Virus record (IMG/VR): IMGVR_UViG_3300033233_000006
Location: 62,001 to 126,000 of that record
Source of the DNA: a virus
DNA length: 64,000 bases
Reading direction: 5' to 3' (one strand)
Within the stretch, counting starts at the first letter, position 1, and each line of letters begins with the position of its first letter. Of this stretch, positions 1 through 64,000 are shown piece after piece. The notes below the pieces were generated by a model. The model saw only the letters and a list, made by a program, of their open reading frames with translations. It ran no database searches and was not told where the DNA came from. Both the position numbers and the translations under genes were made by a program.

Positions 1-88
1 ACGCGCCCCCGCGCGCGAGCTAGCCGAACACCGTCTTCCGGTAGGCCGGGGGCGGCTTGTGCGATAGGATGGGTCCGAGGAGCAGTCC

Positions 89-958
89 ATGGCGCCGACT
101 CCCGAACCCCCGAAGATCGGTCCGAACGGGCTTCCCATCCTCTCCGGGCAGGGCCCGGTGGTTACCGAGGACAAGCTTTGGCGCTACGTCATCCGCCAAC
201 TTGGCGGCGGCGTCACCGACGTTGAGCTGCTTTCGCCCGGCGACAGGGACCCCTACACGAAGGGGACGATCGAGGAGGGCGAGTCGGATCGCGACGACTG
301 CTTCATGCTCACGAAGGAGTGGTACGCCCACCGCGTCGGCTTCCCCAAGATCATCTCGGTCACGCTCGGCAACCGGCAGAGCGCCTACCTCATGCCGCCG
401 GACTGCATCGAGGTGATCGACCTCTGGCTTCCGAGCTTCCAGCTGCCGAGCCTCGACGCCGACCAGTTCTCCTACACCTACTTCTCGCTCCTCTTCGGCC
501 AATGGACGAATCCGAACGCCGCGCCGATGCCCTATTCGGATCTCGTGCAACGGCTCCAGTATCTCGCCACGATCGGACGCGTCTTCTCGTCCGACCGCGA
601 CTGGGAGTACAACAACACGACGCGCATCTTGGAGATCCTTCCGCCGCCGTCGGCGATCGGGTCCTTCACAGGCTTCCCGTTCGGCTCCGACGTGCGCGCG
701 CTCGTCACGATCTGGACGAACCACATCGACGTGCGACAGCTCGACCCGATGGAGCTTGGCTTCTTCAGGCGGAAGCTCGTTGCCAGGGCCCACTTCACGC
801 TCGGCAACAAGCGCATGAAGTTCATGGAGACGGCGAGCGCCGGAGGAAACGTCCAGCTCAACGGCGAGAAGCTCATCGAGATCGCCGAGAAGGCCGAGGA
901 ACAGCTGGAGAAAGACGTGATAAATTGGAAGCGAACAACGCCACTTATTTCGGGGTGA
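89..958 (+). CDS. Putative neck (head-completion) protein, T4 gp13-like
   Basis: A 289-residue protein with ATG start preceded by GAGGAG. The N-terminal part (about residues 25-60) has the pattern of gp13-type neck proteins: a short helix followed by an RQLGGGVTDVEL segment, then a region rich in aromatic residues (FSYTYFSLLFGQW) and a later EYNNTTRILEILPPP strand resembling the gp13 pattern of an asparagine-rich loop followed by a beta strand. Position at the head of a neck, tail-completion and sheath series agrees. The last 14 codons (VINWKRTTPLISG) use A/T-ending codons unlike the rest of the gene and are duplicated behind the downstream HNH gene. The family assignment rests on pattern and synteny, not on a search. 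Confidence 0.6.
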   Translation: MAPTPEPPKIGPNGLPILSGQGPVVTEDKLWRYVIRQLGGGVTDVELLSPGDRDPYTKGTIEEGESDRDDCFMLTKEWYAHRVGFPKIISVTLGNRQSAYLMPPDCIEVIDLWLPSFQLPSLDADQFSYTYFSLLFGQWTNPNAAPMPYSDLVQRLQYLATIGRVFSSDRDWEYNNTTRILEILPPPSAIGSFTGFPFGSDVRALVTIWTNHIDVRQLDPMELGFFRRKLVARAHFTLGNKRMKFMETASAGGNVQLNGEKLIEIAEKAEEQLEKDVINWKRTTPLISG

Positions 959-962
959 ATTG

Positions 963-1517
963 ATGCCGAAATGGCGAGCGATACCAGGGTGCTTTGGCTA
1001 CGCGGCCTCGCGAAGCGGGAAGATTCTGTCGATCAAGACCGGCATCGTCCGCAAGTCTTCGCCGGTACGGTCGGCTAGTAGACCGAACGACCGACACCGC
1101 CGCGTGTCGCTCTTTGTCGGCGGTCGCCACAAGACGTTTGCGCTGCATCGGCTCATCGCGCGGACGTTTATCGGGCCGCCGCCGACCGCCAAGCACCAAG
1201 TGAACCACAAGAATGGCCGAGCCGACGACAACCGCGCTCGGAACCTGGAGTGGGTGACGCCGAAGGAAAACGGCGAGCACGCCGCGAGACTTCGACTGGT
1301 AGCGAGCGGAGAACGACACGGCACGCACACGAAACCCGAGACGAGATGCTTCGGCTCGAAGCACGGACGATCGAAGCTGACAGAAGCGGACATCCTTGAA
1401 ATCCGCCGTCGCGGGGCCAACGGCGAGTCCCAAGCGGTTCTCGCCGCTGCTTTCAGCGTGACACAAGCGTCGGTTTCGATGATTCTCACGAGACGGACAT
1501 GGCGGCATGTTGCATGA
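963..1517 (+). CDS. Free-standing HNH homing endonuclease (NUMOD4-like, HNH_3 type)
   Basis: About 184 residues. The N-terminus IPGCFGYAASRSGKILSI matches a NUMOD4-type DNA-contact segment. The core HQVNHKNGRADDNRARNLEW carries the HNH catalytic pattern (His, Asn, later Asn-Leu-Glu-Trp). The C-terminus (SKLTEADILEIRRRGANG onward) is a small helix-turn-helix common in intron-encoded nucleases. ATG at 963 follows the stop of the neck gene by four bases; a TTG at 960 is an alternative start. It sits between the neck gene and a copy of that gene's original 3' end, so it is an insertion at the gene terminus. No group I intron core is apparent around it. Confidence 0.85.
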   Translation: MPKWRAIPGCFGYAASRSGKILSIKTGIVRKSSPVRSASRPNDRHRRVSLFVGGRHKTFALHRLIARTFIGPPPTAKHQVNHKNGRADDNRARNLEWVTPKENGEHAARLRLVASGERHGTHTKPETRCFGSKHGRSKLTEADILEIRRRGANGESQAVLAAAFSVTQASVSMILTRRTWRHVA

Positions 1518-1519
1518 TG

Positions 1520-1543
1520 ACGGTCCCGCTCATCTCGGGTTAG
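1520..1543 (+). other. Remnant of the original 3' end of the neck gene
   Basis: Directly behind the HNH stop, 1520-1543 reads T-V-P-L-I-S-G-stop (ACG GTC CCG CTC ATC TCG GGT TAG). The neck gene upstream of the HNH gene ends T-T-P-L-I-S-G-stop with ACA ACG CCA CTT ATT TCG GGG TGA. The C-terminus is therefore present twice with different codons. The GC-rich copy behind the insert matches the codon style of the phage and is taken as the ancestral end; the AT-leaning copy attached to the gene is taken as the replacement. Confidence 0.7.
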
Positions 1544-1552
1544 GAGTAGAGC

Positions 1553-1945
1553 TTGTCCTTCACCCCGCCGTACAAACTCGATCCGTATGAGTCCGTGAGG
1601 AGCCCGGGAGGGCTCCCCATCCTCATGCAGCGCGGGATGCACGACGTGATCGAGAAGGAGAAGGACGGGAGCCTACACGACAAGTTCGTAAAAGCCTTTA
1701 ACGTTATCGCGTTCTCGCTCGCGGAGTCGGGTCGGTTGAAGGAGGGCCACCTCACGCTCACCGGGAGCAAGGGGCTCGCGCGCGAGAAGGAAGTGAAGCG
1801 GCTCCCCGATACGCTGGCAAAGCAGCGACAGCTCGTGAAGTGGGCCGACAAGCTCAAGGCCCAATACCCGGGCCGCTACGACAACTCGTGGTGGAACGAC
1901 CCGTACCGCGGCGTCGCGCCCAAGCCGCAAGCGGCTCCGCGATGA
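1553..1945 (+). CDS. Hypothetical virion-region protein, 130 aa
   Basis: TTG start at 1553 with AGGAG about 8 bases upstream; that Shine-Dalgarno overlaps the remnant stop codon of the neck gene, indicating the two genes were directly adjacent before the HNH insertion. The protein starts MSFTPPYKLDPYESVR and is mostly hydrophilic and helical with many Lys/Arg in its second half (LTLTGSKGLAREKEVKR). No family recognised. Its place between two neck-type genes suggests a structural or assembly role. Confidence 0.75.
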   Translation: MSFTPPYKLDPYESVRSPGGLPILMQRGMHDVIEKEKDGSLHDKFVKAFNVIAFSLAESGRLKEGHLTLTGSKGLAREKEVKRLPDTLAKQRQLVKWADKLKAQYPGRYDNSWWNDPYRGVAPKPQAAPR

Positions 1946-1954
1946 GGTGCGCCC

Positions 1955-2692
1955 GTGGCTGACATCCAGAACCCGAATCCCCCTTCGTATCCCTATGGGC
2001 AGTTCAAGCAGCTCCCGAGCGCAGACGGAGTCAGGCCGCTGCCCGACACCTTCATCGGGCCGCGTGACAAGGCGTACGCCGACTTCAAGGCGCGCGACAA
2101 GATCCGCATCCGCGGCGTCGACGCCTTCTACTACGCCAAGCTCGACCAGCCGAGGCGCATCGACAGCAAGGACGCGACGCCGCTCAAGAACTCGGAAGCC
2201 GTCGCCGAAGACGTGCTCAAGCGGCGGTCACACGCCGGTATGGCGCTCTACGGCGAGAACGCGCTCGTCGGCGAGCGGCTCGACTCGATCCACCGCGAGA
2301 TCCAGCCCGACTGGGCCCCCGACAAGGCGATCCTCGTGCGCGGCCTCCCGTTCGAGGTCCAGCAGGAGCAGAACGCCAACGAGCGCGGCGGCACCTACGT
2401 CCGGCAGCTCAAGTTCGATCTCGCTCGCGCCTCGTGCGAGACCGAGTGGAGCATCGCGCCCGAGCCGGGCGACATCGTCCGCATCCCGAAACTCTTCGAC
2501 ACGACCGGCGACGACTCGGGCGGCTACTTCGACGTGCTGAAAGTAGACGAGGACGAGACCAGGTTCGGCAGCACGGGTTTTTTCGTCTGCTACCGTCTCT
2601 CACTCTTCCGGTCGAGTCGCTACCCGGCGGAACGCAAGCTGTCGCCGGAGAAGACCACGACCGAACAAGACTTGCAGGAGCGAAGCACATGA
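1955..2692 (+). CDS. Putative neck protein, T4 gp14-like
   Basis: A 245-residue product, GTG start. The C-terminal half contains EPGDIVRIPKLFDT and, after YFDVLKVDEDETRFGSTG, the strand FFVCYRLSLFRSSRY. This order (a GD-hx-hP segment followed by hFxhxxVxxxxP/TFFxxG and a strand of hydrophobics) resembles the gp14 family of neck proteins, where the same region follows gp13. Synteny (gp13-like, HNH insert, small protein, this gene) supports it. It overlaps the next start by four bases (ATGA), a sign of translational coupling. Confidence 0.55.
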   Translation: MADIQNPNPPSYPYGQFKQLPSADGVRPLPDTFIGPRDKAYADFKARDKIRIRGVDAFYYAKLDQPRRIDSKDATPLKNSEAVAEDVLKRRSHAGMALYGENALVGERLDSIHREIQPDWAPDKAILVRGLPFEVQQEQNANERGGTYVRQLKFDLARASCETEWSIAPEPGDIVRIPKLFDTTGDDSGGYFDVLKVDEDETRFGSTGFFVCYRLSLFRSSRYPAERKLSPEKTTTEQDLQERST

Positions 2693-3084
2693 GACTCGCG
2701 ACCGAGATCCTCGCTGACCAGCTCGTCGCCTCGCTCTCCGAGGCGTGCTGCGGCGAGTGCGGCTCCATGAGCAAGCAGCTCGGCAAGAAGGTCTGCTGCG
2801 GCGGCCACAAGGAAGAGGAGAAGCCCGCTCCGAAGACGGAGGCGGCTGACCGCCACACGCATCCCTTCATCAAGAGGTGCGTCGCCGCGATGACGGGCAA
2901 GGAAGGGTCGAAGGACCCCCACAAGCCGGCCCAGCTCTCCTCGGCCTTCGCTATCTGCGTAGCCTCCAAGAAGAAGCACCCAGGTGCGGCGAAGGAGAAG
3001 GCGAAGGAGGGCGTGCCCGAGAAGAAGATGGCCGCCTACGAGAAGGCGCTCTCGGTCGCTCGCAAGGCGCGGGCGAAGAAGTAG
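2689..3084 (+). CDS. Hypothetical Cys- and Lys-rich protein, 131 aa
   Basis: ATG at 2689 overlaps the previous stop and has AGGAG 9 bases upstream. The N-terminal third has a Cys cluster (EACCGECGSMSK, VCCGG, then HTHPF and KRC) that could bind metal. The C-terminal half (AFAICVASKKK then a Lys/Ala-rich helix) is strongly basic. The function is unknown; a DNA- or head-vertex-associated role is only a guess from charge and position. Confidence 0.75.
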   Translation: MRLATEILADQLVASLSEACCGECGSMSKQLGKKVCCGGHKEEEKPAPKTEAADRHTHPFIKRCVAAMTGKEGSKDPHKPAQLSSAFAICVASKKKHPGAAKEKAKEGVPEKKMAAYEKALSVARKARAKK

Positions 3085-3804
3085 ATGTTCTCGCTCAAGG
3101 TCACGGTCAAGGGCGATCCCAAGGAGATCGAGCGCCGACTCCGGCTGGCGAGCCAGCTCACCGCGGAGAACGCGAGCTACAAGATCGCCGAGCTGGTGCG
3201 CCAGAAACTTCCGAGCGGCGGCTGGTACGACATCTACCGCCACGCGATCAACTACTTCGTCTCCAAGGACGGACGGAGGTGGGCTGTCGCGGGCCGGTGG
3301 GAGACGCAGTTCTCGACGTTCCCCGCCGAGGGGACGCTGATCGAGTTCGAGGGCGCTGGCGATGTCGCTGACGTGCTCATGCAGTACAGCCCGTGGGCGA
3401 TCGACCAGATCCCAGCCATCTCCGGCGGTTACCGACTCACTGTTGTCGCTCGACCGGCTCCTGCGGGGGATGTCGAGACGCGTCGGACGGCCATTATCGG
3501 CGCTCGCGCGGCGATCCTCGACAAGCTCAAGGCGGCGGGTGCGACGCCGACCGATGGGTTCCCGGCCATCAACGGACGCGTCTACGCCGACATCGCTTTC
3601 ATGGCGAAGGCGCTCGAACACGGGCTCGCAGGGCTCAAGCGCGTTCCGCACTGGGTCGTCGCCTTCAACGAGGCTCGACACGAGATCGCCAACTGGACCG
3701 AAGAATCAAGAGGGCGCATCCAGGCCATTCTCGATGGGTCAGCCGATTTCAAACCCAAGGCTCAGCCGATGCCGCCGGAGATGGATCGCGCGTCGGGCGC
3801 GTAG
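3085..3804 (+). CDS. Hypothetical tail-completion-region protein, 239 aa
   Basis: It begins immediately after the preceding stop. The N-terminus (SLKVTVKGDPKEIERRL) has a beta strand then an amphipathic helix, as in HK97 gp10-like tail-completion proteins, but similarity is too weak to assign. The middle holds WAVAGRWETQFSTFPAEGT and VLMQYSPWAIDQIP. Genomic place between neck proteins and the sheath suggests a tail terminator or joining protein. Confidence 0.7.
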   Translation: MFSLKVTVKGDPKEIERRLRLASQLTAENASYKIAELVRQKLPSGGWYDIYRHAINYFVSKDGRRWAVAGRWETQFSTFPAEGTLIEFEGAGDVADVLMQYSPWAIDQIPAISGGYRLTVVARPAPAGDVETRRTAIIGARAAILDKLKAAGATPTDGFPAINGRVYADIAFMAKALEHGLAGLKRVPHWVVAFNEARHEIANWTEESRGRIQAILDGSADFKPKAQPMPPEMDRASGA

Positions 3805-3852
3805 CATCGGTAGCTTGTGGCGGCTTCAGCCCGAGGTCCGTAGAATGCCGAC

Positions 3853-4662
3853 ATGGGCTCGCGCGAGTTCGGGCGGCGTACAGGTAATCTGGACAAGCTC
3901 GACTACGACCAGGCCGTCGCCGAGGGTCTCGGTGCCATCTTCGACGACGAGAAGAACCAGTACTTCCTCCCGATGGTCGACTCGAAGGGGCGCGGGATCT
4001 TCATCAGGCCCCAAGGGAGCGATGCGCCCATCGAGATCAGGCGGGCGCTCGTCGTCTTCAAGAAGCCCGAACCGACCAACGTCAACGACATCCTTCCGAT
4101 GATCGTCCTGAACCTCGACGACATCTCGTTCAACGCCAAGCGGCTCCTCGGCGTCACCGAGCAGTATCGCCTCGCCTCGGAGGGCGCCCATCGAGTAAAG
4201 ATCGGGAACGAACTGGGGTGGGACTCGTACGAGACCCGTGAGCAGGAGTGGCCGTTCGATCTGATCTACACCATCGAGTGCTGGAGCAGGTTCCGAGTCG
4301 TCGCAAACCAGCTTCTCCAGATGGCTCAAGTCAAGTATCCTGGTTACGGTTCTCTCACGGTCACCGACAGCATCAACAACGAGCGCGTCTATCACACGTT
4401 CCAAGAGGGCACCCAGGATCTCACGGAGGTCGACTCGCTGGTCGAACGCTACTGCGGCTACAGCCTGACCATCAGAGTCGAAGGCGAATACTCCAACGAA
4501 AAGATCGCCTTCGACGCCCCCGCCTTCCTCGGCCAGACCATTCCTGCTTCTGGGGGTGGCGGTGGAGGGGGTGGAGGTGGTGGAATAGACCTTGGCCCCG
4601 GCGGTCTCATCGGCGATGGCCGTCCTACCGAGCGTGTTACGCTCATAGAACCCGACGAATGA
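3853..4662 (+). CDS. Putative tail terminator or neck-region protein with polyglycine tract
   Basis: A 269-residue protein. The core contains DDISFNAKRLLGVTEQYRLA, EQEWPFDLIYTIECWSR and YSLTIRVEGEYSNEK, a mixed alpha/beta pattern; the position before the sheath gene fits a gp15-like tail terminator, but this is inferred. Eleven consecutive Gly codons near 4552-4584 separate the core from an acidic C-terminal tail. There is no clear Shine-Dalgarno before the ATG at 3853, but a TAGAAT hexamer lies at 3841-3846, so the transcript may be leaderless. Confidence 0.6.
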   Translation: MGSREFGRRTGNLDKLDYDQAVAEGLGAIFDDEKNQYFLPMVDSKGRGIFIRPQGSDAPIEIRRALVVFKKPEPTNVNDILPMIVLNLDDISFNAKRLLGVTEQYRLASEGAHRVKIGNELGWDSYETREQEWPFDLIYTIECWSRFRVVANQLLQMAQVKYPGYGSLTVTDSINNERVYHTFQEGTQDLTEVDSLVERYCGYSLTIRVEGEYSNEKIAFDAPAFLGQTIPASGGGGGGGGGGGIDLGPGGLIGDGRPTERVTLIEPDE

Positions 4663-4690
4663 GCGCAGCGCGCTCGCGGAGTATGACGAG

Positions 4691-4987
4691 ATGAGCTTTT
4701 ACCAAGTCGTCGGCAGCGGCCTCTGGATGATCGACTACCCCCACGGCGACGCCAAGGCCCACCGGACAGGCGACGTGTTCGAGGCGACGCCCGACAACCA
4801 GTCCGTCACCAGAGGACTTCAGATGGGTCGCCTTCGCGAGATGTCCGACCGCGAGTCGACGGCGCTTCGCGCGGCCAAGGTCGCGACCGCCGTTTCGCCG
4901 ACCTCCGGTCCTCCGGTAAAACTCGCCGCACCGGCTGTTCTGGCGGCGCCGACCCCGATCACACCTACGCCCAAGCCGGGCAAGTAG
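4691..4987 (+). CDS. Hypothetical small protein, 98 aa
   Basis: Starts MSFYQVVGSGLWMIDYPHG and ends with an Ala/Pro/Thr-rich tail (AAPAVLAAPTPITPTPKPGK), a composition typical of flexible linkers. The compact N-terminal part could be a small beta domain. It is directly upstream of the sheath gene in the same transcription direction. No family recognised. Confidence 0.7.
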   Translation: MSFYQVVGSGLWMIDYPHGDAKAHRTGDVFEATPDNQSVTRGLQMGRLREMSDRESTALRAAKVATAVSPTSGPPVKLAAPAVLAAPTPITPTPKPGK

Positions 4988-5004
4988 GATAGGAGCCCGC
5001 GAAC

Positions 5005-7761
5005 ATGGCGAACACTCTTGAGATCCTGAGCCCCGGCGTCTTCGGCTTCGAGAAGAAGCCTGGGCGCGCGCCTCAGTCATTCTCCCCGGCCAAGATGGGC
5101 ATCGTCGGGTGGACCGATCAGGGTCCGTCCAACCTGCCGGTCCAGGTCCAGTCGTTCGAGGACTTCAAGGCCGTCTTCGGCGACATCTCGACGCTCAGCG
5201 TCGTTCCGCTCGCGGTGCAGGCGTTCTTCGCGACGGGCGGCCAGGCGGCGTGGGTCAGCCGAGTCGTTCCCGCCGACGCCGTCGCCGCGTCGGTGCAGGT
5301 CGATCCGGTGCCCGGTCCGACGAAGTGGACCTTCACGTCGCTCGGGGAAGGCACCTGGGGCAATTCGACGACGGTCCGCATCCGCGGCAACCAGAACTTC
5401 CTCGACCGCACCCCCGGCTCGGTCAAGTGGGACAAGTTCGACCTCCTCGTTCTCCGACCGTTCCCCGTCGATCCGACGATCATCACGGCGGCTGAGACGT
5501 TCGAGGCGATCACGCTCACCGACGCGACCGCGACCGACTACCTCGGGACGGTGATGGCCGACCCGTCGCGGCGCTCGACGCTCATCACGGTCACGGCTGG
5601 CATCAGCGGCGTGCCGACCGGGCTCCTCGGGGCGAACTACCAGGACGAGGTCAGCGGCGTCGGCACCGGCATCCTGACGAACTTCGTCTTCACGCTCCTC
5701 AACGGGAATGTCCTTCCGGGCAACTACCGGCTCGTCGCGGGCGGCACGCAGGTCAACGACCAGGCCCAGACGCCCACCGGCCTGATCAACAACTCGAACA
5801 TGCTGTTCACGCTGACAGTCCCCGGTTTCCCGATCGCCGACGGAACGCTCAAGCTCTTCTACGCGAAGTTCCCGTCGCTCATCGCGCAGGCGCTCACGGT
5901 CACCGGCGCGATCAACGGCGTCAACAAGGACTTCACAGTCGCCATCGGCGCGTTGGGCAACGCCGTCTACCGCGAGGGCACGGTCTTCCGCATCCGCTAC
6001 GCCGCTGTCGCGGGCGCGTCGCCGCAGCTCCTCTTCACGGTCGGCGCATCGCCCGCGACCTACGACCTCTCGACCACGCCGCTCACGAGCACGCCGATCA
6101 TGCCCGGCTCGGTCTCGATCGCGGTGACCACGGTCGCGAACGGTGCGCAGGTCATCACCGACGACGGCAACGGGAATCTCACCAACCCGCTCGCTCTGGC
6201 GGCACCCGGTACGATCGACTACGTCACGGGCGCGATGACGGGCATCACCCTCACGCTCACGGCGCTGTCGACGGTGGTCGCGACTTACAACTCCTCGCTC
6301 GCGATCACCAAGGGCGCATCGAGCAGCAACGTGGCGCAGGGCGTTGCGCTCGTCGGCTCGATCGACGGCACCGGCGTCAACACGATCAACCTCACGAACT
6401 CGACGACTGCGCCGACCACGAACGGCGCCATCTCGTTCAGAACGTTCGTCGCCCCGCTCGCCGGCACGACCATCCTCATCGACTACGTGAGGACTGGCAT
6501 CATCAACTCGTCACTCGCGGGCGTGCTCACGGGCGACGTGAACCTCGTGCCGACCCACACGATCGACTTCACGACCGGTCTCACCCAGTTCACGACGACG
6601 TTCCCGCCGCTCACCGGCACGACGATCGACGCCACCTACCAGACCGGTCTCGTCATCAGGGACAACGGCCTCGGGCGCCTGATCGGCAACGTCAATCCGA
6701 CCGGGGTCAACACGATCGACTACGCCACGGGCGCGGTGAACGCCCAGTTCTCGACGCCGCCGCTCAGCGGAGCGACGCTCTACTCGAACTACGACACGCT
6801 CGCGCCGTTCCTCGACTTCCCGCTCACCGGCGGACTCAACGGCAGCGCGATCAGCCGGTCGGACATCTCGCTGGCGGGACCGCCGATCACCGGGCTCGAA
6901 GCGACGAAGAAGGGCATCTACGCCCTCGATCTCGTCGAGGAGCCGCTCAACGTCATCGTGCCCGACTTCGAGGGCTCGCAGTTCGTCCAGTTCGACCTCG
7001 TGCAGTTCGGAAAGAACCGGGCCGACAACCGCTTCCTCATCATGGGCTTCGGCTTCGGCACGACGGTCCCCCAGGCGATCCAGTACGTCCTCGTCACCCA
7101 GGCGTGGGACGTGAAGTTCGGAGCGATCTACTACCCCAACATCTACTTCACGAACCCGGTGACGGAGCTGGCCCAGCTCATGCCGGTCACGCCGTTCGCA
7201 GCCGGCATCTACGCGAAGACGGCCCACAACAAGAACGTGGGCAAGGCTCCCGGTGGCGTCGAGGACGGAGCCCTGGACGGCGAGGGCACGGTCGGTCCCG
7301 AGTTCAAGGTCGAGCTGGCCGACCGCAACGCGCTCTACCAGGCCAAGATCAACCCGATCATCTCCTCGCAGGCGACGGGTCTCTCGGTCTGGGGCGTCCG
7401 CACGCTCTCCAACGAGCGCCGGTGGCGGTACGTCAACGCCCGCACGCTGCACGACTACCTCATGTACGCGACGAGCCTCCAGCTCCAGTGGGCCGTCTTC
7501 GAGAACAACGGGCCTCCGCTCTGGGCGAAGATCAGCACCGCGCTCAAGGGCTTCTACGGGTCGCTGTTCCGACTCGGCTACTTCGCGGGCGATACCGAGG
7601 CGCAGGCGTTCGACGTGGTCTGCAACTCGACGAACAACAACCAGAAGACGATCTCGCAGGGCAAGGCGATCATCGACATCGGGTTCGCCCCCAACACCCC
7701 AGCCGAGTTCATCATCTTCACGCTCAAGCAGCCGGTCGGCCAGCAAGCGTCGCTGGTCTAA
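5005..7761 (+). CDS. Tail sheath protein
   Basis: A 918-residue contractile tail sheath subunit. The N-terminus SPGVFGFEKKPGRAPQSF and the SFEDFKAVFGD and FFATGGQAAWVSRVV segments are typical of sheath domain starts. The C-terminus (NERRWRYVNARTLHDYLMY, then FYGSLFRLGYFAGD and the TNNNQKTISQGKAIIDIGFAP stretch) is the conserved handshake region. It is longer than usual because of a central insertion (about 5600-6850) of repeated beta units with the pattern DDGNGxL...TIDYxTGA...PPLxGTT...YxT. A related unit recurs in the fibre at 29564. The stop is followed at once by an inserted endonuclease gene. Confidence 0.93.
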   Translation: MANTLEILSPGVFGFEKKPGRAPQSFSPAKMGIVGWTDQGPSNLPVQVQSFEDFKAVFGDISTLSVVPLAVQAFFATGGQAAWVSRVVPADAVAASVQVDPVPGPTKWTFTSLGEGTWGNSTTVRIRGNQNFLDRTPGSVKWDKFDLLVLRPFPVDPTIITAAETFEAITLTDATATDYLGTVMADPSRRSTLITVTAGISGVPTGLLGANYQDEVSGVGTGILTNFVFTLLNGNVLPGNYRLVAGGTQVNDQAQTPTGLINNSNMLFTLTVPGFPIADGTLKLFYAKFPSLIAQALTVTGAINGVNKDFTVAIGALGNAVYREGTVFRIRYAAVAGASPQLLFTVGASPATYDLSTTPLTSTPIMPGSVSIAVTTVANGAQVITDDGNGNLTNPLALAAPGTIDYVTGAMTGITLTLTALSTVVATYNSSLAITKGASSSNVAQGVALVGSIDGTGVNTINLTNSTTAPTTNGAISFRTFVAPLAGTTILIDYVRTGIINSSLAGVLTGDVNLVPTHTIDFTTGLTQFTTTFPPLTGTTIDATYQTGLVIRDNGLGRLIGNVNPTGVNTIDYATGAVNAQFSTPPLSGATLYSNYDTLAPFLDFPLTGGLNGSAISRSDISLAGPPITGLEATKKGIYALDLVEEPLNVIVPDFEGSQFVQFDLVQFGKNRADNRFLIMGFGFGTTVPQAIQYVLVTQAWDVKFGAIYYPNIYFTNPVTELAQLMPVTPFAAGIYAKTAHNKNVGKAPGGVEDGALDGEGTVGPEFKVELADRNALYQAKINPIISSQATGLSVWGVRTLSNERRWRYVNARTLHDYLMYATSLQLQWAVFENNGPPLWAKISTALKGFYGSLFRLGYFAGDTEAQAFDVVCNSTNNNQKTISQGKAIIDIGFAPNTPAEFIIFTLKQPVGQQASLV

Positions 7762-7779
7762 GGCGATAGGAGATAGAGC

Positions 7780-8619
7780 ATGGCTCGCGCTGCGGCAACT
7801 TGGACCCAAACCGAAAAGGACTTCCTCACGAAGTCCTATTCGTCGTTTGGTTCCAAGAAGTGCGCCGCAGCGCTGGAGAGGCCCGAGGGAGCGGTTCGGA
7901 CGATGGCGAACCGCCTCGGGCTCAAGCTCGCCGCAAAGAACGCGACTCACCGGAAGCTCGGCCACAGCCAGAAGGCCGAGATCGTCGCGCTCTACCGGAG
8001 CGATCCGACCATCTCAGCGCAGGCGATCATCGACCAGCTCAAGCTCCCGGTGAAGGTCGATTGCGTCTACAAGGCGCTCGCCCAGGCCGGAGTCAAGCGC
8101 GGAACGACCGGCCAACGCAACCGACGGTGGACCGATGCCGAGGAACTGGTCATCGTTGCCGACTACGTCGGAGGAATGTCGCAGCCCGAGATCGCGGCGG
8201 CTCACAGCACCCGCCCTGGCGTCATTTCGGGCATCCTCAAGCGACGCGGCGTGAAGACGCGGCATCAGGAGCGGGAAATCTCGGATGTCGAGTGGACCGA
8301 GATCATCCGGCGTTATCAAGCGGGCGACGTAATCGTCGAGGGGATCATGTGTCGATACACACCCGACTTCGTTTTGACGAGCGCAGACGGAGACGAGACG
8401 CTGGTCGAGGTGAAGGGCCGCTGGTTCACGCGCTCACGGCTCAAAGTCGAGTCGTTCCGTCTGCTTTACCCACACGCCCATCTCGAAGTGTGGGACGCCT
8501 CCGTCCTGACGGATCTCGGAATCCTCCGTTCGATCACCGAGCGTAACAATGAGCGGCGTCGTAAGGCGAGCGCGACGCCAAACAGCTCCCTAATAAGCTC
8601 AAGCACACAGGAGTCATAA
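7780..8619 (+). CDS. Free-standing homing endonuclease, PD-(D/E)XK type with Myb/HTH repeats
   Basis: A 279-residue protein. The C-terminal nuclease core has YTPDFVL followed about 12 residues later by LVEVKGRW, the Asp and Glu-x-Lys of a PD-(D/E)XK fold. Three helix-turn-helix-like units precede it (TWTQTEKDFLTKSYSSFGSK, RRWTDAEELVIVADYVGG, and QKAEIVALYRSD between them). Its first seven residues, MARAAAT, are identical to those of the tail-tube gene that follows, but with different codons. It thus occupies the original tube start codon and ribosome-binding site (GATAGGAGATAGAGC), and the tube gene begins again after it. Confidence 0.8.
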   Translation: MARAAATWTQTEKDFLTKSYSSFGSKKCAAALERPEGAVRTMANRLGLKLAAKNATHRKLGHSQKAEIVALYRSDPTISAQAIIDQLKLPVKVDCVYKALAQAGVKRGTTGQRNRRWTDAEELVIVADYVGGMSQPEIAAAHSTRPGVISGILKRRGVKTRHQEREISDVEWTEIIRRYQAGDVIVEGIMCRYTPDFVLTSADGDETLVEVKGRWFTRSRLKVESFRLLYPHAHLEVWDASVLTDLGILRSITERNNERRRKASATPNSSLISSSTQES

Positions 8620-8625
8620 GTCCTT

Positions 8626-9117
8626 ATGGCTAGGGCAGCTGCGACCGACCCGTACCTCAACTTCCGGTTCCACGTCACGGACCCGGCTGGCGGCAACCTG
8701 GACCCGGTCGCCGGGTTCACATCCGTCGCGACGCCCGAGATCAGCATCGAGCCCGCGCCCTACCGCGAGGGCGTCATGCGCTGGACGCAGAAGTACCCGG
8801 GCGTCCAGTCGGTGAGCGAACTCCAGCTCTCGAAGGGCACCGTCCGTCGAGAGTCGGACTTCTTCGCGTGGGTGCTCCGCGTCATCAACGGCGGCGTGGC
8901 GTCGTACCGCACCGACCTCCAGATCGCGGAGTTCCACATCACCGACGCCTTCGGCATCAACGGCGCCCCGTCGCGCATCATGCGCGTGCGCGAGGCGTGG
9001 CCGGGTGCGACGAAGCCGATGGCCGACAAGGACGCGTCGGGCTCGGAAGTCGCCATGCAGTCGCTCACAATTCAGCTCGAAGAGCTTGAGCTAGAGATCA
9101 TCCCCTCCCCGGTGTGA
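8626..9117 (+). CDS. Tail tube protein, T4 gp19-like
   Basis: A 163-residue protein of the expected size for a contractile tail tube. It shows the typical order: N-terminal beta strand NFRFHVTD, loop with EISIEPAPYREG, KYPGVQSVSELQLSKGT, and a C-terminal SLTIQLEELELE strand. It lies after the sheath, as in most myoviruses. Codons 3-7 (AGG GCA GCT GCG ACC) differ from the synonymous CGC GCT GCG GCA ACT that begin the upstream endonuclease. The nearest Shine-Dalgarno, GGAG, lies inside the end of the endonuclease gene. Confidence 0.9.
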   Translation: MARAAATDPYLNFRFHVTDPAGGNLDPVAGFTSVATPEISIEPAPYREGVMRWTQKYPGVQSVSELQLSKGTVRRESDFFAWVLRVINGGVASYRTDLQIAEFHITDAFGINGAPSRIMRVREAWPGATKPMADKDASGSEVAMQSLTIQLEELELEIIPSPV

Positions 9118-9169
9118 GCCCGGAAGCCCCCGTTTACGGCCCCGTCGGAACCTTCTGAGGACCGCGCCC

Positions 9170-9724
9170 ATGAGCCTTTTCGATCGCATCAAGCCGCTGC
9201 ACGAGTTTGACCCGAGCAAGCATGCAGCGGCGGCTGCAAAGGCGCAAAAGACGCTCGGCGCGTTCCAGAAAGCACCGCACGCGCCCACGGGCCACACACC
9301 GGCGATGCAAGCCTTCGACAAGCCCATGCAGGCGAGGAACCAGGCGAAGGCCGACGCGCGCAAGCACGAGGACGCCGGCCCCTCACTCGGTGCTCGCATT
9401 GGCGCCCGAGCGCTGACCGAGCAGACCGAGGCGGAGGCCGCGGCCCATCCCAGGCCGCTCCTCGAAGACCTCGTGGCGGCCCGTTCGGTGCGGTTCTTCT
9501 CGCCGCGCGACATCCAGTACGCGATCGAAGACCTCGCTACGGCAGCGGAGCGGTTCCAAGAGCGAGACTCGCGCTTCAGCTACATGAAGCTCGGTCGTCG
9601 CGGGAAGGACAGCTGCGAGGACGAGAAGAAGGCCAAGGCCATGCTGGAGGCCGCGCTCAAGGAGCTTCGCGAGTCGGCCAACGCCGTGAAGAAGTACGCG
9701 GACCTCTGCGACGCCGACTACTGA
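9170..9724 (+). CDS. Hypothetical tail-region protein, 184 aa
   Basis: Begins MSLFDRIKPLHEFDPSKHAA; rich in Ala, Lys and Gln in the first half (low-complexity, probably extended) and helical at the end (KKAKAMLEAALKELRESANAV). The middle part SPRDIQYAIEDLATAAERF suggests a helical bundle. No family recognised. It lies between the two tube-like genes and may assist tail assembly. Confidence 0.7.
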   Translation: MSLFDRIKPLHEFDPSKHAAAAAKAQKTLGAFQKAPHAPTGHTPAMQAFDKPMQARNQAKADARKHEDAGPSLGARIGARALTEQTEAEAAAHPRPLLEDLVAARSVRFFSPRDIQYAIEDLATAAERFQERDSRFSYMKLGRRGKDSCEDEKKAKAMLEAALKELRESANAVKKYADLCDADY

Positions 9725-9776
9725 GTCGCGCTCGCATCGATGACGTGGCCGCGGGGTAACACTGGTCGGGAGGTTC

Positions 9777-10046
9777 ATGATGCTGCCAACTCCGCCCGCC
9801 GCGGTTGCGGTGGAGATGCCGCTACAACCGCTCATCGCGCCAGCGCAGACGCACGGCTTGGAGATCGAGCTAGTCGTTCTCACGAACCGGATGATCGAGC
9901 GCCTCGTGGACAAGCGCGCGAGCCTCTCCAACGACGAGCGCCGGCTGCTGGAGCGGACTGCGAAGGCACGCGTGGCCGAGATCCTCAAGCGCACTGCCGT
10001 CGATGTCGCCGAGACGATCAACGGTGTGGTGAAGCGGGCGCCTTGA
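9777..10046 (+). CDS. Hypothetical small helical protein, 89 aa
   Basis: ATG start with GGGAGG 6-7 bases upstream. The second half (LTNRMIERLVDKRASLSNDE onward) is predicted helical and charged, ending in TAVDVAETINGVVKRAP. The codon pattern is that of a real gene. No homology recognised. Confidence 0.6.
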   Translation: MMLPTPPAAVAVEMPLQPLIAPAQTHGLEIELVVLTNRMIERLVDKRASLSNDERRLLERTAKARVAEILKRTAVDVAETINGVVKRAP

Positions 10047-10074
10047 GCTACCATGACGAGGTGAGAACCGCGCC

Positions 10075-10629
10075 GTGGCTAGAAGCGTAAATCAAGATCC
10101 GTTCATGTCGCACAATTTTGCCCTGATTGACATCCCGGTGCAGGCCGCCATTCCCACGGCCTTCCCGATCAAGCTCCTCCAGTCGGCCATCACATCGGGT
10201 ACCTTCATCGGCTTCTCCCGCATCTCGATGCCTTCGCTCTCCATCGAAACGAAGGCGATCAAGGAGGGCAACTGGCCGCCGATTCACAAGGTTCTCATGG
10301 GCTTCACCGATGGTGGCGAGGTGACGCTGGAACAGGCGCTCGTGTCGATCAATGCCGACATGTACTTCTGGTTCCAGCAGGCGATCTGGGGGCGGATCGC
10401 TCCACGCCGCGACTTTCTCATCGTCAACACGCGGGCCGACAAACGAATCCCGCAGCGGCTCACCCATCTCGAAGGGTGCATTCCGACTGGCTGGAAGCCC
10501 AGCTCCGACCTCGTCGGCCTGACCGGCGAGGTGGTCATGGAGAGCCTCACGATGGCTGTGACCCGGGTGAGCATCATCCCTCTGCCCATCCCCGTTGCTC
10601 CGCCGACAACCATCGCCCCCCCGGGCTGA
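10075..10629 (+). CDS. Second tail tube-like protein
   Basis: GTG start, 184 residues. It shares the tube layout with the 8626 gene: a strand-rich start, SRISMPSLSIETKAIKEGNW (compare the EISIEPAPYREG segment of the tube), GGEVTLEQALVSINADMYFW, and a C-terminal strand VVMESLTMAVTRVSIIPLP. Phages with two such genes use one as the main tube and the other as an initiator or tail-tip protein. Which role applies here is not decidable from sequence. Confidence 0.7.
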   Translation: MARSVNQDPFMSHNFALIDIPVQAAIPTAFPIKLLQSAITSGTFIGFSRISMPSLSIETKAIKEGNWPPIHKVLMGFTDGGEVTLEQALVSINADMYFWFQQAIWGRIAPRRDFLIVNTRADKRIPQRLTHLEGCIPTGWKPSSDLVGLTGEVVMESLTMAVTRVSIIPLPIPVAPPTTIAPPG

Positions 10630-10641
10630 TCCACAAGCCCC

Positions 10642-10671
10642 TTGCCAAGTCAGAGGTGAAGCTAGTATCCT
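10642..10671 (+). promoter_or_regulatory. Possible sigma70-type promoter
   Basis: TTGCCA (10642-10647), 18-base spacer, TATCCT (10666-10671), placed 27 bases before the ATG of the triple ribbon-helix-helix gene in a true intergenic gap. Matches to consensus are partial, so this is a weak call. Confidence 0.35.
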
Positions 10672-10698
10672 CATCGGAGCGTTGAGGAGCACTACCTC

Positions 10699-11181
10699 AT
10701 GGGTCTGGCTGGTCAGGGTCGTCTGAATTTTGTGATCCCGGAAGCCATCGAGCAGAGGCTCGATGTCTACTGCGATCGCACGGGGCGCACGCCCACCGAT
10801 GTCATCCGCCAGCTCGTGAGCGAGGTGCTCGAAGGCGATCGCGAGCTGTCCAAGGCAGCAGCCGAGCATCCCACCGGGCGTCGGACGAACATTCCGCTCG
10901 GCTACGGCGCGCTTGCGCGCCTCGACGAGTTCGTGCGCGAGGGGAAACACGCGTCAGCCGCGGCGGTCATCGCCACGCTGCTTACCCAGTTCCTCGCGAA
11001 CCGCGTGGACATGAAGGCCGACGAGGTGGTCATCGTCCACGTTCCGCTCCCGGTGTCGGTCTACTCCGCGCTCACGGCTCAGTGTGCGCGGAACGGAACG
11101 CCGATCGAGAAGTTTCTGGCGAAAGAGGCGGCGAGCGCCGCGAACGCCGTCCACGCAAAGTCCAAGGCGAGGCGCAGTTAG
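10699..11181 (+). CDS. Three-unit ribbon-helix-helix-like protein, possible regulator
   Basis: In 160 residues the same strand-helix-helix pattern occurs three times: LNFVIPEAIEQRLDVYCDR (about residues 9-45), TNIPLGYGALARLDEFVREG (about 64-102) and VIVHVPLPVSVYSALTAQC (about 114-148). Each begins with alternating hydrophobics, then a helix with a hydrophobic face and a second helix. Ribbon-helix-helix proteins are usually single units that dimerise; a three-unit chain is odd. It sits among tail genes behind its own possible promoter. A DNA-binding role is inferred from the fold pattern only. Confidence 0.6.
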   Translation: MGLAGQGRLNFVIPEAIEQRLDVYCDRTGRTPTDVIRQLVSEVLEGDRELSKAAAEHPTGRRTNIPLGYGALARLDEFVREGKHASAAAVIATLLTQFLANRVDMKADEVVIVHVPLPVSVYSALTAQCARNGTPIEKFLAKEAASAANAVHAKSKARRS

Positions 11182-11193
11182 GGAGGCTGAACA

Positions 11194-12042
11194 GTGCCCG
11201 GAATCACCGACGTTCCCGGCGTTGAGGTGTGGGGGGCCGGAAGGGGGCAGTACGACATGCCCTGTGGGTGGGTCGACGAGCAGGGCAAGGCCCACAAGAA
11301 GGTCGTCCTCCGCGAGATGATGGGCACGGAGGAGGACATGATGGACGACGATTCCGTCCCGCGTCACACCCGAACGACCAACGTCCTCACGGCGTGCATC
11401 GACGAGCTGGACGGCGTGAAGGACAAGGACAAGATCCGCGACATCGTTGCTGATGAGGTGAAAGTCGGAAAGGGGATCACCTCGACCGACCGCATCGCGC
11501 TCATGGTCTTCCTGCGGCGCGTCTCCCTCGGCGACAACTACAAGTTCGAGCGCCGGTGCCCGTGCCCGCGCCAGCACCTCTGCAAGAACCGCTCGCTCGA
11601 CCTGCGGACCATCGGGATCAAGGCGGTCCCTGACGAGCGCGTCCCGAAGCGCCGCGTCGAGGTCACGCTCCCGCGCTCCAAGAAGAAGGCCGTGCTCCGA
11701 GTGATGACAGCCAAGAGCGAAGGTCCGCTCGTGGCCCTCCGGCCCACCTCGAAGGACTTGCGCTCGGTGGCGATCACCGCACGCGTCGAGTCCCTCGATG
11801 GTCAGCTCCTCGACAACCCCAGGATCGCCGTCGACATCGTGAAGGCGCTGCCGCTCGACGACCGCGAGTTCATCCGGTCGTGCTACGACAAGATGGAGGC
11901 CGACGTGGACACCTCCGTCGAGGTCCAGTGCGACCACCCCCTCTGCGCAGCCGAGTTCTCCTTCCCGCTCGACCTGGGCCAGAGTTTTTTCTCGAAGGGG
12001 GAGGAAGATGGGGCTACGGAGAAGGATCTGCGCTGGCTGTAG
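11194..12042 (+). CDS. Tail assembly chaperone / gp26-like baseplate protein (zero-frame product)
   Basis: GTG start, 282 residues. It begins MPGITDVPGVEVWG and has LREMMGTEEDMM and DRIALMVFLRRVSLGDNYKF, a pattern of the T4 gp26-like baseplate/assembly family, then two cysteine clusters (CPCPRQHLC and CDHPLCAAEF). The gene lies between the tube and the tape measure, the classical place of the gpG/gpGT-type chaperone pair. A slippery heptamer lies 52 bases before its stop and opens a -1 frame extension, so two products are expected. Confidence 0.7.
   Translation: MPGITDVPGVEVWGAGRGQYDMPCGWVDEQGKAHKKVVLREMMGTEEDMMDDDSVPRHTRTTNVLTACIDELDGVKDKDKIRDIVADEVKVGKGITSTDRIALMVFLRRVSLGDNYKFERRCPCPRQHLCKNRSLDLRTIGIKAVPDERVPKRRVEVTLPRSKKKAVLRVMTAKSEGPLVALRPTSKDLRSVAITARVESLDGQLLDNPRIAVDIVKALPLDDREFIRSCYDKMEADVDTSVEVQCDHPLCAAEFSFPLDLGQSFFSKGEEDGATEKDLRWL
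11985..11991 (+). promoter_or_regulatory. Slippery heptamer for -1 ribosomal frameshifting
   Basis: T TTT TTC in the zero frame (codons AGT-TTT-TTC) at 11985-11991 is a perfect X-XXY-YYZ slippery site. A slip of -1 leaves the zero frame, which would stop at 12040-12042, and enters the frame that runs to 12311. Tail assembly chaperones of many tailed phages are made by such a shift. Confidence 0.75.
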
Positions 12043-12311
12043 GACCCGCGTTTCACGCTTTTCTCCCCCTCGGACACCGCGCCAACCTGGAGTTCGAGAT
12101 CGTTTTCCTCATGGAAGCCTACAACCAGCCGTATGACGCGATCATGTCGATGCCCTCGTCTCGGCGGCATCGGTTGGTCAAGATACGAGAGGAGATCGTA
12201 AGATCGAGGAACCAGAAACGAGGAGGGAACGAAGGGGGCGGACCGATGGGTCCACCTCCTTCGGGACCAGGTAGTCCGCCAGCCGGTTGGCGTCCTCCTT
12301 CGAGGCCATAA
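11991..12311 (+). CDS. -1 frame extension of the tail assembly chaperone
   Basis: After the slip the ribosome reads LEGGGRWGYGEGS and continues for about 106 codons to a stop at 12309-12311. The stretch ANLEFEIVFLMEAYNQPYDA, then SMPSSRRHRLVKIREEI, looks like a genuine protein (short, helical, charged), followed by a Gly/Pro-rich tail that overlaps the 5' leader of the tape measure gene. No good independent start codon precedes the conserved part, which supports synthesis by frameshift. This would be the T-like extension that binds the tape measure. Confidence 0.7.
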   Translation, partial: LEGGGRWGYGEGSALAVGPAFHAFLPLGHRANLEFEIVFLMEAYNQPYDAIMSMPSSRRHRLVKIREEIVRSRNQKRGGNEGGGPMGPPPSGPGSPPAGWRPPSRP

Positions 12312-12328
12312 GGGATGTAGGAGACACG

Positions 12329-15300
12329 GTGCCCGCTCAGCCTTACAGCCTTGGAATCGGAGTCCAGGTCGACTACCAGTCGATCGAACGGGCGGCAAGC
12401 GCCATCGAGCGGCAGCTTCTCAATGCGTTCCGCGGAGTGTCGCGGGACGCATCGAAGTACGCCGGGCAAATCACCGAGTCCTTCGGCGGCAAGGGCGGTG
12501 GCGGAGCGCCAGCCAGCGACAAGCTCGCTGGCGCCCTCGGCGGAGCCGTCGGTCCAGCCGAGCTGCCGATGCTTCCCGGAGCGATCGGCCCCGAAGCGCC
12601 CAAGAGCATCGACAAGATGGCGACGGCAATCGGCGATCTCGCCAAGGAGACCAAGCCGGCTGTAAAGGAGCTGGCTAAGCTCGACGAGGAGGTGAGGGAG
12701 AAGCCGAAGGACGCGAAGAAGGCCGTGGCCGGCTTCGGAGACTTCGCCAAGGCGATCGGTCACGTCGCGAACGTCGTCTCCGACTTCGCTAACAAGATGC
12801 GTCAGGGCTTTGCCTTCACGAAAGACGCCGAACTGCTCGAAGTGGCGACGATCCGTATGGCCGTCGGGCTGGGCGAGGGGTGGAAGCGCGCCGATCAGCT
12901 CCGCGACAGCATCGTCGACCTCGGTACGGCGACAGGCCAGAACGTTCACGAGATTACGAAGATGGACGCGGCGCTCGTAAATGCCGGCATGACGTTCACG
13001 AACTTCTCGACCGACACCCAGAAGGCGATCATCAGTCTCGGACACAACTACGGACTCACCGGCGAGCAGATCGCGACCACAGCGACCACGCTCGACACGT
13101 TCGGTCAAGACCTGGGCAACGTGCTCGGCGACGCCGTGCGCTTCCAGAAGGGCTTCAAGCTCCCCGGCGTCTTCGAGCAACTGCCCGGCATCGTGAACTT
13201 CGCCCGCGACTCGTTCCTGTCGTTCAGTGACAAGATCGTCGGCTCCGGCGCTGACATCGTTAAGACGGCCATGCACACGTCAGGCGTCTTCGCCAAGGCG
13301 TTCGGCACGACGATGGCTGATGCGACCAAACGCGCCGAGCAGGCGATGTCCAGGTTCGCCGAGTCGGCTCAGCAGGACCAAGATGTGTTCCTTGGCCTCG
13401 GGACCGAGTTCAGCGGCCTCACCATGTCGCTCATGCAAGCCGGTGTTCCGATCCAGCGCGCAATGGATCTCACGAAGGAGGGCTTCACCGACACCGTCGA
13501 GGCGGCCAAACATTACCGCGAGGTTCTCGACAAGATGCCGAACAGGTTCATGAAGGACCGCTTTATGCGCCAGCTCCAGAAGGAGCTGCCGAGGGACGTG
13601 TTCGCGCTCGTCAAGGACACGAAGCTGCTCCAGAAGACGCTGGCCGATCGCGGCAAGGCGGCTGACATCGAGAAGACGTGGAATCAGGCCGGCGTCGGCG
13701 TCTTCAACGACATGACGACGACGCTCCAGAGCGCCACGGCTGAGCTGCGCGAGATGTTCAACAACGTGGTGGAGGTCGGCAAGGCGATCGGCGGCCAGAT
13801 CGGGAAGATGCTCGGGCTCGACGAGATGTTCAAGGGCGCGACCGATACCTTCAAGGACTTCAACAAGTCGATCCTCGCCTTCGTGAAGTCTGAGCGCTTC
13901 ACGAAGTGGATGGAGACGATCAAGCCCTACGTCGTGAGCATCGGTAAGGTGCTTCTCCCAATCGGGACCTTGATCGGCGGCATCGGTGGGGCTATCGGGA
14001 GCCTCTGGAGCGGAACGAAGGTTGTTACGAAGGGTTTCACGCTCGCTGAGAAGCCGATCGCGTTCCTCGCCAAGATGTTTCCTCGGCTGGGCAAGGGCGT
14101 CAACTTCCTCCTGACGCCGCTCAAAGTGCTCGGCAAGTTCGCCGGCAAGCTCGTAAGCAAGGCGTTCGGCATCGGTCTTCTCATCGACGGATTCAACGCG
14201 TTCAAGACGGCGATCTTGGACATGGGCGAAGTCCTGGGTGATCCGAACGCGACCGGTATGGAGAAGTTCGAGGCGATTGCCCGCGGACTGATCAAGGGCG
14301 TCGGCAAGTTCATCGACGGCGCACTCCTCGGCATCCCGAGCTGGCTCCTGAGCAAGTTCTTCCCGGACATGGAGAAGTCGTTCGACAGGGGCATCGCGGG
14401 GATCTTCGACACACTCGGCGAGTGGTTCGGCGATGGACCGGGCGGCATCTTCGACACTGTCGGCGGGTGGGTGTCAAGGCTTGGCGACTACCTGGCCTCG
14501 CACATCCCCGACTTGGCCGCGTTCACCAAGTCGTTCGGAAAGGCGCTTGGGCAAGTGCTCGCCTTCATGGCGAAGACGAGCGTCAAGGGGCTCAAGTTCA
14601 TCTTCATCGACCTGCCCATCAAGATCATGAAGGCCGAGGTGGGGCTCATCGTTTCAGCGGTGAAGTCCCTCTTCTCCAAGAGCGCCGATGCCGGCGCGGA
14701 CGCCGTGAAGGAGTCGTTCACCCTCGATAAGTTTCTCAAGACGCTTGGAACCCGGCTCTCGCCCATCACCGATTTCATGGTGGGCCTCGGTGAAGGGATT
14801 GCCGGTTCGTTCGGCACCTCGCTGAAAGCCGTCGGCCTCCGCTTCAAGATCCTATGGGAGACCGTCAAGTACGGCGCCGAGTCGGCTGGCGACTGGATCT
14901 ACGACGCATTCGCGAACAACTGGGACCGCATGCAGAACGGAATGAGTAAGTTCGGCGGCCTCCTCAAGAAGTTCTTCACCGTCTCGATTCCTTCAACCGC
15001 CGAGCAGGCGATGGTCCTCGTGATCGGCTCGTGGAACTCCGGCTTCGCGGCGATGAAGGTCGTGGCCTACGAGATGATCGCTGGCGTCGCAAAGGCATTC
15101 AGCGACCTCGCCACGACGGCGATCGACAAGCTCAAGAGCGTGGCTGACGCGCTGCCTGACATGACGCCGGGGATCAAGGATCTCCGGGCCAAGCTCGATA
15201 GCGCCAAGGCGACGGTCGGCGGCCTTGCAAGCAGTTTCACCGATATGACGACACAGGCCAAAGCGGATCTCGCCAACTCGCTGGTCGGCACGGCTCAGAA

Positions 15301-16009
15301 GATCAAGGCGATCGAGGACAAGGCGACTGCTGAAAAGGCGGCGATCGACGAGGTGACCAACGCCGTCTCCAAGCAGCTCGCCGCTGAAATAGCAGCGCGT
15401 GAGGCCGTCTCGGCGAAGAACAGAGAGGCTCACAGGGAGAAGCTCGTCCAGCTCAACTCGGAGTTTGCGCAGGAGACGAGAAACGTCGAACAGCAGCAGC
15501 AGCGGGCGACGGACGCCCGTCGTTTCGCCAAGGAAGCGCGCAAGTTCGAGGAGGGCACTATCGAGCAGTTTACGAAAAGTGGGAAGGCCCAGAAGATGTG
15601 GGGCGCGGAGGGCGTCGATGCCGCGTCGAAAGTCATCACCGACCGGACGGAGAAGCTGGTCGCCTCGCTCACCGAAGATGTCAAGAAGGGCAGCATCAGC
15701 GTCGAGGAGGCCAGAAAGCGCCTTGACGACGACCGATTCAGAACGCTCAAGGCCGGCGAGGTGGCCGGTCAGGAAGCCTACAAGAAGACGACCGGCGTCG
15801 CCGCCGGTGCCACAGCTGCGCGGGCCGGCGGCGGTCCAGCGCCGGGCGGCATGAGCGATGAGGCGGTCAAGCAGCTGATGGAGAACATCAACCGCGGCGG
15901 TGGGCGGGGCAGCAACAGGGTTACGGTCACGCTCAACGGCGGCGACGCAGTGTCGCGAGCGCTCGTGAGCAAGTCTCAGGTCGACGCCAAGAACGCCGGT
16001 ACCGAGTAA
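12329..16009 (+). CDS. Tail tape measure protein
   Basis: About 1,226 residues, by far the longest tail gene, following the frameshift pair as expected. GTG at 12329 has AGGAG 8 bases upstream and is preferred over TTG at 12287, which has none. The protein is helical with long Ala/Lys-rich stretches (around residues 60-160 and 1040-1180), hydrophobic segments near residues 540-570 and 600-660 (SIGKVLLPIGTLIGGIGGAI; KFAGKLVSKAFGIGLLIDGF) and a Gly-rich C-terminus. No lysozyme or peptidase domain was recognised. Its length sets tail length. Confidence 0.9.
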   Translation: MPAQPYSLGIGVQVDYQSIERAASAIERQLLNAFRGVSRDASKYAGQITESFGGKGGGGAPASDKLAGALGGAVGPAELPMLPGAIGPEAPKSIDKMATAIGDLAKETKPAVKELAKLDEEVREKPKDAKKAVAGFGDFAKAIGHVANVVSDFANKMRQGFAFTKDAELLEVATIRMAVGLGEGWKRADQLRDSIVDLGTATGQNVHEITKMDAALVNAGMTFTNFSTDTQKAIISLGHNYGLTGEQIATTATTLDTFGQDLGNVLGDAVRFQKGFKLPGVFEQLPGIVNFARDSFLSFSDKIVGSGADIVKTAMHTSGVFAKAFGTTMADATKRAEQAMSRFAESAQQDQDVFLGLGTEFSGLTMSLMQAGVPIQRAMDLTKEGFTDTVEAAKHYREVLDKMPNRFMKDRFMRQLQKELPRDVFALVKDTKLLQKTLADRGKAADIEKTWNQAGVGVFNDMTTTLQSATAELREMFNNVVEVGKAIGGQIGKMLGLDEMFKGATDTFKDFNKSILAFVKSERFTKWMETIKPYVVSIGKVLLPIGTLIGGIGGAIGSLWSGTKVVTKGFTLAEKPIAFLAKMFPRLGKGVNFLLTPLKVLGKFAGKLVSKAFGIGLLIDGFNAFKTAILDMGEVLGDPNATGMEKFEAIARGLIKGVGKFIDGALLGIPSWLLSKFFPDMEKSFDRGIAGIFDTLGEWFGDGPGGIFDTVGGWVSRLGDYLASHIPDLAAFTKSFGKALGQVLAFMAKTSVKGLKFIFIDLPIKIMKAEVGLIVSAVKSLFSKSADAGADAVKESFTLDKFLKTLGTRLSPITDFMVGLGEGIAGSFGTSLKAVGLRFKILWETVKYGAESAGDWIYDAFANNWDRMQNGMSKFGGLLKKFFTVSIPSTAEQAMVLVIGSWNSGFAAMKVVAYEMIAGVAKAFSDLATTAIDKLKSVADALPDMTPGIKDLRAKLDSAKATVGGLASSFTDMTTQAKADLANSLVGTAQKIKAIEDKATAEKAAIDEVTNAVSKQLAAEIAAREAVSAKNREAHREKLVQLNSEFAQETRNVEQQQQRATDARRFAKEARKFEEGTIEQFTKSGKAQKMWGAEGVDAASKVITDRTEKLVASLTEDVKKGSISVEEARKRLDDDRFRTLKAGEVAGQEAYKKTTGVAAGATAARAGGGPAPGGMSDEAVKQLMENINRGGGRGSNRVTVTLNGGDAVSRALVSKSQVDAKNAGTE

Positions 16010-16020
16010 GGAGGTGACGT

Positions 16021-16341
16021 GTGCCGACCATCCGACGAAACCCGCAGGGTCCGCTGCGCAACGCCACCCTCGTCCAGTTCAACGAGGTACTGTTCTGGGA
16101 CAAGACGGCACCGCCGACGATTGCGCCAGCGGACGATGACTCGCAGTACACCGTCAAGAGCTTCGACCGTCACGACTTCATAGGCTTCCGCGAGCTGGGG
16201 TCGAGCCAGTTCGGCTGGATCATCATGGAGCGGCAGGACCAGGCCGGAGACCAGATGCGGCTCTGGCCGAACGACTGGGTTCCGGGTCGGCGCATCGCCA
16301 TCCCGTCTCGCGACAGTCTCTCGGCGAGGGGGATCGTCTAG
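16021..16341 (+). CDS. Baseplate protein, LysM/gp53-like
   Basis: GTG at 16021 lies behind a near-perfect Shine-Dalgarno (AAGGAGGTGA). The 106 residues contain YTVKSFDRHDFIGFRELGSS, FGWIIMERQDQ and WVPGRRIAIPS: the order Y-x-V, D-x-x-D-L/F-I, W-x-I, P-G-x-x-hxIP is that of LysM-type and gp53-type small baseplate proteins encoded just after the tape measure. It overlaps the next gene by one base. Confidence 0.65.
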   Translation: MPTIRRNPQGPLRNATLVQFNEVLFWDKTAPPTIAPADDDSQYTVKSFDRHDFIGFRELGSSQFGWIIMERQDQAGDQMRLWPNDWVPGRRIAIPSRDSLSARGIV

Positions 16342-17933
16342 TGGTCGCCGGAACCATTGATCCGTTCAAGGGACAGCCGAAGGTCGGCGACTTCTTCGCG
16401 CCGTTCTTCACCGTCCGGTTCCTCGCTGCGACTTCGACACCGGCGCTTCAAGCTGGGCCGTTTGGAGCTGCCGCCAACAAAGCGAACGCCGTACTCGGCG
16501 CCATCGCGGACGTGACGGCTGAGATAGTCGTCTCATCCGGCGACACCAAGATCAGATTCTCCGAGGACAAACGCACCTCACAGTTCCGTTCCACGATGAC
16601 GCGTCTCACGGTCACGAATCAAGGCGGCGGCGCGAACTTCGCCGAGGTGGTGATAGAGCCTCCGTTCGAGGAGGCCAAGAACATCATCGACAACCAGCTC
16701 ATCCAGTGGAACTCGGTCATGGTCATCGAGTGGGGTTGGGTATCCAACGGCTCGAAGGACTCGATCATCTCCGATCGACACTACTTCGTGATCCAACAGC
16801 CCAAGTTGGAGATGCACGGAACGGACGTAACCATCACGATCGTCGGTGTGGATATGTTCGCCTACTCGTCCACCAAGCGAGAGGATCGGCGATCGTGGCC
16901 GCGTTCGCAGTACCCCACCGATGCGCTCATCCTCGCGGAGATCGCCAAGAAGAACAACTTCAAGCTCAACTTCTCGCTGGCCCCCTATCCGACACTTCGC
17001 GCGCCGCTGGGTATCTCCGTTCCGCTGATCTCGTCGCCAACCTCGACTGTGCTGATCCACCGGACGCATCCGATCGACGACAAGGAGCCGACTGTCGTCG
17101 AGCAGAACGAGAAGAGCTGGGTCTTCTTCGCCCGGCTCTGCGACATGAACAACTGCTCCTTTTTCACGATCGGTGATACGGTTTACATCGTCGACCAGAA
17201 CATCGCCAAGGTGCAGGAGACCTCCTACCGACTCATCTTCTTCCAACAGCCGAACGGCCCTCGCGACGTTCCGATGATGAGCTTCTCCACACAGGCCCTT
17301 CCCCAGCTCTTCTTCCCGGCTGAATCGAAAGAGATCAAGTACTCCCATCACGACATCGACCAGAACAGGGTCGTAACCATCAGCATCGACCCGACGCAGA
17401 TGCCGGATCAGGTTGCTCTCGGGCAGCGCACGGCAGCTGGAAAGGGGGAGGCCGACGGGCGGACAGTTCAAGTCGCCGCTGGAGTGCAGACCGTTCCGAA
17501 CCCGGCTTACACGTCGACCGAAACGGGAAAGCACTTCTCGGTGCCCAACCAGCAATCGAGTCGCGACGAGATGGCAAAGCGCGTGGCCCGGAACGCGATG
17601 ATCGTGGCGAACACGAACGCGGAATGCACCGTTCCAGGCGTTCCGCACATGGTTCCGCAGCAGCTTGTACGCGTCGAAGGCGTCTCCAAGACCTTCTCCG
17701 GGGTCTACATGATCCTGAAGGTCGTTCATCGCCTCGATCCCTCCGGCTACGAGACGGATCTCACGCTCATCCGCGATTCGAGCACTGGTGACAAGGCCAC
17801 CGGCAAGGGCGAGCGCCCGACCACCGGCGGCAGCGACCCCGAACAAGCGGATGGGGCCGGCGAAGCGACTACGGCGGCTGTCGCGGAGGACGAGAAGTTG
17901 CCGCAGTTGGACCGGGGGACTGGTGCCGAATGA
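16341..17933 (+). CDS. Baseplate hub protein, gp27 / late control D-like
   Basis: GTG start, 530 residues. The arrangement of beta segments, DKRTSQFRSTMTRLTVTNQG, then VIEWGWVSNGSKDS, VDMFAYSSTKRED and the EKSWVFFARLCDMNNCSFF element, is that of gpD/gp27-type hub proteins, where a WxF/LxxLCxxxG-like segment follows the first tube-like domain. The C-terminal 60 residues are hydrophilic and disordered. It precedes the spike gene with a four-base overlap. Confidence 0.75.
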   Translation: MVAGTIDPFKGQPKVGDFFAPFFTVRFLAATSTPALQAGPFGAAANKANAVLGAIADVTAEIVVSSGDTKIRFSEDKRTSQFRSTMTRLTVTNQGGGANFAEVVIEPPFEEAKNIIDNQLIQWNSVMVIEWGWVSNGSKDSIISDRHYFVIQQPKLEMHGTDVTITIVGVDMFAYSSTKREDRRSWPRSQYPTDALILAEIAKKNNFKLNFSLAPYPTLRAPLGISVPLISSPTSTVLIHRTHPIDDKEPTVVEQNEKSWVFFARLCDMNNCSFFTIGDTVYIVDQNIAKVQETSYRLIFFQQPNGPRDVPMMSFSTQALPQLFFPAESKEIKYSHHDIDQNRVVTISIDPTQMPDQVALGQRTAAGKGEADGRTVQVAAGVQTVPNPAYTSTETGKHFSVPNQQSSRDEMAKRVARNAMIVANTNAECTVPGVPHMVPQQLVRVEGVSKTFSGVYMILKVVHRLDPSGYETDLTLIRDSSTGDKATGKGERPTTGGSDPEQADGAGEATTAAVAEDEKLPQLDRGTGAE

Positions 17934-19366
17934 CGCAACCGGGCATCACGGACCTCTTCGTCAACTTCGCTCGCGATCTGCGGAACCGCGGTGTGGAGTT
18001 CGTCTCGGGGCGCTACCTCGGGAAGTATCCCGGTGTCGTTACTGACACCGATGATCCCCAAGGCCAGAGCCGCGTCCTCGTAACGTGTCAGGTCGCCACC
18101 GGACGCGACACGCCGCTGAATCTGTGGGCCTACCCGAGTTCGCCCTACGCCGGGCGCAACAAGGGCTTCTACACGCCACCCGATGTGGGAGACGGCGTGT
18201 GGGTGTGGTTCGACCACGGCGACGTGACGCAGCCGCGCTTCTCGGGGAGCTTCTGGTCAAACCCGCAGCTCATCAGAACGAAGGAGACCTCTCACATCCC
18301 CTTCGAGTTCAGGAAACTCACGCCGGGTCAGGTGACGACCCGCGGCTTCAAGACCAAGGGCGGCCTCGGCTGGCTCTTCGAGGACGACAACACGCTCCCT
18401 CTCGGACGGCGCTTCGAGCTGTGGACGGGGCAACAACCGCCCGGAGACCCGGACGGCGCGTCGGAGCGCCACCACCAGCTCGTAATGAGCGACAAGCCGG
18501 GCAGCGAGAGCATCGAGGTCTCGTCGAATGGCGGCCAAGCGACCCAGTGGATCGACATCGCCGGTCAGGCGGCGATCAGGAACACCACGGTCGGCGGTCT
18601 CTTCGTCAACCTCCTCGACTACATCCAGAAGATCGTGTTGGGCGGCCCCCTCGGGTTCACGGTCTCGATCGACGAGGGGTCGGGCAAGCGGATCGAAGCG
18701 AGGACGCCGCTCGGGCTCTTCGCGCGCCTGCTCGAAGCGACCAAGGTCATCGAGTCGGGCGGGCCGCTCGGCTTCAAGTCCACGATCGACGAGCAGACCG
18801 GGGCGATAACCCTGGAGACGCCGCTCGGGAAGAAGCTCAAGATCGACGAGACCGGGTCGACGATCCTCATCACGGACGAGCTGTCAAACAGCTTCACGAT
18901 CACTCCTGCCGGAATCATCGTCGACTCGAAGACGCTCGTGAACATTCAAGCGCTGGCTGCGCTCCAGATGAGCGCTGGGGCCGCCGCTTCGCTGATCGCG
19001 CAGGGCGCCGTTGCGATCACTGGCCTCGGCATCGCCATCGAGAGCACCGGCGCAGCTCCTATGAGCACGATCGCGGGTGGCGTCTCGAACAACACCTTCG
19101 TTGGACTCGTGAGCGAACAATTCCTGGGGGCGCTCACATGGGCCATCACCGGGCTGTGGCAGGTTGGAGCCTCGATCGTGAACATCACGTCGCCCAACAT
19201 CCAGCTCGGCACCGGCGGATCGAACTTCTTCCTGGTCGATGAGCGCTTCCTCACCCTCTACAATGCACATACGCACATCTCCAGCGTTCCAGCTGCTCCG
19301 ACGGGGCCGCCGCTGGTTCCGGCTGTGATCGCCGCGCAGACGACCACAGCGGTCAAGGCCAACTAG
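17930..19366 (+). CDS. Baseplate spike protein, gp5/gpV-like with OB fold
   Basis: 478 residues. Residues about 28-110 hold an OB-fold signature (GKYPGVVTDTDDPQGQSRV ... PPDVGDGVWVWFDHGDVTQP), characteristic of gpV/VgrG/gp5. A long beta-strand-rich region follows with quasi-repeats (PLGFTVSIDEGSGKRIEART and PLGFKSTIDEQTGAITLETP), as in the triple-helical spike shaft. The C-terminus contains NAHTHISSVPAAPTGPP, matching the His-x-His tip motif of many spikes. The gene is followed by an HNH insertion. Confidence 0.85.
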   Translation: MTQPGITDLFVNFARDLRNRGVEFVSGRYLGKYPGVVTDTDDPQGQSRVLVTCQVATGRDTPLNLWAYPSSPYAGRNKGFYTPPDVGDGVWVWFDHGDVTQPRFSGSFWSNPQLIRTKETSHIPFEFRKLTPGQVTTRGFKTKGGLGWLFEDDNTLPLGRRFELWTGQQPPGDPDGASERHHQLVMSDKPGSESIEVSSNGGQATQWIDIAGQAAIRNTTVGGLFVNLLDYIQKIVLGGPLGFTVSIDEGSGKRIEARTPLGLFARLLEATKVIESGGPLGFKSTIDEQTGAITLETPLGKKLKIDETGSTILITDELSNSFTITPAGIIVDSKTLVNIQALAALQMSAGAAASLIAQGAVAITGLGIAIESTGAAPMSTIAGGVSNNTFVGLVSEQFLGALTWAITGLWQVGASIVNITSPNIQLGTGGSNFFLVDERFLTLYNAHTHISSVPAAPTGPPLVPAVIAAQTTTAVKAN

Positions 19367-19375
19367 GAGAGCGGC

Positions 19376-20029
19376 ATGAGGATGCCGACTGTGGATCTGA
19401 CGGGTCGCGTCTTCGGGCGGCTGCGCGTCATCCGCTTCGACGGACGAGGTGAGCGCCGCCAGGCACGCTGGCTTTGCGCGTGCGAGTGCGGTCGTGAGGT
19501 GGGCGTCTTGGGGGCCCGGTTGACCCAACCGACGCGCCCCACCATCTCGTGCGGATGCGTGTGGAAAAGTCGTGGAGGGAGGTCGCGGACGCCGGAATAC
19601 GGCGCATGGCTTCACATGATCGGTCGGTGCCACAACACAGACGACCCAGGCTACAAGAGCTACGGCGGACTGGGAGTCATCGTCTGCCGGCGCTGGCGCC
19701 ACAGCTTCGACGCCTTCTTGGCCGATGTCGGACCGCGGCCACCGGGAACGAACGGCAAGCGCGCCGCCTACTCGCTCGATCGGTTCCCAGACAAGAACGG
19801 GAACTACGAACCGGGGAACGTGAGATGGGCGACCTGGCGCGAACAGCAAAACAACAGGAGAAACAATCGTCGCCTCACTCTTGGAGCCGAGACGCATACG
19901 TTGGCCGAGTGGGCGCGTCGTCTTGGTGTGAGCGGACCAGCTGTCTCCCAGCGACTCAGGATGGGCTGGTCCATGGCTGATGCGCTTACCAGCCCGGCGT
20001 GTAACAATAGCGCGGATCGGGGCACGTAA
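19376..20029 (+). CDS. Free-standing HNH endonuclease (SLDR family, one HTH module)
   Basis: 217 residues. N-terminal zinc-like part (CACECGREV ... SCGCVWKS), then the family core YGAWLHMIGRCHNTDDPGY, YGGLGVIVCRRW, and the catalytic stretch SLDRFPDKNGNYEPGNVRWA. One C-terminal helix-turn-helix module follows (ETHTLAEWARRLGVSGPAVS). It is a paralogue of the genes at 46499 and 58471. It lies between spike and gp25 genes behind GGAG. Unlike other insertions here, a duplicated end of the neighbour is not evident, although gp25 starts with rare ATA and AAG-GGA codons. Confidence 0.85.
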   Translation: MRMPTVDLTGRVFGRLRVIRFDGRGERRQARWLCACECGREVGVLGARLTQPTRPTISCGCVWKSRGGRSRTPEYGAWLHMIGRCHNTDDPGYKSYGGLGVIVCRRWRHSFDAFLADVGPRPPGTNGKRAAYSLDRFPDKNGNYEPGNVRWATWREQQNNRRNNRRLTLGAETHTLAEWARRLGVSGPAVSQRLRMGWSMADALTSPACNNSADRGT

Positions 20030-20032
20030 CCG

Positions 20033-20401
20033 ATGGCACGCATAAAGGGACTCGCGGTCAACTTCCGGTTCGACACGGCTGGTTACCCGTCGGAAGCCAT
20101 CGACGTGGAGCTGCTCGGCGACTCGATCCTGACCGTACTCAAGACCATCCCCGGCGAGCGCCCTTACCGTCCGACGTTCGGCTGCTATGCCGTCCGGCTG
20201 CTTTTCGCCAACATGGGTCGTGCCGCCGCGCTGAGGGCCCGTACCGAAGCGCGCAGGGCCATCGAGACCTGGGAACCGAGAGTGATCGTGGACGACATTC
20301 TTCTGACCACGGCGGACAGCACGATTACGCTCACGGTCGTCTGGCGCCCCAAGGGCAACGCTGAGCAACGGCAGCAGACATCGTTGCAGGTAGCGGCCTG
20401 A
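20033..20401 (+). CDS. Baseplate wedge protein, gp25-like
   Basis: 122 residues, the usual size for gp25/GPW proteins. It shows the family pattern: N-terminal GLAVNFRFDTAGYPS, the IPGERPYRPTFGCYAVRLLF segment (the conserved T-x-x-GERxxxPxFGxxLxxxLF), then AIETWEPRVIV and a C-terminal strand VVWRPKG. The overlap with the next gene is one base. It acts in the baseplate wedge and sheath initiation. Confidence 0.92.
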   Translation: MARIKGLAVNFRFDTAGYPSEAIDVELLGDSILTVLKTIPGERPYRPTFGCYAVRLLFANMGRAAALRARTEARRAIETWEPRVIVDDILLTTADSTITLTVVWRPKGNAEQRQQTSLQVAA

Positions 20402-22011
20402 TGGTCGGCGGCGGCATCTCCCTCAGTACCACGGCACGCGACTTGGTCCGGTCGGGATTCTTTGGGAAAGACTTCGACACCTACGTCTCCGAGCTGGTCG
20501 ACTTCATCGGGCTCCGGTTCGGGACGGACGTGGCGAACAACATCGTCGCCAGCGAGCAGGGCATCGTCCTCATCGAGATGATGGCGTTCGCTCTCTCCAC
20601 GATGTCGTGGTACGGCGACCGACAGGCCGACGACACGACTCTCCTGAATGCGAGGCTCAGGGCGGCGGCTGTCGTGATCGCTCGGCAGCTCGGCTACGTT
20701 GCGCGAGCATCGGTTCCGCCCGCCGTGACTCTCACCATGACGCTCACGACGCCGCCACCGTCGCGACTCACGATCGACCAGGGAACGAAGATGAGCGGGC
20801 CCAGTGGCCTCATCTTCGAGACGGCGCAGCAACTCATCTTCGACACCGGCGTCGTCGGTCCGGTGACCTTCGCCGCCCGAGAGGGCCAGACGCTCAGCGC
20901 CGTCTTCACGTCCAACGGCGAACCGAACCAGGTCTTCCCGATCACGTCCGTTCCGACCGGGAAGTCGATCGCCCAGGACTCAGTTCAGGCGTTCGTGTCG
21001 ACGCTCCAGTGGACGGCCAATCCGATCATCACCTTCGATCAGACGAACCAGTTCGAGTTCCAGTACGGGTTCAACCCGCCCCGGCTCCTATTCGGCGACG
21101 GCATCGCCGGCAACATCCCGCCCAAGGACGCCGAGATCAAGGTCATCTTCTTCGTGACCGACGGCACGGCTGGTTCCGTTCCGGCCAACTCGGTCAAGTC
21201 GTTCTCTGCGCCGCTCGCCGTCGGCACGACGCTCATCGGCACCAGCATCTCCCAGCCCGACCCCTCGACCCCCGGTTCCGATCCTGAGACGATCGCGTCG
21301 ATCAAGAACAACGCGCCGCTCGTCTTCCAGGCAGCTCAACGCGCGGTGACCCAGGCCGATCTCGACGGATGGATCAACGGCTTCATCGACCCGACGTTCG
21401 GCGGCGTAGCGATCGGGCGCGCGACCGTTCCGCGCTCCTATCAGCAAGACGCGGAGGCGCTCTCGATCATCCAGGCGATGATCAACGCCAGTGTGCCGGC
21501 GGACGTGGTGACGCGGCTCCAGAACTACTGGAACACCGTCCTCTCGTCGAACTGCGCTGCCAATGTCGTCGTAGCCCAGATCCTCTCGTCCGACTCGATC
21601 GGGCGCTACGTAAGGGCTCCCGTCGGCCTCGCGCGAGCGCTGGAGACGTTCCTGGGCGCCAAGACGGAGAGCACGGTCAAGGTCCACGTCGCCGACGGCT
21701 CGGTCAATCTGCTCTCGGTCGACCTCGCCGTCGACCTCCACGTCCTCCCGGCGTTCGCCAGCCAGGAGGCGACGCAGGCGGTCGTGGCCTCCGTCATCGA
21801 CACGCTCGAACGACAGCTCCTCGGGCGACGCTACGGCGACTCGCTCCGCATCAGCGACCTCTACCAAGCGGTCGAGGCAGTGGACGGGGTCGACTACTCG
21901 CACATCGCGATCACGAACAACCTGACGCGCGTGAGCGCGCCTGGCGACCTTCCGATCAACGACTTCGAGGTCGTCACTTTGGGGCAGCTGCCCGTCGTGA
22001 CCGTGGTCTGA
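20401..22011 (+). CDS. Baseplate wedge protein, gp6/gpJ-like
   Basis: 536 residues directly after gp25, the conserved gene order. The N-terminal region (FDTYVSELVDFIGLRFGTDV ... GIVLIEMMAFALSTMSWYGD) and the following ARQLGYVARASVPP segment are characteristic of baseplate J / gp6. The C-terminus (RRYGDSLRISDLYQAVEAVD, GVDYSHIAITN) matches the usual end region. It forms the ring of the baseplate wedge. Confidence 0.88.
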   Translation: MVGGGISLSTTARDLVRSGFFGKDFDTYVSELVDFIGLRFGTDVANNIVASEQGIVLIEMMAFALSTMSWYGDRQADDTTLLNARLRAAAVVIARQLGYVARASVPPAVTLTMTLTTPPPSRLTIDQGTKMSGPSGLIFETAQQLIFDTGVVGPVTFAAREGQTLSAVFTSNGEPNQVFPITSVPTGKSIAQDSVQAFVSTLQWTANPIITFDQTNQFEFQYGFNPPRLLFGDGIAGNIPPKDAEIKVIFFVTDGTAGSVPANSVKSFSAPLAVGTTLIGTSISQPDPSTPGSDPETIASIKNNAPLVFQAAQRAVTQADLDGWINGFIDPTFGGVAIGRATVPRSYQQDAEALSIIQAMINASVPADVVTRLQNYWNTVLSSNCAANVVVAQILSSDSIGRYVRAPVGLARALETFLGAKTESTVKVHVADGSVNLLSVDLAVDLHVLPAFASQEATQAVVASVIDTLERQLLGRRYGDSLRISDLYQAVEAVDGVDYSHIAITNNLTRVSAPGDLPINDFEVVTLGQLPVVTVV

Positions 22012-22027
22012 TGGAGAGGACTGACCG

Positions 22028-23014
22028 ATGAGCGACATCACTCCCAGACTCGGTATCGGGGTGCCAAGCGAGTTCCAAGAGCCCTTCTTCGAGACGGCTC
22101 AGGGCTTCGAGCTTGCGGTCGACGCCGGCATCTTCGCCAACGCGGAGAACAGCCAGCTCATCTTCGAGTCGACCGGCATCGTCGGCTGGAACGCGACGAT
22201 GGCCGGACCGACCATCGGCGTTCTCTTCTGGGCGGCTGATGTCTTCATCACGCCGTCCACGACACCGTTCAAGGCCAAGCTCGCCGGCCCGGCATCCGTC
22301 GAACTCCAAGACGGCGAGGTGTTGTTCTTCGTCATGCCGCGGCTCATGTCCCAGGAGACGCCGATCCAGCTCTTCAAGAGCAATCGCATCTTCCTCCAGG
22401 GCACGCAGCTCATCGACCTACGGCTCTTCTGTGAGCGAGTCGGCACCACGCTCTACTTCTACGACAACAAGAGCCTCAAGACCGGCGACACCGGCTACCT
22501 CTGGGGCGGCGGCCTCAACAACGTCTCGGTCATTCCGCCTCACACTCACCTCGCTCCGCTCATCATCCAGCCGCCCGCCCCGGGCGTCTTCCTGCTCGAC
22601 GCGCTACTCACCACGCCCCTGCTCATCATGCTCCAGCTCTACCGGAACGGAATGCTCCAGGTCGAGCCGGACGACTACTCGCTCAATCCGGTGACGGGCA
22701 TCATCACGCTCGTCACCCCGACGCTCATCCCCAACGAGCGCTTCGTCATCTTGCGCGAGAAGCTCGACACGACCGTCATCACGACTACGCACTCGCATCT
22801 GATAGCGCTCAAGTACGCCCCGCTCCCCGGCACGACGACGCTCGACGCCCTCGTGACCACGCCGACGCTGCAAGGGCTCGATCTCTACAGAAACGGACTC
22901 TTGCAGGTCGAGCCCGACGACTACACCCTCAACCCGGCTACCGGGATCAGCACGCTCGTCATCGCGTCCCTTGCGGGCGAAATCTTCCAGCTGCTCAGGA
23001 GGATAAACGTCTAG
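22028..23014 (+). CDS. Baseplate-associated protein with duplicated C-terminal unit
   Basis: 328 residues. The C-terminal half contains a duplication: MLQLYRNGMLQVEPDDYSLN and GLDLYRNGLLQVEPDDYTLN, each followed by a TGI-T-LV strand and preceded by a LLTTP or LVTTP segment. Such YRNGxLQxxPxDYxLN units are common in phage tail fibre and baseplate proteins as small beta domains. The N-terminal half is unassigned. It lies between gpJ- and gpI-like genes. Confidence 0.75.
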   Translation: MSDITPRLGIGVPSEFQEPFFETAQGFELAVDAGIFANAENSQLIFESTGIVGWNATMAGPTIGVLFWAADVFITPSTTPFKAKLAGPASVELQDGEVLFFVMPRLMSQETPIQLFKSNRIFLQGTQLIDLRLFCERVGTTLYFYDNKSLKTGDTGYLWGGGLNNVSVIPPHTHLAPLIIQPPAPGVFLLDALLTTPLLIMLQLYRNGMLQVEPDDYSLNPVTGIITLVTPTLIPNERFVILREKLDTTVITTTHSHLIALKYAPLPGTTTLDALVTTPTLQGLDLYRNGLLQVEPDDYTLNPATGISTLVIASLAGEIFQLLRRINV

Positions 23015-23953
23015 GTGAGCGGTTCGGCACTCGGCTTCGGCCACCAGCCCTTTGGGCACCCCCACGGCGGGAGCCCGTTCGCGCAGCACGACACGGGACC
23101 AGGTTCGCAGCCCTACCTGGTGAACGTCGGCTACGGGATCGGCGACTGGGCCGAGGAGGTTACGTGGCGCATCCTCCCGATGTGGATGCGCGATGAGGAC
23201 GGCACCCAAGGAGTCGTGCCCGAGCCGCTCCGCGGCTTTATCGACGCCGTCAAGCCGCTCCTCAACGAGCTGATCAAGAAGTGGCGGGCGTTCCCGTCGC
23301 TATGGGACGCCCAGGCGTGCCCGATCGACCAGCTTCCGGCGCTCGCCGCTACGCTCGGTCTCACGCTCGACCCGACGAAGCAGGAAGCCCTGCAACGGTC
23401 GGAGACGCTCAACGCGGCGCAGCTCTTCCTCCACAAAGGTGACAACACCGGCTACTCGATCCTCGCCGCCTTCGAGGATCTCCTGGTCCAGATCATCCCG
23501 CTCTGGGCGAGCGACTGCTCTCCGACGGCGACGCTCTCGCCCGACGAGATCATGCGGTTCATCCCGCATTTCGACGACGTGGGAGCCGACATGCTCCCGC
23601 TCGACTCGGTGTTCGACGACATCTACGCGAAGTGGCCGATCACGCTCTACTTCGACCAGCAGTGCCGATCGCACTCGCTCCGCCTCATCTTCTTCCCGTC
23701 GGCCAACCCGACGCAGGACTTCGACCCAGACACCGTGACGCGTCTCGTGGCGCGGCTCACGCAGTTCACGCCGATCCACGTCACGATCGACAGGATCACC
23801 TTCGACGGCCTTCGCGGGTCGTCCCAGGTGTGGATCGCGCCCATCCTGGCCGATGCCGGAGCGGCTGGCATGTGGATGGGTCCCGTGGCTGGCGAACAGC
23901 GGGCGAGCAGCCAGGTGTGGATCGGGCCAGTGAACGCGGTGCCAACACCGTGA
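23015..23953 (+). CDS. Tail protein I-like baseplate protein
   Basis: GTG start, 312 residues. A Gly/His-rich start (GHQPFGHPHGGSPF) precedes a region with DQLPALAATLGLTLDPTKQE and LFLHKGDNTGYSILAAFEDL, the pattern of tail protein I family members (a first-helix DxLPxLAxxLGL motif and an HKGTxxGIxxA motif). The C-terminal part repeats SSQVWIAPI and SSQVWIGPV. It joins wedge and fibres. Confidence 0.75.
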   Translation: MSGSALGFGHQPFGHPHGGSPFAQHDTGPGSQPYLVNVGYGIGDWAEEVTWRILPMWMRDEDGTQGVVPEPLRGFIDAVKPLLNELIKKWRAFPSLWDAQACPIDQLPALAATLGLTLDPTKQEALQRSETLNAAQLFLHKGDNTGYSILAAFEDLLVQIIPLWASDCSPTATLSPDEIMRFIPHFDDVGADMLPLDSVFDDIYAKWPITLYFDQQCRSHSLRLIFFPSANPTQDFDPDTVTRLVARLTQFTPIHVTIDRITFDGLRGSSQVWIAPILADAGAAGMWMGPVAGEQRASSQVWIGPVNAVPTP

Positions 23954-23970
23954 CGGCAGAGGAGTAACAC

Positions 23971-25389
23971 ATGGCGAAGGCGCTGGCTTTCAACCGCGCG
24001 ACGCAACAGGTCGAAACGGTCGACACCGTCAACAACGCCGTCACGGCGCTGGGCGGCGTCATCGCCACGGCTGAGCTGACCAACGCCTTTCCGGGGCGGT
24101 CGGAGAACCTCGGGGCGGTCTTCCTCGGGGAGTCCTACTTCCTCTACCGCGACAACACGAACGCGATCAAGCTCGCCAAGCTGATCGCTGGTGTCTGGAC
24201 GAACGTCGTCGGCTTCCCCGGTGTCGCGATTCCTACCGGCGCCGGGCAGCTCGCCCCGCTCGCGCTCATGGGCGACCGCCAGCGGCTCATCGCCATCGTG
24301 GGCCGAAGCGCATCAGCCGCGACCGACGGAAACGCCGTCCGCGTTTCGACGGACGGCGTGACGTGGACGGCTCCATTCGCCGACATCGCTACGCCGATCC
24401 AGCCGACGCCGTCGCAAGGTGGGAACTCGGTCCTCTGGCGCAACACGCTGTTTTTCGCGCACGCCGCCGGGATCTCGTGGACCTCGCCCACCGCTGCCAC
24501 GCAGGCGCCCGGGTACGACACCGGGAGCGATGGGCTCCTCGCTAACACATTCACGCCCTACGGGCACTTCGTCTTCTGGCGCGGCACCCTCTACTTCGTG
24601 AAGGCCGGGCCCGTTCCGGCGCTCTACTCGCTCGACCCGAACTGGAATCCCGCCACGCCAACCGCCGCGCCCGCGTGGACGCGCATCGTTGCGACGGGAA
24701 TCCCATCCGTCGTGGCTCTTACTCCTGGCCCCGATGTGGGCACACTCCTCGCCTTCGTCAACAAGGCGGGGAACTTCTGCATTGCCTACTCGGGCTCGGC
24801 TGGGTCGAAGCTCGTTCAGACGACATCGGCGTCGTTTCCAGCCTTCACGGACCTGACGACGACCGTGCTTCCCGTCGCGATCAACATGGCGGCCAACCTC
24901 GGGTTCTCGATCTTCGTCGACGATCGGCGTCGGGTGAACGAGTTGCAGTCGATCCTCATCCGCGACGTGCTCAACAACCAGATGATCCTCGCGACCTGGG
25001 ATGGCGCGGTGACCTTCACCATCCGCGCCACCTTTACCGGCATGCAGCTCATGCTCTCCGACGACCGCTTCGGCGAGCTGCGGACTTACACCGCGATCCA
25101 GCCCGCCGCTTTCATCACCGCCGAAACGCAGCCGTTCCCTGGCCGCGTCTCGATCGCCTACACCGTGCGAGACACGCTCTCGCGGAAGGTCGACACGTTC
25201 GGCGAGTACTCGGTCACTGGCGATTCGTGGTTGCCGATGACCGAGGGCAGCGGAGACGATGGCGGCGTGCAGCTCACGTCATCGCCAGCCGGCATCGCGC
25301 ACACGTTCTTCTGGGACGCGTTCGTGGATTTGGACGGGGATCTTCCGTTCGTGTTCACTCGAATCGTGGCTCGGCTCTCGGGGGTGTGA
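23971..25389 (+). CDS. Tail fibre / receptor-binding protein with Asp-box-like motifs
   Basis: 472 residues rich in short beta strands. It contains RVSTDGVTWTAP, an Asp-box (S-x-D-x-G-x-x-W) typical of beta-propellers of sialidase type, and AGVWTNVVGFPG, which recurs in the 25593 product. No catalytic sialidase residues were identified. Position after gpI and before further fibres suggests host binding. Confidence 0.65.
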   Translation: MAKALAFNRATQQVETVDTVNNAVTALGGVIATAELTNAFPGRSENLGAVFLGESYFLYRDNTNAIKLAKLIAGVWTNVVGFPGVAIPTGAGQLAPLALMGDRQRLIAIVGRSASAATDGNAVRVSTDGVTWTAPFADIATPIQPTPSQGGNSVLWRNTLFFAHAAGISWTSPTAATQAPGYDTGSDGLLANTFTPYGHFVFWRGTLYFVKAGPVPALYSLDPNWNPATPTAAPAWTRIVATGIPSVVALTPGPDVGTLLAFVNKAGNFCIAYSGSAGSKLVQTTSASFPAFTDLTTTVLPVAINMAANLGFSIFVDDRRRVNELQSILIRDVLNNQMILATWDGAVTFTIRATFTGMQLMLSDDRFGELRTYTAIQPAAFITAETQPFPGRVSIAYTVRDTLSRKVDTFGEYSVTGDSWLPMTEGSGDDGGVQLTSSPAGIAHTFFWDAFVDLDGDLPFVFTRIVARLSGV

Positions 25390-25391
25390 TC

Positions 25392-25580
25392 ATGGCAAGC
25401 TACGCCTTCATTCAGAAGAACGACGGCGGCGACGAGGTTACGCGTCTCTGCGCAACCGACGCCACACCGCCGCTCCGGCTTCTGTCTGGCGCAACCAAAG
25501 TCCCGGCGGCCATCGTGGTCGGGGACCTGATCAAGAACGGCAACTACGCGCTGCGCGTCGATGAAATCGTGATGGCGTAA
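25392..25580 (+). CDS. Small hypothetical protein, 62 aa
   Basis: ATG at 25392 two bases after the preceding stop. The sequence starts MASYAFIQKNDGGDEVTRL and has no recognised family. It is tightly packed between the two Asp-box proteins and probably belongs to the fibre operon; it could be a fibre adaptor or chaperone, which is only a guess. Confidence 0.55.
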   Translation: MASYAFIQKNDGGDEVTRLCATDATPPLRLLSGATKVPAAIVVGDLIKNGNYALRVDEIVMA

Positions 25581-25592
25581 GGAGACAACGTC

Positions 25593-27023
25593 ATGGCAAA
25601 CATCAGTCCGTTTCTCGCACTGAACAGCCGCGGCGCGGCCACGCCCCAGCTCAAGCGATTCGTCAACGCCACCCCATCGTTCATCGGGGCCACTTTCGGC
25701 GTCATCGACACCGACGACGTGAGCTTGGACTTCGCGCGCGGCTACCCAGCTGTCATCAAGTTCGGCGGCTCGCAAACGTTCCTCGCCACGGTGGGTCTCG
25801 ACATCTACCGGAGCACGAACGGCGGTACGTCGTGGTCTTCCGTCAAGACCTTCACGGGCGCGCATCTCAACGCCGCCCGCTCGATCGGGAAGTCGGGGTT
25901 GTTCGTTCTACACGTCGCGGGCGTGGCGACGGCCTGCATCGTTACGGCTGGTGCGGCTGGCACCGCGGAGTACTACGCGCACACGTCCACCAACGGAACC
26001 TCGTGGACGACGCTCGGGCCGTTCGTCGCGCCCTTCGCCGATGTCTATGACCCGAGCGACTCCGTCGTGTGGGACGGGAAACTAGCAACCATCTGGACCC
26101 GACAGCCCAGCACCAGCACCATCTCGTCCCTCTTCGATCCGACGACCGGTACCATGACGTTCGCGACGTTCGGCACGTCCAGCGGCGGCAACGTTCAGCG
26201 AACATCCGCGCTGTGCGTCTACCAGAACCGGCTGTTCGGGCTCGCGCACGAACTCGGCGGTGCGTCCAACACCTACTTCCGAGAGCTGATCGCTGGTGTC
26301 TGGACGAACGTGGGAACGGCCCTGTTCGCGCCGTCGCTCACCGACTCGGCAAAGCACTGTCTGTTCGTGGACGGTGCGAATATGTACGCATTCACTCCGA
26401 ACGGAACGGGGTGGCGAGCGTGGAAATGGAACTCTGCGCTGACGCGCACGGAGATCACATCATCGGTGGTCCCGACCGCACTCGCTTCGGGACTCGGCAC
26501 AAGCCAGCGCATGTCGGTCATCGTGGACGAGCGTGGTGTTCCCGGCACTGCGCCGACCATCTGGCTCTACCAGTCGGTCGACGGCGCGTTGGCGAGCGCG
26601 CTCAACGAGTGGCAGTGGAACGGTGACACCTCGTTCATCGGAACCACGCCGGGGAGCGCCGGTTCGGGGCCGAACGACTCGGGCGGAAGCGCGCGCGACA
26701 ACCTCCCCTACGTCAAGCACGCGCAGGGCACAACCTACTGGACGAGCGGAGAGGACTTCGTCGAACTGAAGGGCATGGCTCCCGCTGTGGGCGGCGTCTC
26801 GGTGTCCTTCACGCTCTACTCCGACGCGGGTTCGGGTACTGGAAGTGTGCGTGCGTGGCACGGCTCGAACACGGCGGCCTATCCGCTCACCGCGGCTACG
26901 CTCACAGGCACCCTCACGGGGCTCACGAAGGACAACACGACCGTCTACACGATCACCTGGCAGGCCGCAACGGACGGCTATTCGTCGGGACAGCGGGCCA
27001 AGTTCGTGCTGGAGAAGTACTGA
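25593..27023 (+). CDS. Tail fibre / receptor-binding protein with Asp-box
   Basis: 476 residues, RBS AAGGAGA upstream. It contains IYRSTNGGTSWSSVKTF, a clear Asp-box, and STNGTSWTTLGPF, a second one, indicating a beta-propeller. The AGVWTNVGTALF segment parallels the 23971 product, so the two are probably distant paralogues. The C-terminal 130 residues (from VKHAQGTTYWTSGEDF) resemble a separate beta-sandwich tip. Confidence 0.65.
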   Translation: MANISPFLALNSRGAATPQLKRFVNATPSFIGATFGVIDTDDVSLDFARGYPAVIKFGGSQTFLATVGLDIYRSTNGGTSWSSVKTFTGAHLNAARSIGKSGLFVLHVAGVATACIVTAGAAGTAEYYAHTSTNGTSWTTLGPFVAPFADVYDPSDSVVWDGKLATIWTRQPSTSTISSLFDPTTGTMTFATFGTSSGGNVQRTSALCVYQNRLFGLAHELGGASNTYFRELIAGVWTNVGTALFAPSLTDSAKHCLFVDGANMYAFTPNGTGWRAWKWNSALTRTEITSSVVPTALASGLGTSQRMSVIVDERGVPGTAPTIWLYQSVDGALASALNEWQWNGDTSFIGTTPGSAGSGPNDSGGSARDNLPYVKHAQGTTYWTSGEDFVELKGMAPAVGGVSVSFTLYSDAGSGTGSVRAWHGSNTAAYPLTAATLTGTLTGLTKDNTTVYTITWQAATDGYSSGQRAKFVLEKY

Positions 27024-27026
27024 TCC

Positions 27027-27632
27027 GTGACCCTCAGCGCGCAGGCTGAGCCGTTTGCGATTGACTCTCCGAGTGCGAGCAGCCTCGGCGCGCTCGGAGA
27101 GTTGACGCTCGACTTCGCGCTCAGCAACGCGCTTACGGCGCAGGCCGAGCCGTTTGTCGATTTTCCTGCGACCAACGCGCTGAGCGCCCAGGACGAGGAG
27201 ACGCTCGCTTTCCTGCCGCCGCAGAACGCTCTCACAGCTCAGTCCGAGCCGATGGTGGACTTCCCGGCGGCAAACGCGCTCGGCGCTCTCGACGAGTTCG
27301 CGCTCGACATCGCACGGGCCAACGCTCTCGGCGCGGTCAACGAATCGACGATCGACATGGCCCGAGCCAACGCGCTCTCGGCGGAGTTCGATGTCGAAGC
27401 GGTTCCGCCGCTGACCGGTGTCGGCGGTCCGCTCTGCGACCACATCGTCATGTACGCCCCGCTCATCTCGCCGCTCGATCCGAACGCGGTGAACCCGCCC
27501 GAGTCGGCGGTCCCGGTGCCACAGCGTCTTCCCTCCGTGGGGACCGGGCAAGGCGACCTGAGTCCTGGTACCTTTGGTACTGAGTTCCGCGGTCGAAGTG
27601 ACCCCGGCGCAGGGGCGGTGCAAGAGCCATGA
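27027..27632 (+). CDS. Tandem-repeat protein, fibre region
   Basis: GTG start, 201 residues. The first two thirds consist of about eight degenerate units of 17-20 residues with the pattern NAL-(T/S/G)-A-(Q/L/V)-x-E-x-x-x-D-(F/I)-x, for example NALTAQAEPFVDFPA, NALTAQSEPMVDFPA and NALGALDEFALDIAR. The last 70 residues are Pro/Gly-rich. It overlaps the next gene by four bases. It could be an elongated or solenoid spacer within the fibre complex; function unknown. Confidence 0.65.
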   Translation: MTLSAQAEPFAIDSPSASSLGALGELTLDFALSNALTAQAEPFVDFPATNALSAQDEETLAFLPPQNALTAQSEPMVDFPAANALGALDEFALDIARANALGAVNESTIDMARANALSAEFDVEAVPPLTGVGGPLCDHIVMYAPLISPLDPNAVNPPESAVPVPQRLPSVGTGQGDLSPGTFGTEFRGRSDPGAGAVQEP

Positions 27633-29560
27633 CCCTTCCGACGCTCGCCTTCGCGCCTACGCAGATCAAGCCGGTCTTCGGGGAGTCGTACGTCTCGGAG
27701 GCGGCGAACACGAAGTTCCTCGGACAACCGCGCGGCGTCTATCTCGGGTTTGTGCCGCAGGTTACGACAGGCTCGCGATTCCTCACACTGGCGGTCGACC
27801 CGGTCTACGGCGTCTCTCTCGCGCGCATGAAGTCCTCGCTCGAAGCGACGAACGTCGACGTGGTCTCGGACCAGGCGACCACACTCGACTTCACCGGGCA
27901 CAACTTCATCGCCGACCCGACCGTTTACGTGAAGGTTCACGCCAGCTCGAAGCTCGGGTCTCCGACGACGGCGGAGGTCTACACAACCGCCGTTCCGGGG
28001 TCGACGCCGACCGATCAACTGCTCTGCGTCGTTACGCTCGTTCTCGGCGAGCTGAGCGTGGCCTCCGATGCGCCGGCCAACCGAGCGACGCCCTACGCCT
28101 ACGCAACGGCACCGCTTGGCTACGGCTTCATGCGAGATGGCGCCGTCGAGCAGCTTCTTGCGTCGGTGGCGATGGTCGCCGAGGTGGCGGCGGCCCGAGT
28201 CGATCTCGACGGCGTCAACCACCCCTACGTGCCGATCCCGCAGCAAGGCATCGCTGACCGCATCGCCGCTGACCTTCTCCCCGCCGCCGTGGCGAGCCGC
28301 CTCGGACGCTCTCACTACATCGTCCGCAGCCAGGACTACTTCACCGCTGGTGCGGCGGACACTTTCCAGGTCTCCAGCTCGTTCGCCAAGGCGGCCAGGA
28401 CGCGCGCCCCGCTCATCACCATCCCACCCAACGCGTCCGAGCTGGCAAACGGCGCGATCACCGGTACGAACGACGCAACGAGGAATATCTGCTTCGTCTT
28501 TCAGGTGGGCAAGAACGAGCGTCCGACCGATGCCAACAGGTTCGTGGGCTATGGTCGCCTCGACGCGTTCGTGATGGTTCTCACCGGCGTGCCCACGTTC
28601 AGCAACGTGAGCACGCTGGTTACCGGCGTCGGGACACTCTTCACGTCGGAGATCCAGGCGGGCGACATCATCCTCGCACCCGACGGCGAGTTCTACGTCG
28701 TGAGCACGATCACAGACGACTTCAATCTCACGCTTACGACGATTCCGACCATCGGCGGTCCCGTCGTCTCGACTCGGCGCCGCTTCCAGCTTCGCGTCGT
28801 CGTGATCAACCCAACAACCGGAGTCGAGCAACCGCTCGCTCTGCCCGGCGGCACGACGTTCCGGTTCTTCTTCGGAGCCTTCTTCGACCTCACGCAGTCG
28901 ATCCACGACTCGACGCTCCTCATGTTCGAGGGCGGCGAGGAGCCGCCACTCCCCGACTCGGCTGTCGGGGTGAGGGGCAAGGCGCAGGTCAACCCACTCA
29001 TCACCTACCCCGCCTTGGTCGGAGCGGTCAGAGCGCTCGACAACGGCAACCCGGTCGGCACCGGACGCCTCGCCTACTCGCTGGGGTTCCACAGCCCTCC
29101 CGGCCAACCGGCCATCCCAGGCGCATCGCTCAACGTGACGCCCGGCATCGCCAACGTGACGGCAGCGGGCCAGGTGGGGCCGATCGGTCCTCCGGGACTC
29201 GGACCTGGGCCGACGGGACCGGTCGGACCAGCCGGGCTCGCATTCAACAGCTTCTCCACACTGTTCACGGCAAGTGCTGACTTCCTTGCGCCATTCGGCG
29301 GCTGGTCGCTCGGGCAGGTACTTACGCACGACGTGGTCTTCGCCGGTTCGATCAAGTACCTGCACGGCGGCATCTCCCTGTGGGCGATCGACGCTCCCTC
29401 GGCTGACAACAACGACAACTTCGACATCACGGCTGTTACGATCACCAACCCCGGGGGTCTCAACAACACAGGACGCATCCAACTTACGGTCCCGAACGAG
29501 ACGAGTACCAGCGGACCGCCGATCGGGACCTACGGCCTCTTCCTTAACGCGGCGGGCTAA
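27629..29560 (+). CDS. Tail fibre paralogue 1 with collagen-like stretch
   Basis: 643 residues. Shared N-terminal plan with the next two genes: (K/R)FLGQPRGVYLGFVPQVTTGS, a LDFTGHNF-like strand, then a central region with RFVGYGRLDAFVMVLTG, ILAPDGEFYVVSTI and RRRFQLRVVVIN. Near 29176-29240 it has G-x-y triplets (GPIGPPG, GPTGPVGPAG) followed by a unique beta-rich tip of about 110 residues. The layout suggests a common attachment part and a variable receptor-binding tip joined by a collagen-like rod. Confidence 0.75.
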   Translation: MTLPTLAFAPTQIKPVFGESYVSEAANTKFLGQPRGVYLGFVPQVTTGSRFLTLAVDPVYGVSLARMKSSLEATNVDVVSDQATTLDFTGHNFIADPTVYVKVHASSKLGSPTTAEVYTTAVPGSTPTDQLLCVVTLVLGELSVASDAPANRATPYAYATAPLGYGFMRDGAVEQLLASVAMVAEVAAARVDLDGVNHPYVPIPQQGIADRIAADLLPAAVASRLGRSHYIVRSQDYFTAGAADTFQVSSSFAKAARTRAPLITIPPNASELANGAITGTNDATRNICFVFQVGKNERPTDANRFVGYGRLDAFVMVLTGVPTFSNVSTLVTGVGTLFTSEIQAGDIILAPDGEFYVVSTITDDFNLTLTTIPTIGGPVVSTRRRFQLRVVVINPTTGVEQPLALPGGTTFRFFFGAFFDLTQSIHDSTLLMFEGGEEPPLPDSAVGVRGKAQVNPLITYPALVGAVRALDNGNPVGTGRLAYSLGFHSPPGQPAIPGASLNVTPGIANVTAAGQVGPIGPPGLGPGPTGPVGPAGLAFNSFSTLFTASADFLAPFGGWSLGQVLTHDVVFAGSIKYLHGGISLWAIDAPSADNNDNFDITAVTITNPGGLNNTGRIQLTVPNETSTSGPPIGTYGLFLNAAG

Positions 29561-29563
29561 GAC

Positions 29564-31720
29564 ATGGCGATCTTCCCCCAGCAGTACTTTACGAAGGACA
29601 ACGTGCTCGTGCGGACTGGTCCGCCCGAACTGCGGGAGAACTACGCCTCGGCGCCGGTCGCAGAGAAGTTCGCGGGCCCGCCGAAGGGCGTCTACCACGG
29701 CTTTACCCCAGTCGCCGTAGGCGCCGTGCTTAACCTGAACACCGACATCGGGGAGGGGCTCTCGCTTCTCAAGGTTCACTCGAATGTCGATCCGGCTGGG
29801 ATGGACATCATCGTCCCTGGCAATATCTCGATCGACTTCTCCACGGCGGCCAACCCCGACTTCCAACCGGACGGCGTCCAGGTGATCGCTCGCGCGTCCT
29901 ACACCAAGGGACAGCCGACTACGGCGATCATCGCGCCGCGGACGAAGACCACGACGGCTACGGTGGCAACGATTGGCGCTGTCCCGGCGCCGTTCGACCT
30001 CTCAACGCCACAGCTCGACCCGATCTTGCCGGGCACCATCTCGATCTCCGTAAACGTCTTCGGTTTCGGCCCCGCTGTCATTACCGATGACGGTGCCGGT
30101 AACCTGGTCGGTGCAACGGCGCTTCCCGGTGGCGGAACGGTCAGTTACGAAACCGGCAAGCTCACTGGAATCACCGCATCGCTCACCGCGCTCTCAGCCG
30201 TCGTTCTCGCCTATACCCGAGGCGTTGGTAAGGACGAGGTGCTCATCTGCGAGCTGACGAACGCGAGTACGAACGCTGCGATCGTCGTCGCCGCAGTTCC
30301 AGGTACGACGCGAGACACGCCGCTCGCGTTCCCCGCTGACGAGTTCGGCTTCATGTCGGCTGGCGCCGTCGAATCGCTCGCTGCGGCGGTCGACATCTTG
30401 AACGAGGTGATCGCCGCGCGCCTCGATCTTCAGGGCGTCACCCACCCCAACCTCAAGGAGCGCCTCGATGTGGATCTCGGGGCCCCAGCGATGGCGTTTC
30501 GGCTGGGTCGCGATCTTCGGCTGCTTCAAAGCAACGACTACTCGGCGCTGAGCGGGCAGAACGAGATCATCGTCTCAGGCTCGCTTACCGAGACCGGTCG
30601 CACCAACGCGCCCGTGCTCACACTGAACGGCGGCGGTTCGGAGACGGTCATCGGCGCAATCACCGATCCGCCCGACTCGTCGAGAAACGTCTGCTTCGTC
30701 GTCAACACACTCACCGGCGACCGAGTTCTCGCCGACGACACGAGTCGCGAGGTGGTCTTCGGACGGCTCAAGCAAGATGCCGACTTCCTTCTCGACGGGA
30801 CGCTCACCTTCACAAACGCCCTCACGTCCCTCAGCGGCGCTGGCTCCCACTTCGCCTCGCAGCTGAAAGTCGGAGACACGGTACTCGGCCCGGATGGGAA
30901 GTTCTACGAGATCGCCTCCGCCGCCAGCGACACGACGGCGACGCTCAAGGTCGCCTACCAGGGCGGCACAGCCAGCTCGGGCGGACTGATTCGACGGCGC
31001 TTCCGGCTTCGGTTCCGTAAGTTCGACGGCGGCTCAGAGGTAGATCACGCGCTGCTCACCTCGGTCGGGGTTCAGTTCTTCTTCCCGGCCTTCGTCACAC
31101 ACGCCCAGCCCAATTTCGACGGGTCAGTCGCGATGCACGCACCAGGAGACCGCCCGCCGGTACCGGACGCGACGACGGCGATCCCCGGCAAGGTCGCCCT
31201 CGCCAACGCAGGCTCGCCGTACATCGGGTCGATCAATCTCCAACTCGGGGGTGTCCCGGTCGCTGGTGGTCCGTACCACACGCTCAACTTCACCGGGTCA
31301 CCCGGGTCGCTGTCCGAGCTGAGCCCCGGCGTCATCGACGTAACCAACATCGGTGGGATCGGGCCGACCGGCCCGGGGTCGGGCTTCGGACCGCCTGGCG
31401 CTCCAGGCATCCCAGGTCCGAGTCTCACGCATATCACGACGTTCGCGCCCAAGGCGAGCGCCGACAGCCTCGCGACATCGCCGCCGACCAACGTGTCACA
31501 CACCGTCACCTTCGGCTACCAGGTTCGCTTCCTGAGTGGCGGACAGGCGCGCATCAAGGTTCCACCTCCGGGCGGACTCTTCTTCGCCGGGCACGACTTC
31601 TGTACGATTACGGACATCCGACTCGACTCAGCAACGGTCGGTACGATCACCGGCACGGGCGGTCCGGCGGCGGTGGCAGCGTCGGTGCTCCTTTACCTTG
31701 ACGCGGCAGGGACGGACTGA
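29564..31720 (+). CDS. Tail fibre paralogue 2 with collagen-like stretch
   Basis: 718 residues, paralogue of the flanking fibre genes (FAGPPKGVYHGFTPVAVG; LGPDGKFYEIASA; RRRFRLRFRKFDGG). It carries an extra unit near 30062-30220 with VITDDGAGNLVGATALP and TVSYETGKLTGITASLT, which resembles the inserted units of the tail sheath (VITDDGNGNLTNPLALAAPG). Collagen-like triplets lie around 31353-31425 (GPTGPGSGFGPPGAPGIPGP), followed by a distinct C-terminal tip. Confidence 0.75.
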   Translation: MAIFPQQYFTKDNVLVRTGPPELRENYASAPVAEKFAGPPKGVYHGFTPVAVGAVLNLNTDIGEGLSLLKVHSNVDPAGMDIIVPGNISIDFSTAANPDFQPDGVQVIARASYTKGQPTTAIIAPRTKTTTATVATIGAVPAPFDLSTPQLDPILPGTISISVNVFGFGPAVITDDGAGNLVGATALPGGGTVSYETGKLTGITASLTALSAVVLAYTRGVGKDEVLICELTNASTNAAIVVAAVPGTTRDTPLAFPADEFGFMSAGAVESLAAAVDILNEVIAARLDLQGVTHPNLKERLDVDLGAPAMAFRLGRDLRLLQSNDYSALSGQNEIIVSGSLTETGRTNAPVLTLNGGGSETVIGAITDPPDSSRNVCFVVNTLTGDRVLADDTSREVVFGRLKQDADFLLDGTLTFTNALTSLSGAGSHFASQLKVGDTVLGPDGKFYEIASAASDTTATLKVAYQGGTASSGGLIRRRFRLRFRKFDGGSEVDHALLTSVGVQFFFPAFVTHAQPNFDGSVAMHAPGDRPPVPDATTAIPGKVALANAGSPYIGSINLQLGGVPVAGGPYHTLNFTGSPGSLSELSPGVIDVTNIGGIGPTGPGSGFGPPGAPGIPGPSLTHITTFAPKASADSLATSPPTNVSHTVTFGYQVRFLSGGQARIKVPPPGGLFFAGHDFCTITDIRLDSATVGTITGTGGPAAVAASVLLYLDAAGTD

Positions 31721-33571
31721 ATGCCCAGTTTTCCGGCTTCTCCCTTCACGCGCGACAACGTCAAGGTCCGATTCCTCGAACCGACCGTGTCGCAGTCGAT
31801 CAACCAGCGCTTCCTTGGTCTGCCGCGCGGCGTCTACGTGGGCTACATCCCACAGGTCACGCCGGGCTCGCTCGTTCTCGCCCTCGCCCCAGACCCGCGG
31901 CTTAGGTTTTCGACGCTCAAGGTCGGAGCAGCCTCGACGGCGGTCCAAGTCGATGTCTTCACCGGTCAGAGCGTCACGCTCGACTTCACCGGGCACGCTC
32001 AGTTTCCGGTCTTCGTGCTCGCCCGCGCCGACTACGCGCCGGGCGCCATCACGCAAGCCCAGATCCTCACGCGGCTGACTGGCCCGATCGGTCCGCAGGA
32101 GATCGGCATCTGCGTCGTCGACAAGCCCGGTGTGAACCTCGTCGTCTCGACGACGATTCCTGGGCAGAGACAGCCGCCGCTCGCGTTCGCTGGACAGGCG
32201 TTCGGCTATATGTACGGCGGCGCTACCGACGACATCGCGTTCGCCCAGACGGTTACGAACGAGGTCATCAACGCGCGCATCGCGCTCGCTACCGGCCTGC
32301 CCGCGGCCAACCTCTCGGCCCGCCTCGCACTCGACTTCGCGGGGAGTTATCTCGCGGGCATCCTCGCGCTTCGTAACGTGACTGTCGCCGGAAACGCTCA
32401 GATCGTCCCCGGGTTCGCCGGTTCCGCGAACGTCTCGGCCTCGTTCGGTGCCATCACCAGGCAGCAACCACCGGCGCTTACGATCCCCGCCGGTGGAACC
32501 GAGACGGTCGAAGGAGCGATCACCGCCCCGGTCGACCCGAACGATGAAAACGTCTGCTTCATCGTTGACGACACTACGGGACAGCGCATCGTCGATTCGG
32601 GGAACAACCCGATCTACGGTCGGCTCTCGTTTCTGGCGGGTGCGATCGCTGGAACGATCGCTTTCCAGAACGCCCAGACTGCCATCGTCGGCACGGGCAC
32701 GACCTTCACCGGTCTCCAGGTCGGCGACCTCATACTCGGGGCCGACGGCAAGTACTACTCGGTTGCGGCAGTCGCGGACAACACCAACGCGACCATCACG
32801 CCGGCCTATCAAGGCGCCGACGCGAGCGGCTTCGTCTCATCGTTCCGGCGCTTCACGCTCAGCTTCCTCACGAGGGGCAGCGGCGCCGAGCTGCCGGCGA
32901 CGCTCGCCAACACGACGAACCTCCGGTTCTTCTTTCCAGCGTGGTTCAAGCTCGACAAGGCGGTCTTCGACGCTACTGCTTTCATGAAGCGAGATGGCGA
33001 ACGCGAAGTCGAGCCGATCGCGTCGACCACCGTTAAGGGTCGAGCGCTGCTCGCGATCGCCGGTTCGCTCGCTGGAGCGCTGTTCCAGGTCCAGTCGAAC
33101 CAGATCCCGCTCGGCGCAAACAACTTCCACACCCTCAACTTCGCGTCTGTCAACGCGGTGGTCACGAACGCTGGCGGTGGACAGGCGAACATCTCGGTCC
33201 CCGGCAACCCCGGACCTCCGGGTCCGGGCGCGAACCCGGGTCCTCAAGGCGCGCAGGGCGGCTACGGCCCCGGAGCCAGGGTTCTCAACGCGTTTCAGCT
33301 CTCGCCGACGACCTACGGCCCCGGCGGTACCGGCACTTTCAGCGTGGACTTCGGTGCGCCCCCCACGGGGCCATCGCTCTCGGGTATTGTGCATCTCGTG
33401 GCTGGCTTCGCGATGTACGACGCCGACCCAGCAAACATCGGCTTTGGCAACACGAGCTGGAGAATCACGTCGATCTTCAAGTCGGGTGTCGCCGTTGGCA
33501 ACGTATCGTTCGACCTCTCCGGTCTCGGCGCCCATGCCAAGGCTCGGTTCTTCTTGGGAGCGTCTTTCTGA
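31721..33571 (+). CDS. Tail fibre paralogue 3 with collagen-like stretch
   Basis: 616 residues with the same plan: RFLGLPRGVYVGYIPQVTPG at the start, LDFTGHAQFPVFV, then LILGADGKYYSVAAVADN and RRFTLSFLTRGSG, a collagen-like stretch near 33200-33285 (GNPGPPGPGANPGPQGAQGG) and a unique tip of about 100 residues. The three genes are in tandem, in the same direction, with at most three bases between them, so they arose by duplication and were diversified at the tip. Confidence 0.75.
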   Translation: MPSFPASPFTRDNVKVRFLEPTVSQSINQRFLGLPRGVYVGYIPQVTPGSLVLALAPDPRLRFSTLKVGAASTAVQVDVFTGQSVTLDFTGHAQFPVFVLARADYAPGAITQAQILTRLTGPIGPQEIGICVVDKPGVNLVVSTTIPGQRQPPLAFAGQAFGYMYGGATDDIAFAQTVTNEVINARIALATGLPAANLSARLALDFAGSYLAGILALRNVTVAGNAQIVPGFAGSANVSASFGAITRQQPPALTIPAGGTETVEGAITAPVDPNDENVCFIVDDTTGQRIVDSGNNPIYGRLSFLAGAIAGTIAFQNAQTAIVGTGTTFTGLQVGDLILGADGKYYSVAAVADNTNATITPAYQGADASGFVSSFRRFTLSFLTRGSGAELPATLANTTNLRFFFPAWFKLDKAVFDATAFMKRDGEREVEPIASTTVKGRALLAIAGSLAGALFQVQSNQIPLGANNFHTLNFASVNAVVTNAGGGQANISVPGNPGPPGPGANPGPQGAQGGYGPGARVLNAFQLSPTTYGPGGTGTFSVDFGAPPTGPSLSGIVHLVAGFAMYDADPANIGFGNTSWRITSIFKSGVAVGNVSFDLSGLGAHAKARFFLGASF

Positions 33572-34167
33572 TGAAACACTACTTGAGCCACGACACGAAC
33601 GGAAAGATCGTGGGTGTCCACACGCATCACCACCACCAGACGCAGCTCGGCGGCTGGCCCGACGACCGACAACTGGAGGACCCTGGCTCCGAAGATGAGA
33701 CGGTCCAAAGCCTGCGCGGCGCGCAGCTCGGCGGGGCGAACGGAGCGATCGCCTTCATCGCCTACAACTGCCCGTGCGCCCCCACAGAGACGCGATGCGC
33801 GTGCGCGCCAACGAAGGCCGGCAACGCGCGTGTCGCCGAGGGAAAGCTCGTCGACAAGAAGACAGGGAGCCTCGTCATCGATGGATCTCCCGCCGCATCC
33901 GGTTCGACCGTCAAGCGACCCCCGGGCACGAAGATCAAGTTCTCCGTCGCCTCGGCTGGCGCCGTGGATGGCTCGAAGGTCGTGGTCCAGCAGGGCGGAC
34001 CAGTGGCGATCATCGACTCGGATAAGCCGGTCGAGCTGGCCTTCGCCGATGGCATGACGCCGACGTTCGAGGTGGTCGCTCCGACACAGGGGATGACCGG
34101 CGGGATCATGGTCAACGGCGACGATTTCGCGCCCATCTACGTCTACGTGCGCGGATGGGGGGCGTGA
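33571..34167 (+). CDS. Hypothetical His- and Cys-rich protein, fibre region
   Basis: 198 residues overlapping the preceding fibre stop by one base. A His cluster (VHTHHHHQTQLGG) and a Cys cluster (YNCPCAPTETRCACAP) suggest metal binding. The C-terminal half is strand-rich, ending GDDFAPIYVYVRGWG. It overlaps the oxygenase gene by 13 bases, so the two are probably co-translated. It could be a fibre cap or a metal-dependent accessory to the hydroxylase; this is speculation. Confidence 0.6.
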   Translation: MKHYLSHDTNGKIVGVHTHHHHQTQLGGWPDDRQLEDPGSEDETVQSLRGAQLGGANGAIAFIAYNCPCAPTETRCACAPTKAGNARVAEGKLVDKKTGSLVIDGSPAASGSTVKRPPGTKIKFSVASAGAVDGSKVVVQQGGPVAIIDSDKPVELAFADGMTPTFEVVAPTQGMTGGIMVNGDDFAPIYVYVRGWGA

Positions 34168-34802
34168 GCGAGGCTTCGACCGAGACGCACGCGCTCGACA
34201 CCCACGCAGCCATCACCACCGAGCAGCGGCGCTCGTGCGACTACACGTTCGACCAGGACATCCTCGTGGTTCGCGGTGTGATCGACTTCGGGGCCAAGCT
34301 GATCGAGACCGCCGAGCGCTTGAACAAGTGGAGAAGAGCGACTGTCGTCAGCGACGACAAGGCGACCTACGGCACCGAGCGGAACAACGACCTCATCACC
34401 ATCGATGGCAACGCCCACAAGGAGCTGGCGCCGTTCGAGTGGCTGCTCTGCCAAGCGCTCCATTCGTGCGCCTACGCCTACCACGCGCTCAACAGACACT
34501 TGTGGGTCAGGCGCGACACGGGGCACGAGCTGCTCCGCTACGGACCAGGGCAGCACTTCCACGAGCACGTCGACACCCTCAGCTCCAAGGGCAGCGCCGA
34601 CGGGATGCGCGTTCTCTCCTGCGTTGCCTTCATGAACGACGGCTTCGACGGCGGCGAGCTGTGCTTCCCTCGCCAGAACAAGGCCATCCGCCCCGAGGCG
34701 GGAACGGTTGTCCTCTTTCCCTCCGTCTTCACCCATCCCCACGCATCGACGGACATCGTGAAGGGCGTGAAGTACTCGGTGGCGTCCTGGTTCGTGAATT
34801 AG
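34155..34802 (+). CDS. 2-oxoglutarate/Fe(II)-dependent oxygenase, prolyl 4-hydroxylase-like
   Basis: 215 residues. It shows the iron-binding facial triad of the 2OG oxygenase fold: H-x-D in HFHEHVDT at about residues 137-139 and a distal His in FTHPHAST at about 193-195, with KGVKYSVASWF supplying the Lys that binds 2-oxoglutarate. The LLRYGPGQHFHEHVD spacing and the CVAFMNDGFDGGELCFP strand are those of prolyl 4-hydroxylase-like members. The start may be the ATG at 34155 or the GTG at 34164. The gene follows three fibres with collagen-like Gly-Pro repeats, the natural substrate type of prolyl hydroxylases, so modification of the fibres is a likely role. Confidence 0.85.
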   Translation: MGGVSEASTETHALDTHAAITTEQRRSCDYTFDQDILVVRGVIDFGAKLIETAERLNKWRRATVVSDDKATYGTERNNDLITIDGNAHKELAPFEWLLCQALHSCAYAYHALNRHLWVRRDTGHELLRYGPGQHFHEHVDTLSSKGSADGMRVLSCVAFMNDGFDGGELCFPRQNKAIRPEAGTVVLFPSVFTHPHASTDIVKGVKYSVASWFVN

Positions 34803-34832
34803 TGTAGAGTCCTCGCCGATCGGAGGCGTCCC

Positions 34833-35150
34833 GTGAGGAAGGGCATCATCGGCCTGGCGCTCATCATCGTCATCGCGTGCCACGCGTGCTGCATCGACGA
34901 CAAGAACGTCGATCCGACGAACAACGTGAGCGCCGAGTCCTACCGCGCCTGTGTCGTCAAGGTCCAGTCGAACCTCGTCGGCAACATCATCCCGTCGCTC
35001 CAGGCGATGAAAACCGGTGACCTCGCTTCGCCGAGTCCACAGCACACGGCGAAGTGGTGGGACGCGAAGATCGGACTCATGTCCGACACGGCGACGCTCT
35101 GCTCCGACACGCTCGCCGGCTCGAACGTCGGCACCGGTGGCGGCAAGTGA
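34833..35150 (+). CDS. Small predicted lipoprotein
   Basis: GTG start with GGAGG upstream, 105 residues. The N-terminus MRKGIIGLALIIVIAC is a signal peptide (two basic residues, hydrophobic core, lipobox I-x-A-C-like). The mature part is short with further Cys residues. It overlaps the next gene by four bases. In phages such proteins may be spanin components or superinfection-exclusion factors; neither can be decided from sequence. Confidence 0.65.
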   Translation: MRKGIIGLALIIVIACHACCIDDKNVDPTNNVSAESYRACVVKVQSNLVGNIIPSLQAMKTGDLASPSPQHTAKWWDAKIGLMSDTATLCSDTLAGSNVGTGGGK

Positions 35151-35632
35151 GCGCCGTCGACCAGGAGAAGGCGCGCGTTCTCATGCGGAGCGCGCTCGAA
35201 GCGGCAAAGCCGCAGCTCCTCAATCTCGTCTCGACGGCGAAGGACACGTTCATCGCCTCCTTCGGCAACTGGGTCCAGTCCGCGCACCGGAGCCGACTTG
35301 AGGAGCTGTTCGTCACCTCGGGGCAGGCCAAGATCGCGGTGCTCATGGCAGCGTCCGAAGCGGACGCTCGCGAACAACAGGACATCTTCGAGACGACCAT
35401 CGCCTCGATCGAGACGCTCGGACTCGCCGTCTGGATCACGGCCAAGGCCGAGGCCGTCGCCGCGCTCAAGGCGACGATCAACCAGATCCTCTCGACGATC
35501 GCCGTCGCGGCGGGCGTGGTCCTCAAGATGGCCGTCGAGGCGTTCGTGCCCGGAGTGGGGGCCGTCATCGGCCCGATCGCCGGAGCCGGTGTCACCTTCG
35601 CGCTCAACAGCGCCTTCGGAACGTCGTCGTAG
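35147..35632 (+). CDS. Hypothetical protein with hydrophobic C-terminus, possible membrane/lysis protein
   Basis: GTG at 35147 overlaps the lipoprotein stop. Of 161 residues the first 95 are helical and charged. The end has two hydrophobic segments (QILSTIAVAAGVVLKMAV and VPGVGAVIGPIAGAGVTFAL), consistent with a membrane hairpin. With the adjacent lipoprotein this could be a lysis or exclusion pair, but no holin family was recognised and no endolysin lies next to it. Confidence 0.6.
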   Translation: MSAVDQEKARVLMRSALEAAKPQLLNLVSTAKDTFIASFGNWVQSAHRSRLEELFVTSGQAKIAVLMAASEADAREQQDIFETTIASIETLGLAVWITAKAEAVAALKATINQILSTIAVAAGVVLKMAVEAFVPGVGAVIGPIAGAGVTFALNSAFGTSS

Positions 35633-35651
35633 CTGCGTCCTAGACTGCCCA

Positions 35652-36023
35652 TCAAGCACTTACGGAAATCCTCACACAGTGCTTGACGCCCAGGCTCTCA
35701 TCGCGGTAGAACGTGCCCACTCGATGAGCATCGGGTTGGCGCTGTCGGACTGAACGCTACTCACGTCGATCAAATGCGGGACGCGTCGAAAGGCGCGTTC
35801 AGGAAGTGATCGAAGGTCGTCGACTACGGGTCTCGCGGACCCGGGACGGCGGCTGACGCAACCGATGCGGTTGCGACTGGGTGCGGGGAGCTTCGACGAC
35901 GAGAGGGGAAGGGAAACCGGACCAGCTCGCGCGCGACCCGTCGGCTGTGTCCCTTCGGGACCCGAACCGACAAGGCTCGATGTGCTTCGACTCGGGAGGG
36001 CCGCCAGGGAGACCTGTGCGGCC
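35652..36023 (+). ncRNA. Candidate structured non-coding RNA
   Basis: The 456-base gap 35633-36088 has no convincing gene but many perfect inverted repeats: TCAAGCACT (35652-35660) with AGTGCTTGA (35678-35686); CTCATCG (35697-35703) with CGATGAG (35722-35728); TCGATCA with TGATCGA around 35766-35812 enclosing ACGCG/CGCGT; CGGGTC-TCGCG-GACCCG near 35827; CGCAACCG-ATG-CGGTTGCG near 35857; and GTCCC-TTC-GGGAC near 35948. The series ends in an intrinsic terminator at 35999. Strand is assigned from that terminator. The promoter is not clear. Confidence 0.45.
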
Positions 36024-36030
36024 TTTTCTC
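35999..36030 (+). terminator. Rho-independent terminator
   Basis: GGCCGC-CAGG, loop GAGA (a GNRA tetraloop), CCTG-T-GCGGCC, then TTTTCTC. This is a ten-base-pair stem with one bulge followed by a T tract, between the candidate RNA and the next virion gene. Confidence 0.85.
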
Positions 36031-36088
36031 GTTCTAGGCGCCTGGTGCGCTTCTCTCGCGCAAAGCATAATGGGTTCGGAGTTGATCC

Positions 36089-36793
36089 GTGCCCAACATC
36101 AACCGAGCCGTCGACGCCGGTCTTATTTCGACCTCGGTACCGGCATCGGTGGTGATGTGGCCCGAGCTTACTCCGGCCCCGCACACCAAGCCGAACCAGG
36201 ATGAGCTGTTCGTCTTCCAGTACTGGCCCGAGTCGCTTACCGACACGGAAGCGCCGGACTACGCGGAAAAGAAGATCCCGGGCGGATCGCACCCGCTCTA
36301 CCAGTGGACGGGCGGCACCGGACGCGACATCAGCTTCACGGCCCACTTCACGGCTGAGATCGACATCTCGCCGGCCAGCGACGCGACGCTCGACCAGGTT
36401 CGCCTTCTCCCATCTGGTCGTTACACGGTCGACGTGGCCGCTGCTGTAGCTCGGTTGAAGTCCTTCCTTCGCGGCGATTACCAGGACGGGTCGCTCAACG
36501 CCGCGGCCAAGCCGCCAAAGAAGCTCTACCTCGCCCTGGAGAACACGAAGCTCGGTGGCGATCACGAGGAGATTCTCGTGATTCTCCGCCAAGCTCCGAT
36601 CGTCTACCAGTCGTGGTTCGCCAACGGCTCGCCGCGGGTGGTCGAGGTAGCCTGTTCGTTCTCGGAGTGCGTGCAGCGGAGCAACGCCGACAGCGAGAGC
36701 ACTTCGCAGATCCAGTTCATCGGACGGTCGTCGTTCGAGACGGCTGGGAAGCGCTACAAGTACCGCGGCGCGGTAGATAGGGCGATCGGCTGA
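36089..36793 (+). CDS. Putative baseplate/tail-tip protein, CIS tube protein-like
   Basis: GTG start, 234 residues. Residues about 35-85 contain FVFQYWPESLTDTEAPDYAE, KKIPGGSHPLYQW and GGTGRDISFTAHF. This series (F-x-Y/F-x-PE-S, a P-G-x-S-H-P-L segment, then G-x-G-R-x-I-S-F) is typical of contractile-system tube/baseplate adaptor proteins that carry a LysM-like end. The gene starts a new transcription unit after the terminator. Its precise T4 equivalent is uncertain. Confidence 0.6.
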   Translation: MPNINRAVDAGLISTSVPASVVMWPELTPAPHTKPNQDELFVFQYWPESLTDTEAPDYAEKKIPGGSHPLYQWTGGTGRDISFTAHFTAEIDISPASDATLDQVRLLPSGRYTVDVAAAVARLKSFLRGDYQDGSLNAAAKPPKKLYLALENTKLGGDHEEILVILRQAPIVYQSWFANGSPRVVEVACSFSECVQRSNADSESTSQIQFIGRSSFETAGKRYKYRGAVDRAIG

Positions 36794-37137
36794 TGGGACT
36801 CAACGACGTTGTCGGAACGACCGGACCCGGACCCGGCGGCACGAAGCAGACCTCGGTCCGCAGTTACAGCTTCTACCTCGGCGCGGCGATCCTGGGCGCT
36901 GGCACCTACGCGGACAACAAGAACTCGCTCGTCGACGCCGACGGGACGAACTTCACCTCTCACAGCATCCAGCTCATCAACGACGCCGCGTCGGACATCT
37001 TCTTCTCGTTCGACGGAACGAACGACCACGGGCGGGTGAAGACCGGCGATCCGCCGCTCCAACAGAATTTCCGACGAGAGAAGACCATCTGGCTCCGTGG
37101 CACAGCCGGGGCGGCGTTCCGGCTCTCAGCCTGGTAG
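36793..37137 (+). CDS. Hypothetical virion protein, 114 aa
   Basis: Overlaps the previous stop by one base. The protein is strand-rich (SYSFYLGAAILGAGTYAD, HSIQLINDAASDIFFSFDGT, KTIWLRGTAGAAFRLSAW), a pattern of small beta-sandwich decoration or fibre-adaptor proteins. No family recognised. Confidence 0.65.
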   Translation: MGLNDVVGTTGPGPGGTKQTSVRSYSFYLGAAILGAGTYADNKNSLVDADGTNFTSHSIQLINDAASDIFFSFDGTNDHGRVKTGDPPLQQNFRREKTIWLRGTAGAAFRLSAW

Positions 37138-37171
37138 CCGCGTGCTCCTCGCATCCGGGTGAGGGCTATAG

Positions 37172-37182
37172 GCCCGATGGGC
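37172..37182. repeat. Palindrome GCCCGATGGGC, copy 1
   Basis: An 11-base inverted repeat GCCC-GAT-GGGC in the gap between 37137 and 37216, upstream of the large fibre gene. Two further copies lie at 39642-39667 in another intergenic gap. Possible operator half-site cluster or small hairpin. Confidence 0.4.
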
Positions 37183-37215
37183 GCGACGGGGTAGACTCGT
37201 TCACGGAGGCCCGGG

Positions 37216-39306
37216 ATGCCGTCTCCCACTAAGGCGATTCTCGACTCGCAATCGGACCTCAAGCGGTCGACCGCTCCGTTCGCCGGAGTCGATGTCACCA
37301 ACAAGACCTACGTCGATGCGGCTGTCGCGGCAGCGACGATCCCTGATGCGACGAGCGCCAACGGCGGCGGCGTAAAGGGCAAGGCGACCTTCGACGATCT
37401 CAAGGGTCTCCACGTCACGGCGGGTATTGCCGAGGTCAAGATCGACGGCTCGACCGTCACGTTCAACGGCTCGGGCCAGCTCCAATCCGCCGCCTCGACG
37501 CCGACTGCCACGAGCGCTCCCGGCGGCGGTACGCAAGGCAAGGTCACTGCTGACGAGAACAAGGGTCTCAAGATCGTCGCCGGCATCATGGAGGTCTTCA
37601 ACGACCCGAACGGCGGCCTCCAAAGCTCGCCGACCGGGCACGCCGTCAAGCCCGATCCTACCGGCGGTCTCCAGACGGCGGCGGCTGGTGCCTCGGTCAA
37701 ACCCGACCCAGCCGGCGCTCTTGCAACGAGCGGAGCCGGTCTCGCTGCCGTAGTCGACGGCACGCGGGGTATGCAGATCCTCGCCAACAAGCTCGCCGCC
37801 AAAGTCGATGGCACGTCGATCGACTTCGACGGCAGCGGAAACCTCAAGGTCGTCGGTGGTACCGGCGGCGGCACAACCGGGCTCGTCTCGAATCGCGCAT
37901 CGTTCGCTCGCGCGATCGTCGGCGGTCCGTCGATGCCGCCCTCCACCGTGCTCGGCACACAGACCAGCGCCGACGCCTACCCCGATGGTTCGACAACCGG
38001 CGAACGGTTCGAGTTCACGGTCCCGGACGACTACTTCACCGGCAACCTCGATATCCTGATCGTCTACAAGATGAGTACGGCTGTCGGCGGACCGAACAAC
38101 AAGGTCCGCATCACAACGGCAGCTGAACTCGCCAAGGTCACCGGTCTGATCGACAGCGCGACCTACCCAACAACGGCGCAGACGATCACGACCCCGACCA
38201 CCACGAACATCACGCGCATCATCGCCCTCACGCTCACCAGCGGAACGTTCGAGGCGGGCGATGTGATCACGGTGAGCATCCAGCGCCTCGGAGCCGACGG
38301 ACTCGACCTCCACACCGGCGATTGGCAGGTCATCGCCTACGAGTGGCGGTACACGGCGATCGTCAACTCTCGGCTCGTGACACAGGTCCCGGAGACGTTG
38401 CAGAACGCCGCCGGTGAGAACGCGACGGCGTCGGGAGTCCTCGGATCGCAGACCGATTTCGCCAGCTTTCCGACCACCCCCGACTCCGGTGCGCGGTTCA
38501 CCGGGATCGTGCCCGACAACTGGGACGGCTTCTCCGACTGCTTCATCTCGCTCGTTTACGCGATGTCAACGGCGGTGGGCGGGGCGAACGTCAAGCTGAA
38601 CAAGTACGGCGAGATCGCCGACGTGGGCGGTGGAACGCTGGCGTCGATCCCCTCAACCGACTTCACCTTCTCGCCGCCGGGCGACACCGACATTCACCGG
38701 GTCGTCGTGGGGCAGATCCCAGCCACGCTGCTTACGAAGGGCGACTGGATCACCGCCGTCCTCGCTCGCCGGACCGCCGTGGGCGGCAACCACACCGGCG
38801 CCTTCCGCCTGCTCGCCTTCGAGTTCCTGTTCTCGGTTGCACCGGCGTCGGGTTTCACCCAGAACAACATCACCGAGCGCTACCTCGACAAGCCGGTGTT
38901 CGGAAACATCGTCGGAACGATTACGAATACCGACGCCTACCCGCTCTTCGGTTCGACCTTCGACGAGTTGTTCACGATGTCCTCGACTTCAGCCGCCGGA
39001 CGGGTCGATGCGGCGTTTGCCGGGCGTCTTGGGTCGTTTCAGACGCAGATCACCCAGGTCAGGGTCAACATCATCGGTACCGGTGCGTCACCGCAGTACC
39101 ACTTGAAGGTCTACGCCGAGGGCACTGGGCTCGTCTACGACAGCGGTCTCCAGCCGGCGCCGCTCACGCTTACCGAGCTTCTGGTCACGGGTGGAATGCT
39201 CTCGGCGCAGCCCACCACCATGAAGCGATTCCACGTCGTCGTCGAGTCATTCATCGACGCCGGTGAGTCGGTCGCTGTGAGTTACCCCTTCGTGCGACAG
39301 GAGTAG
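37216..39306 (+). CDS. Tail fibre-like protein with repeated N-terminal and duplicated lectin-like domains
   Basis: 696 residues, GGAGG Shine-Dalgarno 9 bases upstream. The N-terminal 200 residues contain repeats of a short beta unit (VDGSTVTFNGSGQLQ-like; KVDGTSIDFDGSGNLKVVGG; GLQTAAAGASVKPDPAG), as in shafts of phage fibres. Two copies of a domain of about 160 residues follow; both contain Y(K/A)MSTAVGG and GDxIT-VxxxR segments. The last 130 residues form a separate tip. It is unlike the three collagen-type fibres and may be a side fibre. Confidence 0.7.
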   Translation: MPSPTKAILDSQSDLKRSTAPFAGVDVTNKTYVDAAVAAATIPDATSANGGGVKGKATFDDLKGLHVTAGIAEVKIDGSTVTFNGSGQLQSAASTPTATSAPGGGTQGKVTADENKGLKIVAGIMEVFNDPNGGLQSSPTGHAVKPDPTGGLQTAAAGASVKPDPAGALATSGAGLAAVVDGTRGMQILANKLAAKVDGTSIDFDGSGNLKVVGGTGGGTTGLVSNRASFARAIVGGPSMPPSTVLGTQTSADAYPDGSTTGERFEFTVPDDYFTGNLDILIVYKMSTAVGGPNNKVRITTAAELAKVTGLIDSATYPTTAQTITTPTTTNITRIIALTLTSGTFEAGDVITVSIQRLGADGLDLHTGDWQVIAYEWRYTAIVNSRLVTQVPETLQNAAGENATASGVLGSQTDFASFPTTPDSGARFTGIVPDNWDGFSDCFISLVYAMSTAVGGANVKLNKYGEIADVGGGTLASIPSTDFTFSPPGDTDIHRVVVGQIPATLLTKGDWITAVLARRTAVGGNHTGAFRLLAFEFLFSVAPASGFTQNNITERYLDKPVFGNIVGTITNTDAYPLFGSTFDELFTMSSTSAAGRVDAAFAGRLGSFQTQITQVRVNIIGTGASPQYHLKVYAEGTGLVYDSGLQPAPLTLTELLVTGGMLSAQPTTMKRFHVVVESFIDAGESVAVSYPFVRQE

Positions 39307-39308
39307 CC

Positions 39309-39587
39309 GTGGTGTTCAATCTCGATGCACTTATCGAATCTACCGGCGCCGAGCCGAATCGGGACTACTTCACGCCGGCCAACGGGAATCCGCCAACCCC
39401 GGCGCAGACGGTCTTCCTCCTCTCGACCATGCCTCTTGTCCCAGCCCGCGTCATCGGCATCCTGAACGGGGTCGAGTACGGTGAGGGAGTAGCAGCGGGT
39501 GGTTACTTCACCGTATCCGGTTCGACGCTCACCTGGGCCGGGCCCCCCACGCTCGGACCGACTGACGAGTTCGAGGTGATCTACTAG
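39309..39587 (+). CDS. Hypothetical protein, 92 aa
   Basis: GTG start two bases after the fibre stop. Strand-rich sequence (TVFLLSTMPLVPARVIGILNG, YFTVSGSTLTWAGPPTLGPT). The ARVIGILNGVEYG and LTWAGPPTLGPTDEFEVIY pattern resembles small beta domains found at fibre ends. Probably a fibre tip or adaptor. Confidence 0.6.
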   Translation: MVFNLDALIESTGAEPNRDYFTPANGNPPTPAQTVFLLSTMPLVPARVIGILNGVEYGEGVAAGGYFTVSGSTLTWAGPPTLGPTDEFEVIY

Positions 39588-39641
39588 GAGCATCCAGGCC
39601 CTTGCGCGAATCGGGGCCGACCTGCTCGAATAGGAGTAACT

Positions 39642-39667
39642 GCCCGATGGGCGAGTGCCCGATGGGC
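39642..39667. repeat. Palindrome GCCCGATGGGC, copies 2 and 3
   Basis: Two copies (39642-39652 and 39657-39667), 15 bases centre to centre, in the 203-base gap 39588-39790, upstream of the promoter at 39726. The short reading frame that overlaps them (ATG at 39647, 20 codons) is not considered a gene. Confidence 0.45.
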
Positions 39668-39725
39668 CAGGAAGATGATGGGGTACGGAACAGGTTACGG
39701 GCGGGCTAATCTGAGGAATGCTGGC

Positions 39726-39754
39726 TTGACCCCCACAGGCGGTAGACCTAGAAT
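39726..39754 (+). promoter_or_regulatory. Sigma70-type promoter
   Basis: TTGACC (39726-39731), a 17-base spacer and TAGAAT (39749-39754) in the intergenic gap, 36 bases before the ATG of the 39791 gene, which also has AAGGAGAT. This is one of the best promoter matches in the window and probably gives strong late expression. Confidence 0.75.
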
Positions 39755-39790
39755 GACCCGAGTCGAGGCCCCCTCGAAGGAGATAACCAG

Positions 39791-40363
39791 ATGAGCAGCG
39801 TTCTTCGCACTCAGGGAATCAACGTCGCGGCGGCTGTGACCCTCGCCGACGCGGTCGTGACGAGCGTGGACATCCCGCGCCCGCAGACCACGCCCGCGCA
39901 GCCCGCCTACGCCGAGAACTCGGACCACGTCACTTCGCCGACCTTCCTCCGCGAAGAGGAGGCGGGCCACTGCGTCATCGACCTCCCCGCCGTGTTCGTC
40001 GCGGCGACGGTCTTCCTCCGCAAGCTCTCGATCAAGAAGCTCCTGCCGACGGCCCAGAAGGGCTTGCAGGACCCGTCGAGCGCGTTCTTCCCGTCGGGTG
40101 CCCCGACGGACACGACGGTCGTCCGTGACCTCGTCGACACGGGCACGGCGAACACCCTCGCCACGAACGCCGACGCGGTCCGCGACCTCCTCGGCAACCT
40201 CCGGGCCGGCGCCACGGTCAGGTCGTTCCCGGGCATCTCGCTCCGCGCGGGCGAATTCGTCCACATGGAGTTCTTCCAGAGCACGGGCGCCCCGATCGGC
40301 CCGGCGAACATCAACGCCGTCTACAAGCTCGGGCTCAACCAGGGCGACGACGCCAAGCCGTAG
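39791..40363 (+). CDS. Probable abundant virion protein, 190 aa
   Basis: A strong promoter and AAGGAGATAACCAG precede the ATG. Codon use is strikingly uniform (nearly all C/G-ending), typical of highly expressed structural genes. The sequence begins MSSVLRTQGINVAAAVTLAD and has no Cys-rich or enzyme motif; the GASVRSFPG-like and EFVHMEFFQSTGAPIGP segments are strand-rich. A decoration or minor capsid protein is possible. No family recognised. Confidence 0.65.
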   Translation: MSSVLRTQGINVAAAVTLADAVVTSVDIPRPQTTPAQPAYAENSDHVTSPTFLREEEAGHCVIDLPAVFVAATVFLRKLSIKKLLPTAQKGLQDPSSAFFPSGAPTDTTVVRDLVDTGTANTLATNADAVRDLLGNLRAGATVRSFPGISLRAGEFVHMEFFQSTGAPIGPANINAVYKLGLNQGDDAKP

Positions 40364-40453
40364 TAGTCGGCCTTGCTGGGCCGCTCGTAGCAGCCCCGGC
40401 AGACACCACACGGGACGCGGACACCGCAACCCAAGGAACAGGAGACACATCAG

Positions 40454-40912
40454 ATGTACACCGAAGCAAGTATCAAGACCGATGTGGTCGTCGTGGCCCC
40501 CACGACGTTCGCCCTCGGCGCGATCGCCGGGTCGCGAGTCGGCTTCTCCGTCGAGGAGCAGGAGATGCTCACGGAGCTGCACTTCGAGGGCACGATCAGT
40601 CCGACGGTCGCGGACACGGCGATCGACGTGACCTTCTTCCTCGACGGCGTCGACCAGGGCGACCTCGTCGACGGCATCAAGCGCTACACGCCCGGCCTCA
40701 CGACGGGCCTCGGCGCGATCGGCGTGAGCCTCACGCTCAGGAAGCGGATCGCCAAGGGCGAACACAAGGCCGAGCTGCGCGTCCGTGCGGCGGCTGGCAA
40801 CGTGAACGTCCTCGGTCTCCTCCGTCCCGGCAAGATGAGCGCGACGCGGTGGAGCTTCAACTCCGTCAACGCGCCCGCGCAGAACTCGAAGCAGGTCAGC
40901 GGAGCCTACTGA
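40454..40912 (+). CDS. Probable virion protein, 152 aa
   Basis: AGGAGACACATCAG precedes the ATG. Beta-rich sequence: SIKTDVVVVAPTTFALGAIA, VADTAIDVTFFLDGVDQGD, VSLTLRKRIAKGEHKAELRV, AGNVNVLGLLRPGKMSATRW. This looks like a beta-sandwich, as in decoration or fibre-head proteins. Codon use is as uniform as in the preceding gene, suggesting joint high expression. The unit ends at the hairpin at 40951. Confidence 0.65.
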   Translation: MYTEASIKTDVVVVAPTTFALGAIAGSRVGFSVEEQEMLTELHFEGTISPTVADTAIDVTFFLDGVDQGDLVDGIKRYTPGLTTGLGAIGVSLTLRKRIAKGEHKAELRVRAAAGNVNVLGLLRPGKMSATRWSFNSVNAPAQNSKQVSGAY

Positions 40913-40950
40913 GCCAGCTACCCCATCCCCAACTCGAATCGCGCTTGGAC

Positions 40951-40978
40951 CGAGCCAACCTACGGATAGGTTGGCTCG
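40951..40978. terminator. Perfect 12-bp hairpin between convergent genes
   Basis: CGAGCCAACCTA, loop CGGA, TAGGTTGGCTCG. It lies between the rightward virion unit and the leftward 40991 gene, so it can serve both. A long T tract is missing on either side (CTTCCT follows on the plus strand), so its efficiency as an intrinsic terminator is uncertain. Confidence 0.65.
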
Positions 40979-40990
40979 CTTCCTGTACCG

Positions 40991-41575
40991 CTACTTGCCG
41001 TGGAAGCTGCCGGTGGGGCAAACGGACTGGAGTGCCTTCGTGCGGCGTCCGATCTCGCGCGTGTACTTCTTGATCTTGGTCTGGGCGAGCTTGAGCTTCC
41101 GACACCAAAAGACGAGCTTCTCCTCGGCCTTGGCGATGCGCGCCTTCTGGAGATCGGTGCCGACGAGGCGCTCCTTCTTCGGCTCGACCTTGGGCCGGAG
41201 GACAAGCCCCGCGGCCCACGGGCGCAAGGCGTCCCAGTTGAGATGCCGGTCGTTGATCCCCAGGCAGGAGAACTTGACGCCCCATTCGATCGCTGCGCAG
41301 ACGTGGGCGAGCTGCGCCCCCGTAAGCGTTCCGCGCGGGTAGTCACCGGCCTTGGCGAGCGCGGAGACGGCGTCGTCACCGAACTTCTCGGAGACGCCGA
41401 CCTTGAGCGTGAAGCCGCGATCGCTTGCCCCGCCTATCGCGGCCTTGGTTCGCCCGCGGAAGGTCTTCACCTTCACAACCCTCTTGCGAAGGGAGGCACC
41501 TTCCGCGCGCGCACACGCGAACACAAGCGCGCGCACGTCGTCGCCGTCCCACCGCGAGTCATTGACGAGTCTCAT
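40991..41575 (-). CDS. Hypothetical protein, 194 aa
   Basis: Last gene of a three-gene leftward operon; its ATG overlaps the stop of the previous gene by four bases. It starts MRLVNDSRWDGDDVRALVF. The C-terminal third (KKERLVGTDLQKARIAKAEE onward) is a basic helical, probably coiled-coil, region. FSCLGINDRHLNWDALRPWA is a notable central segment. No family recognised. It belongs to the non-structural genes, to judge by operon mates. Confidence 0.7.
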   Translation of the reverse strand: MRLVNDSRWDGDDVRALVFACARAEGASLRKRVVKVKTFRGRTKAAIGGASDRGFTLKVGVSEKFGDDAVSALAKAGDYPRGTLTGAQLAHVCAAIEWGVKFSCLGINDRHLNWDALRPWAAGLVLRPKVEPKKERLVGTDLQKARIAKAEEKLVFWCRKLKLAQTKIKKYTREIGRRTKALQSVCPTGSFHGK

Positions 41576-42087
41576 GCCTTCTTTTTGCCTTCGGGCGCCA
41601 GGGTGCCCTCGGCGTAGAGCTTTCCGAACTGCTCCCGCCACGAGACGAAGTTGGTCGCGGCGAATGCCGACGCCTCCTCTTTCGCGTCCGTCTGGGCATC
41701 GGTGGCGACGGCGGGCGTTCCAGCTGCCTCGCGGATCGGGCCGCTCGGGTCCCTCGCGAACTCCTTGACGACCTCGGTCGGCACCTCGACGACCCTTCCC
41801 GACTCGGTCGTCGTTTCCGTCACCTCGGTCTTGGCCGGCGCGCTCTGCCCGAGGCAGATGGCGCGAATCCGGTCGAGCGCCTGTCCCATGCGCCCACCCT
41901 CGCCGTGCGAGTCGAGAATTGCGGCGATCGCCTGGGACTCGGGCGTGTTGGGCTCGACCACGAAGGCGACCTCCTGCGCCCGGATCTTGGCTCCGGCCTC
42001 GACCTTGGCGACCAGATCGAGCCGAGCGCCGAGCTTGGCCTTGAGCGTGTCGAACGTGTTGCGCGTCGTACGGATCATCTCGGACAT
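41572..42087 (-). CDS. Hypothetical protein, 171 aa
   Basis: Middle gene of the leftward operon, with AAGGAGA before its ATG. N-terminal half helical (MSEMIRTTRNTFDTLKAKLG, ALDRIRAICLGQSAPAKTEV); C-terminal half is acidic, Thr/Glu/Ala-rich and probably disordered. No family recognised. Confidence 0.7.
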   Translation of the reverse strand: MSEMIRTTRNTFDTLKAKLGARLDLVAKVEAGAKIRAQEVAFVVEPNTPESQAIAAILDSHGEGGRMGQALDRIRAICLGQSAPAKTEVTETTTESGRVVEVPTEVVKEFARDPSGPIREAAGTPAVATDAQTDAKEEASAFAATNFVSWREQFGKLYAEGTLAPEGKKKA

Positions 42088-42096
42088 GGTCTCTCC

Positions 42097-42663
42097 TTAG
42101 TTCCCTTCTTCGTCGAGTGCGGCGATCTTCTCGACCACCGTGGGCTCGACGCTCACCATCTTGATACCCATCTCTGCGGCACAGGTCGGCCCCAGGCCGG
42201 TAGCGATCGACTCCGGGACTTTGAGATCGCGGCTGCAACGCCCACAAAGACCGACATGCCAGATGCGGACCTTGTGGGCGTTGGACTTCTTGGCGCGAAG
42301 GTCGCGCAGTATGTCGCCGAACAGGTTGACGTTCTCGGCGGTCGCGAGCTGGTTCTTCGCCGTGCCCTTGGTCGTGCGAAACGACTGCGGGTCGATCACG
42401 CCGAGGTAGATCGGCTTCGTGTCGCCGATCGCGCCCTTCACGAGCGAGACGAACCAGAAGTCGAACCGCTTGACGATCGTTTCGACCTTCCGCCCCGGGT
42501 GCTTCGGATCGTCCACGAGCCCGCGCTCGACCTTCTGCTCGACGAAGTAGGTGTGGCGCACGCCGTCGGCGATCTGCTCCAGGGTGACGTAGCACCGGCC
42601 AGCGAGCAGGAACGCGAGCGTCGTATCGTTGTGCTGGAGAATGTGCTGTTCGTGCTTCGCCAT
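42097..42663 (-). CDS. Hypothetical protein with DUF6011-like zinc motif
   Basis: First gene of the leftward operon, start ATG at 42663 (GGGAAG upstream), 188 residues. The C-terminal region has HVGLCGRCSRDLKVPESIAT followed by GLGPTCAAEMG, that is C-x2-C ... P-x-S-I-x-x-G-h-G-P-x-C, the pattern of the DUF6011 zinc-binding family common in phages. The N-terminal part (LAFLLAGRCYVTLEQIADGV) is unassigned. A copy of the TGCAACTCC-N11-GTGTT element lies 22 bases before the start. Confidence 0.7.
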   Translation of the reverse strand: MAKHEQHILQHNDTTLAFLLAGRCYVTLEQIADGVRHTYFVEQKVERGLVDDPKHPGRKVETIVKRFDFWFVSLVKGAIGDTKPIYLGVIDPQSFRTTKGTAKNQLATAENVNLFGDILRDLRAKKSNAHKVRIWHVGLCGRCSRDLKVPESIATGLGPTCAAEMGIKMVSVEPTVVEKIAALDEEGN

Positions 42664-42685
42664 GTTCGCTTCCCTTCGACTCGTC

Positions 42686-42710
42686 AACACCCGACCACGG
42701 AGGAGTTGCA
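42686..42710 (-). promoter_or_regulatory. Bipartite element TGCAACTCC-N11-GTGTT, copy 1
   Basis: On the minus strand, TGCAACTCC (42710-42702), 11 bases, GTGTT (42690-42686), then TGACGAGTCG. It lies 22 bases upstream of the leftward operon start. See the other copies at 42820, 44988, 47751, 57192 and 60842. Confidence 0.6.
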
Positions 42711-42819
42711 GGTCGCGAGTTGAATCTCTCAAAGCGTTCTACCCCGGCCCCCTAAGAGTAGAACGGGTGAGTCGAAGGAACCTGACAGAGAGGTAGAACG
42801 GTGGAGTGGAAGTAAGGGA

Positions 42820-42844
42820 TGCAACTCCTCGGCGTTCATGTGTG
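42820..42844 (+). promoter_or_regulatory. Bipartite element TGCAACTCC-N11-GTGTG, copy 2
   Basis: TGCAACTCC (42820-42828), 11 bases, GTGTG (42840-42844), 20 bases before the preferred GTG start at 42865. With copy 1 on the opposite strand it makes the 201-base gap 42664-42864 a divergent control region. The gap also holds TAGAAC boxes at 42755 and near 42804 (plus strand) and one on the minus strand near 42735. Confidence 0.6.
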
Positions 42845-42864
42845 AGGAGAGCGGAGGTCTCACA

Positions 42865-45057
42865 GTGATCGAGAAGTGCTTCGGAGTGGTCGCGGGGCTC
42901 GCGTGCGGCGACGCGTTGGGTGCCCCGACCGAGTTCATGCGGGTGCCGGAGATCCGAGAGCGCTATGGCGCCAAGGGGATCACCGATCTCTCGCAAACAA
43001 ACGGCAGATTCACCGACGACACTCAGATGGCTGTCGCGCTCGCTCTCGGGCTCCTCGACGCGGCACAGGAAGCGGCCAAAACGAACGCGACCCCGATTGG
43101 GACGCGAGCCACCATGAACCAGTCGGCTTTCGTCATGCCACACGTCGCGAAGCGCTTCGCGGAGTGGTCGGGCTGCTACGACGATCAGACCGAGGTGCTG
43201 ACCGATCGCGGATGGTTGCTCTTCAAGAATCTGACCAAAGAGATGCGCGTGGCGACTCTCAACCCCGAGACGCACGCCCTGGACTACGAGCACCCCAAGT
43301 TGATTCAGGACAAGGTCGGACCGCCCGAGATGATCCAGTTCAAGCACGCATCGCTGGATCTACTCGTTACGCCGAATCATCGCATGTACGTGACCCGTCC
43401 TTCGGACAGGTCTCGGTTCCACTTCGTCGAGGCGGGCGACGCTCCTGGCACTTGGGTACGGGCCAAGCGCGACGCGGCTTGGCGACACGACGATGTCGAG
43501 TGGTTCGAGCTGCCGAGCGTCGCGTGGGAAAGCAAGTTGAAGCCGGAGCCGCCACGCCTCCTTCCGATGGACGACTGGTTGGAGTTCTTGGGCTATTGGC
43601 TGTCCGAAGGTCACGTCTCGGGCTATAAGCCGCGTGGCGACGGGTTCGACTACAAGGTTGGCATCTCGCAGTTGGCCGGTGAGAGGTGCGAGGCGATGAC
43701 GGCGTGCGCGGAGCGGATCTTCACGGCCAGAACCCGTGCGCTCGCTACCAAGACTGGTTCCATCCGCCGCATCCAGATATGCAACAAGCAGCTGCATCGT
43801 TACCTCTTGCAGTTCGGGAAGGCGCGGTCGAAGTTCGTTCCCGACTACGTCAAGAACTGCTCCGCGAGGCAGATCAGCATCTTTCTCGACGCGCTGTGGG
43901 ACGGCGACGGCTCTCGCGATGTGAACGGGCGTTGGGAGCGCTACTCCACGACATCGGTGCGGCTGGCCGACGACGTTCAAGAGTTGCTTCTAAAGGTCGG
44001 CCTGGCCGGTCGAGTCACCGGCTACGCCGCACGGGTGGGTAAACCGGCGTGGCAAACGGCCTACCGAGTCGGGGTTTACCGAGAATCGCATCTCCGACCG
44101 TGTCTCTGGAGCCAGGCTTCCCCGCGCAAGGCGTGGCGACCTGAGCGCGTTCCCTACACGGGGCGCGTCTACTGCTGCACCACGACAAACGGCATCCTCT
44201 ACGTCCGAAGGAACGGCATCCCAGTGTGGTGCGGGAACTCTCCCGAGAACAACCGGGCACCGGGCAACACCTGTATGGCCGCGTGCCGGCAGCTTCGGGC
44301 CGGCGTGCCGTGGGACAGGGCCGGGATCGAGGGCTCGAAGGGGTGCGGGGCGGCGATGCGCGTGGCTCCGATCGGGCTGCTCTACTCCGACTTCGTCGCG
44401 CTCGGTCGTGTGGCTCGGGCGAGTGCTCTCTCGACGCACGGGCACCCCGTCGCGGCGCAGGCGGCGCACGCAGCAGCGCTCGCCGTCCGGCTCCTCGCGC
44501 TCGGCTTCAACCCGGAGTTCCTCGTCGGAACCCTGGTCTTCGAGCTGAAGATGAACGGCGGGATCGACGACGACTTCGAGATGCTGCTCGGTCGCATCGA
44601 ACACGCGGTGCGCCTGACCCTCCGGGGTGTCAAGGCGCCGGAGGAGATCCAGGTGCGGGTGGGAACCCACCCGGGTGCGCTTGGCGTGGCGTGGGTCGCC
44701 GACGAGGCGGTCGCGTGCGCGCTCTACTGCTTCCTGCTCGCCCACGCCCGCGACGAGGGCTACGTCGAGACGGTGCGCTACGGCGCCAACACCGATGGCG
44801 ACAGCGACAGCATCGCATGTATTGCTGGGAGTTTTGCCGGGGCGCGCTGGGGCATGACCGCCCCCAAGGGTGTGCCCGAGGCGTGGGCTACCGGAGTCGA
44901 AGACGCGGAGAAGCTCAGTCTTCTCGCCACGCGGATCTACGCCGTAAGTCTTCTCATGGACAGCACTTCGACTCCCGCGCTTCCCGATGCAACTCCGGCC
45001 AACTCGGGTGTTGACGAGTCGAACCGTTCGACGGGAACGGACACGATCAAGGAGTGA
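42865..45057 (+). CDS. ADP-ribosylglycohydrolase interrupted by an intein
   Basis: The extein (about 375 residues once the intein is removed) is a DraG/ARH-type hydrolase that removes ADP-ribose from modified targets. It shows GLACGDALGAPTEF at the start, FTDDTQMAVALALGL (Thr-Asp-Asp that binds magnesium), SPENNRAPGNTCM, STHGHPVAAQAAHA and TDGDSDSIACIAGSFAGARW (second metal site). GTG at 42865, with GGAGGT upstream, gives the natural N-terminus; an ATG at 42838 is less likely because it overlaps the regulatory element. An intein occupies 43174-44238. The C-terminal 25 codons overlap a regulatory element for the next gene. Confidence 0.9.
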   Translation: MIEKCFGVVAGLACGDALGAPTEFMRVPEIRERYGAKGITDLSQTNGRFTDDTQMAVALALGLLDAAQEAAKTNATPIGTRATMNQSAFVMPHVAKRFAEWSGCYDDQTEVLTDRGWLLFKNLTKEMRVATLNPETHALDYEHPKLIQDKVGPPEMIQFKHASLDLLVTPNHRMYVTRPSDRSRFHFVEAGDAPGTWVRAKRDAAWRHDDVEWFELPSVAWESKLKPEPPRLLPMDDWLEFLGYWLSEGHVSGYKPRGDGFDYKVGISQLAGERCEAMTACAERIFTARTRALATKTGSIRRIQICNKQLHRYLLQFGKARSKFVPDYVKNCSARQISIFLDALWDGDGSRDVNGRWERYSTTSVRLADDVQELLLKVGLAGRVTGYAARVGKPAWQTAYRVGVYRESHLRPCLWSQASPRKAWRPERVPYTGRVYCCTTTNGILYVRRNGIPVWCGNSPENNRAPGNTCMAACRQLRAGVPWDRAGIEGSKGCGAAMRVAPIGLLYSDFVALGRVARASALSTHGHPVAAQAAHAAALAVRLLALGFNPEFLVGTLVFELKMNGGIDDDFEMLLGRIEHAVRLTLRGVKAPEEIQVRVGTHPGALGVAWVADEAVACALYCFLLAHARDEGYVETVRYGANTDGDSDSIACIAGSFAGARWGMTAPKGVPEAWATGVEDAEKLSLLATRIYAVSLLMDSTSTPALPDATPANSGVDESNRSTGTDTIKE
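43174..44238 (+). mobile_element. Intein with LAGLIDADG homing endonuclease (in the ADP-ribosylglycohydrolase)
   Basis: 355 residues. It begins with the splicing Cys in CYDDQTEVLTDRGW (block A), has a block B-like LDLLVTPNHRMYV, two LAGLIDADG helices (LEFLGYWLSEGHV and IFLDALWDGDGS) and ends RRNGIPVWCGN, with Ser as the next extein residue. The penultimate residue is Gly, not the usual His. It is inserted between SG and SPENNRAPGNTC, at a conserved active-site loop. It belongs to the same family as the intein at 51830. Confidence 0.9.
44988..45012 (+). promoter_or_regulatory. Bipartite element TGCAACTCC-N11-GTGTT, copy 3
   Basis: TGCAACTCC at 44988-44996, 11 bases, GTGTT at 45008-45012, then TGACGAGTCG exactly as in copy 1. 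It lies within the last codons of the glycohydrolase gene and 49 bases before the next start, so the nucleotide pattern is kept although it is also coding. Confidence 0.55.
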
Positions 45058-45061
45058 AGCC

Positions 45062-45463
45062 GTGACCACGCCGATCGCGCTCAACCTGCCGCTCCTCTCT
45101 CAAGAGGACGCCAAGACGCTCAACGAAGCGCTCGCCGACGCTCAGGCGGGCGCGGTGGTCGAGATCGCCGTGACCTACACCAAGGTCACAGCGACGCCGG
45201 CCCGCGTCCCGGGCGAGGACTTCCGGCCTCTTCTCGGTGCCACCGAGGACACGCTGATCGGCGTGGTCAAGAAGGTCTCGACCGGGCGCAACGGGCCGTA
45301 CGTCCTGATCGACGCGACGCTCACTCGCGCTCCGCTCGGGCAGGATAAGAAGATCAACCCCGAGAAGGTCGGCTGGGCGACGATCAAAGGTAAGGGGATC
45401 AAGGCGTGCCAGGTGCTCAAAAACTCGGCGGAAGACGCTCGGCGGAAGAAGGCTGCGCAGTGA
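45062..45463 (+). CDS. Hypothetical protein, 133 aa
   Basis: GTG start with AAGGAG upstream. The sequence (NLPLLSQEDAKTLNEALADA, VVEIAVTYTKVTATPARVPG, LLGATEDTLIGVVKKVSTGR) suggests a small beta-rich domain with a basic end. No family recognised. It overlaps the next gene by four bases. Probable control is from bipartite element copy 3. Confidence 0.7.
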   Translation: MTTPIALNLPLLSQEDAKTLNEALADAQAGAVVEIAVTYTKVTATPARVPGEDFRPLLGATEDTLIGVVKKVSTGRNGPYVLIDATLTRAPLGQDKKINPEKVGWATIKGKGIKACQVLKNSAEDARRKKAAQ

Positions 45464-46269
45464 CCCGCTACGACTATTACAACGTGAAGCTCCCGGAGGG
45501 CGAGGCGCCCTTCGAGACGCGCGAGCAGGTCCGGGCCGCGTTCATGCAGCTCGCGATCAAGCTGGAGCCGCTCATGCGCCGCGCCCGGGTCGACTGGGGG
45601 AAGCCGGCAGAAGGCTCGCCGCTCGGCGAGGGTGAGGCGAGGGCGCTCAACAACGAGGTGCGCCGGCTGAACCGCGTCGTCGATAGGCTCGCCAAGGATG
45701 TGGTCGAGGGGATCGCCGCGCTCAAGCCGCCAGCCGAGGTGAACTACGCGCCCGAGGTGGACCGCGCGCTGGAAGACTACGTCGGCGACATCTACGACTT
45801 CGTCTGGAACAAGCCCGACCACGAACTGATCCCGCTCGCGATCGCAGTGCTCAACAAGGCCGGCTACGAGGGCGACACCGAGAAGGAGATCCTCAAGTCG
45901 CTTGCCGAGGTCGACAGCGACTCATACGACCGGGACGCGCGGTGGGCCAGGGAGCGTCCCGAAAAGAAGCCGCCCACGGACAAGCGCAAGATCCACGAGT
46001 GTCCGCGGTGCGAGACGGACGGCGAGCTTCGCGTGCCAGGCTCCAACCCACACCGACGCGAGGTGTGCAAGCGCTGCAACGGTCGCGGCTACGTCTTCCA
46101 GCTCGGGCGACCCCGCGACTGCGAGTACGGGATGACGAACGAGGGGAAGCTCGCCCTCAACGCCGGTCAGCCGTGGACCGAGCTGGACGAGGCGAGGGTG
46201 ATGCGCGAGGTCTACGACTACGACGAGGCCGAGATCGAGAGAGCGCTCGCGGAGTGGAGGGCGGCATGA
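45460..46269 (+). CDS. Hypothetical protein with zinc-ribbon
   Basis: GTG at 45460 overlaps the previous stop. 269 residues. N-terminal 150 residues are helical and charged. A zinc ribbon follows: HECPRCETDGELRVPGSNPH then EVCKRCNGRGYVF, i.e. C-x2-C and C-x2-C with a DnaJ-like CxxCxGxG second half. The C-terminus is acidic. A nucleic-acid-binding or adaptor role is plausible. It overlaps the next start by four bases. Confidence 0.7.
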   Translation: MTRYDYYNVKLPEGEAPFETREQVRAAFMQLAIKLEPLMRRARVDWGKPAEGSPLGEGEARALNNEVRRLNRVVDRLAKDVVEGIAALKPPAEVNYAPEVDRALEDYVGDIYDFVWNKPDHELIPLAIAVLNKAGYEGDTEKEILKSLAEVDSDSYDRDARWARERPEKKPPTDKRKIHECPRCETDGELRVPGSNPHRREVCKRCNGRGYVFQLGRPRDCEYGMTNEGKLALNAGQPWTELDEARVMREVYDYDEAEIERALAEWRAA

Positions 46270-46502
46270 CGCAGACCTGCGCGAGCTGCAAGCACTGGGA
46301 CGGGACCGCTCCCGACTTTGGTACTTGCAAGAAGGCGATGAGCACCAGCAGCGGTCGAGCGGTCGGCTTTCCCACGAAGGCGGTTGCTGTGCCCACCGGC
46401 CCCGACGGTCTCCGCTTCACGACGCCCGGTAACTTCGCGGTCTTGGAGACAGCGCACGATTTCGGGTGCAGCCAGTTCGGGCAGATCGGGGTGCCGACAT
46501 GA
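46266..46502 (+). CDS. Small Cys-rich protein, 78 aa
   Basis: ATG at 46266 in overlap with the previous stop. CASCKHW, GTCKK and FGCSQF give four Cys in the order C-x2-C ... C ... C, a pattern of small phage zinc proteins (CxxCKHW ... GxC ... FGCxxF). Its stop overlaps the ATG of the inserted HNH gene, which took over the original start of the downstream gene. Confidence 0.65.
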   Translation: MTQTCASCKHWDGTAPDFGTCKKAMSTSSGRAVGFPTKAVAVPTGPDGLRFTTPGNFAVLETAHDFGCSQFGQIGVPT

Positions 46503-47116
46503 AGCTCGAAGATGCGGTCGCACAGGGAATCCCGAGCTACGGACGCCTGACGATCACCGGACCGGCGCCGCCCGGAAAACGCGGAAGGCGCCGGGTTCGA
46601 GTCCGTTGCTCGTGTAACGAGCTGGTCGTCGCCGTGTCCGACTTGAAAAGTGGTAATACGAAAAGCTGCGGATGTCTTGTGCGAGAGCGCATGACGAGGC
46701 ACGGGATGTGGAAAAGCCCGGAGGCTGCGGCATGGCGTCAGATGAACCACCGGTGCCCGAATGGGAATAGCGAGTCTTACGCCGACTACGGTGGTCGCGG
46801 TATCAAGGTCTGCGAGCGGTGGCGTGAGAGCTTCGAGGCGTTCTTCGCCGACATGGGACCGCGGCCAAGCGCGCATCACTCCCTCGATCGCTACCCCAAC
46901 AACGATGGAAACTACGAGCCTGGCAACTGCCGCTGGGCGACCGCCAAGCAACAGGCGCAGAATCGCCGAGACAACGTTCGGCTCACCGTCGACGGAGAGA
47001 CTCTGACGGTTGCCGAGTGGTCGAGAAGGTCGGGGGTTCCCGACCGAACGATCCGGGGCAGACTCACCGCCGGTTGGACCCACGAACAGGCAATAAGGCG
47101 GATGGAGACCCGATGA
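46499..47116 (+). CDS. Free-standing HNH endonuclease (SLDR family) fused to a captured gene start
   Basis: 205 residues. It begins MKLEDAVAQ, which copies the beginning of the next gene (MRLEDAVSQ) but with different codons, then continues with the family's zinc-like part (VRCSCNELV ... SCGCLVRER), YADYGGRGIKVCERW, the catalytic SLDRYPNNDGNYEPGNCRWA and one helix-turn-helix module (ETLTVAEWSRRSGVPDRTIR). The ATG overlaps the stop of the upstream gene, i.e. the ancestral coupling site is now used by the endonuclease. Confidence 0.88.
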   Translation: MKLEDAVAQGIPSYGRLTITGPAPPGKRGRRRVRVRCSCNELVVAVSDLKSGNTKSCGCLVRERMTRHGMWKSPEAAAWRQMNHRCPNGNSESYADYGGRGIKVCERWRESFEAFFADMGPRPSAHHSLDRYPNNDGNYEPGNCRWATAKQQAQNRRDNVRLTVDGETLTVAEWSRRSGVPDRTIRGRLTAGWTHEQAIRRMETR

Positions 47117-47829
47117 GGCTTGAGGACGCCGTCTCACAAGATGTAATCAACCGGACCTACGCCACGCTTCGCGCGACGCTTCGCGAGGACTGCTGCATAG
47201 CGGCCTCGACCATCTTCGCCGCTGTCCTCAAGAACCTCGGCTTCCGCGCTGAGCTGGTTAGCGTGCGGCTCTCGATCTTCAACCCGGTGTTTGCCAGGTG
47301 GCTTGTTGCGAACGACTGGCGCAATCCGTCCGAGGACGAGGTGAAGAAGCTCAAAACGGAAGGGGCGCGCGTCGTGGTCGTCGGTGACGGAGGAAAGCCG
47401 GAGCCGGGAAAGTGGCCGGGCCACCTCGTCACCGCCGTCCACCCCAGGCGCGGCCAGGGGTCGGGCTACCTCATCGACCTCTCCGCGCCGCAGGCGAATC
47501 GCCCGCGTAAGGAAATCAAGGTCGCGCAGCCCATCCGTATCGAGATGTCGGCGGAGCGGCTCCACGCGTTCATCGACGGCAAGATCGCCGCTCGCGGGCA
47601 GCGCACCGACCAGAGCGTCGTCGACTACTACGTCAAGAAGGGCGATGCCTCCTACCAGGTCTCGCTGGACTGGGCCGAGCGTAAGACCCGATACGGAGAG
47701 CACATCGACGAGCTGACTAAGGGCATTCGTGAGTTCGTCAGGGCGGGGGCTGCAACTCCTCACGCTCCGGGTGTTGAAGGGACGAGCGCCGACGCAGGAG
47801 CGCAAGAAGACCAGGTCCCGAAGGTGTAA
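47113..47829 (+). CDS. Hypothetical protein, possible papain/transglutaminase-like fold
   Basis: 238 residues. The N-terminal half has DCCIAASTIFAAVLKNLGF (Cys at a helix start), GHLVTAVHPRRG (His in a strand) and YLIDLSAPQ (Asp), the order Cys-His-Asp seen in transglutaminase-like and NlpC/papain-type folds; this is a pattern match only. The first nine residues repeat those of the upstream HNH gene. The C-terminal 35 codons contain bipartite element copy 4. Confidence 0.6.
   Translation: MRLEDAVSQDVINRTYATLRATLREDCCIAASTIFAAVLKNLGFRAELVSVRLSIFNPVFARWLVANDWRNPSEDEVKKLKTEGARVVVVGDGGKPEPGKWPGHLVTAVHPRRGQGSGYLIDLSAPQANRPRKEIKVAQPIRIEMSAERLHAFIDGKIAARGQRTDQSVVDYYVKKGDASYQVSLDWAERKTRYGEHIDELTKGIREFVRAGAATPHAPGVEGTSADAGAQEDQVPKV
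47751..47775 (+). promoter_or_regulatory. Bipartite element TGCAACTCC-N11-GTGTT, copy 4
   Basis: TGCAACTCC at 47751-47759, GTGTT at 47771-47775, followed by GAAGG. It lies in the 3' end of the preceding reading frame and upstream of the tRNA-like element and the 47993 gene. Confidence 0.55.
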
Positions 47830-47904
47830 GGTCCCGAAGCGGACCGCCCGTGATACGGCGGCGAGTGACGGGTAGCACGTCGACCGCAGCCACCGCCCGA
47901 AGAT

Positions 47905-47971
47905 GCCCCGTTGGCTCGGGGCAGGAGCGGGTGGGGTCGAAGGGAAGCCGGTTCGATTCCGGTCGGGGCCA
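47905..47971 (+). ncRNA. tRNA-like element without a normal anticodon arm
   Basis: In the gap 47830-47992: acceptor-like strands GCCCCG (47905-47910) and CGGGGCC (47964-47970), a D-arm-like GCTC-GGGGCAG-GAGC, and a clear T arm GCCGG-TTCGATT-CCGGT. The middle (GGTGGGGTCGAAGGGAA) cannot form an anticodon stem and the total is about 67 bases, too short for a tRNA. It may be a degenerate tRNA or a tRNA-mimicking RNA such as a bacterial Y RNA module; the motif GTCGAAGG agrees with the Y RNA consensus GNCGAAN0-1G. Two GGTCCCGAAG repeats lie just upstream (47814 and 47830). Confidence 0.4.
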
Positions 47972-47992
47972 TCCACTCACGAGGTGCAACCC

Positions 47993-48337
47993 ATGAAGCT
48001 CGTCAGGACGAAGTTCTTCATCCAGACGTTCCGCCTCTCGAACCCCGAGCACCCGCTCTTCGCTCGTAGGGGCCGAAACACCAAGTGGTGGTCGTTCTGG
48101 GAGGGCATTCCGAACCAGACCCACTTCGACACCGAGAGCGAGGCGGTGCGGACCGCGCGTTACTTCACGAAGACGCGAGCCGGCCACGGCTACTCGGAGT
48201 TCGAGGTCGTGAGGGTCGAGGTGATCGAGCGTGAGACGGTCATCTGGCCGAAGCCCGACGTGGTCGCGCACCTCGCCCAGCTCGCTCCAGCCGTCTACGA
48301 GACGCCGGTCCCGGCGAGGGTAGCGGTGTCCAAGTGA
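47993..48337 (+). CDS. Hypothetical protein, 114 aa
   Basis: Starts MKLVRTKFFIQTFRLSNPEH and contains KWWSFWEGIPNQTHFDTESE and YSEFEVVRVEVIERETVIWP, a small alpha/beta protein with many aromatic residues. No family recognised. Four-base overlap with the next start indicates coupling. Confidence 0.65.
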   Translation: MKLVRTKFFIQTFRLSNPEHPLFARRGRNTKWWSFWEGIPNQTHFDTESEAVRTARYFTKTRAGHGYSEFEVVRVEVIERETVIWPKPDVVAHLAQLAPAVYETPVPARVAVSK

Positions 48338-48549
48338 AGGCGATCGACATCCTCAACGCCGACCGTGACGACGTGGACGCTCGGCTCATGAAGGTCAACG
48401 CCATGATGGAGAAGCTCGGCGGCTCAGAGCGCTGGTGGAAGCTCAAGTACGAGAAGAACGCGCTCGAATCACGACTGAGCAAGCTCGACCGCGAGCAGTC
48501 GGAGGCGGAGGAGAAGCGCGAGGCGCTCCGCGCACGCCAACGTGGGTAG
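48334..48549 (+). CDS. Small coiled-coil protein, 71 aa
   Basis: GTG start overlapping the previous stop. Heptad-like helical sequence (KVNAMMEKLGGSERWWKLKY; LESRLSKLDREQSEAEEKRE). No family recognised; probably oligomeric. Confidence 0.6.
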   Translation: MKAIDILNADRDDVDARLMKVNAMMEKLGGSERWWKLKYEKNALESRLSKLDREQSEAEEKREALRARQRG

Positions 48550-48561
48550 AACGTAGATCGC

Positions 48562-49305
48562 ATGGCCGAGACGAGCGTCGCTCCGAAGCACCGGCTTCTC
48601 GTCGTGGGTGGGCGCGACAACAACGTACCCGCCTGGGCCGAGGCCGCCTTCGAGGTGGAGCTGATCACCGGCGAGCAAGAGAGCGGTCGCGGAAAGCTCG
48701 AACCGAAGCAGGCCGCCGAGGCGGTGGTGATCCACCTCGACTACGTCTCGCACAACTACGCCGACCAGGCTCGGGAGTGGGCCGGGAAGTGGAACGTCCC
48801 GTGGTTCGGCGTGCGCAAGGGCTGGTCGAGCGCTGTCGACCGCGCCGCGCGCATGGGGCTCGCGTGGTTCGTCGACGCCGTCCAGCTTGGCGGCGAGGCT
48901 GTAGCCGGGAAGAACGAGCCACGCGCTGAGGAGGCCAAGCAGCTCGTCGAGAACGCCTGGAAGGATGCGGCCACCTACGCACAGGCTCGTGCCGCCGCTG
49001 CCGAGAAGCGTCTCGGGCAAGAGACCAAGAGGCGCGAGCAGATCGAAGGCGTGCTCGACCGGGTGAGGGGCGGAGCCGAGCAGCGCATCGTGAGCGAGAT
49101 CCGGCGTCGAGCGGCTGAGGTGCGAGCATCCGAGCACCAGCGACTCGGCCCCATCCGCAAGGCTTCAGCCGATCTGATCCGATCGGTCCGCAAGTCCCAA
49201 GAGGTCATCGTGACGGCGCAAAACGCGATAGCGTCAGCGCTACGGGACGTTGATCGGGCTCGCGGCGAGCTGAATCGGCTGCTTGATGACGAGCGCGTTG
49301 AGTAG
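48562..49305 (+). CDS. DUF2325-like domain protein with coiled-coil tail
   Basis: 247 residues. The first 95 residues (HRLLVVGGRDNNVPAWAEAA, AVVIHLDYVSHNYADQAREW, VPWFGVRKGWSSAV) follow the DUF2325 pattern: a VGG start strand, a VI-x-h-D-x-V-SH centre and a P-x-F-x-x-x-S end. The remaining 150 residues are a long charged helix. A TAGAAC box at 48547-48552 precedes the ATG by nine bases without a Shine-Dalgarno, so the message may be leaderless. Function unknown. Confidence 0.65.
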   Translation: MAETSVAPKHRLLVVGGRDNNVPAWAEAAFEVELITGEQESGRGKLEPKQAAEAVVIHLDYVSHNYADQAREWAGKWNVPWFGVRKGWSSAVDRAARMGLAWFVDAVQLGGEAVAGKNEPRAEEAKQLVENAWKDAATYAQARAAAAEKRLGQETKRREQIEGVLDRVRGGAEQRIVSEIRRRAAEVRASEHQRLGPIRKASADLIRSVRKSQEVIVTAQNAIASALRDVDRARGELNRLLDDERVE

Positions 49306-49327
49306 CGCCGCCATCGCGGGGTAGAGT
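49298..49327 (+). promoter_or_regulatory. Possible promoter for the HNH gene at 49335
   Basis: TTGAGT (49298-49303), 18 bases, TAGAGT (49322-49327). The GTG start at 49335 is seven bases further and lacks a Shine-Dalgarno, as in leaderless transcripts. Confidence 0.45.
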
Positions 49328-49334
49328 CTCGTGC

Positions 49335-49823
49335 GTGGCATCGAGCGCCGAGCGTCAACGTCGTTACAGGAAACGCCATCTAACGATGGTGCGGGCGCGA
49401 GATGCTGCGACCCATCGCCAGGCCCGACGCGATGGAACGGATTACGCCGAGCGGTGCCGCGCCGCCAAACGAACGCCGGCTGCGCGCTCCAAGCGGAACG
49501 CTGCCCGTCGTAAACCGGCGTCGCGCGTCGCTCAGGCGGCGTACATGCGCGAACAACGGACGCGACCCGAGTTCAAGCTCAAGGACCGAGCGCGCTCGGC
49601 GGTCAAGCGGGCTGTCAAGACTGGTCTCATAGCGGTCCCGCTCGCCTGTCAGCGCTGCGGTCGTGATCCGGGGACCGGCGCCGATGGCCGTCGCCTGCTT
49701 CGGGCTCACCATCGCGGCTACGACAAGGCGCACGAGCTGGATGTCCAATTCGTCTGTCCGACGTGCGACGGTGACTTGGAGCGTGCGCGCAAAAACACGA
49801 CGCTCGAACGGTGGAAACGATGA
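49335..49823 (+). CDS. HNH endonuclease-like protein (HH zinc type)
   Basis: 162 residues. A very basic N-terminal half with repeated R-x-x-R segments (ERQRRYRKRHL; ARSKRNAARRK; YMREQRTRPEFK) precedes a zinc-stabilised HNH-like core: CQRCGRDPG, LLRAHHRGYDKAHEL, FVCPTCDGDLERARK. The HH-x-x-Y and Cys pairs match HNH proteins that act on HH-D-Y sites. Its stop overlaps the methyltransferase start. No duplicated gene end was found here. Confidence 0.75.
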   Translation: MASSAERQRRYRKRHLTMVRARDAATHRQARRDGTDYAERCRAAKRTPAARSKRNAARRKPASRVAQAAYMREQRTRPEFKLKDRARSAVKRAVKTGLIAVPLACQRCGRDPGTGADGRRLLRAHHRGYDKAHELDVQFVCPTCDGDLERARKNTTLERWKR

Positions 49824-52800
49824 GCGGCTATCTCAACGTCGTGGGCGTATCCGACAACATCGCTTGGCTCAAGCAGGTTCCAAGTGGTTCCGTCGACTCG
49901 TGTTGTACCGACGCTCCTTACGGGCTCGGCGAACCGCCGCCCATCCTGTCGGTCCTGATGGCCTGGGCTCGCGGGAAAGACTTCAAGCCCGAGGGCGCCG
50001 GCTTCATGGGGAACGAGTGGGACGCCTTCGTTCCGAACCCGTCTATCTGGCGCGAAGTTTTCAGAATTCTCAAGCCGGGCGGCTGGTGCCTTGTCTTCTT
50101 CGGCTCACGCACCTTCGACCTCGGCTCGATCGCGATTCGAGTTGCCGGCTTCGAGGTGCTCGATACGTGCATGTGGCTTTACGGCCAGGGTTTCCCGAAG
50201 TCGGTCGACATCGCCAAGGTGGTCGACAAGGACGCCGGCCACTGGCGGGGGCGCGCGGGCAAGGCCGTCTCCGACAACCGCTCGATGGCGGCGCCGAACT
50301 ACGAGCGGACGGACAAGGGCAAGGCGATCACCGAGGACGCGAAGAAGTGGGAGGGGTGGGGTACCGCCCTCAAACCGGCCTTCGAGCCGATCGTGGTGGC
50401 CCGGAAGCCGTTTGAGGGGACCTACGTCGAGCACGTCCTCGCGCACGGCACCGGCGCGCTCAACATCGACGCCAGTCGCGTCGGGTCCGGCGCGGACAAG
50501 GGCGTGTGGCCGGCGACCGACCGCGAGACGCGGAAGTTCTGGGACAAGCCCTCACACCAGGCCGTGACGGACACGTCGGTCGGACGCTGGCCGGCGAACG
50601 TGGTCCTCGCGCACGACCCGCGCTGCGTGAAAGTGGGCACGAAGACGGTCGGCAAGGGCGAGTCGCGCAAGGGCAACGATTCGCGCGACGACAAGACGGT
50701 CATCAAGCCGCAGGTCCCCGTCGGAAGCCGCGACACCTCGATTGTCGACTACGGAGCCGAAGTGGTCGACGACTGGAGGTGTGTCGAGGGGTGTCCGATC
50801 GGGCTGCTCGACGGACAAAGCGGCATCAGCAAGTCGGCGGGAGGCCGCATCGGGAACAAGGCCGGGATCGGCGCTCACGGGATCTACGGCTCCTTCGCGC
50901 CCGACGCCGTGAAGGGCGATCCGGGCTACGGCGACGAAGGAGGGGCGAGCCGTTATTTTAAGACCTTCCCCGAACCGTCGAGGACGGTTGACAACGACGA
51001 TTCTTCTACGCATGATGGGGCGATATGCGCAGAGAGTGCGAACACTGCGGAACATCGTTCGACGCCAAACCAAGCGCCGTCGCCCGAGGCTTCGGGCGGT
51101 TCCACTCCCGAGAGTGCGGGAGTCTCGCGAGGCGAAAGCGGGGTCGCGCCGATGCCTGGCGCTACTTCTCGAAACGCGACGGGCGCTGGTACAGAAAGTG
51201 GCGTGAGCCGGGAAGCCGGAAGCTCAATTCCCAACTCGAATCCAGGTGGGTCTGGGAGCAACACAACGGTCCCATCCCAGACGGGCACGAAGTCCACCAC
51301 GCCGACCTCGATCAGACGAACAACGAGTACGGGAACCTCAAGCTCATCACGGAAACGGAACACGACAACCTCCACGGACGACTCCGCGAAGACCACCGCG
51401 TCGTCAACGGCTGCGAAGAGCGGCGGTGCCAACGCTGTCTCCGGTGGAAGTCCATCGTCCGATTCAGCAAGAGGTCTGCCGGAACCTACCACGGCTACTG
51501 CAAAGGATGCGCGCGGAGCTATCTCCGTAAGTGGCGACGGGCGAACCGAGTCCACCACAACGCCTACATGCGGGCCTACCGAAAACCTCTCGCTCGACGG
51601 TAAGACGCGCTTCTTCTACACGGCCAAGGCTACGGCGAAGGAGCGATGGAGCTACTGCCGGGCGTGCAAGGTCGTCTTCCAGCACACGGCTGACGACGCC
51701 TTCGAGGAACACGACGCGCACAAGACCGAGGTGGTCTCGCATCCGACCCAGAAGCCGCTTGACCTCATGGAGTACTTCGTTCGGCTGGTGACGCAACCGG
51801 GCGGCACGGTGGTCGATCCGTTCTGCGGGTGCTACGACCCGCTCACATCGGTTCTCACCGAGCGCGGGTTCGTTTCGTGGCCGGATGTGAGGGACGACGA
51901 CGTGTTCGCGTCTCGCGCCCCCGACGGTTCGATCATCTACCAGAAGGCCCAAGGCTTCGTGCGGACCCGCTACGTCGGCGTGATGCATCACTACGTCGGT
52001 CGCTCGGTCGACCTTCTCGTCACGCCAGGTCACAACATGCTCTTTCGGCGGCATCACGACGCTGACCCCACAAACTACGAGTTGATCGGGTCGGAGAACG
52101 CCGCTGAGCGCTTCTATCACATACCGAACACATCGACGTGGACCGGCGCGGAGCCGGATACTCTGCGCGTCGGAACACTCGACCTTCCGGCGCAGGCGTG
52201 GCTTCGGTTCCTCGGGCTCTACATCGCCGAGGGGTGCGTCGCGCGTAAGCATAAGCGCGGCTACGGTATCTTCATCAAGCAGAGCAAGAGCGCCGAGGCG
52301 GTTGACGAGGTTCGGGCAACTATCCGCGGCATAGAGGTCGGGCGGCTCCGCGAACACACCTACGACGACCTCCACATCTTCGTGTGCCAGGAGAAGTCGC
52401 TGCACGCCTACTGCAAGGCGCTCGGCTACCAGCCAGACCGTCGCATCCCTCGCGAACTCCTCTCGCTCGGGCCGAAGCACTTGCGGGCGCTCTACGATGG
52501 TCTGATGCTTGGCGATGGGAGTCGCCGTAACGGTCGCGATTCTTACTGGACGTGTAGCCCTGGACTTGCCGACGACGTTGCCGAGATGATGATCAAGCTC
52601 GGGTTAGCCGCTTCGGTCTCTGCGCGTATTCGCCCAGCACGGATCTGCATGGGTCGGATAATCAAGTCCGACCGCTATCAGTACTCCACGCTCGCTCGAT
52701 ATGCGCGAGAGACAAAGATCGACACTTACAGGATGCGTCGCGAGGTGCCTTACGACGGCATGATCTACTGCGCGACCGTACCGCCCCATCACACGCTTCT

Positions 52801-53119
52801 TGTGAAGCGAAATGGCAAGATTGCGTGGTGCGGCAACACAGGTTCGACCGCTGTCGCAGCCAAGCGATGCGGATTCAACTTCGTGACGTGCGACATTGGG
52901 GAGGACTACGTCAAGATCGCCGAAGCACGGCTCGCCGCCGTGACCATCGGTAACGATGCCAAGATCGGCGCATCGTACTTCTGTCCCGGCTGCAAGGCGA
53001 AGGGCGAGATCAAGCTCATCGAGCGCGCAACCGTCGAACGCATGAAGGCCGACGGCAAAAAGGTGACCTGCTCGAAGTGCATGAAGCGGTACTCATACGA
53101 GGAGCTGGTGGGCGCGTGA
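49820..53119 (+). CDS. DNA methyltransferase (beta class) carrying an out-of-frame HNH insertion and an intein
   Basis: ATG at 49820 starts MSGYLNVVGVSDN (49811 is less likely). The N-terminal part has the catalytic motif IV variant TDAPYGLG, then ILKPGGWCLVFFGSRTFDLG; the C-terminal part has SHPTQKPLDLMEYFV and DPFCG/TGSTAVAA (motif I), order IV...I, as in beta-class N6-adenine/N4-cytosine enzymes. After intein removal two zinc ribbons remain (YCRACKVVF; FCPGCKAKG/TCSKCMKRY). Residues derived from about 50985-51600 are a Ser/Thr-rich stretch that is the out-of-frame reading of an inserted HNH gene. Left of it GGASRYFKTFPEPSR and right of it TRFFYTAKATAKERW are normal methyltransferase sequence. 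Whether the full chain is active is unknown. Confidence 0.85.
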   Translation: MSGYLNVVGVSDNIAWLKQVPSGSVDSCCTDAPYGLGEPPPILSVLMAWARGKDFKPEGAGFMGNEWDAFVPNPSIWREVFRILKPGGWCLVFFGSRTFDLGSIAIRVAGFEVLDTCMWLYGQGFPKSVDIAKVVDKDAGHWRGRAGKAVSDNRSMAAPNYERTDKGKAITEDAKKWEGWGTALKPAFEPIVVARKPFEGTYVEHVLAHGTGALNIDASRVGSGADKGVWPATDRETRKFWDKPSHQAVTDTSVGRWPANVVLAHDPRCVKVGTKTVGKGESRKGNDSRDDKTVIKPQVPVGSRDTSIVDYGAEVVDDWRCVEGCPIGLLDGQSGISKSAGGRIGNKAGIGAHGIYGSFAPDAVKGDPGYGDEGGASRYFKTFPEPSRTVDNDDSSTHDGAICAESANTAEHRSTPNQAPSPEASGGSTPESAGVSRGESGVAPMPGATSRNATGAGTESGVSREAGSSIPNSNPGGSGSNTTVPSQTGTKSTTPTSIRRTTSTGTSSSSRKRNTTTSTDDSAKTTASSTAAKSGGANAVSGGSPSSDSARGLPEPTTATAKDARGAISVSGDGRTESTTTPTCGPTENLSLDGKTRFFYTAKATAKERWSYCRACKVVFQHTADDAFEEHDAHKTEVVSHPTQKPLDLMEYFVRLVTQPGGTVVDPFCGCYDPLTSVLTERGFVSWPDVRDDDVFASRAPDGSIIYQKAQGFVRTRYVGVMHHYVGRSVDLLVTPGHNMLFRRHHDADPTNYELIGSENAAERFYHIPNTSTWTGAEPDTLRVGTLDLPAQAWLRFLGLYIAEGCVARKHKRGYGIFIKQSKSAEAVDEVRATIRGIEVGRLREHTYDDLHIFVCQEKSLHAYCKALGYQPDRRIPRELLSLGPKHLRALYDGLMLGDGSRRNGRDSYWTCSPGLADDVAEMMIKLGLAASVSARIRPARICMGRIIKSDRYQYSTLARYARETKIDTYRMRREVPYDGMIYCATVPPHHTLLVKRNGKIAWCGNTGSTAVAAKRCGFNFVTCDIGEDYVKIAEARLAAVTIGNDAKIGASYFCPGCKAKGEIKLIERATVERMKADGKKVTCSKCMKRYSYEELVGA
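50988..51016 (+). promoter_or_regulatory. Promoter inside the methyltransferase gene, for the nested HNH gene
   Basis: TTGACA (perfect -35, 50988-50993), 17 bases, CATGAT (51011-51016). The HNH start at 51025 follows eight bases later without a Shine-Dalgarno. It lies in the inserted or junction sequence, so the element probably brings its own expression signal. Confidence 0.6.
51025..51603 (+). CDS. HNH endonuclease nested out of frame in the methyltransferase gene
   Basis: 192 residues, different frame from the host gene. It begins MRRECEHCGTSFDAKPSAVA (zinc finger, partner RFHSRECGS), then the catalytic GHEVHHADLDQTNNEYGNLK and TEHDNLHGR, typical HNH_3, and a second zinc ribbon (RRCQRCLRWKS ... 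GYCKGCARS). The convincing domain set shows that this frame is the genuine product of the inserted segment. It fills nearly the whole insert, leaving no room for a group I intron core. Confidence 0.88.
   Translation: MRRECEHCGTSFDAKPSAVARGFGRFHSRECGSLARRKRGRADAWRYFSKRDGRWYRKWREPGSRKLNSQLESRWVWEQHNGPIPDGHEVHHADLDQTNNEYGNLKLITETEHDNLHGRLREDHRVVNGCEERRCQRCLRWKSIVRFSKRSAGTYHGYCKGCARSYLRKWRRANRVHHNAYMRAYRKPLARR
51830..52837 (+). mobile_element. Intein with LAGLIDADG homing endonuclease (in the methyltransferase)
   Basis: 336 residues. Begins with Cys in CYDPLTSVLTERGF, has a block B-like VDLLVTPGHNMLF, LAGLIDADG helices LRFLGLYIAEGCV and LYDGLMLGDGS, and ends KRNGKIAWCGN, followed by Thr as first residue of the C-extein. 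It is placed exactly in motif I (DPFCG^TGSTAVAA). The end (RNG-x-x-WCGN, Gly before Asn) and start are nearly the same as in the intein at 43174. Confidence 0.92.
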
Positions 53120-53836
53120 AAGATCCGTGGGACTCTCAGATCATTCGCTTCCGGCACCTCGCAGATGGACCAGGCAGGTTCATCGTTGTAGAGGGGAATG
53201 TGGGGGTTGGCAAAAGTGTTTTCGCCGAGCATCTGGCCGCCGCCAAATCGGCGGCGACCGGACGTAAGTGCGAGGCGTTCCCTGAACCGGTCGACAAGCC
53301 AGCATTCAGGACCCTGCTTGGTCGCTACTACGCCGATCCCGCGCGATGGGGTTTTGCGTTCCAGATGTACGCACTCAAGGAGCGCTTCCGGCAGCACACG
53401 CTTGCCGCGGAGCTGGTGGCGAACGGCATCGATGTGATCCAAGACCGAAGTATCTATGCCGACTGCTGCTTCGGACATCTCGTCCGAGCGGACGGCAACA
53501 TGACCGAGGAGGAGTGGGACATCTACGCCGAGACGTTCGGCGCACTCAAGCGGTTCCTTCGCTACCCGGACCTCATGATCTACTTACGCGCATCTCCCGA
53601 GACGTGTCACGAGCGCATCAAGTTGCGCGCGCTCGGAAGAAAGCAGCATCCCTCTCGATTATCTGCGGCGGCTCCATAACGAGCACGAAGGACTGATCGA
53701 GGCGATGAGCCGCTTCACGCGCGTTGCCGTGTTCGACTGGATGAGCTTCGAGACGAGCATGGGCAACGTGCTCGCTAGAGTGGACAGCGTTTTGTCCGAG
53801 GACGTGCGATTCCTGCGCGACTTTGCGAGGCTGTAA
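53116..53836 (+). CDS. Deoxynucleoside kinase, frame disrupted near 53630
   Basis: GTG start overlapping the methyltransferase stop. The P-loop is VVEGNVGVGKSVFAEHLAAA; later come IDVIQDRSIYADCCF (the DRS motif) and PDLMIYLRASPETCHERIKL, typical of dNK-type kinases. The first frame continues only to 53679 with unrelated residues. The natural continuation is in the +1 frame from about 53633 (SEESSIPLDYLRRLHNEHEG onward to the stop at 53834-53836). A one-base difference in the GCGCGCGC run near 53625-53632 causes this; it could be real inactivation, programmed shift or a sequence error. Confidence 0.75.
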
Positions 53837-53837
53837 C

Positions 53838-54521
53838 GTGGCTAAACGGCTGTCCGATGAGCAACGAGCTTCCAGACGTGTTTACGCCCGCGCCTATTAT
53901 CGTCGATCGGGAACGAAGGAGAGTCGCGCTGCCTGGCGCGATCAAAACCGTCAAAAGATCAGAGATGATCAGCGTCGATACCACGAAAGGCGTGTCGCTA
54001 AGAATCCCAATTTCGGCAAGGAGGCGCGGGACCGGCGTCGAGCTAGATTAAAGGGCGCTGCGGGTCGACACACGCTAGACGACTGGAAACTCATTCTTGC
54101 TAAGTTTGACAACGAGTGCGCGTTCTGTGGGACGAGGGATGCCGTCAACAAAGATCACCTCGTTCCGCTGTGTCGCGGCGGAACTGATTGGCCTGAGAAT
54201 CTTGTTCCGGCCTGCAAAACGTGTAACGAGACGAAGGGCGGGAGAGACCCTGTAGTAGCGATCTCCCGGATCGCGACAGCGGGGCGCGCTCCGCGTCTTT
54301 TGGACTACCTCAAGAGCAGCCTCGCCCTACCCGGCAATCGGGTGAGAAGGTCGTATGAAAAGGTGAGTTCGGATGCGCTCTTGACTGAGGCAAAGAGGAT
54401 CAAGGCCGCCTTCGGAAAACTCACCGTTGAGCTACTTAACGCCCACTCGCGGTACGCTAGTTCCACGTACGAACGCCGCTTTGGTGGGATGACTGGGCTA
54501 AGGAAGACCATCCAGTGCTGA
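53838..54521 (+). CDS. Free-standing HNH endonuclease (canonical zinc HNH)
   Basis: 227 residues, GTG start one base after the kinase stop. A basic N-terminal half with several R-x-Y segments precedes ECAFCGTRDAVNKDHLVPLC and ENLVPACKTCNETKGGRDP, the canonical C-x2-C, D-H, N, C-x2-C HNH. The C-terminal 75 residues are helical. Its last codons overlap the beginning of a kinase fragment whose open frame extends back to 54461, indicating insertion into that gene. Confidence 0.85.
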   Translation: MAKRLSDEQRASRRVYARAYYRRSGTKESRAAWRDQNRQKIRDDQRRYHERRVAKNPNFGKEARDRRRARLKGAAGRHTLDDWKLILAKFDNECAFCGTRDAVNKDHLVPLCRGGTDWPENLVPACKTCNETKGGRDPVVAISRIATAGRAPRLLDYLKSSLALPGNRVRRSYEKVSSDALLTEAKRIKAAFGKLTVELLNAHSRYASSTYERRFGGMTGLRKTIQC

Positions 54522-54916
54522 TCTTCGCCGAGATTAACAACAAGCTCGGAACGATCGACGACCTCAACTGGGAGACCTACCTCCGGGGCTTCCAAGACTT
54601 CCAGACTTACCTCCCCGAGCCGGACATCTACGTCTTCCTCGATGCGTCGCCCGAAGAGTGCTACGCGCGCGTGAACAGGCGCGCACGACCGCAAGAGAAG
54701 GGCTCGGGCTTCGACGAGAAGGAGGAGGGCATCCCGCTCGCCTACCTCCAGACACTCCACGCCGGATACCAGCGCTGGATCGAGAAGGTCGCGCCGAGGA
54801 TGCAGCTCGTGAAGGTCGACTGGCAGGAGTACCGGCCCGTCGAGGAGACGTGGGCCGAGGTCGAGCACCGTTTCGAGGAGCGCAACCGCTTCACGCGCAG
54901 CCTCGTCGCTCCGTAG
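54515..54916 (+). pseudogene. C-terminal half of a second deoxynucleoside kinase
   Basis: From the GTG at 54515, 133 residues. It has LNWETYLRGFQDFQTYLPEP, DIYVFLDASPEECYARVNRR and LAYLQTLHAGYQRWIEKV, the second half of a dNK fold. The P-loop and DRS half are absent; the frame is open back to 54461 (WWDDWAKEDHPVLIFAEI) within the HNH gene, showing continuity of an older coding sequence. No P-loop segment lies in any frame between 53838 and 54515. It may be a remnant, or an old C-terminus displaced when the upstream kinase was replaced. Confidence 0.7.
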
Positions 54917-54963
54917 AAGTCGCGCTTCGGGCTTCCGCGGTGTGGTAGCCTTATCCGCACGAG

Positions 54964-55779
54964 GTGACTGTGCGAGCTGGGCGACTCGTTGCGATTCTTG
55001 CGGCCACGCTCGTCGCCACCGGCTGCACCTGTGGCGACGCGACCCGCGACCTCTCCTACGACCCGACGAGCGTCCCGATGGGCGTCTTCGATCTCCACAA
55101 GCCGAAGACGGCTCCCAGTGGCAAGCCGCTGCCGTGCGTGCTTCTGGTGCATGGGGGCGGTTGGATGAGCGGCGACAAGCGCGACATGGACGACTACGCC
55201 GACTGGCTCAACTGCCGCGGCTACGCCGCCGTCTCGATGAACTACCGGCTCTCGACGATGAAGCCATGGCCGGCTCAGTCCGATGACGTGCTCAGCGCCT
55301 TCAACCACCTTCGCGCCCACGCCGCCGAGCTGGGGATCGACTCCGACCGTATCGCCGTGAGTGGGATCTCGGCTGGCGCGCACCTCTCGATGATGCTCGC
55401 CCTTCGCGGCATGGGCGTTCGTCCCAAGTGCGCCATCGCGCTGAGCGGCGAGACGGATCTCGACAGGCCGCCGGCTGAGGTGATGGACAACTACAACGAC
55501 CTGATGACCAAGATCCTGGGTCACGGGCCACCCTTCGCCCACGGCGAGCTGCAAGCGATGTCGCCGATCAGCTACGTCCGGCAGGACGTGGCGATTCTTC
55601 TCGTTCATGCCGATGGCGACACGAACATCTACGTGAAGCAGGGCGATGTCATGGCCGCCGCGCTGTTGAGCGCTCACGCCAACTCGACCTACCTCCGACT
55701 CCACAGCGATTGCCACGGGCAGTGCTGGAAGGAGATCGGAGACAAGATCGAAGCATTCCTCGCCGCCAACCTGCGGTAA
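54964..55779 (+). CDS. Lipoprotein alpha/beta-hydrolase (esterase, BD-FAE-like)
   Basis: GTG start, about 271 residues. Signal peptide RLVAILAATLVATGC with lipobox (A-T-G-C). The catalytic parts are all visible: oxyanion HGGGWMSG, nucleophile GISAGAH (G-x-S-x-G), acid HADGDTNIY and the base His in SDCHGQCW. The overall order matches carboxylesterases of the BD-FAE/esterase-lipase group. A secreted, membrane-anchored esterase is unusual in a phage; it may remove acyl or acetyl groups from surface polymers, alter the surface to exclude other phages, or be cargo from a host. Confidence 0.8.
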   Translation: MTVRAGRLVAILAATLVATGCTCGDATRDLSYDPTSVPMGVFDLHKPKTAPSGKPLPCVLLVHGGGWMSGDKRDMDDYADWLNCRGYAAVSMNYRLSTMKPWPAQSDDVLSAFNHLRAHAAELGIDSDRIAVSGISAGAHLSMMLALRGMGVRPKCAIALSGETDLDRPPAEVMDNYNDLMTKILGHGPPFAHGELQAMSPISYVRQDVAILLVHADGDTNIYVKQGDVMAAALLSAHANSTYLRLHSDCHGQCWKEIGDKIEAFLAANLR

Positions 55780-55800
55780 GAGGAACCACCGAGGGCACCG

Positions 55801-56346
55801 ATGGCGACGAACAACGGCACGAAGCAGAGCGGGTCCACTACGATCAAGGGCAAGGGTGGCGCGAGTCCGTTCGTGATCAGCTACCGCCGGATCACGAAGC
55901 GACCGGTCTACGAGCGCGTGCGGAACTTCGTCGGCTTCCGTCGCATGTTCCTGAACGCCATCGTGAAAGCGCTCGACATCGTCGAAGACGTGTGCTTCGA
56001 GACCCAGAACGAGGTGGTCGATCCGGGCGAGCACACGGTCGTTCACTGGGCGATCGAAGTCGATGACCCGTGGGGCGTGAACAACGTGGCCGAGCTGACC
56101 GCCCGGCGCGTCCCGGACAAGCCCGGCTGTGGCGGGCACTTCGAGGTGATTCGCGTCATCGACGAGAAGGCCGAACGCGAGACGGCGTTGAAGCAAGCCC
56201 AGCCGGACGAACGCCCGACAGTCGCGCCCGCGGTCCTCGCCAAGCATCGTCCAGCTCAAGATGCGATCCGTCAGCGGATGCGCGAGCGACTCATCCAAGA
56301 GGGCCACTTCGACCCCGAAGCGGGGCCGCCCCCCAAGGACGACTGA
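55801..56346 (+). CDS. Hypothetical protein, 181 aa
   Basis: Gly/Thr-rich start (MATNNGTKQSGSTTIKGKGG), central alpha/beta part (FRRMFLNAIVKALDIVEDVC; HTVVHWAIEVDDPWGVNNVA; GGHFEVIRVIDEKAE) and a basic helical tail. No family recognised. It belongs to the nucleotide metabolism region. Confidence 0.65.
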   Translation: MATNNGTKQSGSTTIKGKGGASPFVISYRRITKRPVYERVRNFVGFRRMFLNAIVKALDIVEDVCFETQNEVVDPGEHTVVHWAIEVDDPWGVNNVAELTARRVPDKPGCGGHFEVIRVIDEKAERETALKQAQPDERPTVAPAVLAKHRPAQDAIRQRMRERLIQEGHFDPEAGPPPKDD

Positions 56347-56348
56347 TC

Positions 56349-56585
56349 ATGCGAGAGGTCTTCAAAGTCGACGGGACCGGTAACCGCCGAGTCCGCATGG
56401 CTGAGCTGCGCAAGGGCGACAAGTTCAAGATCGTCACCGACGATCCGAGGGACGGCCTCTACGGGCTCGGGCACGTCGTCTACACCGCCGGCAGCGACGC
56501 CTACGAGAGCAAGTACGCCGACGTGTGGGAGGTCGAGGTGGCGAGCGAGTTCGACAGCACGGCCACACGCCTATGCGCGAGCTGA
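56349..56585 (+). CDS. Small hypothetical protein, 78 aa
   Basis: ATG two bases after the previous stop. The sequence FKVDGTGNRRVRMAELRKGD and KFKIVTDDPRDGLYGLGHVV suggests a small SH3-like beta barrel. It overlaps the thymidine kinase start by 13 bases. Function unknown. Confidence 0.6.
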   Translation: MREVFKVDGTGNRRVRMAELRKGDKFKIVTDDPRDGLYGLGHVVYTAGSDAYESKYADVWEVEVASEFDSTATRLCAS

Positions 56586-57151
56586 TCGTCTTCACCGGGC
56601 CTGTGAGCGGTGGAAAGTCCACCCGCGCTGCCGCGGCGGCGGGACGGCTCCAGCGTCTCGGCTTCCACGTCGTCCTACTCAGGCCAACGCGATCCGTCCG
56701 CGCGCACGAGAAGCCCGGCCTGCTCGTCACAAAGACCGGAACCTCATTTCCGTCGGTCGAGGTCGACACGGCGGCTGAGATCGTTGACCGAGCCCGCGGC
56801 TACGATGCGGTGTGGATCGACGAGCCGATGCTGTTCCCCGACGAGCCTCTGGTCTTCGATGCGATCCAGACGATCCGCCGCGAGTCGACCGTCATCGTCT
56901 CCGGGCTCTCCGCCACGAGCGAGCTGGAGCCGTTTGGCGAGTCGATGCCCAAACTGCTCGCGGTGGCCGACGAGGTGACATCCCTCAAGGGAGACTGTGA
57001 TGCGTGCGGCGCGTTCGGAACAGCAACGCGCTCGGTCTGCCTCAAGCCCAAGACGGGTCAAGTGCTCGTCGGCGGCTCTGATGTTTACGAAGCTTGCTGT
57101 CCGGCATGCTGGCGAGCACGCGTCGAATCTCCAAAGGCCGCCGTCACTTAG
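56573..57151 (+). CDS. tdk: Thymidine kinase, TK1 type
   Basis: ATG at 56573, 192 residues, standard TK1 length. P-loop FTGPVSGGKSTRAAAA, WIDEPMLFPDE in the position of the TK DEAQF segment, VIVSGLSATSELEPFG, and the structural zinc lasso CDACGAFGTATRSVC ... CCPAC. Makes dTMP from thymidine for phage DNA synthesis. The replaced DEAQ (here DEPM) is a minor variation. Confidence 0.88.
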   Translation: MRELIVFTGPVSGGKSTRAAAAAGRLQRLGFHVVLLRPTRSVRAHEKPGLLVTKTGTSFPSVEVDTAAEIVDRARGYDAVWIDEPMLFPDEPLVFDAIQTIRRESTVIVSGLSATSELEPFGESMPKLLAVADEVTSLKGDCDACGAFGTATRSVCLKPKTGQVLVGGSDVYEACCPACWRARVESPKAAVT

Positions 57152-57191
57152 GGTCATGCGGTCCGCTCGAAAGTTTTCCTCTCGTAAGACC

Positions 57192-57216
57192 TGCAACTCC
57201 TCCTCGTTCTCGTGTT
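57192..57216 (+). promoter_or_regulatory. Bipartite element TGCAACTCC-N11-GTGTT, copy 5
   Basis: TGCAACTCC at 57192-57200, GTGTT at 57212-57216, 84 bases before the AAA ATPase start. The GTGTT box is part of an outer stem formed with AACACGAG at 57255-57262. Confidence 0.6.
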
Positions 57217-57262
57217 GGGTGAGCGAGGTTCGAGACGGTCTCGACCGAGCGACAAACACGAG
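57209..57262 (+). promoter_or_regulatory. Leader hairpin before the AAA ATPase gene
   Basis: Outer pair CTCGTGTT (57209-57216) with AACACGAG (57255-57262); inner pair CGAGAC (57231-57236) with GTCTCG (57238-57243), extended by GGT/ACC around one bulged T. It could be an RNA leader structure or a protein-binding palindrome. The 149-base gap 57152-57300 holds nothing else apparent except a TAGAAG box near 57270. Confidence 0.45.
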
Positions 57263-57300
57263 TCCAGGGTAGAAGATCCCTGTGTAGGAGATAGGTTCCC

Positions 57301-58395
57301 GTGAAGTTTAGCGAGTTGTGCCGCCTCATTCCGACGCTCGACGCGAGCGTTCCGATCTTCTTCCTCGGTCGTCCCGGCATCGGCAAGTCCGTGCTCTCGC
57401 GCACGATCGCGAAGCTCATGGGGCCCGAGGCGCGGATCGTCCGGCGCGAGCTGACCGGCCACCTCCCGGAAGACATGAGCGGTCTTCCGTTCCGTGAGGG
57501 GTCGTTCACGCGGTTCTGCCCGCCCGACTTCCTCGCCCGGCTCCAGAAGGGCTCGGGGCCGAACGGGAGCGACCCGGTCGGCGCTCTGATCCTCGAAGAC
57601 ATCACGCAGGCGCAGCGCTCGGTTCAGGTCGCGTGCTTCCAGCTCGTGCAGGAGCGGAGCATGGGCGACATTCAGCTCAGCCCGCACGTTCGGATCATTC
57701 TCACGGGCAACCGAACCTCGGACAAGGCCGGCGCCCGCGAGTTGCCCTCTCCGCTCCGCAACCGGGTGTGCGTGCTCTCGCTCGACCCGGACCTGGAGGA
57801 GTGGATGAACTGGGCGGGCGCCGAAGGGCTCCCGGGCGTGCTCGGCGGCTTCCTCCAGTACAAGCCGCAGTTCTTCTCGCAGCTCCCGTCCAACGCCGAC
57901 AAGGCGAACGGCCAGTTCTCCACGCCGCGCTCGTGGGAGAACGTCGGGCGGATCATGCTCACGCTCGATCCGAAGGCCGACCCGACGGGGCCGCTCTACA
58001 CGCTCGCCGGTGGTCTGATCGGCGAGGGCGTCGCGACGGAATTCGTCGCCTTCGTCAAGCTCCAGAAGGAGCTGCCGAACCCGAAGGCGGTCCTCGACGA
58101 CCCGGAGAAGGCCATGCCTTCGCCGCCGACCGAGCCGGACCGTCTCGCTGCGCTCGTCACGGCGCTCGGCGAGTACGCCGCCCGCCACCAGAACGACGAC
58201 AAGAAGCTCTACCTCAAGCTCCTGATCGCGCTCTCCCACGTCTCGGGGAAGACGCGCGAGGCGTGCGCCGCGGGCCTCACGGTCTTCCAGGCGAACGGAG
58301 GCAACGTCTCGAAGCTCTTCGACGCCGCTGCGGCGAATAAGAGCGATCCGAGGATTCTCGCAATCATAAAGCATTTTGCGGCTTCGGTTTCCTAG
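57301..58395 (+). CDS. MoxR-like AAA+ ATPase
   Basis: GTG start, 364 residues. Walker A FLGRPGIGKSVLSRTIAKLM, Walker B-like ALILEDITQAQRSVQVACFQ, a sensor 1 Asn in RIILTGNRTSDKAG and the arginine-containing PLRNRVCVLSLDPDLEEWM segment. Such ATPases act with VWA-domain partners, and one is encoded at 60890. The last 19 codons contain an excess of A/T-ending codons (AAT, GAT, ATT, GCA, ATA, CAT, TTT, GCT, GTT) unlike the rest, at the border of the HNH insertion. Confidence 0.85.
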   Translation: MKFSELCRLIPTLDASVPIFFLGRPGIGKSVLSRTIAKLMGPEARIVRRELTGHLPEDMSGLPFREGSFTRFCPPDFLARLQKGSGPNGSDPVGALILEDITQAQRSVQVACFQLVQERSMGDIQLSPHVRIILTGNRTSDKAGARELPSPLRNRVCVLSLDPDLEEWMNWAGAEGLPGVLGGFLQYKPQFFSQLPSNADKANGQFSTPRSWENVGRIMLTLDPKADPTGPLYTLAGGLIGEGVATEFVAFVKLQKELPNPKAVLDDPEKAMPSPPTEPDRLAALVTALGEYAARHQNDDKKLYLKLLIALSHVSGKTREACAAGLTVFQANGGNVSKLFDAAAANKSDPRILAIIKHFAASVS

Positions 58396-58423
58396 TTCTA
58401 ACAAGATCGGACTAGGCAAACCA

Positions 58424-58452
58424 TTGACTCCTGGGACGAGTAGTCGTATAAA
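58424..58452 (+). promoter_or_regulatory. Sigma70 promoter of the HNH gene at 58471
   Basis: TTGACT (58424-58429), 17 bases, TATAAA (58447-58452), followed by GGAGG (58461-58465) and ATG at 58471. It is AT-richer than its surroundings and appears to belong to the mobile gene. Confidence 0.75.
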
Positions 58453-58470
58453 CTCTTCTTGGAGGTCGAG

Positions 58471-59694
58471 ATGAGGGGCAAGGCTTACCCGACGATTCCG
58501 GTCGGTTCGATCATCGGACAACTTACGGTGATCGAACCGACCGAACAGCTCAGGGAGCGGGGACGAAAGCGGTACGGCTACAACTGCCGCTGCGAATGCG
58601 ACAGGGTCGTGTTTGCGCAAGCGACGAGTCTCATGAACGGCTCGACGAGGCGGTGCCGAGAGTGCGCTGACGCCAATCGCGGCCACCAGGCGGTGACGCA
58701 TGGCATGAGCGGAACACCCGGCTACTCGAACTGGCGACAGATGATCCGTCGGTGCCAGAACGACCCGCGTTACGTCGGACGCATCTCGGTGTGCGAACGC
58801 TGGCGTGTCGAAACGCCCAACGCCGTCCAAAACTTCTTCGCCGATCTTGGGCCGAGGCCAAGCCCAAGTCACTCCCTCGACCGCTACCCAAACGGTGCTG
58901 GAAACTACGAACCGGGCAACGTGAGGTGGGCCACAGCCAAGGAACAGGCGAACAACCTCTCGACGAATGTCCTGCTCACGGTGGACGGCGTGACGCTCCC
59001 GCTCGGTGCGTGGGCGGAGAGGGTCGATATGGACCCGCAGACCCTCTGGGCACGCCACAAGCTCGGGATGGACGACAAGACGGCGGTGACGATGCCCGTT
59101 CGCGCGCAGATCACCTCGCTCACCATCGACGGCGTGACTTGCACGCTGGAGCGATGGGCGCACAAGGCCGGAGCGGACGCGGCGGCGGTTACGCGGCGTC
59201 TGGAGAACGGCTGCGAGCCTAAGCTGGCGGTCTTCGCCGCCGGTCAGACGGTGACGGTCGGTCGCGACGGGCTTCCGAGCGCGATCATCAGCAACGATGA
59301 GGTCGTCGTCGAGACCCGGGCCGCGACGCCTCGCCGCTTCATTGCCAGGAATGGCTACCCCATCACCATCGACGGTGTGACGCGCAGCCAGAGCGAATGG
59401 GCGCGCATCGCCAACGTAACGATCGGAACGATCCGGCGCCGTCTGGCGCTCGGTCTCGATCCGAAGGCGGCGGTCTTCGCCAGGCCGGACCAGGGGCACG
59501 CCCTCGACGGCGGGATGCGCAACCAAAACCGAGCCGATTGCGTGCGGCTCACGGTCAACGGGGTGACCAAAATCCTGAGCGCCTGGTCGCGCGATACGGG
59601 CCTCTCGGAGAACTGCATCCGCAACCGGCTCAAGGCCGGTTGGACGCCGGATGAGGCTGTTCTCACCCCGTCACGAAAGGCCGGTGCGGTTTGA
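58471..59694 (+). CDS. HNH endonuclease (SLDR family) with four tandem HTH modules
   Basis: 407 residues. The HNH half matches the genes at 19376 and 46499 (CRCECDRVVF, GYSNWRQMIRRCQNDPRY, VGRISVCERW, SLDRYPNGAGNYEPGNVRWA). The C-terminal 240 residues hold four copies of a module of 40-60 residues: T-V/I-D/N-G-V-T-x5-W-A/S-x8-T-I/L-x-x-R-L-x-x-G-x-x-x-x-x-A-V. Examples are TVDGVTLPLGAWAERVDMD, TIDGVTCTLERWAHKAGAD, TIDGVTRSQSEWARIANVT and TVNGVTKILSAWSRDTGLS. The relatives have one. It lies behind the AAA ATPase with its own promoter. Its last codons overlap the next start. Confidence 0.85.
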   Translation: MRGKAYPTIPVGSIIGQLTVIEPTEQLRERGRKRYGYNCRCECDRVVFAQATSLMNGSTRRCRECADANRGHQAVTHGMSGTPGYSNWRQMIRRCQNDPRYVGRISVCERWRVETPNAVQNFFADLGPRPSPSHSLDRYPNGAGNYEPGNVRWATAKEQANNLSTNVLLTVDGVTLPLGAWAERVDMDPQTLWARHKLGMDDKTAVTMPVRAQITSLTIDGVTCTLERWAHKAGADAAAVTRRLENGCEPKLAVFAAGQTVTVGRDGLPSAIISNDEVVVETRAATPRRFIARNGYPITIDGVTRSQSEWARIANVTIGTIRRRLALGLDPKAAVFARPDQGHALDGGMRNQNRADCVRLTVNGVTKILSAWSRDTGLSENCIRNRLKAGWTPDEAVLTPSRKAGAV

Positions 59695-59906
59695 GCGACG
59701 GTGGCGGCGGCAAGCTCGATCCGAGCGAACTTCTCGCGTCGCTGCGGTGGGGCGTAGACAGCCTCATCACGAACTACGACGGCGAGCGTGTCTGGCTCAA
59801 GGCGAGCCTGGACGCCAACGGGAAGCGGAACGGTATCACCGACTGCTGCCTCGCCGAAGCCCCGTGCGAGCATCACGCGAAGGTCGCGGTCAGGGGCGGT
59901 AACTAA
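59691..59906 (+). CDS. Small hypothetical protein, 71 aa
   Basis: TTG start overlapping the HNH stop (TTGA). The sequence LDPSELLASLRWGVDSLITN and then GITDCCLAEAPCEHHAKVAV contains a C-C ... C-x-H-H cluster that may bind metal. The start is uncertain because the HNH insertion may have altered the original 5' end. Confidence 0.5.
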   Translation: MSDGGGGKLDPSELLASLRWGVDSLITNYDGERVWLKASLDANGKRNGITDCCLAEAPCEHHAKVAVRGGN

Positions 59907-59956
59907 GCGAAGGGTCGGTCGGGGTAGAACGACGGCTGGTCCGCGCGAAGCGCGGG

Positions 59957-60835
59957 GTGGGAGTGGTGGCGATCGTGACGACCATGGAAGACTTGACGGT
60001 GGTCGACGCGGTCGCCCTCCGTCGTTTCAACGAGGCGACCATGATCCGGGTGCTCGCGGCAGCTCACCGTCGCGAGACGGGTTACGGGCCGATCACCAAG
60101 AAGCGCGCGCGAGAGATCGCCCGGCGGGTCGCTGGCGATCGCTCCCTCGCGCGGGTCACCGACGCGCTCGTCGCCGAGGTGGCCCGGCAGAACGACGTAC
60201 TCGATGCGCGGCTCATCGTCCGCGCGGAATGCGAAGACCTCGACCACTACGACCCAGTCAAGGCCAACGAGCGGAACGAGGGCGACTACTCCAACGACGG
60301 CCACTTCAGGTCGTCGCGGCTCGGCGCGATCTTCGACCACCGCATGAGCCGCGACGGCTTCGAGAAGATCCTGCCGAGCAGCTACAGCTACTCGACGACC
60401 AACATCGACATCGCGATCGTCGCCAAGCAGGTCGTCGCCCTGATCGAGCCGCAGTGGCGATGCGACGCGAACGGGAAGACGCAGCGCCGGAAGGTGACGC
60501 GGTTCCTCGTCGTGGCACCGCGGACGCCGAGAGGTAAGCCGCGCGCAGTCAAGGTCGCGCCCGAGACAGAGTCGGTTGACGACGCGATCGAGTCCGTCAT
60601 GCCGTCAGCCGTGGTTGCGGCGATCAACGCGCTCACGCTCGGATTGGGGCACCCGCCCCACCTGTACTCCGGGGTAGAACTGGACTGGAAGGGGCGGCGC
60701 TTCGGCGTCTGGCACATGAAGATGCGCAAGTGGCACCCCTTCCGAAAGGTCGGAATCACGCCCGAGGGTGCGAGTAAGTTGGGCTGGGCCGTCATTCGAT
60801 TCGACGGCCCGGAATGGCTTCGGGTGCTCGCGTAG
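59957..60835 (+). CDS. Hypothetical protein, about 280-292 aa
   Basis: Several starts are possible (GTG 59957, GTG 59966, ATG 59984); a TAGAAC box lies at 59925-59930. The protein has ITKKRAREIARRVAGDRSLA, LDHYDPVKANERNEGDYSND and a C-terminal KMRKWHPFRKVGITPEGASK. It is acidic-basic mixed without enzyme motif. No family recognised. Between the ATPase and its likely VWA partner. Confidence 0.6.
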   Translation: MGVVAIVTTMEDLTVVDAVALRRFNEATMIRVLAAAHRRETGYGPITKKRAREIARRVAGDRSLARVTDALVAEVARQNDVLDARLIVRAECEDLDHYDPVKANERNEGDYSNDGHFRSSRLGAIFDHRMSRDGFEKILPSSYSYSTTNIDIAIVAKQVVALIEPQWRCDANGKTQRRKVTRFLVVAPRTPRGKPRAVKVAPETESVDDAIESVMPSAVVAAINALTLGLGHPPHLYSGVELDWKGRRFGVWHMKMRKWHPFRKVGITPEGASKLGWAVIRFDGPEWLRVLA

Positions 60836-60841
60836 CGTAGG

Positions 60842-60866
60842 TGCAACTCCTCGACGTTCGAGTGTT
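60842..60866 (+). promoter_or_regulatory. Bipartite element TGCAACTCC-N11-GTGTT, copy 6
   Basis: TGCAACTCC at 60842-60850, GTGTT at 60862-60866, then CTAGAGGCGGAGGTGAGG and ATG at 60890. It lies directly in the short gap before the VWA gene, 23 bases from its start. Confidence 0.6.
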
Positions 60867-60889
60867 CTAGAGGCGGAGGTGAGGTAGTT

Positions 60890-62221
60890 ATGACCGCAAC
60901 ATCGAGCTTCGACTTGATTTACGAGATCAGCAAGGCTCGCACGCGGCTCGTGTCGCGGGCGCCGTTCTTCGGCTACCTCGCCATGCAGCTCCGTCCGCGA
61001 GCGGCCAAGCCCGAAGACGACGTGCCGACGGCGGGCATCTCGCCCGACGGCACCGTTGTCGTCAACGTCGACTTCGCGTCGAAGCTCAAGCCCCAAGAAC
61101 TCGCCGGGCTCCTCGCCCACGAAGTCATGCACCCGGCGCTTCACTTCTGGGGCCGGAAGGGGAGCCGCAACCACCTCCTCTTCAACATCGCGCACGACCT
61201 CTCCTTCAACTTCATAATCACCGAGATGGCGAAGGGTGAAATCGAGCTGCCCGATGGCGCGCTCCTCGACAAGAGGTTCGAGGGGATGTCGGCGGAGGAA
61301 ATCTACGGGCACTTGCTCAAGGGGGACAAGGGCACCGGCAAGACGAAGATCGCCTGCAAAGGCGGCGGTTCGATCACCGTGGACGTGAACGGGAAGGGCG
61401 GCGACGACTACGGCGACTGCCGTGAGGATCTCTCCGACAGCGCGATCGGTCAGAAGGCGGCGAAGGGCGACGACGCGGCGCAGCGCAAGCTCGCGAACGA
61501 TTGGAAGCTCTCGATCGCGGGCGCGGTCCAGCAGCACGAGGCGCGGAAGACGCAGGGCAAGCTCCCCGCCGCGTTGGAGCGCTTCATTCAGGAGTTGCTC
61601 CACCCGAAGCTCGATTGGGCCGAGCAGCTCCAACGGTGGTGCGGCGAGAACGGACGGCGTGAGGAGTACTCCTACGCGCGCCCGAACCGCCGGTCGGAGT
61701 CGGTCGGCGCCTATCTCCCGTCGCAGTGCGCGGGCGGCTACGCGGACGTGACGTTGTTCGTCGACACGTCCGGGTCCATGGGCCAGGATCGTCTCAAGCG
61801 AATCCTGGGCGAAATCTCGGGGATCTGCGAGGAGATGGGCTCGGAGATCCGCGTGATAATCATCGACGCGGACGTTCACGAGGATCTCACCGTCGAAGAC
61901 GCTCTCGAAGTGGCGCAGAAGCTCAAGGGCGGCGGCGGCTCCGATCTCAACCCGGGCTTCGCGCGACTCGACGAGGAGGGCTACGACGGAGCCGTGATCG
62001 CCTTCACCGACGGTCACATCTCGGTGCCGGAGTCGATGCCCGTCGGGCTCAAGGGAGTCCTCTGGGTGCTCGAAGAAGGCTCGGGCGACAAGCCGCCGAC
62101 GGACAAGTGGGGCGACGTGTTGTGGGTTCCGACCGAAGACAACACGAACGGCGACGTGCCGATCCCGGTCGGACCGCAGGACGCGGACGACGATGGCGAC
62201 GACTCGGACGACGACGCGTGA
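60890..62221 (+). CDS. DUF2201-type metallopeptidase-like / VWA domain protein
   Basis: 443 residues, GGAGG upstream. N-terminal domain with LLAHEVMHPALHFWGRKG, an H-E-x-x-H metal motif, and NIAHDLSFNFII, as in the putative metallopeptidase domain of the DUF2201 family. The C-terminal half is a VWA domain with the MIDAS motif FVDTSGSMGQD, and ADVHEDLTVEDALEVA and FTDGHISVPESM completing it; a very acidic tail follows. MoxR ATPases commonly pair with such proteins as chaperone-like or metal-insertion systems; the ATPase at 57301 is the probable partner. Confidence 0.85.
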   Translation: MTATSSFDLIYEISKARTRLVSRAPFFGYLAMQLRPRAAKPEDDVPTAGISPDGTVVVNVDFASKLKPQELAGLLAHEVMHPALHFWGRKGSRNHLLFNIAHDLSFNFIITEMAKGEIELPDGALLDKRFEGMSAEEIYGHLLKGDKGTGKTKIACKGGGSITVDVNGKGGDDYGDCREDLSDSAIGQKAAKGDDAAQRKLANDWKLSIAGAVQQHEARKTQGKLPAALERFIQELLHPKLDWAEQLQRWCGENGRREEYSYARPNRRSESVGAYLPSQCAGGYADVTLFVDTSGSMGQDRLKRILGEISGICEEMGSEIRVIIIDADVHEDLTVEDALEVAQKLKGGGGSDLNPGFARLDEEGYDGAVIAFTDGHISVPESMPVGLKGVLWVLEEGSGDKPPTDKWGDVLWVPTEDNTNGDVPIPVGPQDADDDGDDSDDDA

Positions 62222-62463
62222 GCATCTTCGGACAGAAGAAGCCCGAGGAGAAGCGCTTCGATCGCGCCTTCCCGGTCGACTACCAGGTGCTCGTCCAAGG
62301 CCGGGGCTTCGTCCCGGCCAGCGACCTCCGGGTGGGCGACAGGCTCAAGTCGGCGAACGGCGTCGCGACGATCGCGAAGGTCACCGTCGAAGGATCGCGA
62401 ATCATCGCATCGACCGACCTGCCGCCGCCCGAGCCGGTCGAGTTCGAGGATGACTACTCATGA
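62218..62463 (+). CDS. Small protein with Hint/intein-start-like sequence, 81 aa
   Basis: GTG overlapping the previous stop. Residues about 18-60 (DYQVLVQGRGFVPASDLRVG, DRLKSANGVATIAKVTVEGS) resemble the first strands of Hint folds (VLTxxGFxPIxDLxVGDxVxSxxG), but the nucleophile Cys/Ser is lacking. It may be a relic or simply a similar small beta domain. It overlaps the next gene by four bases. Confidence 0.55.
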   Translation: MSIFGQKKPEEKRFDRAFPVDYQVLVQGRGFVPASDLRVGDRLKSANGVATIAKVTVEGSRIIASTDLPPPEPVEFEDDYS

Positions 62464-62870
62464 GCGCCAAGGCCGCTCGGCTCCTGCTCGACAAGGGTTC
62501 CCTGCCGGACGAGGTTCCGGCGGGAACGCCCGCGTCGAAGGTCCCGGAGGGGCTCACCAAGGAGCAGCTCCGGGATCTCGCGTGGGAGGTGATCGTGCTC
62601 CTGATCGAGCGCGCGGGCGATTACAAGCTCGACTCGCCCGAAGCGACCCGAGTTGCCGAAGACTTCGTCCGAGCGGCGGCCAAGATCGGCACCCGGAGCT
62701 TCGTGCTCGGAGCCGCCATGCTCACCCGCTTCTCCTACTTCGGCCCCTCGTGGGGCGCCGAGGCAGTGCGCCGGGCAATCGAGACGACACCCGGCGGCGA
62801 TGCGCTAAAGACGGCGCTCGGCTCGGCCAAGGCCGACATCGGTAAGGTAGACCGCCTCGCCGGAGTGTAG
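62460..62870 (+). CDS. Hypothetical protein, 136 aa
   Basis: Starts MSAKAARLLLDKGSLPDEVP; mostly helical (KEQLRDLAWEVIVLLIERAG; ATRVAEDFVRAAAKIGTRSF; GAEAVRRAIETTPGGDALKT). No family recognised. Coupled to the previous small gene. Confidence 0.65.
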   Translation: MSAKAARLLLDKGSLPDEVPAGTPASKVPEGLTKEQLRDLAWEVIVLLIERAGDYKLDSPEATRVAEDFVRAAAKIGTRSFVLGAAMLTRFSYFGPSWGAEAVRRAIETTPGGDALKTALGSAKADIGKVDRLAGV

Positions 62871-62900
62871 GATGCCTCGCGGCCCCACCGGGCGATTGCC

Positions 62901-63215
62901 ATGTCCGACGCCGCCAAAAAGACTGCACTCTACGAGGCGGCGGAATGGTTGGCGCGTTCTCGTGTCAGGCTGGATGGGCTCGTCAAGGCGGTAGACGAGA
63001 ACCACACGATGCGCGTCGAGGAGCAGCGCATCTACGACGAACGTCGAGTCGGGTTCCTAGCGCTCTACGCCGAGTCCGGGCTCCGATTCGACCGTGACGA
63101 GTTGCTCAAGGAGATCGCTCCGGTCGATGACCCGCAGACCCGAGACGAGACGGTGCGCGCGCTCATGGTCGCCTTCCTTCTCGAAGCGTCTTCGGCCCGA
63201 CACAAAGAAATCTGA
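62901..63215 (+). CDS. Hypothetical helical protein, 104 aa
   Basis: ATG start without strong Shine-Dalgarno. Helical throughout (KTALYEAAEWLARSRVRLDG; DRDELLKEIAPVDDPQTRDE). No family recognised. Last gene of the ATPase/VWA region before the HNH gene at 63284. Confidence 0.6.
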   Translation: MSDAAKKTALYEAAEWLARSRVRLDGLVKAVDENHTMRVEEQRIYDERRVGFLALYAESGLRFDRDELLKEIAPVDDPQTRDETVRALMVAFLLEASSARHKEI

Positions 63216-63283
63216 ACACCGCTGACAGCCTTATCCAAGCGTCGCGTCCTGCAAGAGCACAACGCCACCGAGGAGGGTAAGTT

Positions 63284-63739
63284 GTGGCTGAGGTTGCGGC
63301 TGCGGTGTCCAAGCGCTGCGGTCGATGTAAGCGCCGAAGGAAGCTCGCTGAGTTTTATCCTGGGGCGCGCAAGAAGCGCTGGTCCTATTGTCGAGACTGC
63401 ATGAATGACTTGCGCCGCGCATACCGGAAGAAGAAGCGAAAGAGCAAGAGCTATCGTCAGAATAACGTTCGCGTGGCCGCCGGGCTTCGGCGTCGACTAG
63501 CTACCGAAGTGGCTGCGATCAAAGCCAAGACACCATGCGCCGATTGCGACCACACCTTCAACCCGTGGCAAATGCAGTTCGATCACGTAAGGGGGAAGAA
63601 GCTCGGCAACGTGTCGTACTTCGTCGGACTCGGGATGCGGCGGATGGCTCTCGCTGAGATGGATAAATGCGAGCTGGTTTGTGCGAACTGCCACGCCAAC
63701 CGCAGCCAAGTCCGATACATGAAGACACGAAACCCGTAG
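63284..63739 (+). CDS. HNH endonuclease-like protein with zinc ribbon
   Basis: GTG start with GAGGAGGG upstream, 151 residues. An N-terminal zinc ribbon (RCGRCKRRRKLAEFYPGARK, YCRDCMNDLRRAYRKK) is followed by a basic region and a second zinc HNH-like core: PCADCDHTF, MQFDHVRGKKLGNVSYFV, LVCANCHANRSQVRYM. The D-H in FDHVRG and the C-x2-C-H end are typical of small phage HNH nucleases. It immediately precedes the TROVE gene. Confidence 0.8.
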   Translation: MAEVAAAVSKRCGRCKRRRKLAEFYPGARKKRWSYCRDCMNDLRRAYRKKKRKSKSYRQNNVRVAAGLRRRLATEVAAIKAKTPCADCDHTFNPWQMQFDHVRGKKLGNVSYFVGLGMRRMALAEMDKCELVCANCHANRSQVRYMKTRNP

Positions 63740-63755
63740 AGTGGAGGGGTTCCAG

Positions 63756-63851
63756 ATGGCAAACCGCAACGTCTTCGGAAGCTCACAGCCCGGGAAGCTC
63801 GTTCCCGAGGCTGACACCACGAACGCCGCAGGCTCCCGTCAACGAGAATGA
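63756..63851 (+). pseudogene. N-terminal fragment of a TROVE (Ro60-like) gene, interrupted
   Basis: 31 codons. MANRNVFGSSQPGKLVPEAD then TTNAAG matches the start of bacterial and phage TROVE proteins (MAN-K/R-x-L/V-F-x-S-x-x-GKL-x-P-x-x-DT-x-N-x-AGG). The reading then leaves the family and stops at 63849, 37 bases before another HNH gene. An insertion or intron at this point is likely, with the rest of the gene outside the window. GGAGGGG upstream of the ATG is a normal ribosome-binding site. Confidence 0.55.
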
Positions 63852-63888
63852 AGCTTGTTGAGCGTCGTCGTTCTTGCCATCATAGGGT

Positions 63889-64000
63889 ATGAAGACTTGC
63901 CCTGATTGCAAAACAGACAAACTCGACTCCTTTGGTAAGGACGAGCGTCGCAAAGACGGTCTCACACGGTGCTGCCTCGCGTGTTGTCGCACCCAGAACC
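63889..64000 (+). CDS. HNH endonuclease, 5' part only (cut by window end)
   Basis: MKTCPDCKTDKLDSFGKDER then RKDGLTRCCLACCRTQN is the typical zinc-ribbon start of small phage HNH nucleases (CPDCK ... F-x-K ... R-x-DGL ... C-x2-C). The codons are AT-richer than phage genes nearby. It runs off the window. It probably causes the interruption of the TROVE gene. Confidence 0.7.
   Translation, partial: MKTCPDCKTDKLDSFGKDERRKDGLTRCCLACCRTQN

Follow-up and report, generated by a model that had tools for sequence, protein, structure and literature searches.

The tail tube locus and its two start regions

The window analysed here is a stretch of 64,000 nucleotides from a virus record of 131,251 bases, and it carries a contractile-tail module in the order sheath, nuclease, tail tube (these features, and those of the HNH case at 89-1543 below, lie on the + strand). 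The tail sheath gene at 5005-7761 (Pfam Phage_sheath_1C, 3.3e-7) lies 5' of the insertion, and in relatives with an empty site it adjoins the tube gene directly. It is followed by the Shine-Dalgarno sequence AGGAG at 7768-7772, 7 nt from the ATG, which is the native signal of the tube and is now used by the nuclease. The nuclease gene occupies 7780-8619, and its first seven codons (7780-7800) derive from the tube: they are the native codons 1-7 of that gene, captured and joined in frame to the rest of the nuclease; the orthologous segment of the related contig G005 equals the empty allele. The product contains Myb/HTH repeats and a PD-(D/E)XK motif (TPDF...EVKG), and matches PHROG_323 over residues 7-74 (1.2e-12), the resolvase family PHROG_190 (1.3e-7) and, both weakly, DUF1064 and TnsA-like proteins. 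Putative re-initiation signals of the tube were found at the 3' end of the nuclease gene: a Shine-Dalgarno-like AGGAG at 8609-8613, which lies within the nuclease gene 12 nt upstream of the new tube start, and a gap of 6 nt between the nuclease stop and the tube start. The tail tube gene (gp19 fold; Pfam Phage_T4_gp19, 1.4e-14) extends from 8626 to 9117 and opens with the replacement codons 1-7 (8626-8646).

The two starts encode the same peptide. Nuclease codons 1-7 are ATG GCT CGC GCT GCG GCA ACT and tube codons 1-7 are ATG GCT AGG GCA GCT GCG ACC, both MARAAAT. Codon 2 is the same in the two copies, and codons 3-7 are all synonymously different (CGC/AGG, GCT/GCA, GCG/GCT, GCA/GCG, ACT/ACC), which gives five of six codons unlike the native copy. 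The shared MARAAAT and the synonymous differences in codons 3-7 had been pointed out in a sequence-only reading of the window, and both these and their coordinates proved exact when the letters were read again. The pair scores p=0.007 in a generic terminus-anchored comparison against mismatched loci. A hairpin at 8609-8613 pairs AGGA with UCCU; RNA folding around both starts showed nothing unusual (AGGAG hairpin against shuffles, z -0.73), and we therefore make no claim of a special hairpin for coupling. The phage has two gp19-fold proteins, one being the captured tube. The second, tail-tube-like protein is encoded at 10075-10629, starts with GTG and reads MARSVNQDPF, and is also present in L001 and in G001-G005.

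The sequence-only reading had called the inserted gene a PD-(D/E)XK homing endonuclease. The TPDF...EVKG motif and the HTH repeats agree with this, as both a nuclease domain and a DNA-binding region are present; the activity of the window copy is doubtful. Its C-terminal domain retains TPDF...EVKG and lacks the stretch RSxWE..WLD..W.YE (the RSxWE helix and the W.YE strand), so that the core is incomplete. This stretch is present in G005, whose nuclease has HTH_23 and a DUF1064-type core, and in L145, the G002 relative and OLIVR4. The missing part of the core falls at 8280-8380 of the window (nuclease residues about 165-195). It was probably lost by an in-frame deletion, and the window nuclease may be inactive because of its absence. 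The copy may nevertheless be locked in place despite lost activity, since the new start of the tube depends on the nuclease gene.

With the single window sequence as query, no close relatives of the nuclease were found in IMG/VR, INPHARED or PLSDB, and two weak domain matches were obtained only in GTDB contigs; orthologs were recovered only via related phage contigs and a two-sequence profile. An AlphaFold model of the window nuclease, for which no alignment was supplied, was of low quality (mean pLDDT 43). In the Burkholderia phage BcepSauron (L157, 1363-2334), a GIY-YIG nuclease is joined to an array of HTH repeats like that of the window nuclease. This combination with a classic homing-nuclease domain supports a DNA-targeting role for such repeats, and comparison of the two proteins suggests that catalytic domains are exchanged on a shared DNA-recognition array.

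Empty and occupied alleles of the tube site

Comparison with phages lacking the insert, which the sequence-only reading had proposed, revealed the ancestral start MARAA(A/S)T of the tube exactly at the site of the nuclease. In seven relatives without a nuclease at this site (L001, L005, L006, G001, G002, G003 and L152), the sheath stop is followed by a Shine-Dalgarno sequence and then by an ATG that opens MAR(A/S)A(A/S)TDPYLN. In L001, about 35 bases lead from sheath to tube without a nuclease between them, and the tube begins ATG GCA CGC GCG GCA GCG ACC GAC (MARAAATDPYLN). L005 and L006, whose tubes are 78% identical, begin ATG GCT CGC GC(T/A) GCA AGC ACT GAC, and the empty tube of G003 begins ATG GCT CGT GCA GCG TCC ACT GAT CCG TAT TTG AAC TAC AGG. 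A GGAG core upstream of the tube ATG was also found in L001, L005, G002 and G003. MARAA(A/S)T thus is the tube's own N-terminus, and the alignment of alleles places the nuclease where the tube start was, 3' of a GGAG-type ribosome-binding site.

Other relatives are occupied at the same site. In G004 and G005 the nuclease, beginning MARAASRWTREEDEV..., shares 40% identity with that of the window, and L145 carries a third nuclease lineage, beginning MARAASQTLEVED..., which ends at the contig end. We therefore observed a presence/absence polymorphism at a fixed site, with the window, G004/G005 and L145 occupied and the seven relatives named above empty. All three tube-site lineages of the nuclease begin MARAA(A/S). 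The sequence-only reading had named a finding that would speak against it, namely that such starts are usual for nucleases of this family at places other than tube genes. The relatives that we looked at away from the tube begin otherwise (BcepSauron MSGIYK, OLIVR4 MADIQK, and the 342-residue protein of G002 MLLCLR/MGRPRT), and none has MARAA, so that the capture reading stands.

G005 and G003 allow the occupied and the empty allele to be compared base by base. The G005 nuclease starts ATG GCT CGT GCA GCG TCC AGA TGG, and its codons 1-6 are base-identical to those of the empty G003 tube (codons 2-6, 5/5); the sequence between the sheath and the captured codons is also closely similar in the two. 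The G005 tube itself starts ATG GCC CGC GCT GCA AGT ACA GAT CCG TAT TTG AAC TAC AGG. Its codons 2-7 are all changed relative to G003 (6/6) with amino acids unchanged, including a swap between serine codon families that requires three bases (TCC to AGT), and its codons 8-14 equal the empty G003 allele. The proportion of synonymous changes between the two is thus 6/6 in codons 2-7 and 28/140 over the remaining tube codons (Fisher p=1.1e-4). When the empty L152 is taken for comparison, the recoded tract covers codons 2-11 with nine of ten codons changed (p=1.2e-5). For the window tube against L001, the tract has 4/6 changes and the rest 34/125 (p=0.058), which is not significant for the window alone. 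A reduced tube expression, suggested as possible in the sequence-only reading, is one of the weaker points of that reading; in G005 the new tube start has a Shine-Dalgarno sequence, GGAGG, at a distance of 8 nt, together with a TAATG overlap. The in-frame fusion to the old tube start and ribosome-binding site, with a new start behind it, had been proposed from the window only; the empty alleles and the base identity in G005 bear it out. Judging from these alleles, the nuclease did capture the tube start, and the replacement goes no further than the target codons; recoding, which the sequence-only reading had not singled out, is the key feature.

The empty alleles themselves differ in a short tract. 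The empty allele of G003 (L151) and that of G002 (L153), each at 2501-2533, are near-identical to L152 (likewise 2501-2533) except in codons 9-11. Across the tube, only four synonymous codons separate G003 from L152, three of them being codons 9-11, in which G003 has CCG TAT TTG as in the occupied G005; the same CCG TAT TTG is common to G002 and the occupied G004. These codons in G003 (and G002) may be a conversion scar or mark a cleavage-resistant allele.

A second insertion in the window and recurrence at other loci

A second case, which the sequence-only reading had not recognised, was observed in the same window. A connector-like gene at 89-958, with a weak match to the head-tail adaptor family PHROG_211 (E 0.003) and uninserted homologs in L007-L015, is targeted at its 3' end by an HNH homing-endonuclease-like gene at 963-1517 (Pfam HNH_3, 9.9e-12; PHROG_59, 3.8e-39). 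The insertion point lies inside the last eight codons. The C-terminus used by the connector-like gene is TTPLISG* at 935-958 (ACA ACG CCA CTT ATT TCG GGG TGA), and a further copy, (T)VPLISG*, is stranded beyond the HNH gene at 1520-1543 (ACG GTC CCG CTC ATC TCG GGT TAG). The uninserted gene of L007 ends ...AGC GTT CCG CTC ATC TCC GGG TAG; it resembles the copy 3' of the HNH gene, which indicates that the downstream copy is the native end. The third-position G+C content is 0.42 in the last 12 codons of gene 89-958 and 0.88 in the gene, and this recoded end is rich in codons that the phage avoids (CCA, CTT and ATT, by codon usage). On this comparison, the HNH insertion is the mirror image of the tube case, with the recoded terminus on the host gene and the native one stranded beyond the nuclease.

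We surveyed 80 viral HNH loci that are related to the HNH gene of the window, comparing the two flanks of each and using mismatched loci as a control; when the HNH genes of the phage itself and the nuclease of the window were added, this made 88 loci in 63 clusters. The clear cases in the survey were L034, L082, a terminase group (L028-L031 and L041) and a peptidase group (L054, L057, L070 and L078). L034 is located at the start of a DNA methyltransferase (CYNDSWKDHIVPE), where 10 of 12 degenerate codons are changed. At L082 the start of a Pyr_excise glycosylase is concerned, the HNH gene having MRLWDYRLIPVLP and the glycosylase MRLWHYKLLPVLP; by its sequence, this is an in-frame start capture by a nuclease type unrelated to that of the window. 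In the terminase group, the HNH gene lies at the Walker A region of the terminase large subunit gene, the stranded native N-terminus is cut at LYGGAAGG, and the working terminase gene carries a diverged replacement N-terminus. In the peptidase group, the HNH gene ends in frame within the terminus of an M15 peptidase. L088 and L091 scored just slightly above the null and were not accepted as cases.

Among named-phage loci with an annotated HNH gene, the pattern was found in one of 16, and the other 15 had no terminal duplication. The one is in the cultured Mannheimia phage vB_MhS_587AP2 (L123, 1446-2054), in which the HNH gene lies in the 3' end of a cytosine (m5C) methyltransferase whose C-terminus is present in two diverged versions, MCTNVMKWIGERLSAYL... 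and MAVPCMRWIGQRLNDYL... The other HNH genes of the phage (G000:26210, 35848/36397, 49001 and 113244) have no convincing terminal duplication. A scan of the whole genome for recoded hexapeptide pairs was noisy, as only PLISG* was meaningful among 168 pairs. Outside the window, a 1170-residue open reading frame at G000:C1:26502-30011 has a segment in an alternative frame, ENAELLKLTLDNGESIKVTPDHKM, that is intein-like; a weak HNH match is also present. Also outside the window, directly behind a double-HNH gene at 35710-36771, the gene at G000:C1:36861-38462 encodes a 533-residue protein of repeated WHPTKN-type zinc-ribbon units.

Origin of the recoded termini and relation to known elements

We consider it most probable, at roughly 0.86, that a free-standing homing-endonuclease element lies inside the coding DNA of the tube, inserted after about codon 6-7 and not between genes, and that it captured the native start and carried along a synonymously recoded replacement start. 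The endonuclease most likely recognises conserved codons at a gene end. An insertion there would destroy the gene, and a successful element would therefore carry a substitute terminus in synonymous codons. Such a terminus would keep the protein, would not rebuild the target, and would remove a direct repeat that allows loss of the element. At a start, the nuclease takes the native start and its Shine-Dalgarno sequence: its frame is fused to the native tube start, so that it uses the opening codons of the tube and the ribosome-binding site before them. The right end of the element supplies a new ribosome-binding site and the lost N-terminal codons in synonymous form, by which the host gene would be re-initiated behind the nuclease. 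We infer that the nuclease drives homing, and that recoding guards the occupied allele from cleavage and prevents its loss by recombination between the copies.

The recoded terminus might instead be ordinary synonymous divergence, co-converted with the element from a diverged phage without any selection for recoding. This is possible, although on the present evidence we hold it to be unlikely. The low third-position G+C at the 3' case starts about five codons before the insertion, and in the terminase, peptidase and Mannheimia methyltransferase cases there are amino-acid differences between the two copies too, which are compatible with a diverged donor and with recoding alike; a fungal precedent, described below, has been interpreted as horizontal transfer (PMC3630166). 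However, recoding in G005 covers every one of codons 2-7 and stops where identity with G003 resumes. Furthermore, 33 of 39 amino-acid-conserved degenerate codons differ in five pooled cases, compared with 22.3 expected at full synonymous saturation (P=1e-4), a count with a mild bias, as the window case, unlike the G005 ortholog and the cases from the survey, was chosen on account of its synonymous differences. A self-splicing intron or intein, in which the nuclease would lie after tube codon 7 and native exon 1 would be spliced to the rest, is highly improbable. As in some intron ORFs, the reading frame of the nuclease continues that of the tube codons upstream of it, but directly before the tube stands another intact MARAAAT, recoded and preceded by a separate Shine-Dalgarno sequence, which would be superfluous under splicing. 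Rfam group I and II introns gave no match at E<1 in window positions 1-12000 and none at gathering level in five other loci, and the reading frames are separate, with their own stop and start; a group I intron or intein was thus rejected. That the nuclease merely happens to begin MARAAAT, by chance or convergence, can be dismissed: the peptide is short and alanine-rich, and the generic score alone gives p=0.007, but the empty-site comparison refutes this, as the captured codons are base-identical in G005 and G003 and preceded by closely similar intergenic sequence, and the same start recurs in all three tube-site lineages and not in relatives elsewhere.

The anatomy of these insertions resembles that of several known elements in part. 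In fungal mitochondrial mORFs (Allomyces atp6; Glomus atp6, atp9, cox2 and nad3), an endonuclease ORF lies inside a coding gene near its end, the replacement C-terminus is synonymously diverged and the native one is stranded, an arrangement attributed to the horizontal transfer of a terminus from a foreign source (PMC3630166). The phage elements share with them the replacement of a gene terminus by a synonymously diverged copy and the stranding of the native one. The fungal elements concern C-termini and LAGLIDADG or GIY-YIG enzymes, whereas the tube case concerns an N-terminus with PD-(D/E)XK, and the second case a C-terminus but with HNH. Unlike the mORFs, the tube nuclease captures the native start and Shine-Dalgarno sequence, and the flanks in G005 are without foreign divergence. 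The elements of T4 are free-standing genes that lie between genes and often cut at remote sites, or they divide a gene into two functional parts (PMC2988022). T4 seg and mob, which act by intronless homing, are like the phage cases in combining a nuclease with DNA-binding repeats and in showing insertion polymorphism beside conserved essential genes; in contrast to this type, the present elements lie inside coding DNA and the gene is repaired with recoded codons. In ShiLan, an out-of-frame HNH insertion that is neither intron nor intein was described in a phage methylase (PMC11855218). Here too an endonuclease is inserted in a coding gene, but the methylase frame runs on through it and includes it, and there are no replacement codons. 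Searches of open-access papers gave no report of recoded-terminus homing elements for phages or at start codons, and a 2023 survey of phage nuclease genes (PMC10448857), examined for host termini that are duplicated, truncated or fused, has no passage on such elements.

Recoded replacement of a gene has also been designed on purpose. Engineered home-and-rescue drives (e.g., HomeR) reportedly combine a nuclease inserted in an essential gene with a recoded version of the rest of that gene that resists cutting. A nuclease in an essential gene and a recoded remainder are shared with the phage element as a functional analogy only; these drives differ in being engineered, CRISPR-based and used in insects (PMC7968924). 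The odds seem about even that phage homing endonucleases repeatedly become natural recoded-rescue drives, which are directed at the most strongly conserved terminal codons of essential genes and in which selection has changed nearly every codon of the terminus, so that the occupied allele resists cutting and does not collapse by recombination. If this is true, the partly recoded empty alleles of G002 and G003 (codons 9-11) would be natural resistance or conversion alleles.

These findings mean that care is needed with annotated starts of phage genes beside such nuclease genes and with truncated duplicate termini. A recoded terminal repeat across a nuclease gene is a sequence signature that would map recognition sites and reveal unrecognised homing genes. 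In summary, a homing endonuclease without a splicing device could live inside an essential coding sequence by borrowing its start (or stop) and rebuilding the gene synonymously. Engineered recoded-rescue gene drives are built on this principle, which would here occur naturally, and the occupied, empty and partly recoded alleles allow it to be compared.

Follow-up and report, generated by a model that had tools for sequence, protein, structure and literature searches.

The window, by which we mean the whole 64-kb stretch of phage DNA analysed, contains six copies of a bipartite element, five of them exact and one (copy 2) with a single mismatch, its end reading GTGTG. Copy 1 (42686..42710, minus strand) stands 22 nt before the start of a DUF6011 gene (42097..42663, minus strand), and copy 2 (42820..42844, plus strand) stands 20 nt before the start of an ADP-ribosylglycohydrolase gene (42865..45057, plus strand) that is split by an intein-like LAGLIDADG insertion. 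Copy 3 (44988..45012, plus strand) is contained in the final part of that ADP-ribosylglycohydrolase frame, at its 3' end; the gene at 45062 begins 49 nt further on, and the copy leads two genes (45062-45463 and 45460-46269, together spanning 45062..46269 on the plus strand). Copy 4 (47751..47775, plus strand) is likewise placed within the 3' end of a frame, 47113-47829, with the next ATG 217 nt downstream, beyond a tRNA-like stretch. The remaining two plus-strand copies are found 84 nt before an AAA_5 ATPase gene (copy 5, 57192..57216; gene 57301..58395, plus strand) and 23 nt before a gene identified by Pfam as a DUF2201 metallopeptidase/VWA gene (copy 6, 60842..60866; gene 60890..62221, plus strand). 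These positions bear out the preliminary description, which had reported six copies, three of them 20-23 bases before a start codon (42686 on the minus strand, 42820 and 60842) and two in the 3' end of a reading frame (44988 and 47751), and which had correctly noted that two copies extend into TGACGAGTCG.

A second element was found beside some of the copies: GGGTAGAACG (42735..42744, minus strand) 24 nt upstream of copy 1, GTAGAACG (42793..42800, plus strand) 19 nt upstream of copy 2, and GGGTAGAAG (57267..57275, plus strand) between copy 5 and the AAA_5 gene, a region in which GGGTAGAA is conserved across three aligned relatives. This second element, GGGTAGAAC, is common to all of the phages compared here and has the look of an ordinary early promoter.

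Copies, spacing and placement across the phage record

The 131-kb phage record carries 22 near-identical bipartite sites of the form TGCAACTC-N12-G[TGC]GT, well beyond the six noted at first. Six lie inside the window and 16 elsewhere, namely 15 in the left arm (record 9.3-22.4 kb), all on the minus strand, and one at record position 56307; the earlier statement that the structural half has none holds for the window, with these 16 copies lying beyond it. Within the window, a scan allowing up to 3 mismatches returned 10 matches against 3.14 expected, a number reached by 0 of 100 shuffles. Across the record, the exact pattern occurs 8 times and its reversed control 0 times; up to 2 mismatches give 23 matches, all but one of which (84299) start with TGCAACTC, and up to 3 mismatches give 31, compared to 17 with the reversed control. 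Because TGCAACTC served as the anchor when the 22 sites were collected, the invariance of the first box is partly by construction; in the mismatch-tolerant record search, the variants fall elsewhere.

The strict spacing proposed from the window was confirmed in two ways. TGCAACTC-N12-GTGT occurs 20 times, and the other spacers from 8 to 17 give no occurrence save N10, once. An unbiased 5+4-base dyad search of the whole record placed TGCAA-N15-GTGT at the top (20 observed, 0.35 expected), and the same dyad ranks first in the left arm alone. The second box is GTGT[T/C], which gives an AAC-N16-GT[T/C] layout in the window's phage, and position 31 is a purine at 22 of 22 sites.

All 22 elements are oriented toward the downstream gene. 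From the end of the element to the start codon the distance is 18-35 nt at 19 sites, with a Shine-Dalgarno sequence, and the boxes are kept at the other three, where the next start follows after 49, 84 and 217 nt. Eighteen elements have a called start on the same strand no more than 100 nt away, compared with 1.5 (maximum 7) for random placement and 4.2 (maximum 11) for local jitter; of the remaining four, two precede short frames that had not been called, one a gene whose start call was misplaced, and one the tRNA-like stretch.

The promoter-like GGGTAGAA[C] is present within ~80 nt of several elements, including record positions 17822, 56343, 104736 and 119275, as might be expected if a phage repressor or activator used the element as its operator, overlapping otherwise undetected host-type promoters. 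However, GGGTAGAA has 19 sites in the whole record and most element copies have none nearby. A repressor operator, earlier held equally possible, is a poor fit to an element that is not palindromic and keeps strictly to one orientation, and we consider the operator explanation very improbable.

The fixed distance to a start with a Shine-Dalgarno sequence at 19 of the 22 sites would also suit an mRNA leader or translation element, that is, a start-associated sequence to which a protein binds or which helps ribosomes to load; together with the fact that neither box resembles a host -10, this fit speaks against a promoter class. The precedent comes from the cluster K mycobacteriophages, for which oriented repeats, SAS and ESAS, are described before non-structural genes, with a proposed translational role for the start-associated sequences and an ESAS consensus that varies between subclusters (PMC3203893). 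The element shares their character of an oriented repeat before non-structural genes. Unlike the SAS, a 13-bp GGGATAGGAGCCC-like sequence with AGGAG that occupies the ribosome-site position, 3-7 bp ahead of the start, it has a different sequence and sits at least 18 nt before the start; unlike the ESAS, which are inverted repeats, it is not an inverted repeat. A leader element is further at odds with the boxes kept at the three distant sites, with a first box far upstream of the ribosome site and with the absence of a common RNA fold. Folding at the element shows no excess (mean z of +0.28 over the 22 sites and -0.21 over 21 sites in relatives), and an Rfam scan of window positions 42000-62000 gave three matches, each under its gathering score. 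An RNA element had been rated as equally possible; its structure is unsupported, and we regard a leader or translation element as quite improbable.

Sister phages carry a cognate element ahead of the same genes

The sister phages G003 and G006 (and near-copies) lack the element of the window's phage; in comparable positions they have a differently spelled cognate, GTGAGAA-N11-GTTGTTGRGAG. This cognate has 26 matches across four relative records, each with 0-1 mismatch, compared to 0 for the reversed control there, and 0 matches in the window's phage. G003 and G006 are 81% identical, and their element copies are therefore not fully independent. In both sisters the cognate precedes the orthologue of the DUF6011 gene behind copy 1, the unit orthologous to that behind copy 2, and the orthologues of the AAA_5 gene behind copy 5. 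Overall, the cognate lies upstream in the sisters for 8 of 10 element-led genes with orthologues and for none of the other 52 genes in common, within a 1,500-nt limit set after the first cases had been seen; restricted to direct leads (up to 150 nt), the same gene comparison gives 4/7 versus 0/55. When the orthologous putative promoters are aligned, the TGTT box and the Shine-Dalgarno sequence correspond, whereas the upstream box differs. The phosphatase, the 45460-46269 protein and DUF2201 are second in element-led units of the relatives, DUF2201 directly behind AAA_5, and belong to element-led units of their own here.

Across IMG/VR the cognate pattern was found in only six contigs, comprising the four relatives, a fifth contig identical to G003 in the compared pieces and a sixth with a distant protein match. 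The exact pattern of the window's phage occurs there in at least 117 stretches, the 80 of them that were listed having a single match apiece, and was set aside because its 14 fixed bases make most matches chance. Its extended pattern gave one match, likewise judged chance since it is the only one in 41 kb and the contig (L162) has no protein match to the window's phage. For a 458-aa left-arm protein, local tblastn gave distant orthologues (36%) and a related-locus search returned no relative. A literature search on the motif strings returned unrelated papers only.

The two spellings could alternatively stand for two hosts, if a host alternative (ECF-like) sigma rather than a phage factor read the promoters. 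The AAC core and the 16-bp distance to the downstream box in the window's phage resemble Streptomyces sigma-E ECF promoters, in which a 16-17 bp spacer separates an AAC-containing -35 from the -10 (PMC6767563), and a search of the whole record with three sigma families (PF04542, PF08281 and PF04545) found no phage sigma factor. However, this spacing is not kept in the sisters, where the base after AA may be C, T or A and the distance from there to GTTG is 13. In a set of 84,980 species genomes, from which the host may be missing, the cognate gave five scattered single matches and the extended pattern of the window's phage none. A host sigma is an unlikely reader in our judgement. Of the ECF-sigma-type promoter first proposed, the promoter stands as the best reading while the ECF resemblance is weak; no ECF sigma gene was found in the record, where PF04542 and PF08281 had no match.

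Promoter reading and candidate factors

The promoter reading is preferred because the element has one orientation, a fixed spacing, a position ahead of starts and a cognate before the same genes in relatives; an oriented, gene-proximal, repeated element has been retained on the same genes, as in a promoter class. We think it probable that this is a phage-specific class in which the upstream box was replaced and the gene set kept, and the sequences suggest a virus-specific promoter set whose recognition sequence was rewritten in evolution.

From the sequences we infer promoter activity, a start point, a timing and a factor, as follows. The element would be the promoter core for ~20 small transcription units of non-structural genes, probably early or middle, in a T4-related myovirus. 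TGCAACTC would make the upstream (-35/-30) contact; the contact on the -10 side would be GTGT[T/C] together with the near-invariant C that precedes it by three bases. Transcription would start ~6-8 bases past GTGT[T/C], near the always-purine position 31, and the resulting leader of ~12-20 nt would contain the Shine-Dalgarno sequence. The upstream box would be read by a trans-acting factor, expected to be phage-encoded, either a MotA-like activator or a sigma factor that has escaped recognition. Since GTGAGAA-N11-GTTGTTGRGAG leads the same genes in the sisters, the specificity of the factor and the boxes appear to have changed together. More tentatively, and with somewhat less than even confidence, we propose a phage specificity factor without recognisable sigma or activator homology, whose DNA-reading surface changed between the sister lineages; ~20 promoters would have been rewritten (TGCAACTC versus GTGAGAA) with the controlled genes and the geometry constant, and genes leaving an element-led unit would have gained their own element.

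Start-proximal repeated motifs are known from many phages. In the present case, two sister lineages with the same genes, two element spellings and one layout point to a trans-acting factor; the element set is a target list for this putative factor, and a switch in promoter specificity is directly testable. If the reading is true, the elements would also be compact, specific promoter parts.

Among known systems, T4 middle promoters combine a MotA box, centred at -30, with a sigma-70 -10 located 12 +/- 1 bp away (PMC2988021). The element resembles this layout, its first box being about as long as the T4 one and preceding the second by ~11-12 bp, again in a phage related to T4, and its fixed TGCAACTC-N12-GTGT spacing falls within that range. 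In contrast to T4, the second box is GTGT[T/C] and not the sigma-70 -10 (TAtaaT), the first-box sequence is unrelated, and no MotA or AsiA homologue is named among the matches listed (Pfam and PHROGs, covering most but not all gene calls). The Microbacterium cluster EC phage Quhwah has 12 18-bp repeats 22-30 bp upstream of starts (PMC7302621). The placement is nearly the same as the 18-35 nt seen here, but the consensus is unrelated, and the cluster EC phages have an annotated sigma, whereas the search with three sigma families found none in the record.

Several candidates for the factor were set aside. Judged by eye, the best PF04545 matches examined in L213 and L214 are HNH-like reading frames. 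The product of g150 (window 55801-56346) gave an AlphaFold model too poor for a structure search (mean pLDDT 57, pTM 0.29), and the resemblance of the 45460-46269 protein to a Q-like antiterminator, a weak match at E = 0.039, was not counted as evidence. The annotated sigma factor of Myxococcus phage Mx1, a phage with 0 copies of either bipartite element, had no match in the record or in those parts of G003 and G006 that were compared, reaching only E = 0.19; Mx1 and the window's phage both have a TROVE protein (42%). A further PF04545 match (L212) is a 149-aa frame in G006.

Distribution of the element in the phage genome

The full virus record comprises 131,251 bases, with the window covering 62001-126000, at a G+C content of ~65%. 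By gene content, the phage is a T4-related myovirus: its major capsid protein is of the Gp23 type and its portal of the T4 type, and it also has a prohead protease, a tail sheath, baseplate proteins, and 34 tRNAs called by ARAGORN. Protein matches, which do not settle the host, are spread over phages of several high-G+C bacteria, including Myxococcus phage Mx1 and Streptomyces and Mycobacterium phages. Gene calls were made with our own caller and are approximate. At positions 126481-128229 of the record (L130 481-2229), a TROVE/Ro60-type RNA-binding protein is encoded, with the nearest annotated phage match in Myxococcus phage Mx1 (42% identity). Two frames, one for an ADP-ribosylglycohydrolase (window 42865-45057) and one for a DNA methylase (window 49820-53119), contain LAGLIDADG (intein- or homing-endonuclease-like) insertions.

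All six bipartite copies initially described in the window are real, and a pattern search of the whole record revealed 22 sites matching TGCAACTC-N12-G[TGC]GT. Of these, 15 lie between 9.3 and 22.4 kb of the record, all on the minus strand; one is at 56,307, and six are those in the window. The box-to-box spacing is constant. When spaced word pairs were ranked by an unbiased search, the element's pair came first over the whole record and also over the left arm. Position 18 is C in 21 of the 22 sites; position 31 is a purine, position 34 is G, and positions 35-36 are purines in all 22. The conserved columns beyond both boxes partly overlap the Shine-Dalgarno sequence. Without the second box, TGCAACTCC is also part of the T-arm in several tRNAs of the tRNA array at 46.0-53.4 kb of the record (stretch L129), five times inside ARAGORN-called tRNAs.

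Every site faces a downstream gene. In 19 of the 22 cases the start codon is 18-35 nt away; for the remaining three the distance is 49, 84, and 217 nt. Called same-strand starts were found within 100 nt of 18 of the 22 sites, compared to 1.5 (maximum 7) for random places and 4.2 (maximum 11) for same-strand jittered places. As the preliminary description had noted for the structural half, no copy is located in the structural blocks (~28-45 and 62-101 kb). Directly behind the fourth copy (window ~47905-47970), a tRNA-like stretch has an acceptor, D-arm, and T-arm recognizable by eye and too short an anticodon arm; neither ARAGORN nor Rfam called it.

A differently spelled cognate element in related phages

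Relatives were gathered from IMG/VR via the tail sheath; the larger records are G003 (160 kb), G006 (275 kb), G005 (102 kb), and G017 (52 kb). G003 and G006 were read in part, and the comparisons cover those stretches. The proposed pattern search in relatives, run with the element's own spelling at up to two mismatches, gave no match in 21 of 22 tail-sheath relatives and one weak match in G008. A different bipartite sequence, GTGAGAA-N11-GTTGTTGRGAG, was seen 5' of the AAA_5 ATPase orthologue in G003 and G006. Its copy numbers are 8 (G003), 13 (G006), 4 (G005), and 1 (G017), with none in the window's phage or in the nine other relatives searched. All 26 matches have 0-1 mismatches in a search permitting 3, and a reversed control pattern gave no match in these four records. 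The sites of G005 and G017 duplicate those of G006 and G003, leaving 21 distinct sequences; two of these few relatives are mutually 81% identical over 107 kb aligned. In the stretches read, GTGAGAA and GTTGTT are paired at the 11-base spacer only (17 cases versus none at spacers of 7-10 and 12-15).

Genes directly led by the cognate element and having a counterpart here encode the DUF6011 protein, the ADP-ribosylglycohydrolase, the 458-aa left-arm protein, and the AAA_5 ATPase, and all four counterparts are led by TGCAACTC in the window's phage. Between the DUF6011 and ADP-ribosylglycohydrolase genes, the elements form a divergent pair. Among 62 genes matching the read stretches of G003 or G006, with a 1,500-nt upstream limit and, for the intein-bearing gene, a start in relatives placed by hand, the cognate element was found in a relative for 8 of 10 element-led genes versus 0 of 52 others (Fisher p = 1.3e-8), or 8 of 10 versus 0 of 16 (p = 2.9e-5) excluding structural blocks. 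The two element-led genes lacking a cognate are g8 (663 aa, element 1,495 nt away here) and g144 (247 aa). Relatives have the genes for the phosphatase, the 45460-46269 protein, and DUF2201 farther down an element-led unit; here these genes are set apart in units that carry their own element. In aligned orthologous promoters, the upstream box differs, whereas the TGTT box and the Shine-Dalgarno sequence correspond as judged by eye.

Promoter reading and known systems

These sequence patterns are best read as a putative class of promoters whose upstream contact is specified by the phage and for which we infer activity. A repressor operator, previously held equally possible, is unlikely because the element lacks symmetry and is strictly oriented; an RNA structure is unlikely on folding analysis. 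The suggested likeness to ECF-sigma promoters has partial support, and in the window's phage alone, whose AAC and 16-bp distance match the layout described for Streptomyces sigma-E promoters (PMC6767563). The layout also recalls the T4 MotA box, described as lying at -30, 12 +/- 1 bp from the -10, although the element has no sigma-70 -10 as its second box (PMC2988021). In the literature consulted, the nearest cases are of two kinds. Microbacterium cluster EC phages carry repeats located 22-30 bp 5' of start codons, but, unlike in those phages, no sigma gene was found in the window's phage (PMC7302621). The others are the cluster K start-associated sequences, from which the element differs in sequence and position (PMC3203893). 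Searches for three sigma families in the whole record, together with Pfam or PHROGs scans of most gene calls, identified no factor reading the element, and neither TGCAACTCC nor GTAGAAC was found as a phage promoter motif among the matches listed in the open-access literature searched.

A second element and palindrome arrays

Another sequence, GGGTAGAAC(G), is over-represented in the window's phage, G003, and G006, with 21 and 19 copies in the stretches of G003 and G006 analysed for it versus 0.7 and 0.8 expected. GGGTAGAAC frequently lies a few nucleotides 5' of ATG or GTG, with window sites at 42735-42744 (minus), 42793-42800 (plus), and 57267-57275 (plus) and others elsewhere; at several genes, it is arranged in tandem with the bipartite element. 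In an alignment of four sequences, GGGTAGAA is kept 5' of AAA_5 throughout. We infer that GGGTAGAAC is an early promoter of the ordinary host type, perhaps yielding leaderless messages.

Near-perfect palindrome arrays were observed in G003 (L166 9440-10280; TGCCACCAT.ATGGTGGCA) beside a 79-aa frame and in G006 (L170 5389-6411; GTGCCCCCAT.ATGGGGGCAC) beside a 76-aa frame, both frames resembling Xre-type HTH regulators by eye. These are possibly operator or partition-site arrays; their half-sites are unlike between the two phages.

Follow-up and report, generated by a model that had tools for sequence, protein, structure and literature searches.

Probable capture of neighbouring gene starts by two endonuclease genes of a contractile-tailed phage

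The window, a stretch of 64,000 nucleotides, spans bases 62001-126000 of a virus record that is 131,251 bases long. The phage has a GC content of 65% and carries contractile-tail genes for a sheath, a gp19-like tube and a gp25-like baseplate protein. Genes of endonuclease type are abundant: HNH genes start at 46499, 19376, 58471 and 53823, an endonuclease-like gene at 49335 and a PD-(D/E)xK-like gene at 7780. Two further genes, at 42838 and 49820, are interrupted by LAGLIDADG domains, and these insertions are likely inteins. The features on which the argument turns are collected in Table 1; genes are referred to below by their first position, and gene calls for the record were made with a simple codon-bias caller.

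Table 1. Features at the two sites and the two LAGLIDADG-interrupted genes, in window coordinates
Feature	Positions	Strand	Size	Family match or sequence
Tail sheath gene, left of the second site	5005-7761	+		phrog_23 (4e-44), PF17482
Endonuclease-like gene between sheath and tube	7780-8619	+	279 aa	phrog_190 (1.3e-7), phrog_945 (3.5e-5)
Leader copy U at the second site, codons 1-7 of gene 7780, MARAAAT	7780-7800	+		GCT CGC GCT GCG GCA ACT (after ATG)
Copy D at the second site, start of the tube gene, MARAAAT	8626-8646	+		GCT AGG GCA GCT GCG ACC (after ATG)
Tail tube gene	8626-9117	+		PF06841 (1e-14), phrog_4542
ADP-ribosylglycohydrolase-like gene with inserted LAGLIDADG domain	42838-45057
Gene for a small Cys-containing protein, before the HNH gene	46266-46502	+		no family match
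HNH endonuclease gene	46499-47116	+	205 aa	phrog_374 (4e-57), phrog_3377 (6e-52)
Leader copy U, HNH codons 1-9, MKLEDAVAQ, proposed captured start of gene 47113	46499-46525	+		ATG AAG CTC GAA GAT GCG GTC GCA CAG
Copy D, codons 1-9 of gene 47113, MRLEDAVSQ	47113-47139	+		ATG AGG CTT GAG GAC GCC GTC TCA CAA
Proposed target gene	47113-47829	+	238 aa	one relative, LR756511
DNA methylase gene with inserted LAGLIDADG domain	49820-53119

The adjacent genes 46499 and 47113 begin with nearly the same nine residues, and seven of the nine codons differ between them. An earlier note on this DNA had drawn attention to the likeness and read it as an HNH gene fused to a captured start of gene 47113; the two peptides and their codon differences are as described, while the span given there, 46495-47145, does not coincide with the bounds of the two genes. 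Seven of the 27 nucleotides differ, and five of these seven changes are silent, the other two being conservative (K/R and A/S). Both ATGs overlap the stop of the preceding gene as ATGA, which the same note took for a duplicated coupling architecture. The overlaps are real, but they carry little weight as evidence: a 4-bp overlap is found at 36 of the record's 154 same-strand gene neighbours, so this arrangement cannot count as an independent observation. Codon adaptation is lower in the HNH gene than in any other gene of the record longer than 300 bp (CAI 0.51, median 0.68), in line with a recent arrival. AlphaFold predicts a confident HNH fold for its product (mean pLDDT 89), in which residues 1-10 form a short helix with an average pLDDT of 65.

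The similarity of the two starts is exceptional within the record. They reach a BLOSUM62 score of 31 across residues 2-9, the top value for the 13,861 gene pairs in the record, and the two genes concerned are adjacent. Only 1 of 491,314 random cross-phage pairs scored at least 31, which corresponds to about 2e-6 per pair and to 3e-4 over all adjacent pairs in the record; these estimates are approximate, because the genes come from a simple codon-bias caller and the random pool consists of mechanical ORF starts. A degenerate DNA pattern of the leader is found at two places in the window, 46499 and 47113, with 0 expected. When the six endonuclease-like genes of the window were each compared with the next gene, two matched (scores of 31 and 21, the latter reached by random pairs at a rate of 1e-4) and four did not (-8 to -14), so that start capture, if correctly identified, would be one route among several by which such genes settle.

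Comparison with the HNH family indicates that the start of gene 46499 is unusual. Its product matches phrog_374 (E 4.4e-57) and phrog_3377 (5.7e-52) over the HNH core, and the core motif SLDR...NYEPGNCRW is kept in an alignment with 32 viral relatives. The first 9-13 residues depart from the leader usual in these two families, which among 80 viral relatives reads [DN]-[LI]-T-G-Q-[RK]-[FY]-GRL (M..xDLTGQRFGRL), and four extra residues, GIPS, stand between leader and GRL. LEDAV occurs in none of the 80 relatives and is likewise missing from the HNH paralogues 19376 and 58471, as the earlier note had stated; the possibility raised there that LEDAV-like starts are usual in this family is thus not borne out. 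Two relatives, L020 (MRLIDRLGQ) and L012 (MRDEDLTGQ), share D5 and Q9 with the leader (M[KR]..D...Q), and part of it could therefore be native to the HNH protein. A scan of the loci of the 80 relatives for starts that match a nearby gene returned only tandem HNH copies and chance-level matches; since none of these relatives shares its start with an unrelated neighbour, capture would be rare in this family.

The protein of gene 47113, the presumed donor of the start, has no Pfam, PHROG or NCBIfam match, and the sole relative in the data searched lies in LR756511, a huge phage of 595 kb (31-33% identity). No other relative was found in viral contigs, genome contigs, plasmids, phages or, with a two-row profile, 398 genomes of one phylum, and DNA scans with the conserved motifs returned chance matches only. 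These motifs (CC..., WPGHLVTAV and Y(L/I)(I/V)DLS) suggest a Cys-His-Asp enzyme of the papain/transglutaminase type; a structure prediction made without an alignment was unusable (pLDDT 37). The earlier note had looked to homologues of this protein for a conserved LEDAV: the relative that was found has KVLEALTQ instead, aligned to the start of 47113 with a match in the 0.14% tail, and its own start is longer than that of 47113 (MDLSAYQLKVLEALTQ). We found neither an empty site nor a syntenic relative for 46499 in the data searched. Because of this, and because 47113 has a single distant homologue, the direction of copying at 46499 is argued from analogy with the tail-tube site.

This second site emerged from a scan of all neighbouring genes for alike starts. 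The endonuclease-like gene 7780 and the tube gene 8626 have MARAAAT in common and nothing else of note. The 7780 protein contains helix-turn-helix segments and a PD...EVK nuclease motif, together with a DUF1064 match (8e-4) below the cut-off. In four relatives, sheath and tube are directly adjacent and the site is empty, with tube starts of MARAAAT (L099), MARAAST (L101 and L103) and MARAIET (L104); the tube of the window is 86% identical to that of L099, 78% to those of L101 and L103 and 54% to that of L104. In L102, the sheath is followed in the same layout by a homologue of gene 7780 (38% identity) that starts MARAAS (MARAASQTLEVEDVL), the contig ending inside this endonuclease. The site behind the sheath is thus filled in the window, by gene 7780, and in L102, by its homologue, and empty in the four others. 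Since all four empty-site tubes carry such starts, and the L102 endonuclease does too, MARAA belongs to the tube gene. By these sequence comparisons, the direction is clear at this site: the endonuclease has taken the start of the tube.

The nucleotides around the two tube-type starts are consistent with this direction. A ribosome-binding-like AGGAGA lies 6 nt before the ATG of gene 7780 and 5 nt before that of the empty-site tube of L099; in front of the tube that follows the endonuclease, AGGAG is some 12 nt away from the start. For the Arg of the leader, the four empty-site tubes and the two endonuclease genes all use CGC; AGG is confined to the tube that follows gene 7780. Between the tubes of the window and of L099, identical residues have different codons at four of the six positions in codons 2-7 and at 28% elsewhere; these small counts fit a recoded replacement start, without proving it. 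All five changes between the 7780 leader and the empty-site tube are silent (P 0.004), and a silent excess is likewise seen in the 46499/47113 pair (5 of 7, P 0.008), so the leaders kept their protein sequence, the explanation being either selection on the leader of the endonuclease or an origin of the two copies in different phage lineages. Positions 7792-7807, which cover endonuclease codons 5-10, match an internal stretch of the tube gene (8690-8705) at 15 of 16 nt, a likeness that we set aside as probably due to chance.

Could the copying at 46499 have run the other way? LEDAV...Q would then be one form of the native HNH leader (M[KR]xxDxxGQ); on arrival of the HNH gene, a copy would have passed to gene 47113 and displaced its original start. 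Among 54 HNH-family leaders, those of L020 and L012 do score 17 and 16 against the start of 47113, at the very top of the phage-start pool, yet the family as a whole does no better than random (P about 0.4). The KVLEALTQ of the single 47113 homologue at the aligned place, the extra GIPS of the HNH protein and the opposite direction at the tube site all speak against this reading, which we consider unlikely. Slightly less probable still is that two unrelated short helical starts came to look alike by chance or convergence. Only nine residues are involved, silent sites differ freely between them, and D5 and Q9 are already present in the leaders of some HNH members; against this stand the rarity of such a score, whether reckoned per pair or across all adjacent genes of the record, and the tube site, where empty alleles confirm a further endonuclease/target pair within the window.

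A common N-terminal peptide, used for docking or localisation or favouring efficient translation, could produce shared starts with no insertion event, and residues that are kept while codons drift are what one would expect of such a peptide. MSL(L/F)DR, with which several adjacent genes of L099 and L103 begin, also points that way. However, the peptide is different at each site and in every case the same as the start of the local neighbour, an endonuclease and a tail tube have no common role, and kept residues with drifting codons do not fit a translation signal, so that we regard this explanation as very improbable. Intron ORFs in frame with an upstream exon are a known layout, and the captured start could in principle be an exon 1 to which the endonuclease ORF is fused, with splicing in vivo. 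We rejected this reading and hold it to be extremely unlikely: no Rfam intron match, including the group I ribozyme core, was obtained at either site (E<=1), and each target gene has a complete start of its own, which makes splicing unnecessary.

We favour the interpretation that a free-standing HNH gene arrived in the phage at the start of what is now gene 47113 and became fused in frame to a copy of about the first nine codons of that target. The HNH gene would thereby use a start of the target's type, translationally coupled to gene 46266, and a further copy of the start, silently recoded, would keep the product of 47113 intact. The endonuclease-like gene 7780 would have done likewise to the tail-tube gene, and we infer that 46499 followed the same course. 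Capture may have occurred through break repair during putative homing, and the silent differences may help the repaired target to escape cleavage or may mark a donor of another lineage. That the leader of the HNH gene is a captured start of 47113, as the earlier note had proposed, is now supported by the HNH relatives without LEDAV and, strongly, by the second case at 7780, and we consider it probable. With similar confidence, we think that both nuclease genes settled by capturing the neighbour's start and leaving a rewritten copy to the target.

Other alike starts and ends occur in this phage group. MSL(L/F)DR begins consecutive, otherwise unrelated genes after the tube, at 4348, 4769 and 5077 in L099, at 2484 and 2923 in L103 and at 9170 in the window. 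The extra genes of L099 and L103 match no endonuclease and no known family; as they have no endonuclease features, start sharing is not limited to endonucleases, and these genes may point to a wider insertion of genes at starts in this group. Upstream of the window, three tandem small genes (window-relative -5217 to -4104) have alike ends, (S/V)(I/V)(D/E)H(L/I)G.I, and seemingly unrelated middles. The last two of them (-4846 and -4466) both begin MSLPAF, a pair that we rejected as a case of start capture: their ends are also alike, which identifies them as tandem paralogues. Still further upstream in the record, from -61905 to -17485, about ten small and otherwise different proteins share a DPVELLAELA-like C-terminal tail, and several of these begin with a GDRV motif.

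The closest parallels that we know from the literature come from fungal mitochondria, where mobile endonuclease ORFs (mORFs) occur together with a duplicated 3' end of the target gene, as in atp6 of Allomyces macrogynus and atp6, atp9, cox2 and nad3 of Glomus sp., the two copies having low nucleotide and high amino-acid identity (PMC3630166). The phage sites resemble these systems in that one end of a target gene exists twice in connection with an endonuclease ORF, the two versions differing mainly at silent positions. They differ in the end concerned: the mORFs duplicate the 3' end, the insert supplying the new end, whereas in the phage the duplication covers 7-9 codons of the 5' end, with the endonuclease fused to the upstream copy. 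When the C-termini of adjacent genes in the record were compared, no 3' copy was seen at the neighbours of endonuclease genes. Some mitochondrial introns of Tremella carry N-terminal duplications (PMC7315562), and here too a mobile element is combined with a duplicated piece of a host gene in an exchange of gene fragments; those elements are fungal and intron-borne, whereas no intron was detected at the phage sites. Among phages, the seg and mob genes of T4 and the HNH genes of Cluster J mycobacteriophages are standalone genes between phage genes that often overlap the upstream stop, T4 mobE doing so with UAAUGA, and comparison with empty relatives has identified precise as well as messy insertions of free-standing endonucleases (PMC2988022, PMC3706429). 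The portions of these two accounts on which we draw do not mention capture of the target's start. Capture of a 5' start by phage endonuclease genes seems to be undescribed in the open-licence papers that we searched, although earlier reports may exist.

We advance more tentatively, as a possibility that we would not yet expect to hold, the idea that start capture is a regular settling route for phage endonuclease genes, used by at least two unrelated nuclease families. By taking the ribosome-binding site and first codons of its target, the endonuclease gene would tie its expression to that of the target, and a recoded, cleavage-resistant start would keep the target alive and hinder clean loss of the insert. 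For annotators, alike N-termini of neighbouring phage genes can represent an insertion scar and not a common function. Start capture in the phage would mirror, at the 5' end, the duplication of 3' ends in fungal mitochondria, and would explain how an inserted endonuclease gene obtains a translation start. It thereby suggests, in a form open to testing, how a free-standing endonuclease gene may enter a dense phage operon, with the target surviving and neither intron nor intein being needed.

Follow-up and report, generated by a model that had tools for sequence, protein, structure and literature searches.

A DNA methylase gene in the 64,000-nucleotide stretch of viral DNA analysed here (the window, taken from a virus record of about 131 kb) appears to carry a homing endonuclease gene without splicing it out. 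We assign a probability of roughly 0.87 to a non-splicing homing-endonuclease insertion in which an internal start gives the HNH protein and the methylase product includes a disordered loop. A mobile HNH gene would have inserted into the phage DNA methylase gene beside the conserved SRFFYxAK codons, leaving a 610-bp segment that would hold two overlapping messages. An internal start in the segment's own frame would yield the HNH endonuclease. Methylase alleles that lack the insert are presumably its targets, cut at these conserved codons and then given a copy of the insert by repair (homing). In the methylase frame, translation would continue across the segment and add about 200 disordered residues rich in Ser and Thr, which would loop out between the partly duplicated codons of the target. 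A full-length methylase could therefore still be made. Selection may act on both messages, in the HNH frame on the amino acids and in the methylase frame only on the absence of stops and on phase. We infer the translation of both frames, homing and methylase activity from the sequence.

The first-pass annotation of this DNA had noticed a complete HNH protein lying out of frame inside a methylase frame that stays open, and the ORFs and Pfam searches on both frames agree with this description (Table 1). The host ORF has no stop across 51025-51603. The nested frame matches HNH_3 (E = 2.6e-14) and is shifted by +1, such that the second position of its codons is the first position of the host codons. 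The catalytic residues H91/H92, N104 and H113 are invariant, as are H117 and four zinc-type cysteines. A structural model of the HNH protein has a confident fold (pLDDT 86.8), and its best match in the PDB is I-HmuI (Foldseek probability 0.99, with an E-value of 0.11 that lies above 0.001). The source virus (G000:C1) has seven HNH_3 matches, and nesting out of frame was found just for the one in the methylase gene. The HNH_3 match near 28341 is located in frame within an ORF of more than 1,000 aa.

Table 1. Positions of the host methylase gene, the nested HNH gene and related features. Coordinates refer to the window unless a locus is named.
Feature	Position	Strand	Basis or remark
Host gene, N4/N6 DNA methylase, single open frame of 1102 aa with GTG start	49811..53119	+	ORF; Pfam N6_N4_Mtase, E 4.6e-20
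Methylase N-terminal part, ends at GGASRYFKTFPEPSRTV	49811..50989	+	
Left joint with a degenerate target copy	50998..51015	+	HNH-frame reading R-F-F-Y-A-stop; not in phase with host
Nested HNH_3 homing endonuclease ORF, 192 aa	51025..51603	+	Overlaps host residues 406-597 in the other frame
HNH_3 catalytic domain	51244..51363	+	Pfam, residues 74-113
Methylase resumes, TRFFYTAKATAKERW...HPTQKP...DPFCG	51605..51829	+	
LAGLIDADG intein of the ordinary splicing type, C674 to N1009 of the precursor	51830..52837	+	Pfam LAGLIDADG_3
Published ShiLan HNH start region	L013 1717-1801		Phages read also L009, L012, L014-L016, L022

The target codons are present on both sides of the insert. The left copy, CGATTCTTCTAC (50998-51009), and the right copy, CGCTTCTTCTAC (51608-51619), are identical in 11 of 12 bases and are spaced by 610 bp, which is 1 modulo 3. 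The right copy is the in-frame continuation TRFFYTAK. The left copy is followed by GCA TGA, which produces the reading with the stop in the HNH frame, and the host frame reads D-D-S-S-T-H across 50998-51015. The joint coordinates and readings given in the earlier annotation prove exact, and the target duplication that it proposed is present as this repeat, with its left copy out of phase. In the host frame, the target residues at the two joints of the window are SRYF and TRFFY. More generally, loci with this site retain SRFF to the left of the insert and RFFYxAK or a variant to its right, and SRFFYxAKAS is gapless in 69 of the 71 insert-free methylases in which the site can be assigned. Searches among the relatives of the window gene yielded no close or near-identical gene without the insert.

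The left copies also bear on the proposal that a one-base shift lets the host frame avoid the stop, which stands only in part. Of the six main SRFFY-site loci, five (the window, L002, L003, L004 and L025) have a TTYTTYTAY-like left copy, coding for FFY, that is one base off the host frame and runs into a stop within 1-4 codons. However, L003 and L026 also read a plausible native-like copy (SFMY and FLIY, respectively) in the host frame. The frame shift in L004 and L025 coincides with T-runs of differing length and is of opposite sign. These patterns suggest that the insertion may have truncated the methylase first and that a small indel may then have restored the frame. The site of the ShiLan domain (LKPxxEPxxxARKP), which was described together with Pacc40 gp60 by Arsenault, Gosselin and Gogarten in 2025 (PMC11855218), has host-frame target copies on both sides in most loci when they are judged by eye. 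The left copy is degenerate there, and its drift leaves a strict pattern with a count of 14 of 57. In phage Batiatus, whose allele is empty, the target is present once.

Internal initiation is the best reading of how the HNH protein would be made. A Shine-Dalgarno (SD) match of at least 5 nt is found at 27 of 48 nested HNH starts versus 4.1% of the other ATG and GTG codons in the same genes, which is a 14-fold enrichment (p = 4e-25). Since the nested genes mostly have their own SD, leaderless translation is not required. The HNH start in the window has only a weak G-rich, SD-like stretch, and the ShiLan family has GGAGG 4 bases upstream of a conserved GTG. The one detailed paper on such elements reported a ribosome binding site to be undetectable for the nested HNH (PMC11855218), a statement that does not hold at this conserved start. 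The GTG proposed in the same paper, which would give a 195-aa HNH, is 26 codons upstream, and an in-frame TGA separates it from the conserved start in six of eight phages.

Codon changes between related insertions distinguish how the two frames evolve. When the window is compared with L002, whose HNH is 69% identical, codons with a single change are 45 synonymous versus 14 nonsynonymous in the HNH frame and 18 synonymous versus 47 nonsynonymous in the host frame. Nine more pairs exhibit the same pattern. The codon-based comparison that the first-pass annotation had suggested thus places purifying selection on the HNH frame, while the host-frame reading drifts. This reading is filler, and the sole tested requirement on it is that it contain no stops. 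The insert is unstructured in an AlphaFold model of the whole methylase (pLDDT of about 26-36 versus 70-96 in much of the core), a model that is weak overall (pLDDT 49) and was used just for the missing structure in the insert.

An open host frame might instead be a matter of chance, if GC-rich DNA and the composition of HNH proteins keep the +1 frame open while the methylase is simply broken, split by a free-standing endonuclease gene. The probability of an open host frame was computed exactly, with the HNH protein fixed and synonymous codons drawn according to host-gene usage. The window taken alone fits this explanation: the probability is 0.14 for an open +1 frame in this GC-rich gene, which is not significant, and an antisense ORF of 220 codons across this segment is likewise open at a chance level (P = 0.28). 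The window is consequently no proof of selection by itself, and its relatives have to decide. Viral contigs scanned with the HNH yielded L002, L003 (35% GC) and L004, all of which have it out of frame in an open methylase. Profile scans added L025, L026 and 80 ShiLan-like HNH loci, and scans with methylase queries added L182, L172, L237, L280 and L217. No relatives were found in a scan of genome contigs with the HNH alignment, and protein-level phage searches with the window and L003 HNHs matched mostly free-standing HNHs. Two candidates were rejected as nested cases. The HNH in the phage P1338 "DNA ligase" overlaps only the end of the ligase, with no through-frame open, and L024 (HNH about 45% identical) has no surrounding methylase. 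Because cases must not be defined by the result, loci were chosen by motif, taking every surveyed HNH with an upstream [TSC]D[APS]PY and a downstream H[PANS]T.KP on a single strand, regardless of frame.

Both motifs are in one frame with zero stops between them in all 51 flanked loci, with GC contents down to 34%, and in three of these loci (L067, L068 and L095) the HNH frame contains a stop and the host frame is intact. Relatives with a methylase frame closed by stops, which the first-pass annotation had named as the sign that readthrough is chance, were sought, and none was found among the 51. The 45 nested +1 loci have 45 open host frames versus 0.92 expected, and in the remaining four frames the counts of open loci are close to expectation (7 versus 6.05 for antisense -0, for instance). 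Among 25 HNH genes without nesting, 1 is open versus 1.25 expected. The excess persists when the HNHs are grouped at 70% identity into 28 clusters, which are related and not fully independent insertions: all 28 are open versus 0.74 expected with host codon usage (sum log10 P = -69) or 3.15 expected with the HNH's own codon usage (sum log10 P = -31). The strongest single case is L217, a +2 nesting in a methylase (2486-4126) with 32% GC (P = 2.8e-11). Its +1 frame has 9 stops, so the frame that is open is the host's, whichever that is. Further single loci with low probabilities are L098 (P = 7e-6), L182 (P = 1.8e-5) and L026 (P = 3e-5). Open host frames occur even in AT-rich loci (31-40% GC), and none of the other HNH_3 genes checked in this virus lies nested within a long open frame. 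Across the relatives, the host methylase frame is kept stop-free by selection. Chance is already refuted for the family, and we regard it as very improbable for the window.

Two other explanations accept the open frame and differ in what becomes of the segment. A self-splicing intron, or an element of an undescribed type that splices at the protein level, could remove it, which would agree with insertion at conserved residues and with the similar sequence at both joints, as in introns and inteins; ShiLan-type elements have the same joints (PMC11855218). Splicing is nevertheless as improbable as chance. Rfam, which may miss a highly derived intron, finds no group I or group II intron in the window and 18 nested relatives. 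Only about 30 bp of the 610-bp segment remain for a ribozyme once the HNH ORF is subtracted, and an RNA intron needs no open host frame. A Pfam search of the host frame finds no intein or Hint match over residues 406-597. Together with the open host frames, the mostly synonymous changes to HNH codons and an insert modelled without structure, these results bear out the original suggestion of a non-splicing insertion that is tolerated as a linker or loop. Alternatively, the methylase halves may be separate, or the main product may be a truncated N-terminal form (SRFFYA-stop, reached via slippage) with readthrough as a minor event. The five loci with an out-of-phase left target copy and a stop within 1-4 codons are compatible with truncation, as are the T-runs at the joint in L004 and L025. 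However, the sign of the shift in L004 is unlike that in the others, a common slippery site is absent, and the strong selection that keeps the frame uninterrupted would serve no purpose with the truncated form as the product. We consider truncation or separate halves only marginally less improbable than chance or splicing. Programmed frameshifting at the left joint was rejected because the sign of the shift varies between loci and no slippery site is shared.

The intein farther downstream in the window methylase has the junctions DPFCG/C...GN/TGSTAVAAK (slashes mark the splice points). The nearest relative, L002, is without this LAGLIDADG intein, and the window methylase thus carries two unlike mobile elements. 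A deoxynucleoside kinase gene (53077-53833) changes frame near 53650, and its C-terminal part (SIPLDYLRRLHNEHEGL...FLRDFARL) is in the next frame, which reflects either a one-base shift or a sequencing error. Between 53823 and 54900, an HNH gene (53823-54521) that contains a homing-endonuclease-associated repeat leads directly into a second deoxynucleoside kinase, of which the C-terminal half follows in another frame.

Endonuclease genes are also overprinted on hosts of other types and in other orientations. Gordonia phage GAL1 has an HNH nested (+2) in a nucleotide-kinase gene. In Acinetobacter phage Highwayman (L011, 927-3218), the splicing domain of a TerL intein is split by an out-of-frame HNH (+1, P = 7e-4), and L006 has an HNH nested (+2) in an intein-like ORF. 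Mycobacterium phage MKC-IRE-02 has an HNH antisense in a methylase, and HNHs in L105, L118, L124 and L127 are antisense in open frames of 1,045-2,140 aa, at least some of them with polyvalent-protein domains. The single-locus probabilities of the antisense cases are weak (0.05-0.2 each). Overprinted homing endonucleases are probably a general and widespread class of tailed-phage mobile elements that occupy at least four methylase sites, inteins, a nucleotide-kinase gene and antisense positions in giant polyvalent-protein genes, and that persist through endonuclease codon choice tuned to keep the host frame (+1, +2 or antisense) open to translation. Besides introns and inteins, readthrough by the host would give homing endonucleases a third way to reside within a conserved gene. 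With these loci, selection on two frames becomes measurable in dozens of naturally occurring dual-coding genes. Annotation pipelines hide the nested endonucleases by labelling such genes as methylase, terminase or kinase alone.

The insertion resembles several known systems and departs from each. The window HNH shares the HNH fold of I-HmuI, its best structural match, but I-HmuI sits in a self-splicing group I intron and none was found here. In fungal mitochondrial atp6-type homing endonuclease gene insertions, the host gene is restored by a duplicated coding stretch. Duplicated host codons make the insertion tolerable in both cases, whereas the atp6-type genes are in frame with the host or replace its end and the window nuclease is overprinted in another frame. 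The closest parallel is the ShiLan domain. Like it, the window HNH is out of frame in a stop-free phage DNA methylase, the two joints carry similar residues, the insert has neither an intron nor an intein, and the frame relation is identical (host codon position 1 is HNH position 2). Unlike it, the window insert occupies the SRFFY/AK site instead of LKPxxEP, occurs in a different phage, and encodes an HNH of another lineage (about 25-30% identity). The methylases Pacc40 gp60 and Applejack gp54/gp55, both with an out-of-frame HNH (PMC11855218, PMC12613952), can be likened to it at the level of architecture, which is the same at other positions and in other phages. The named cases in PMC11855218 are mycobacteriophages, and its BLAST survey mentions phages, bacteria and archaea. 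Codon-level selection and internal SD sequences are not among the tests in that paper; here, selection on the host frame was tested statistically and an SD (GGAGG) was found before the conserved GTG of the ShiLan family. This kind of element was first described in 2025, and what is new here is its broad distribution, the codon-level selection, the internal SD starts, the +2 and antisense nesting, and the nesting inside inteins. Such elements prove to be far more widespread and varied than the 2025 description.
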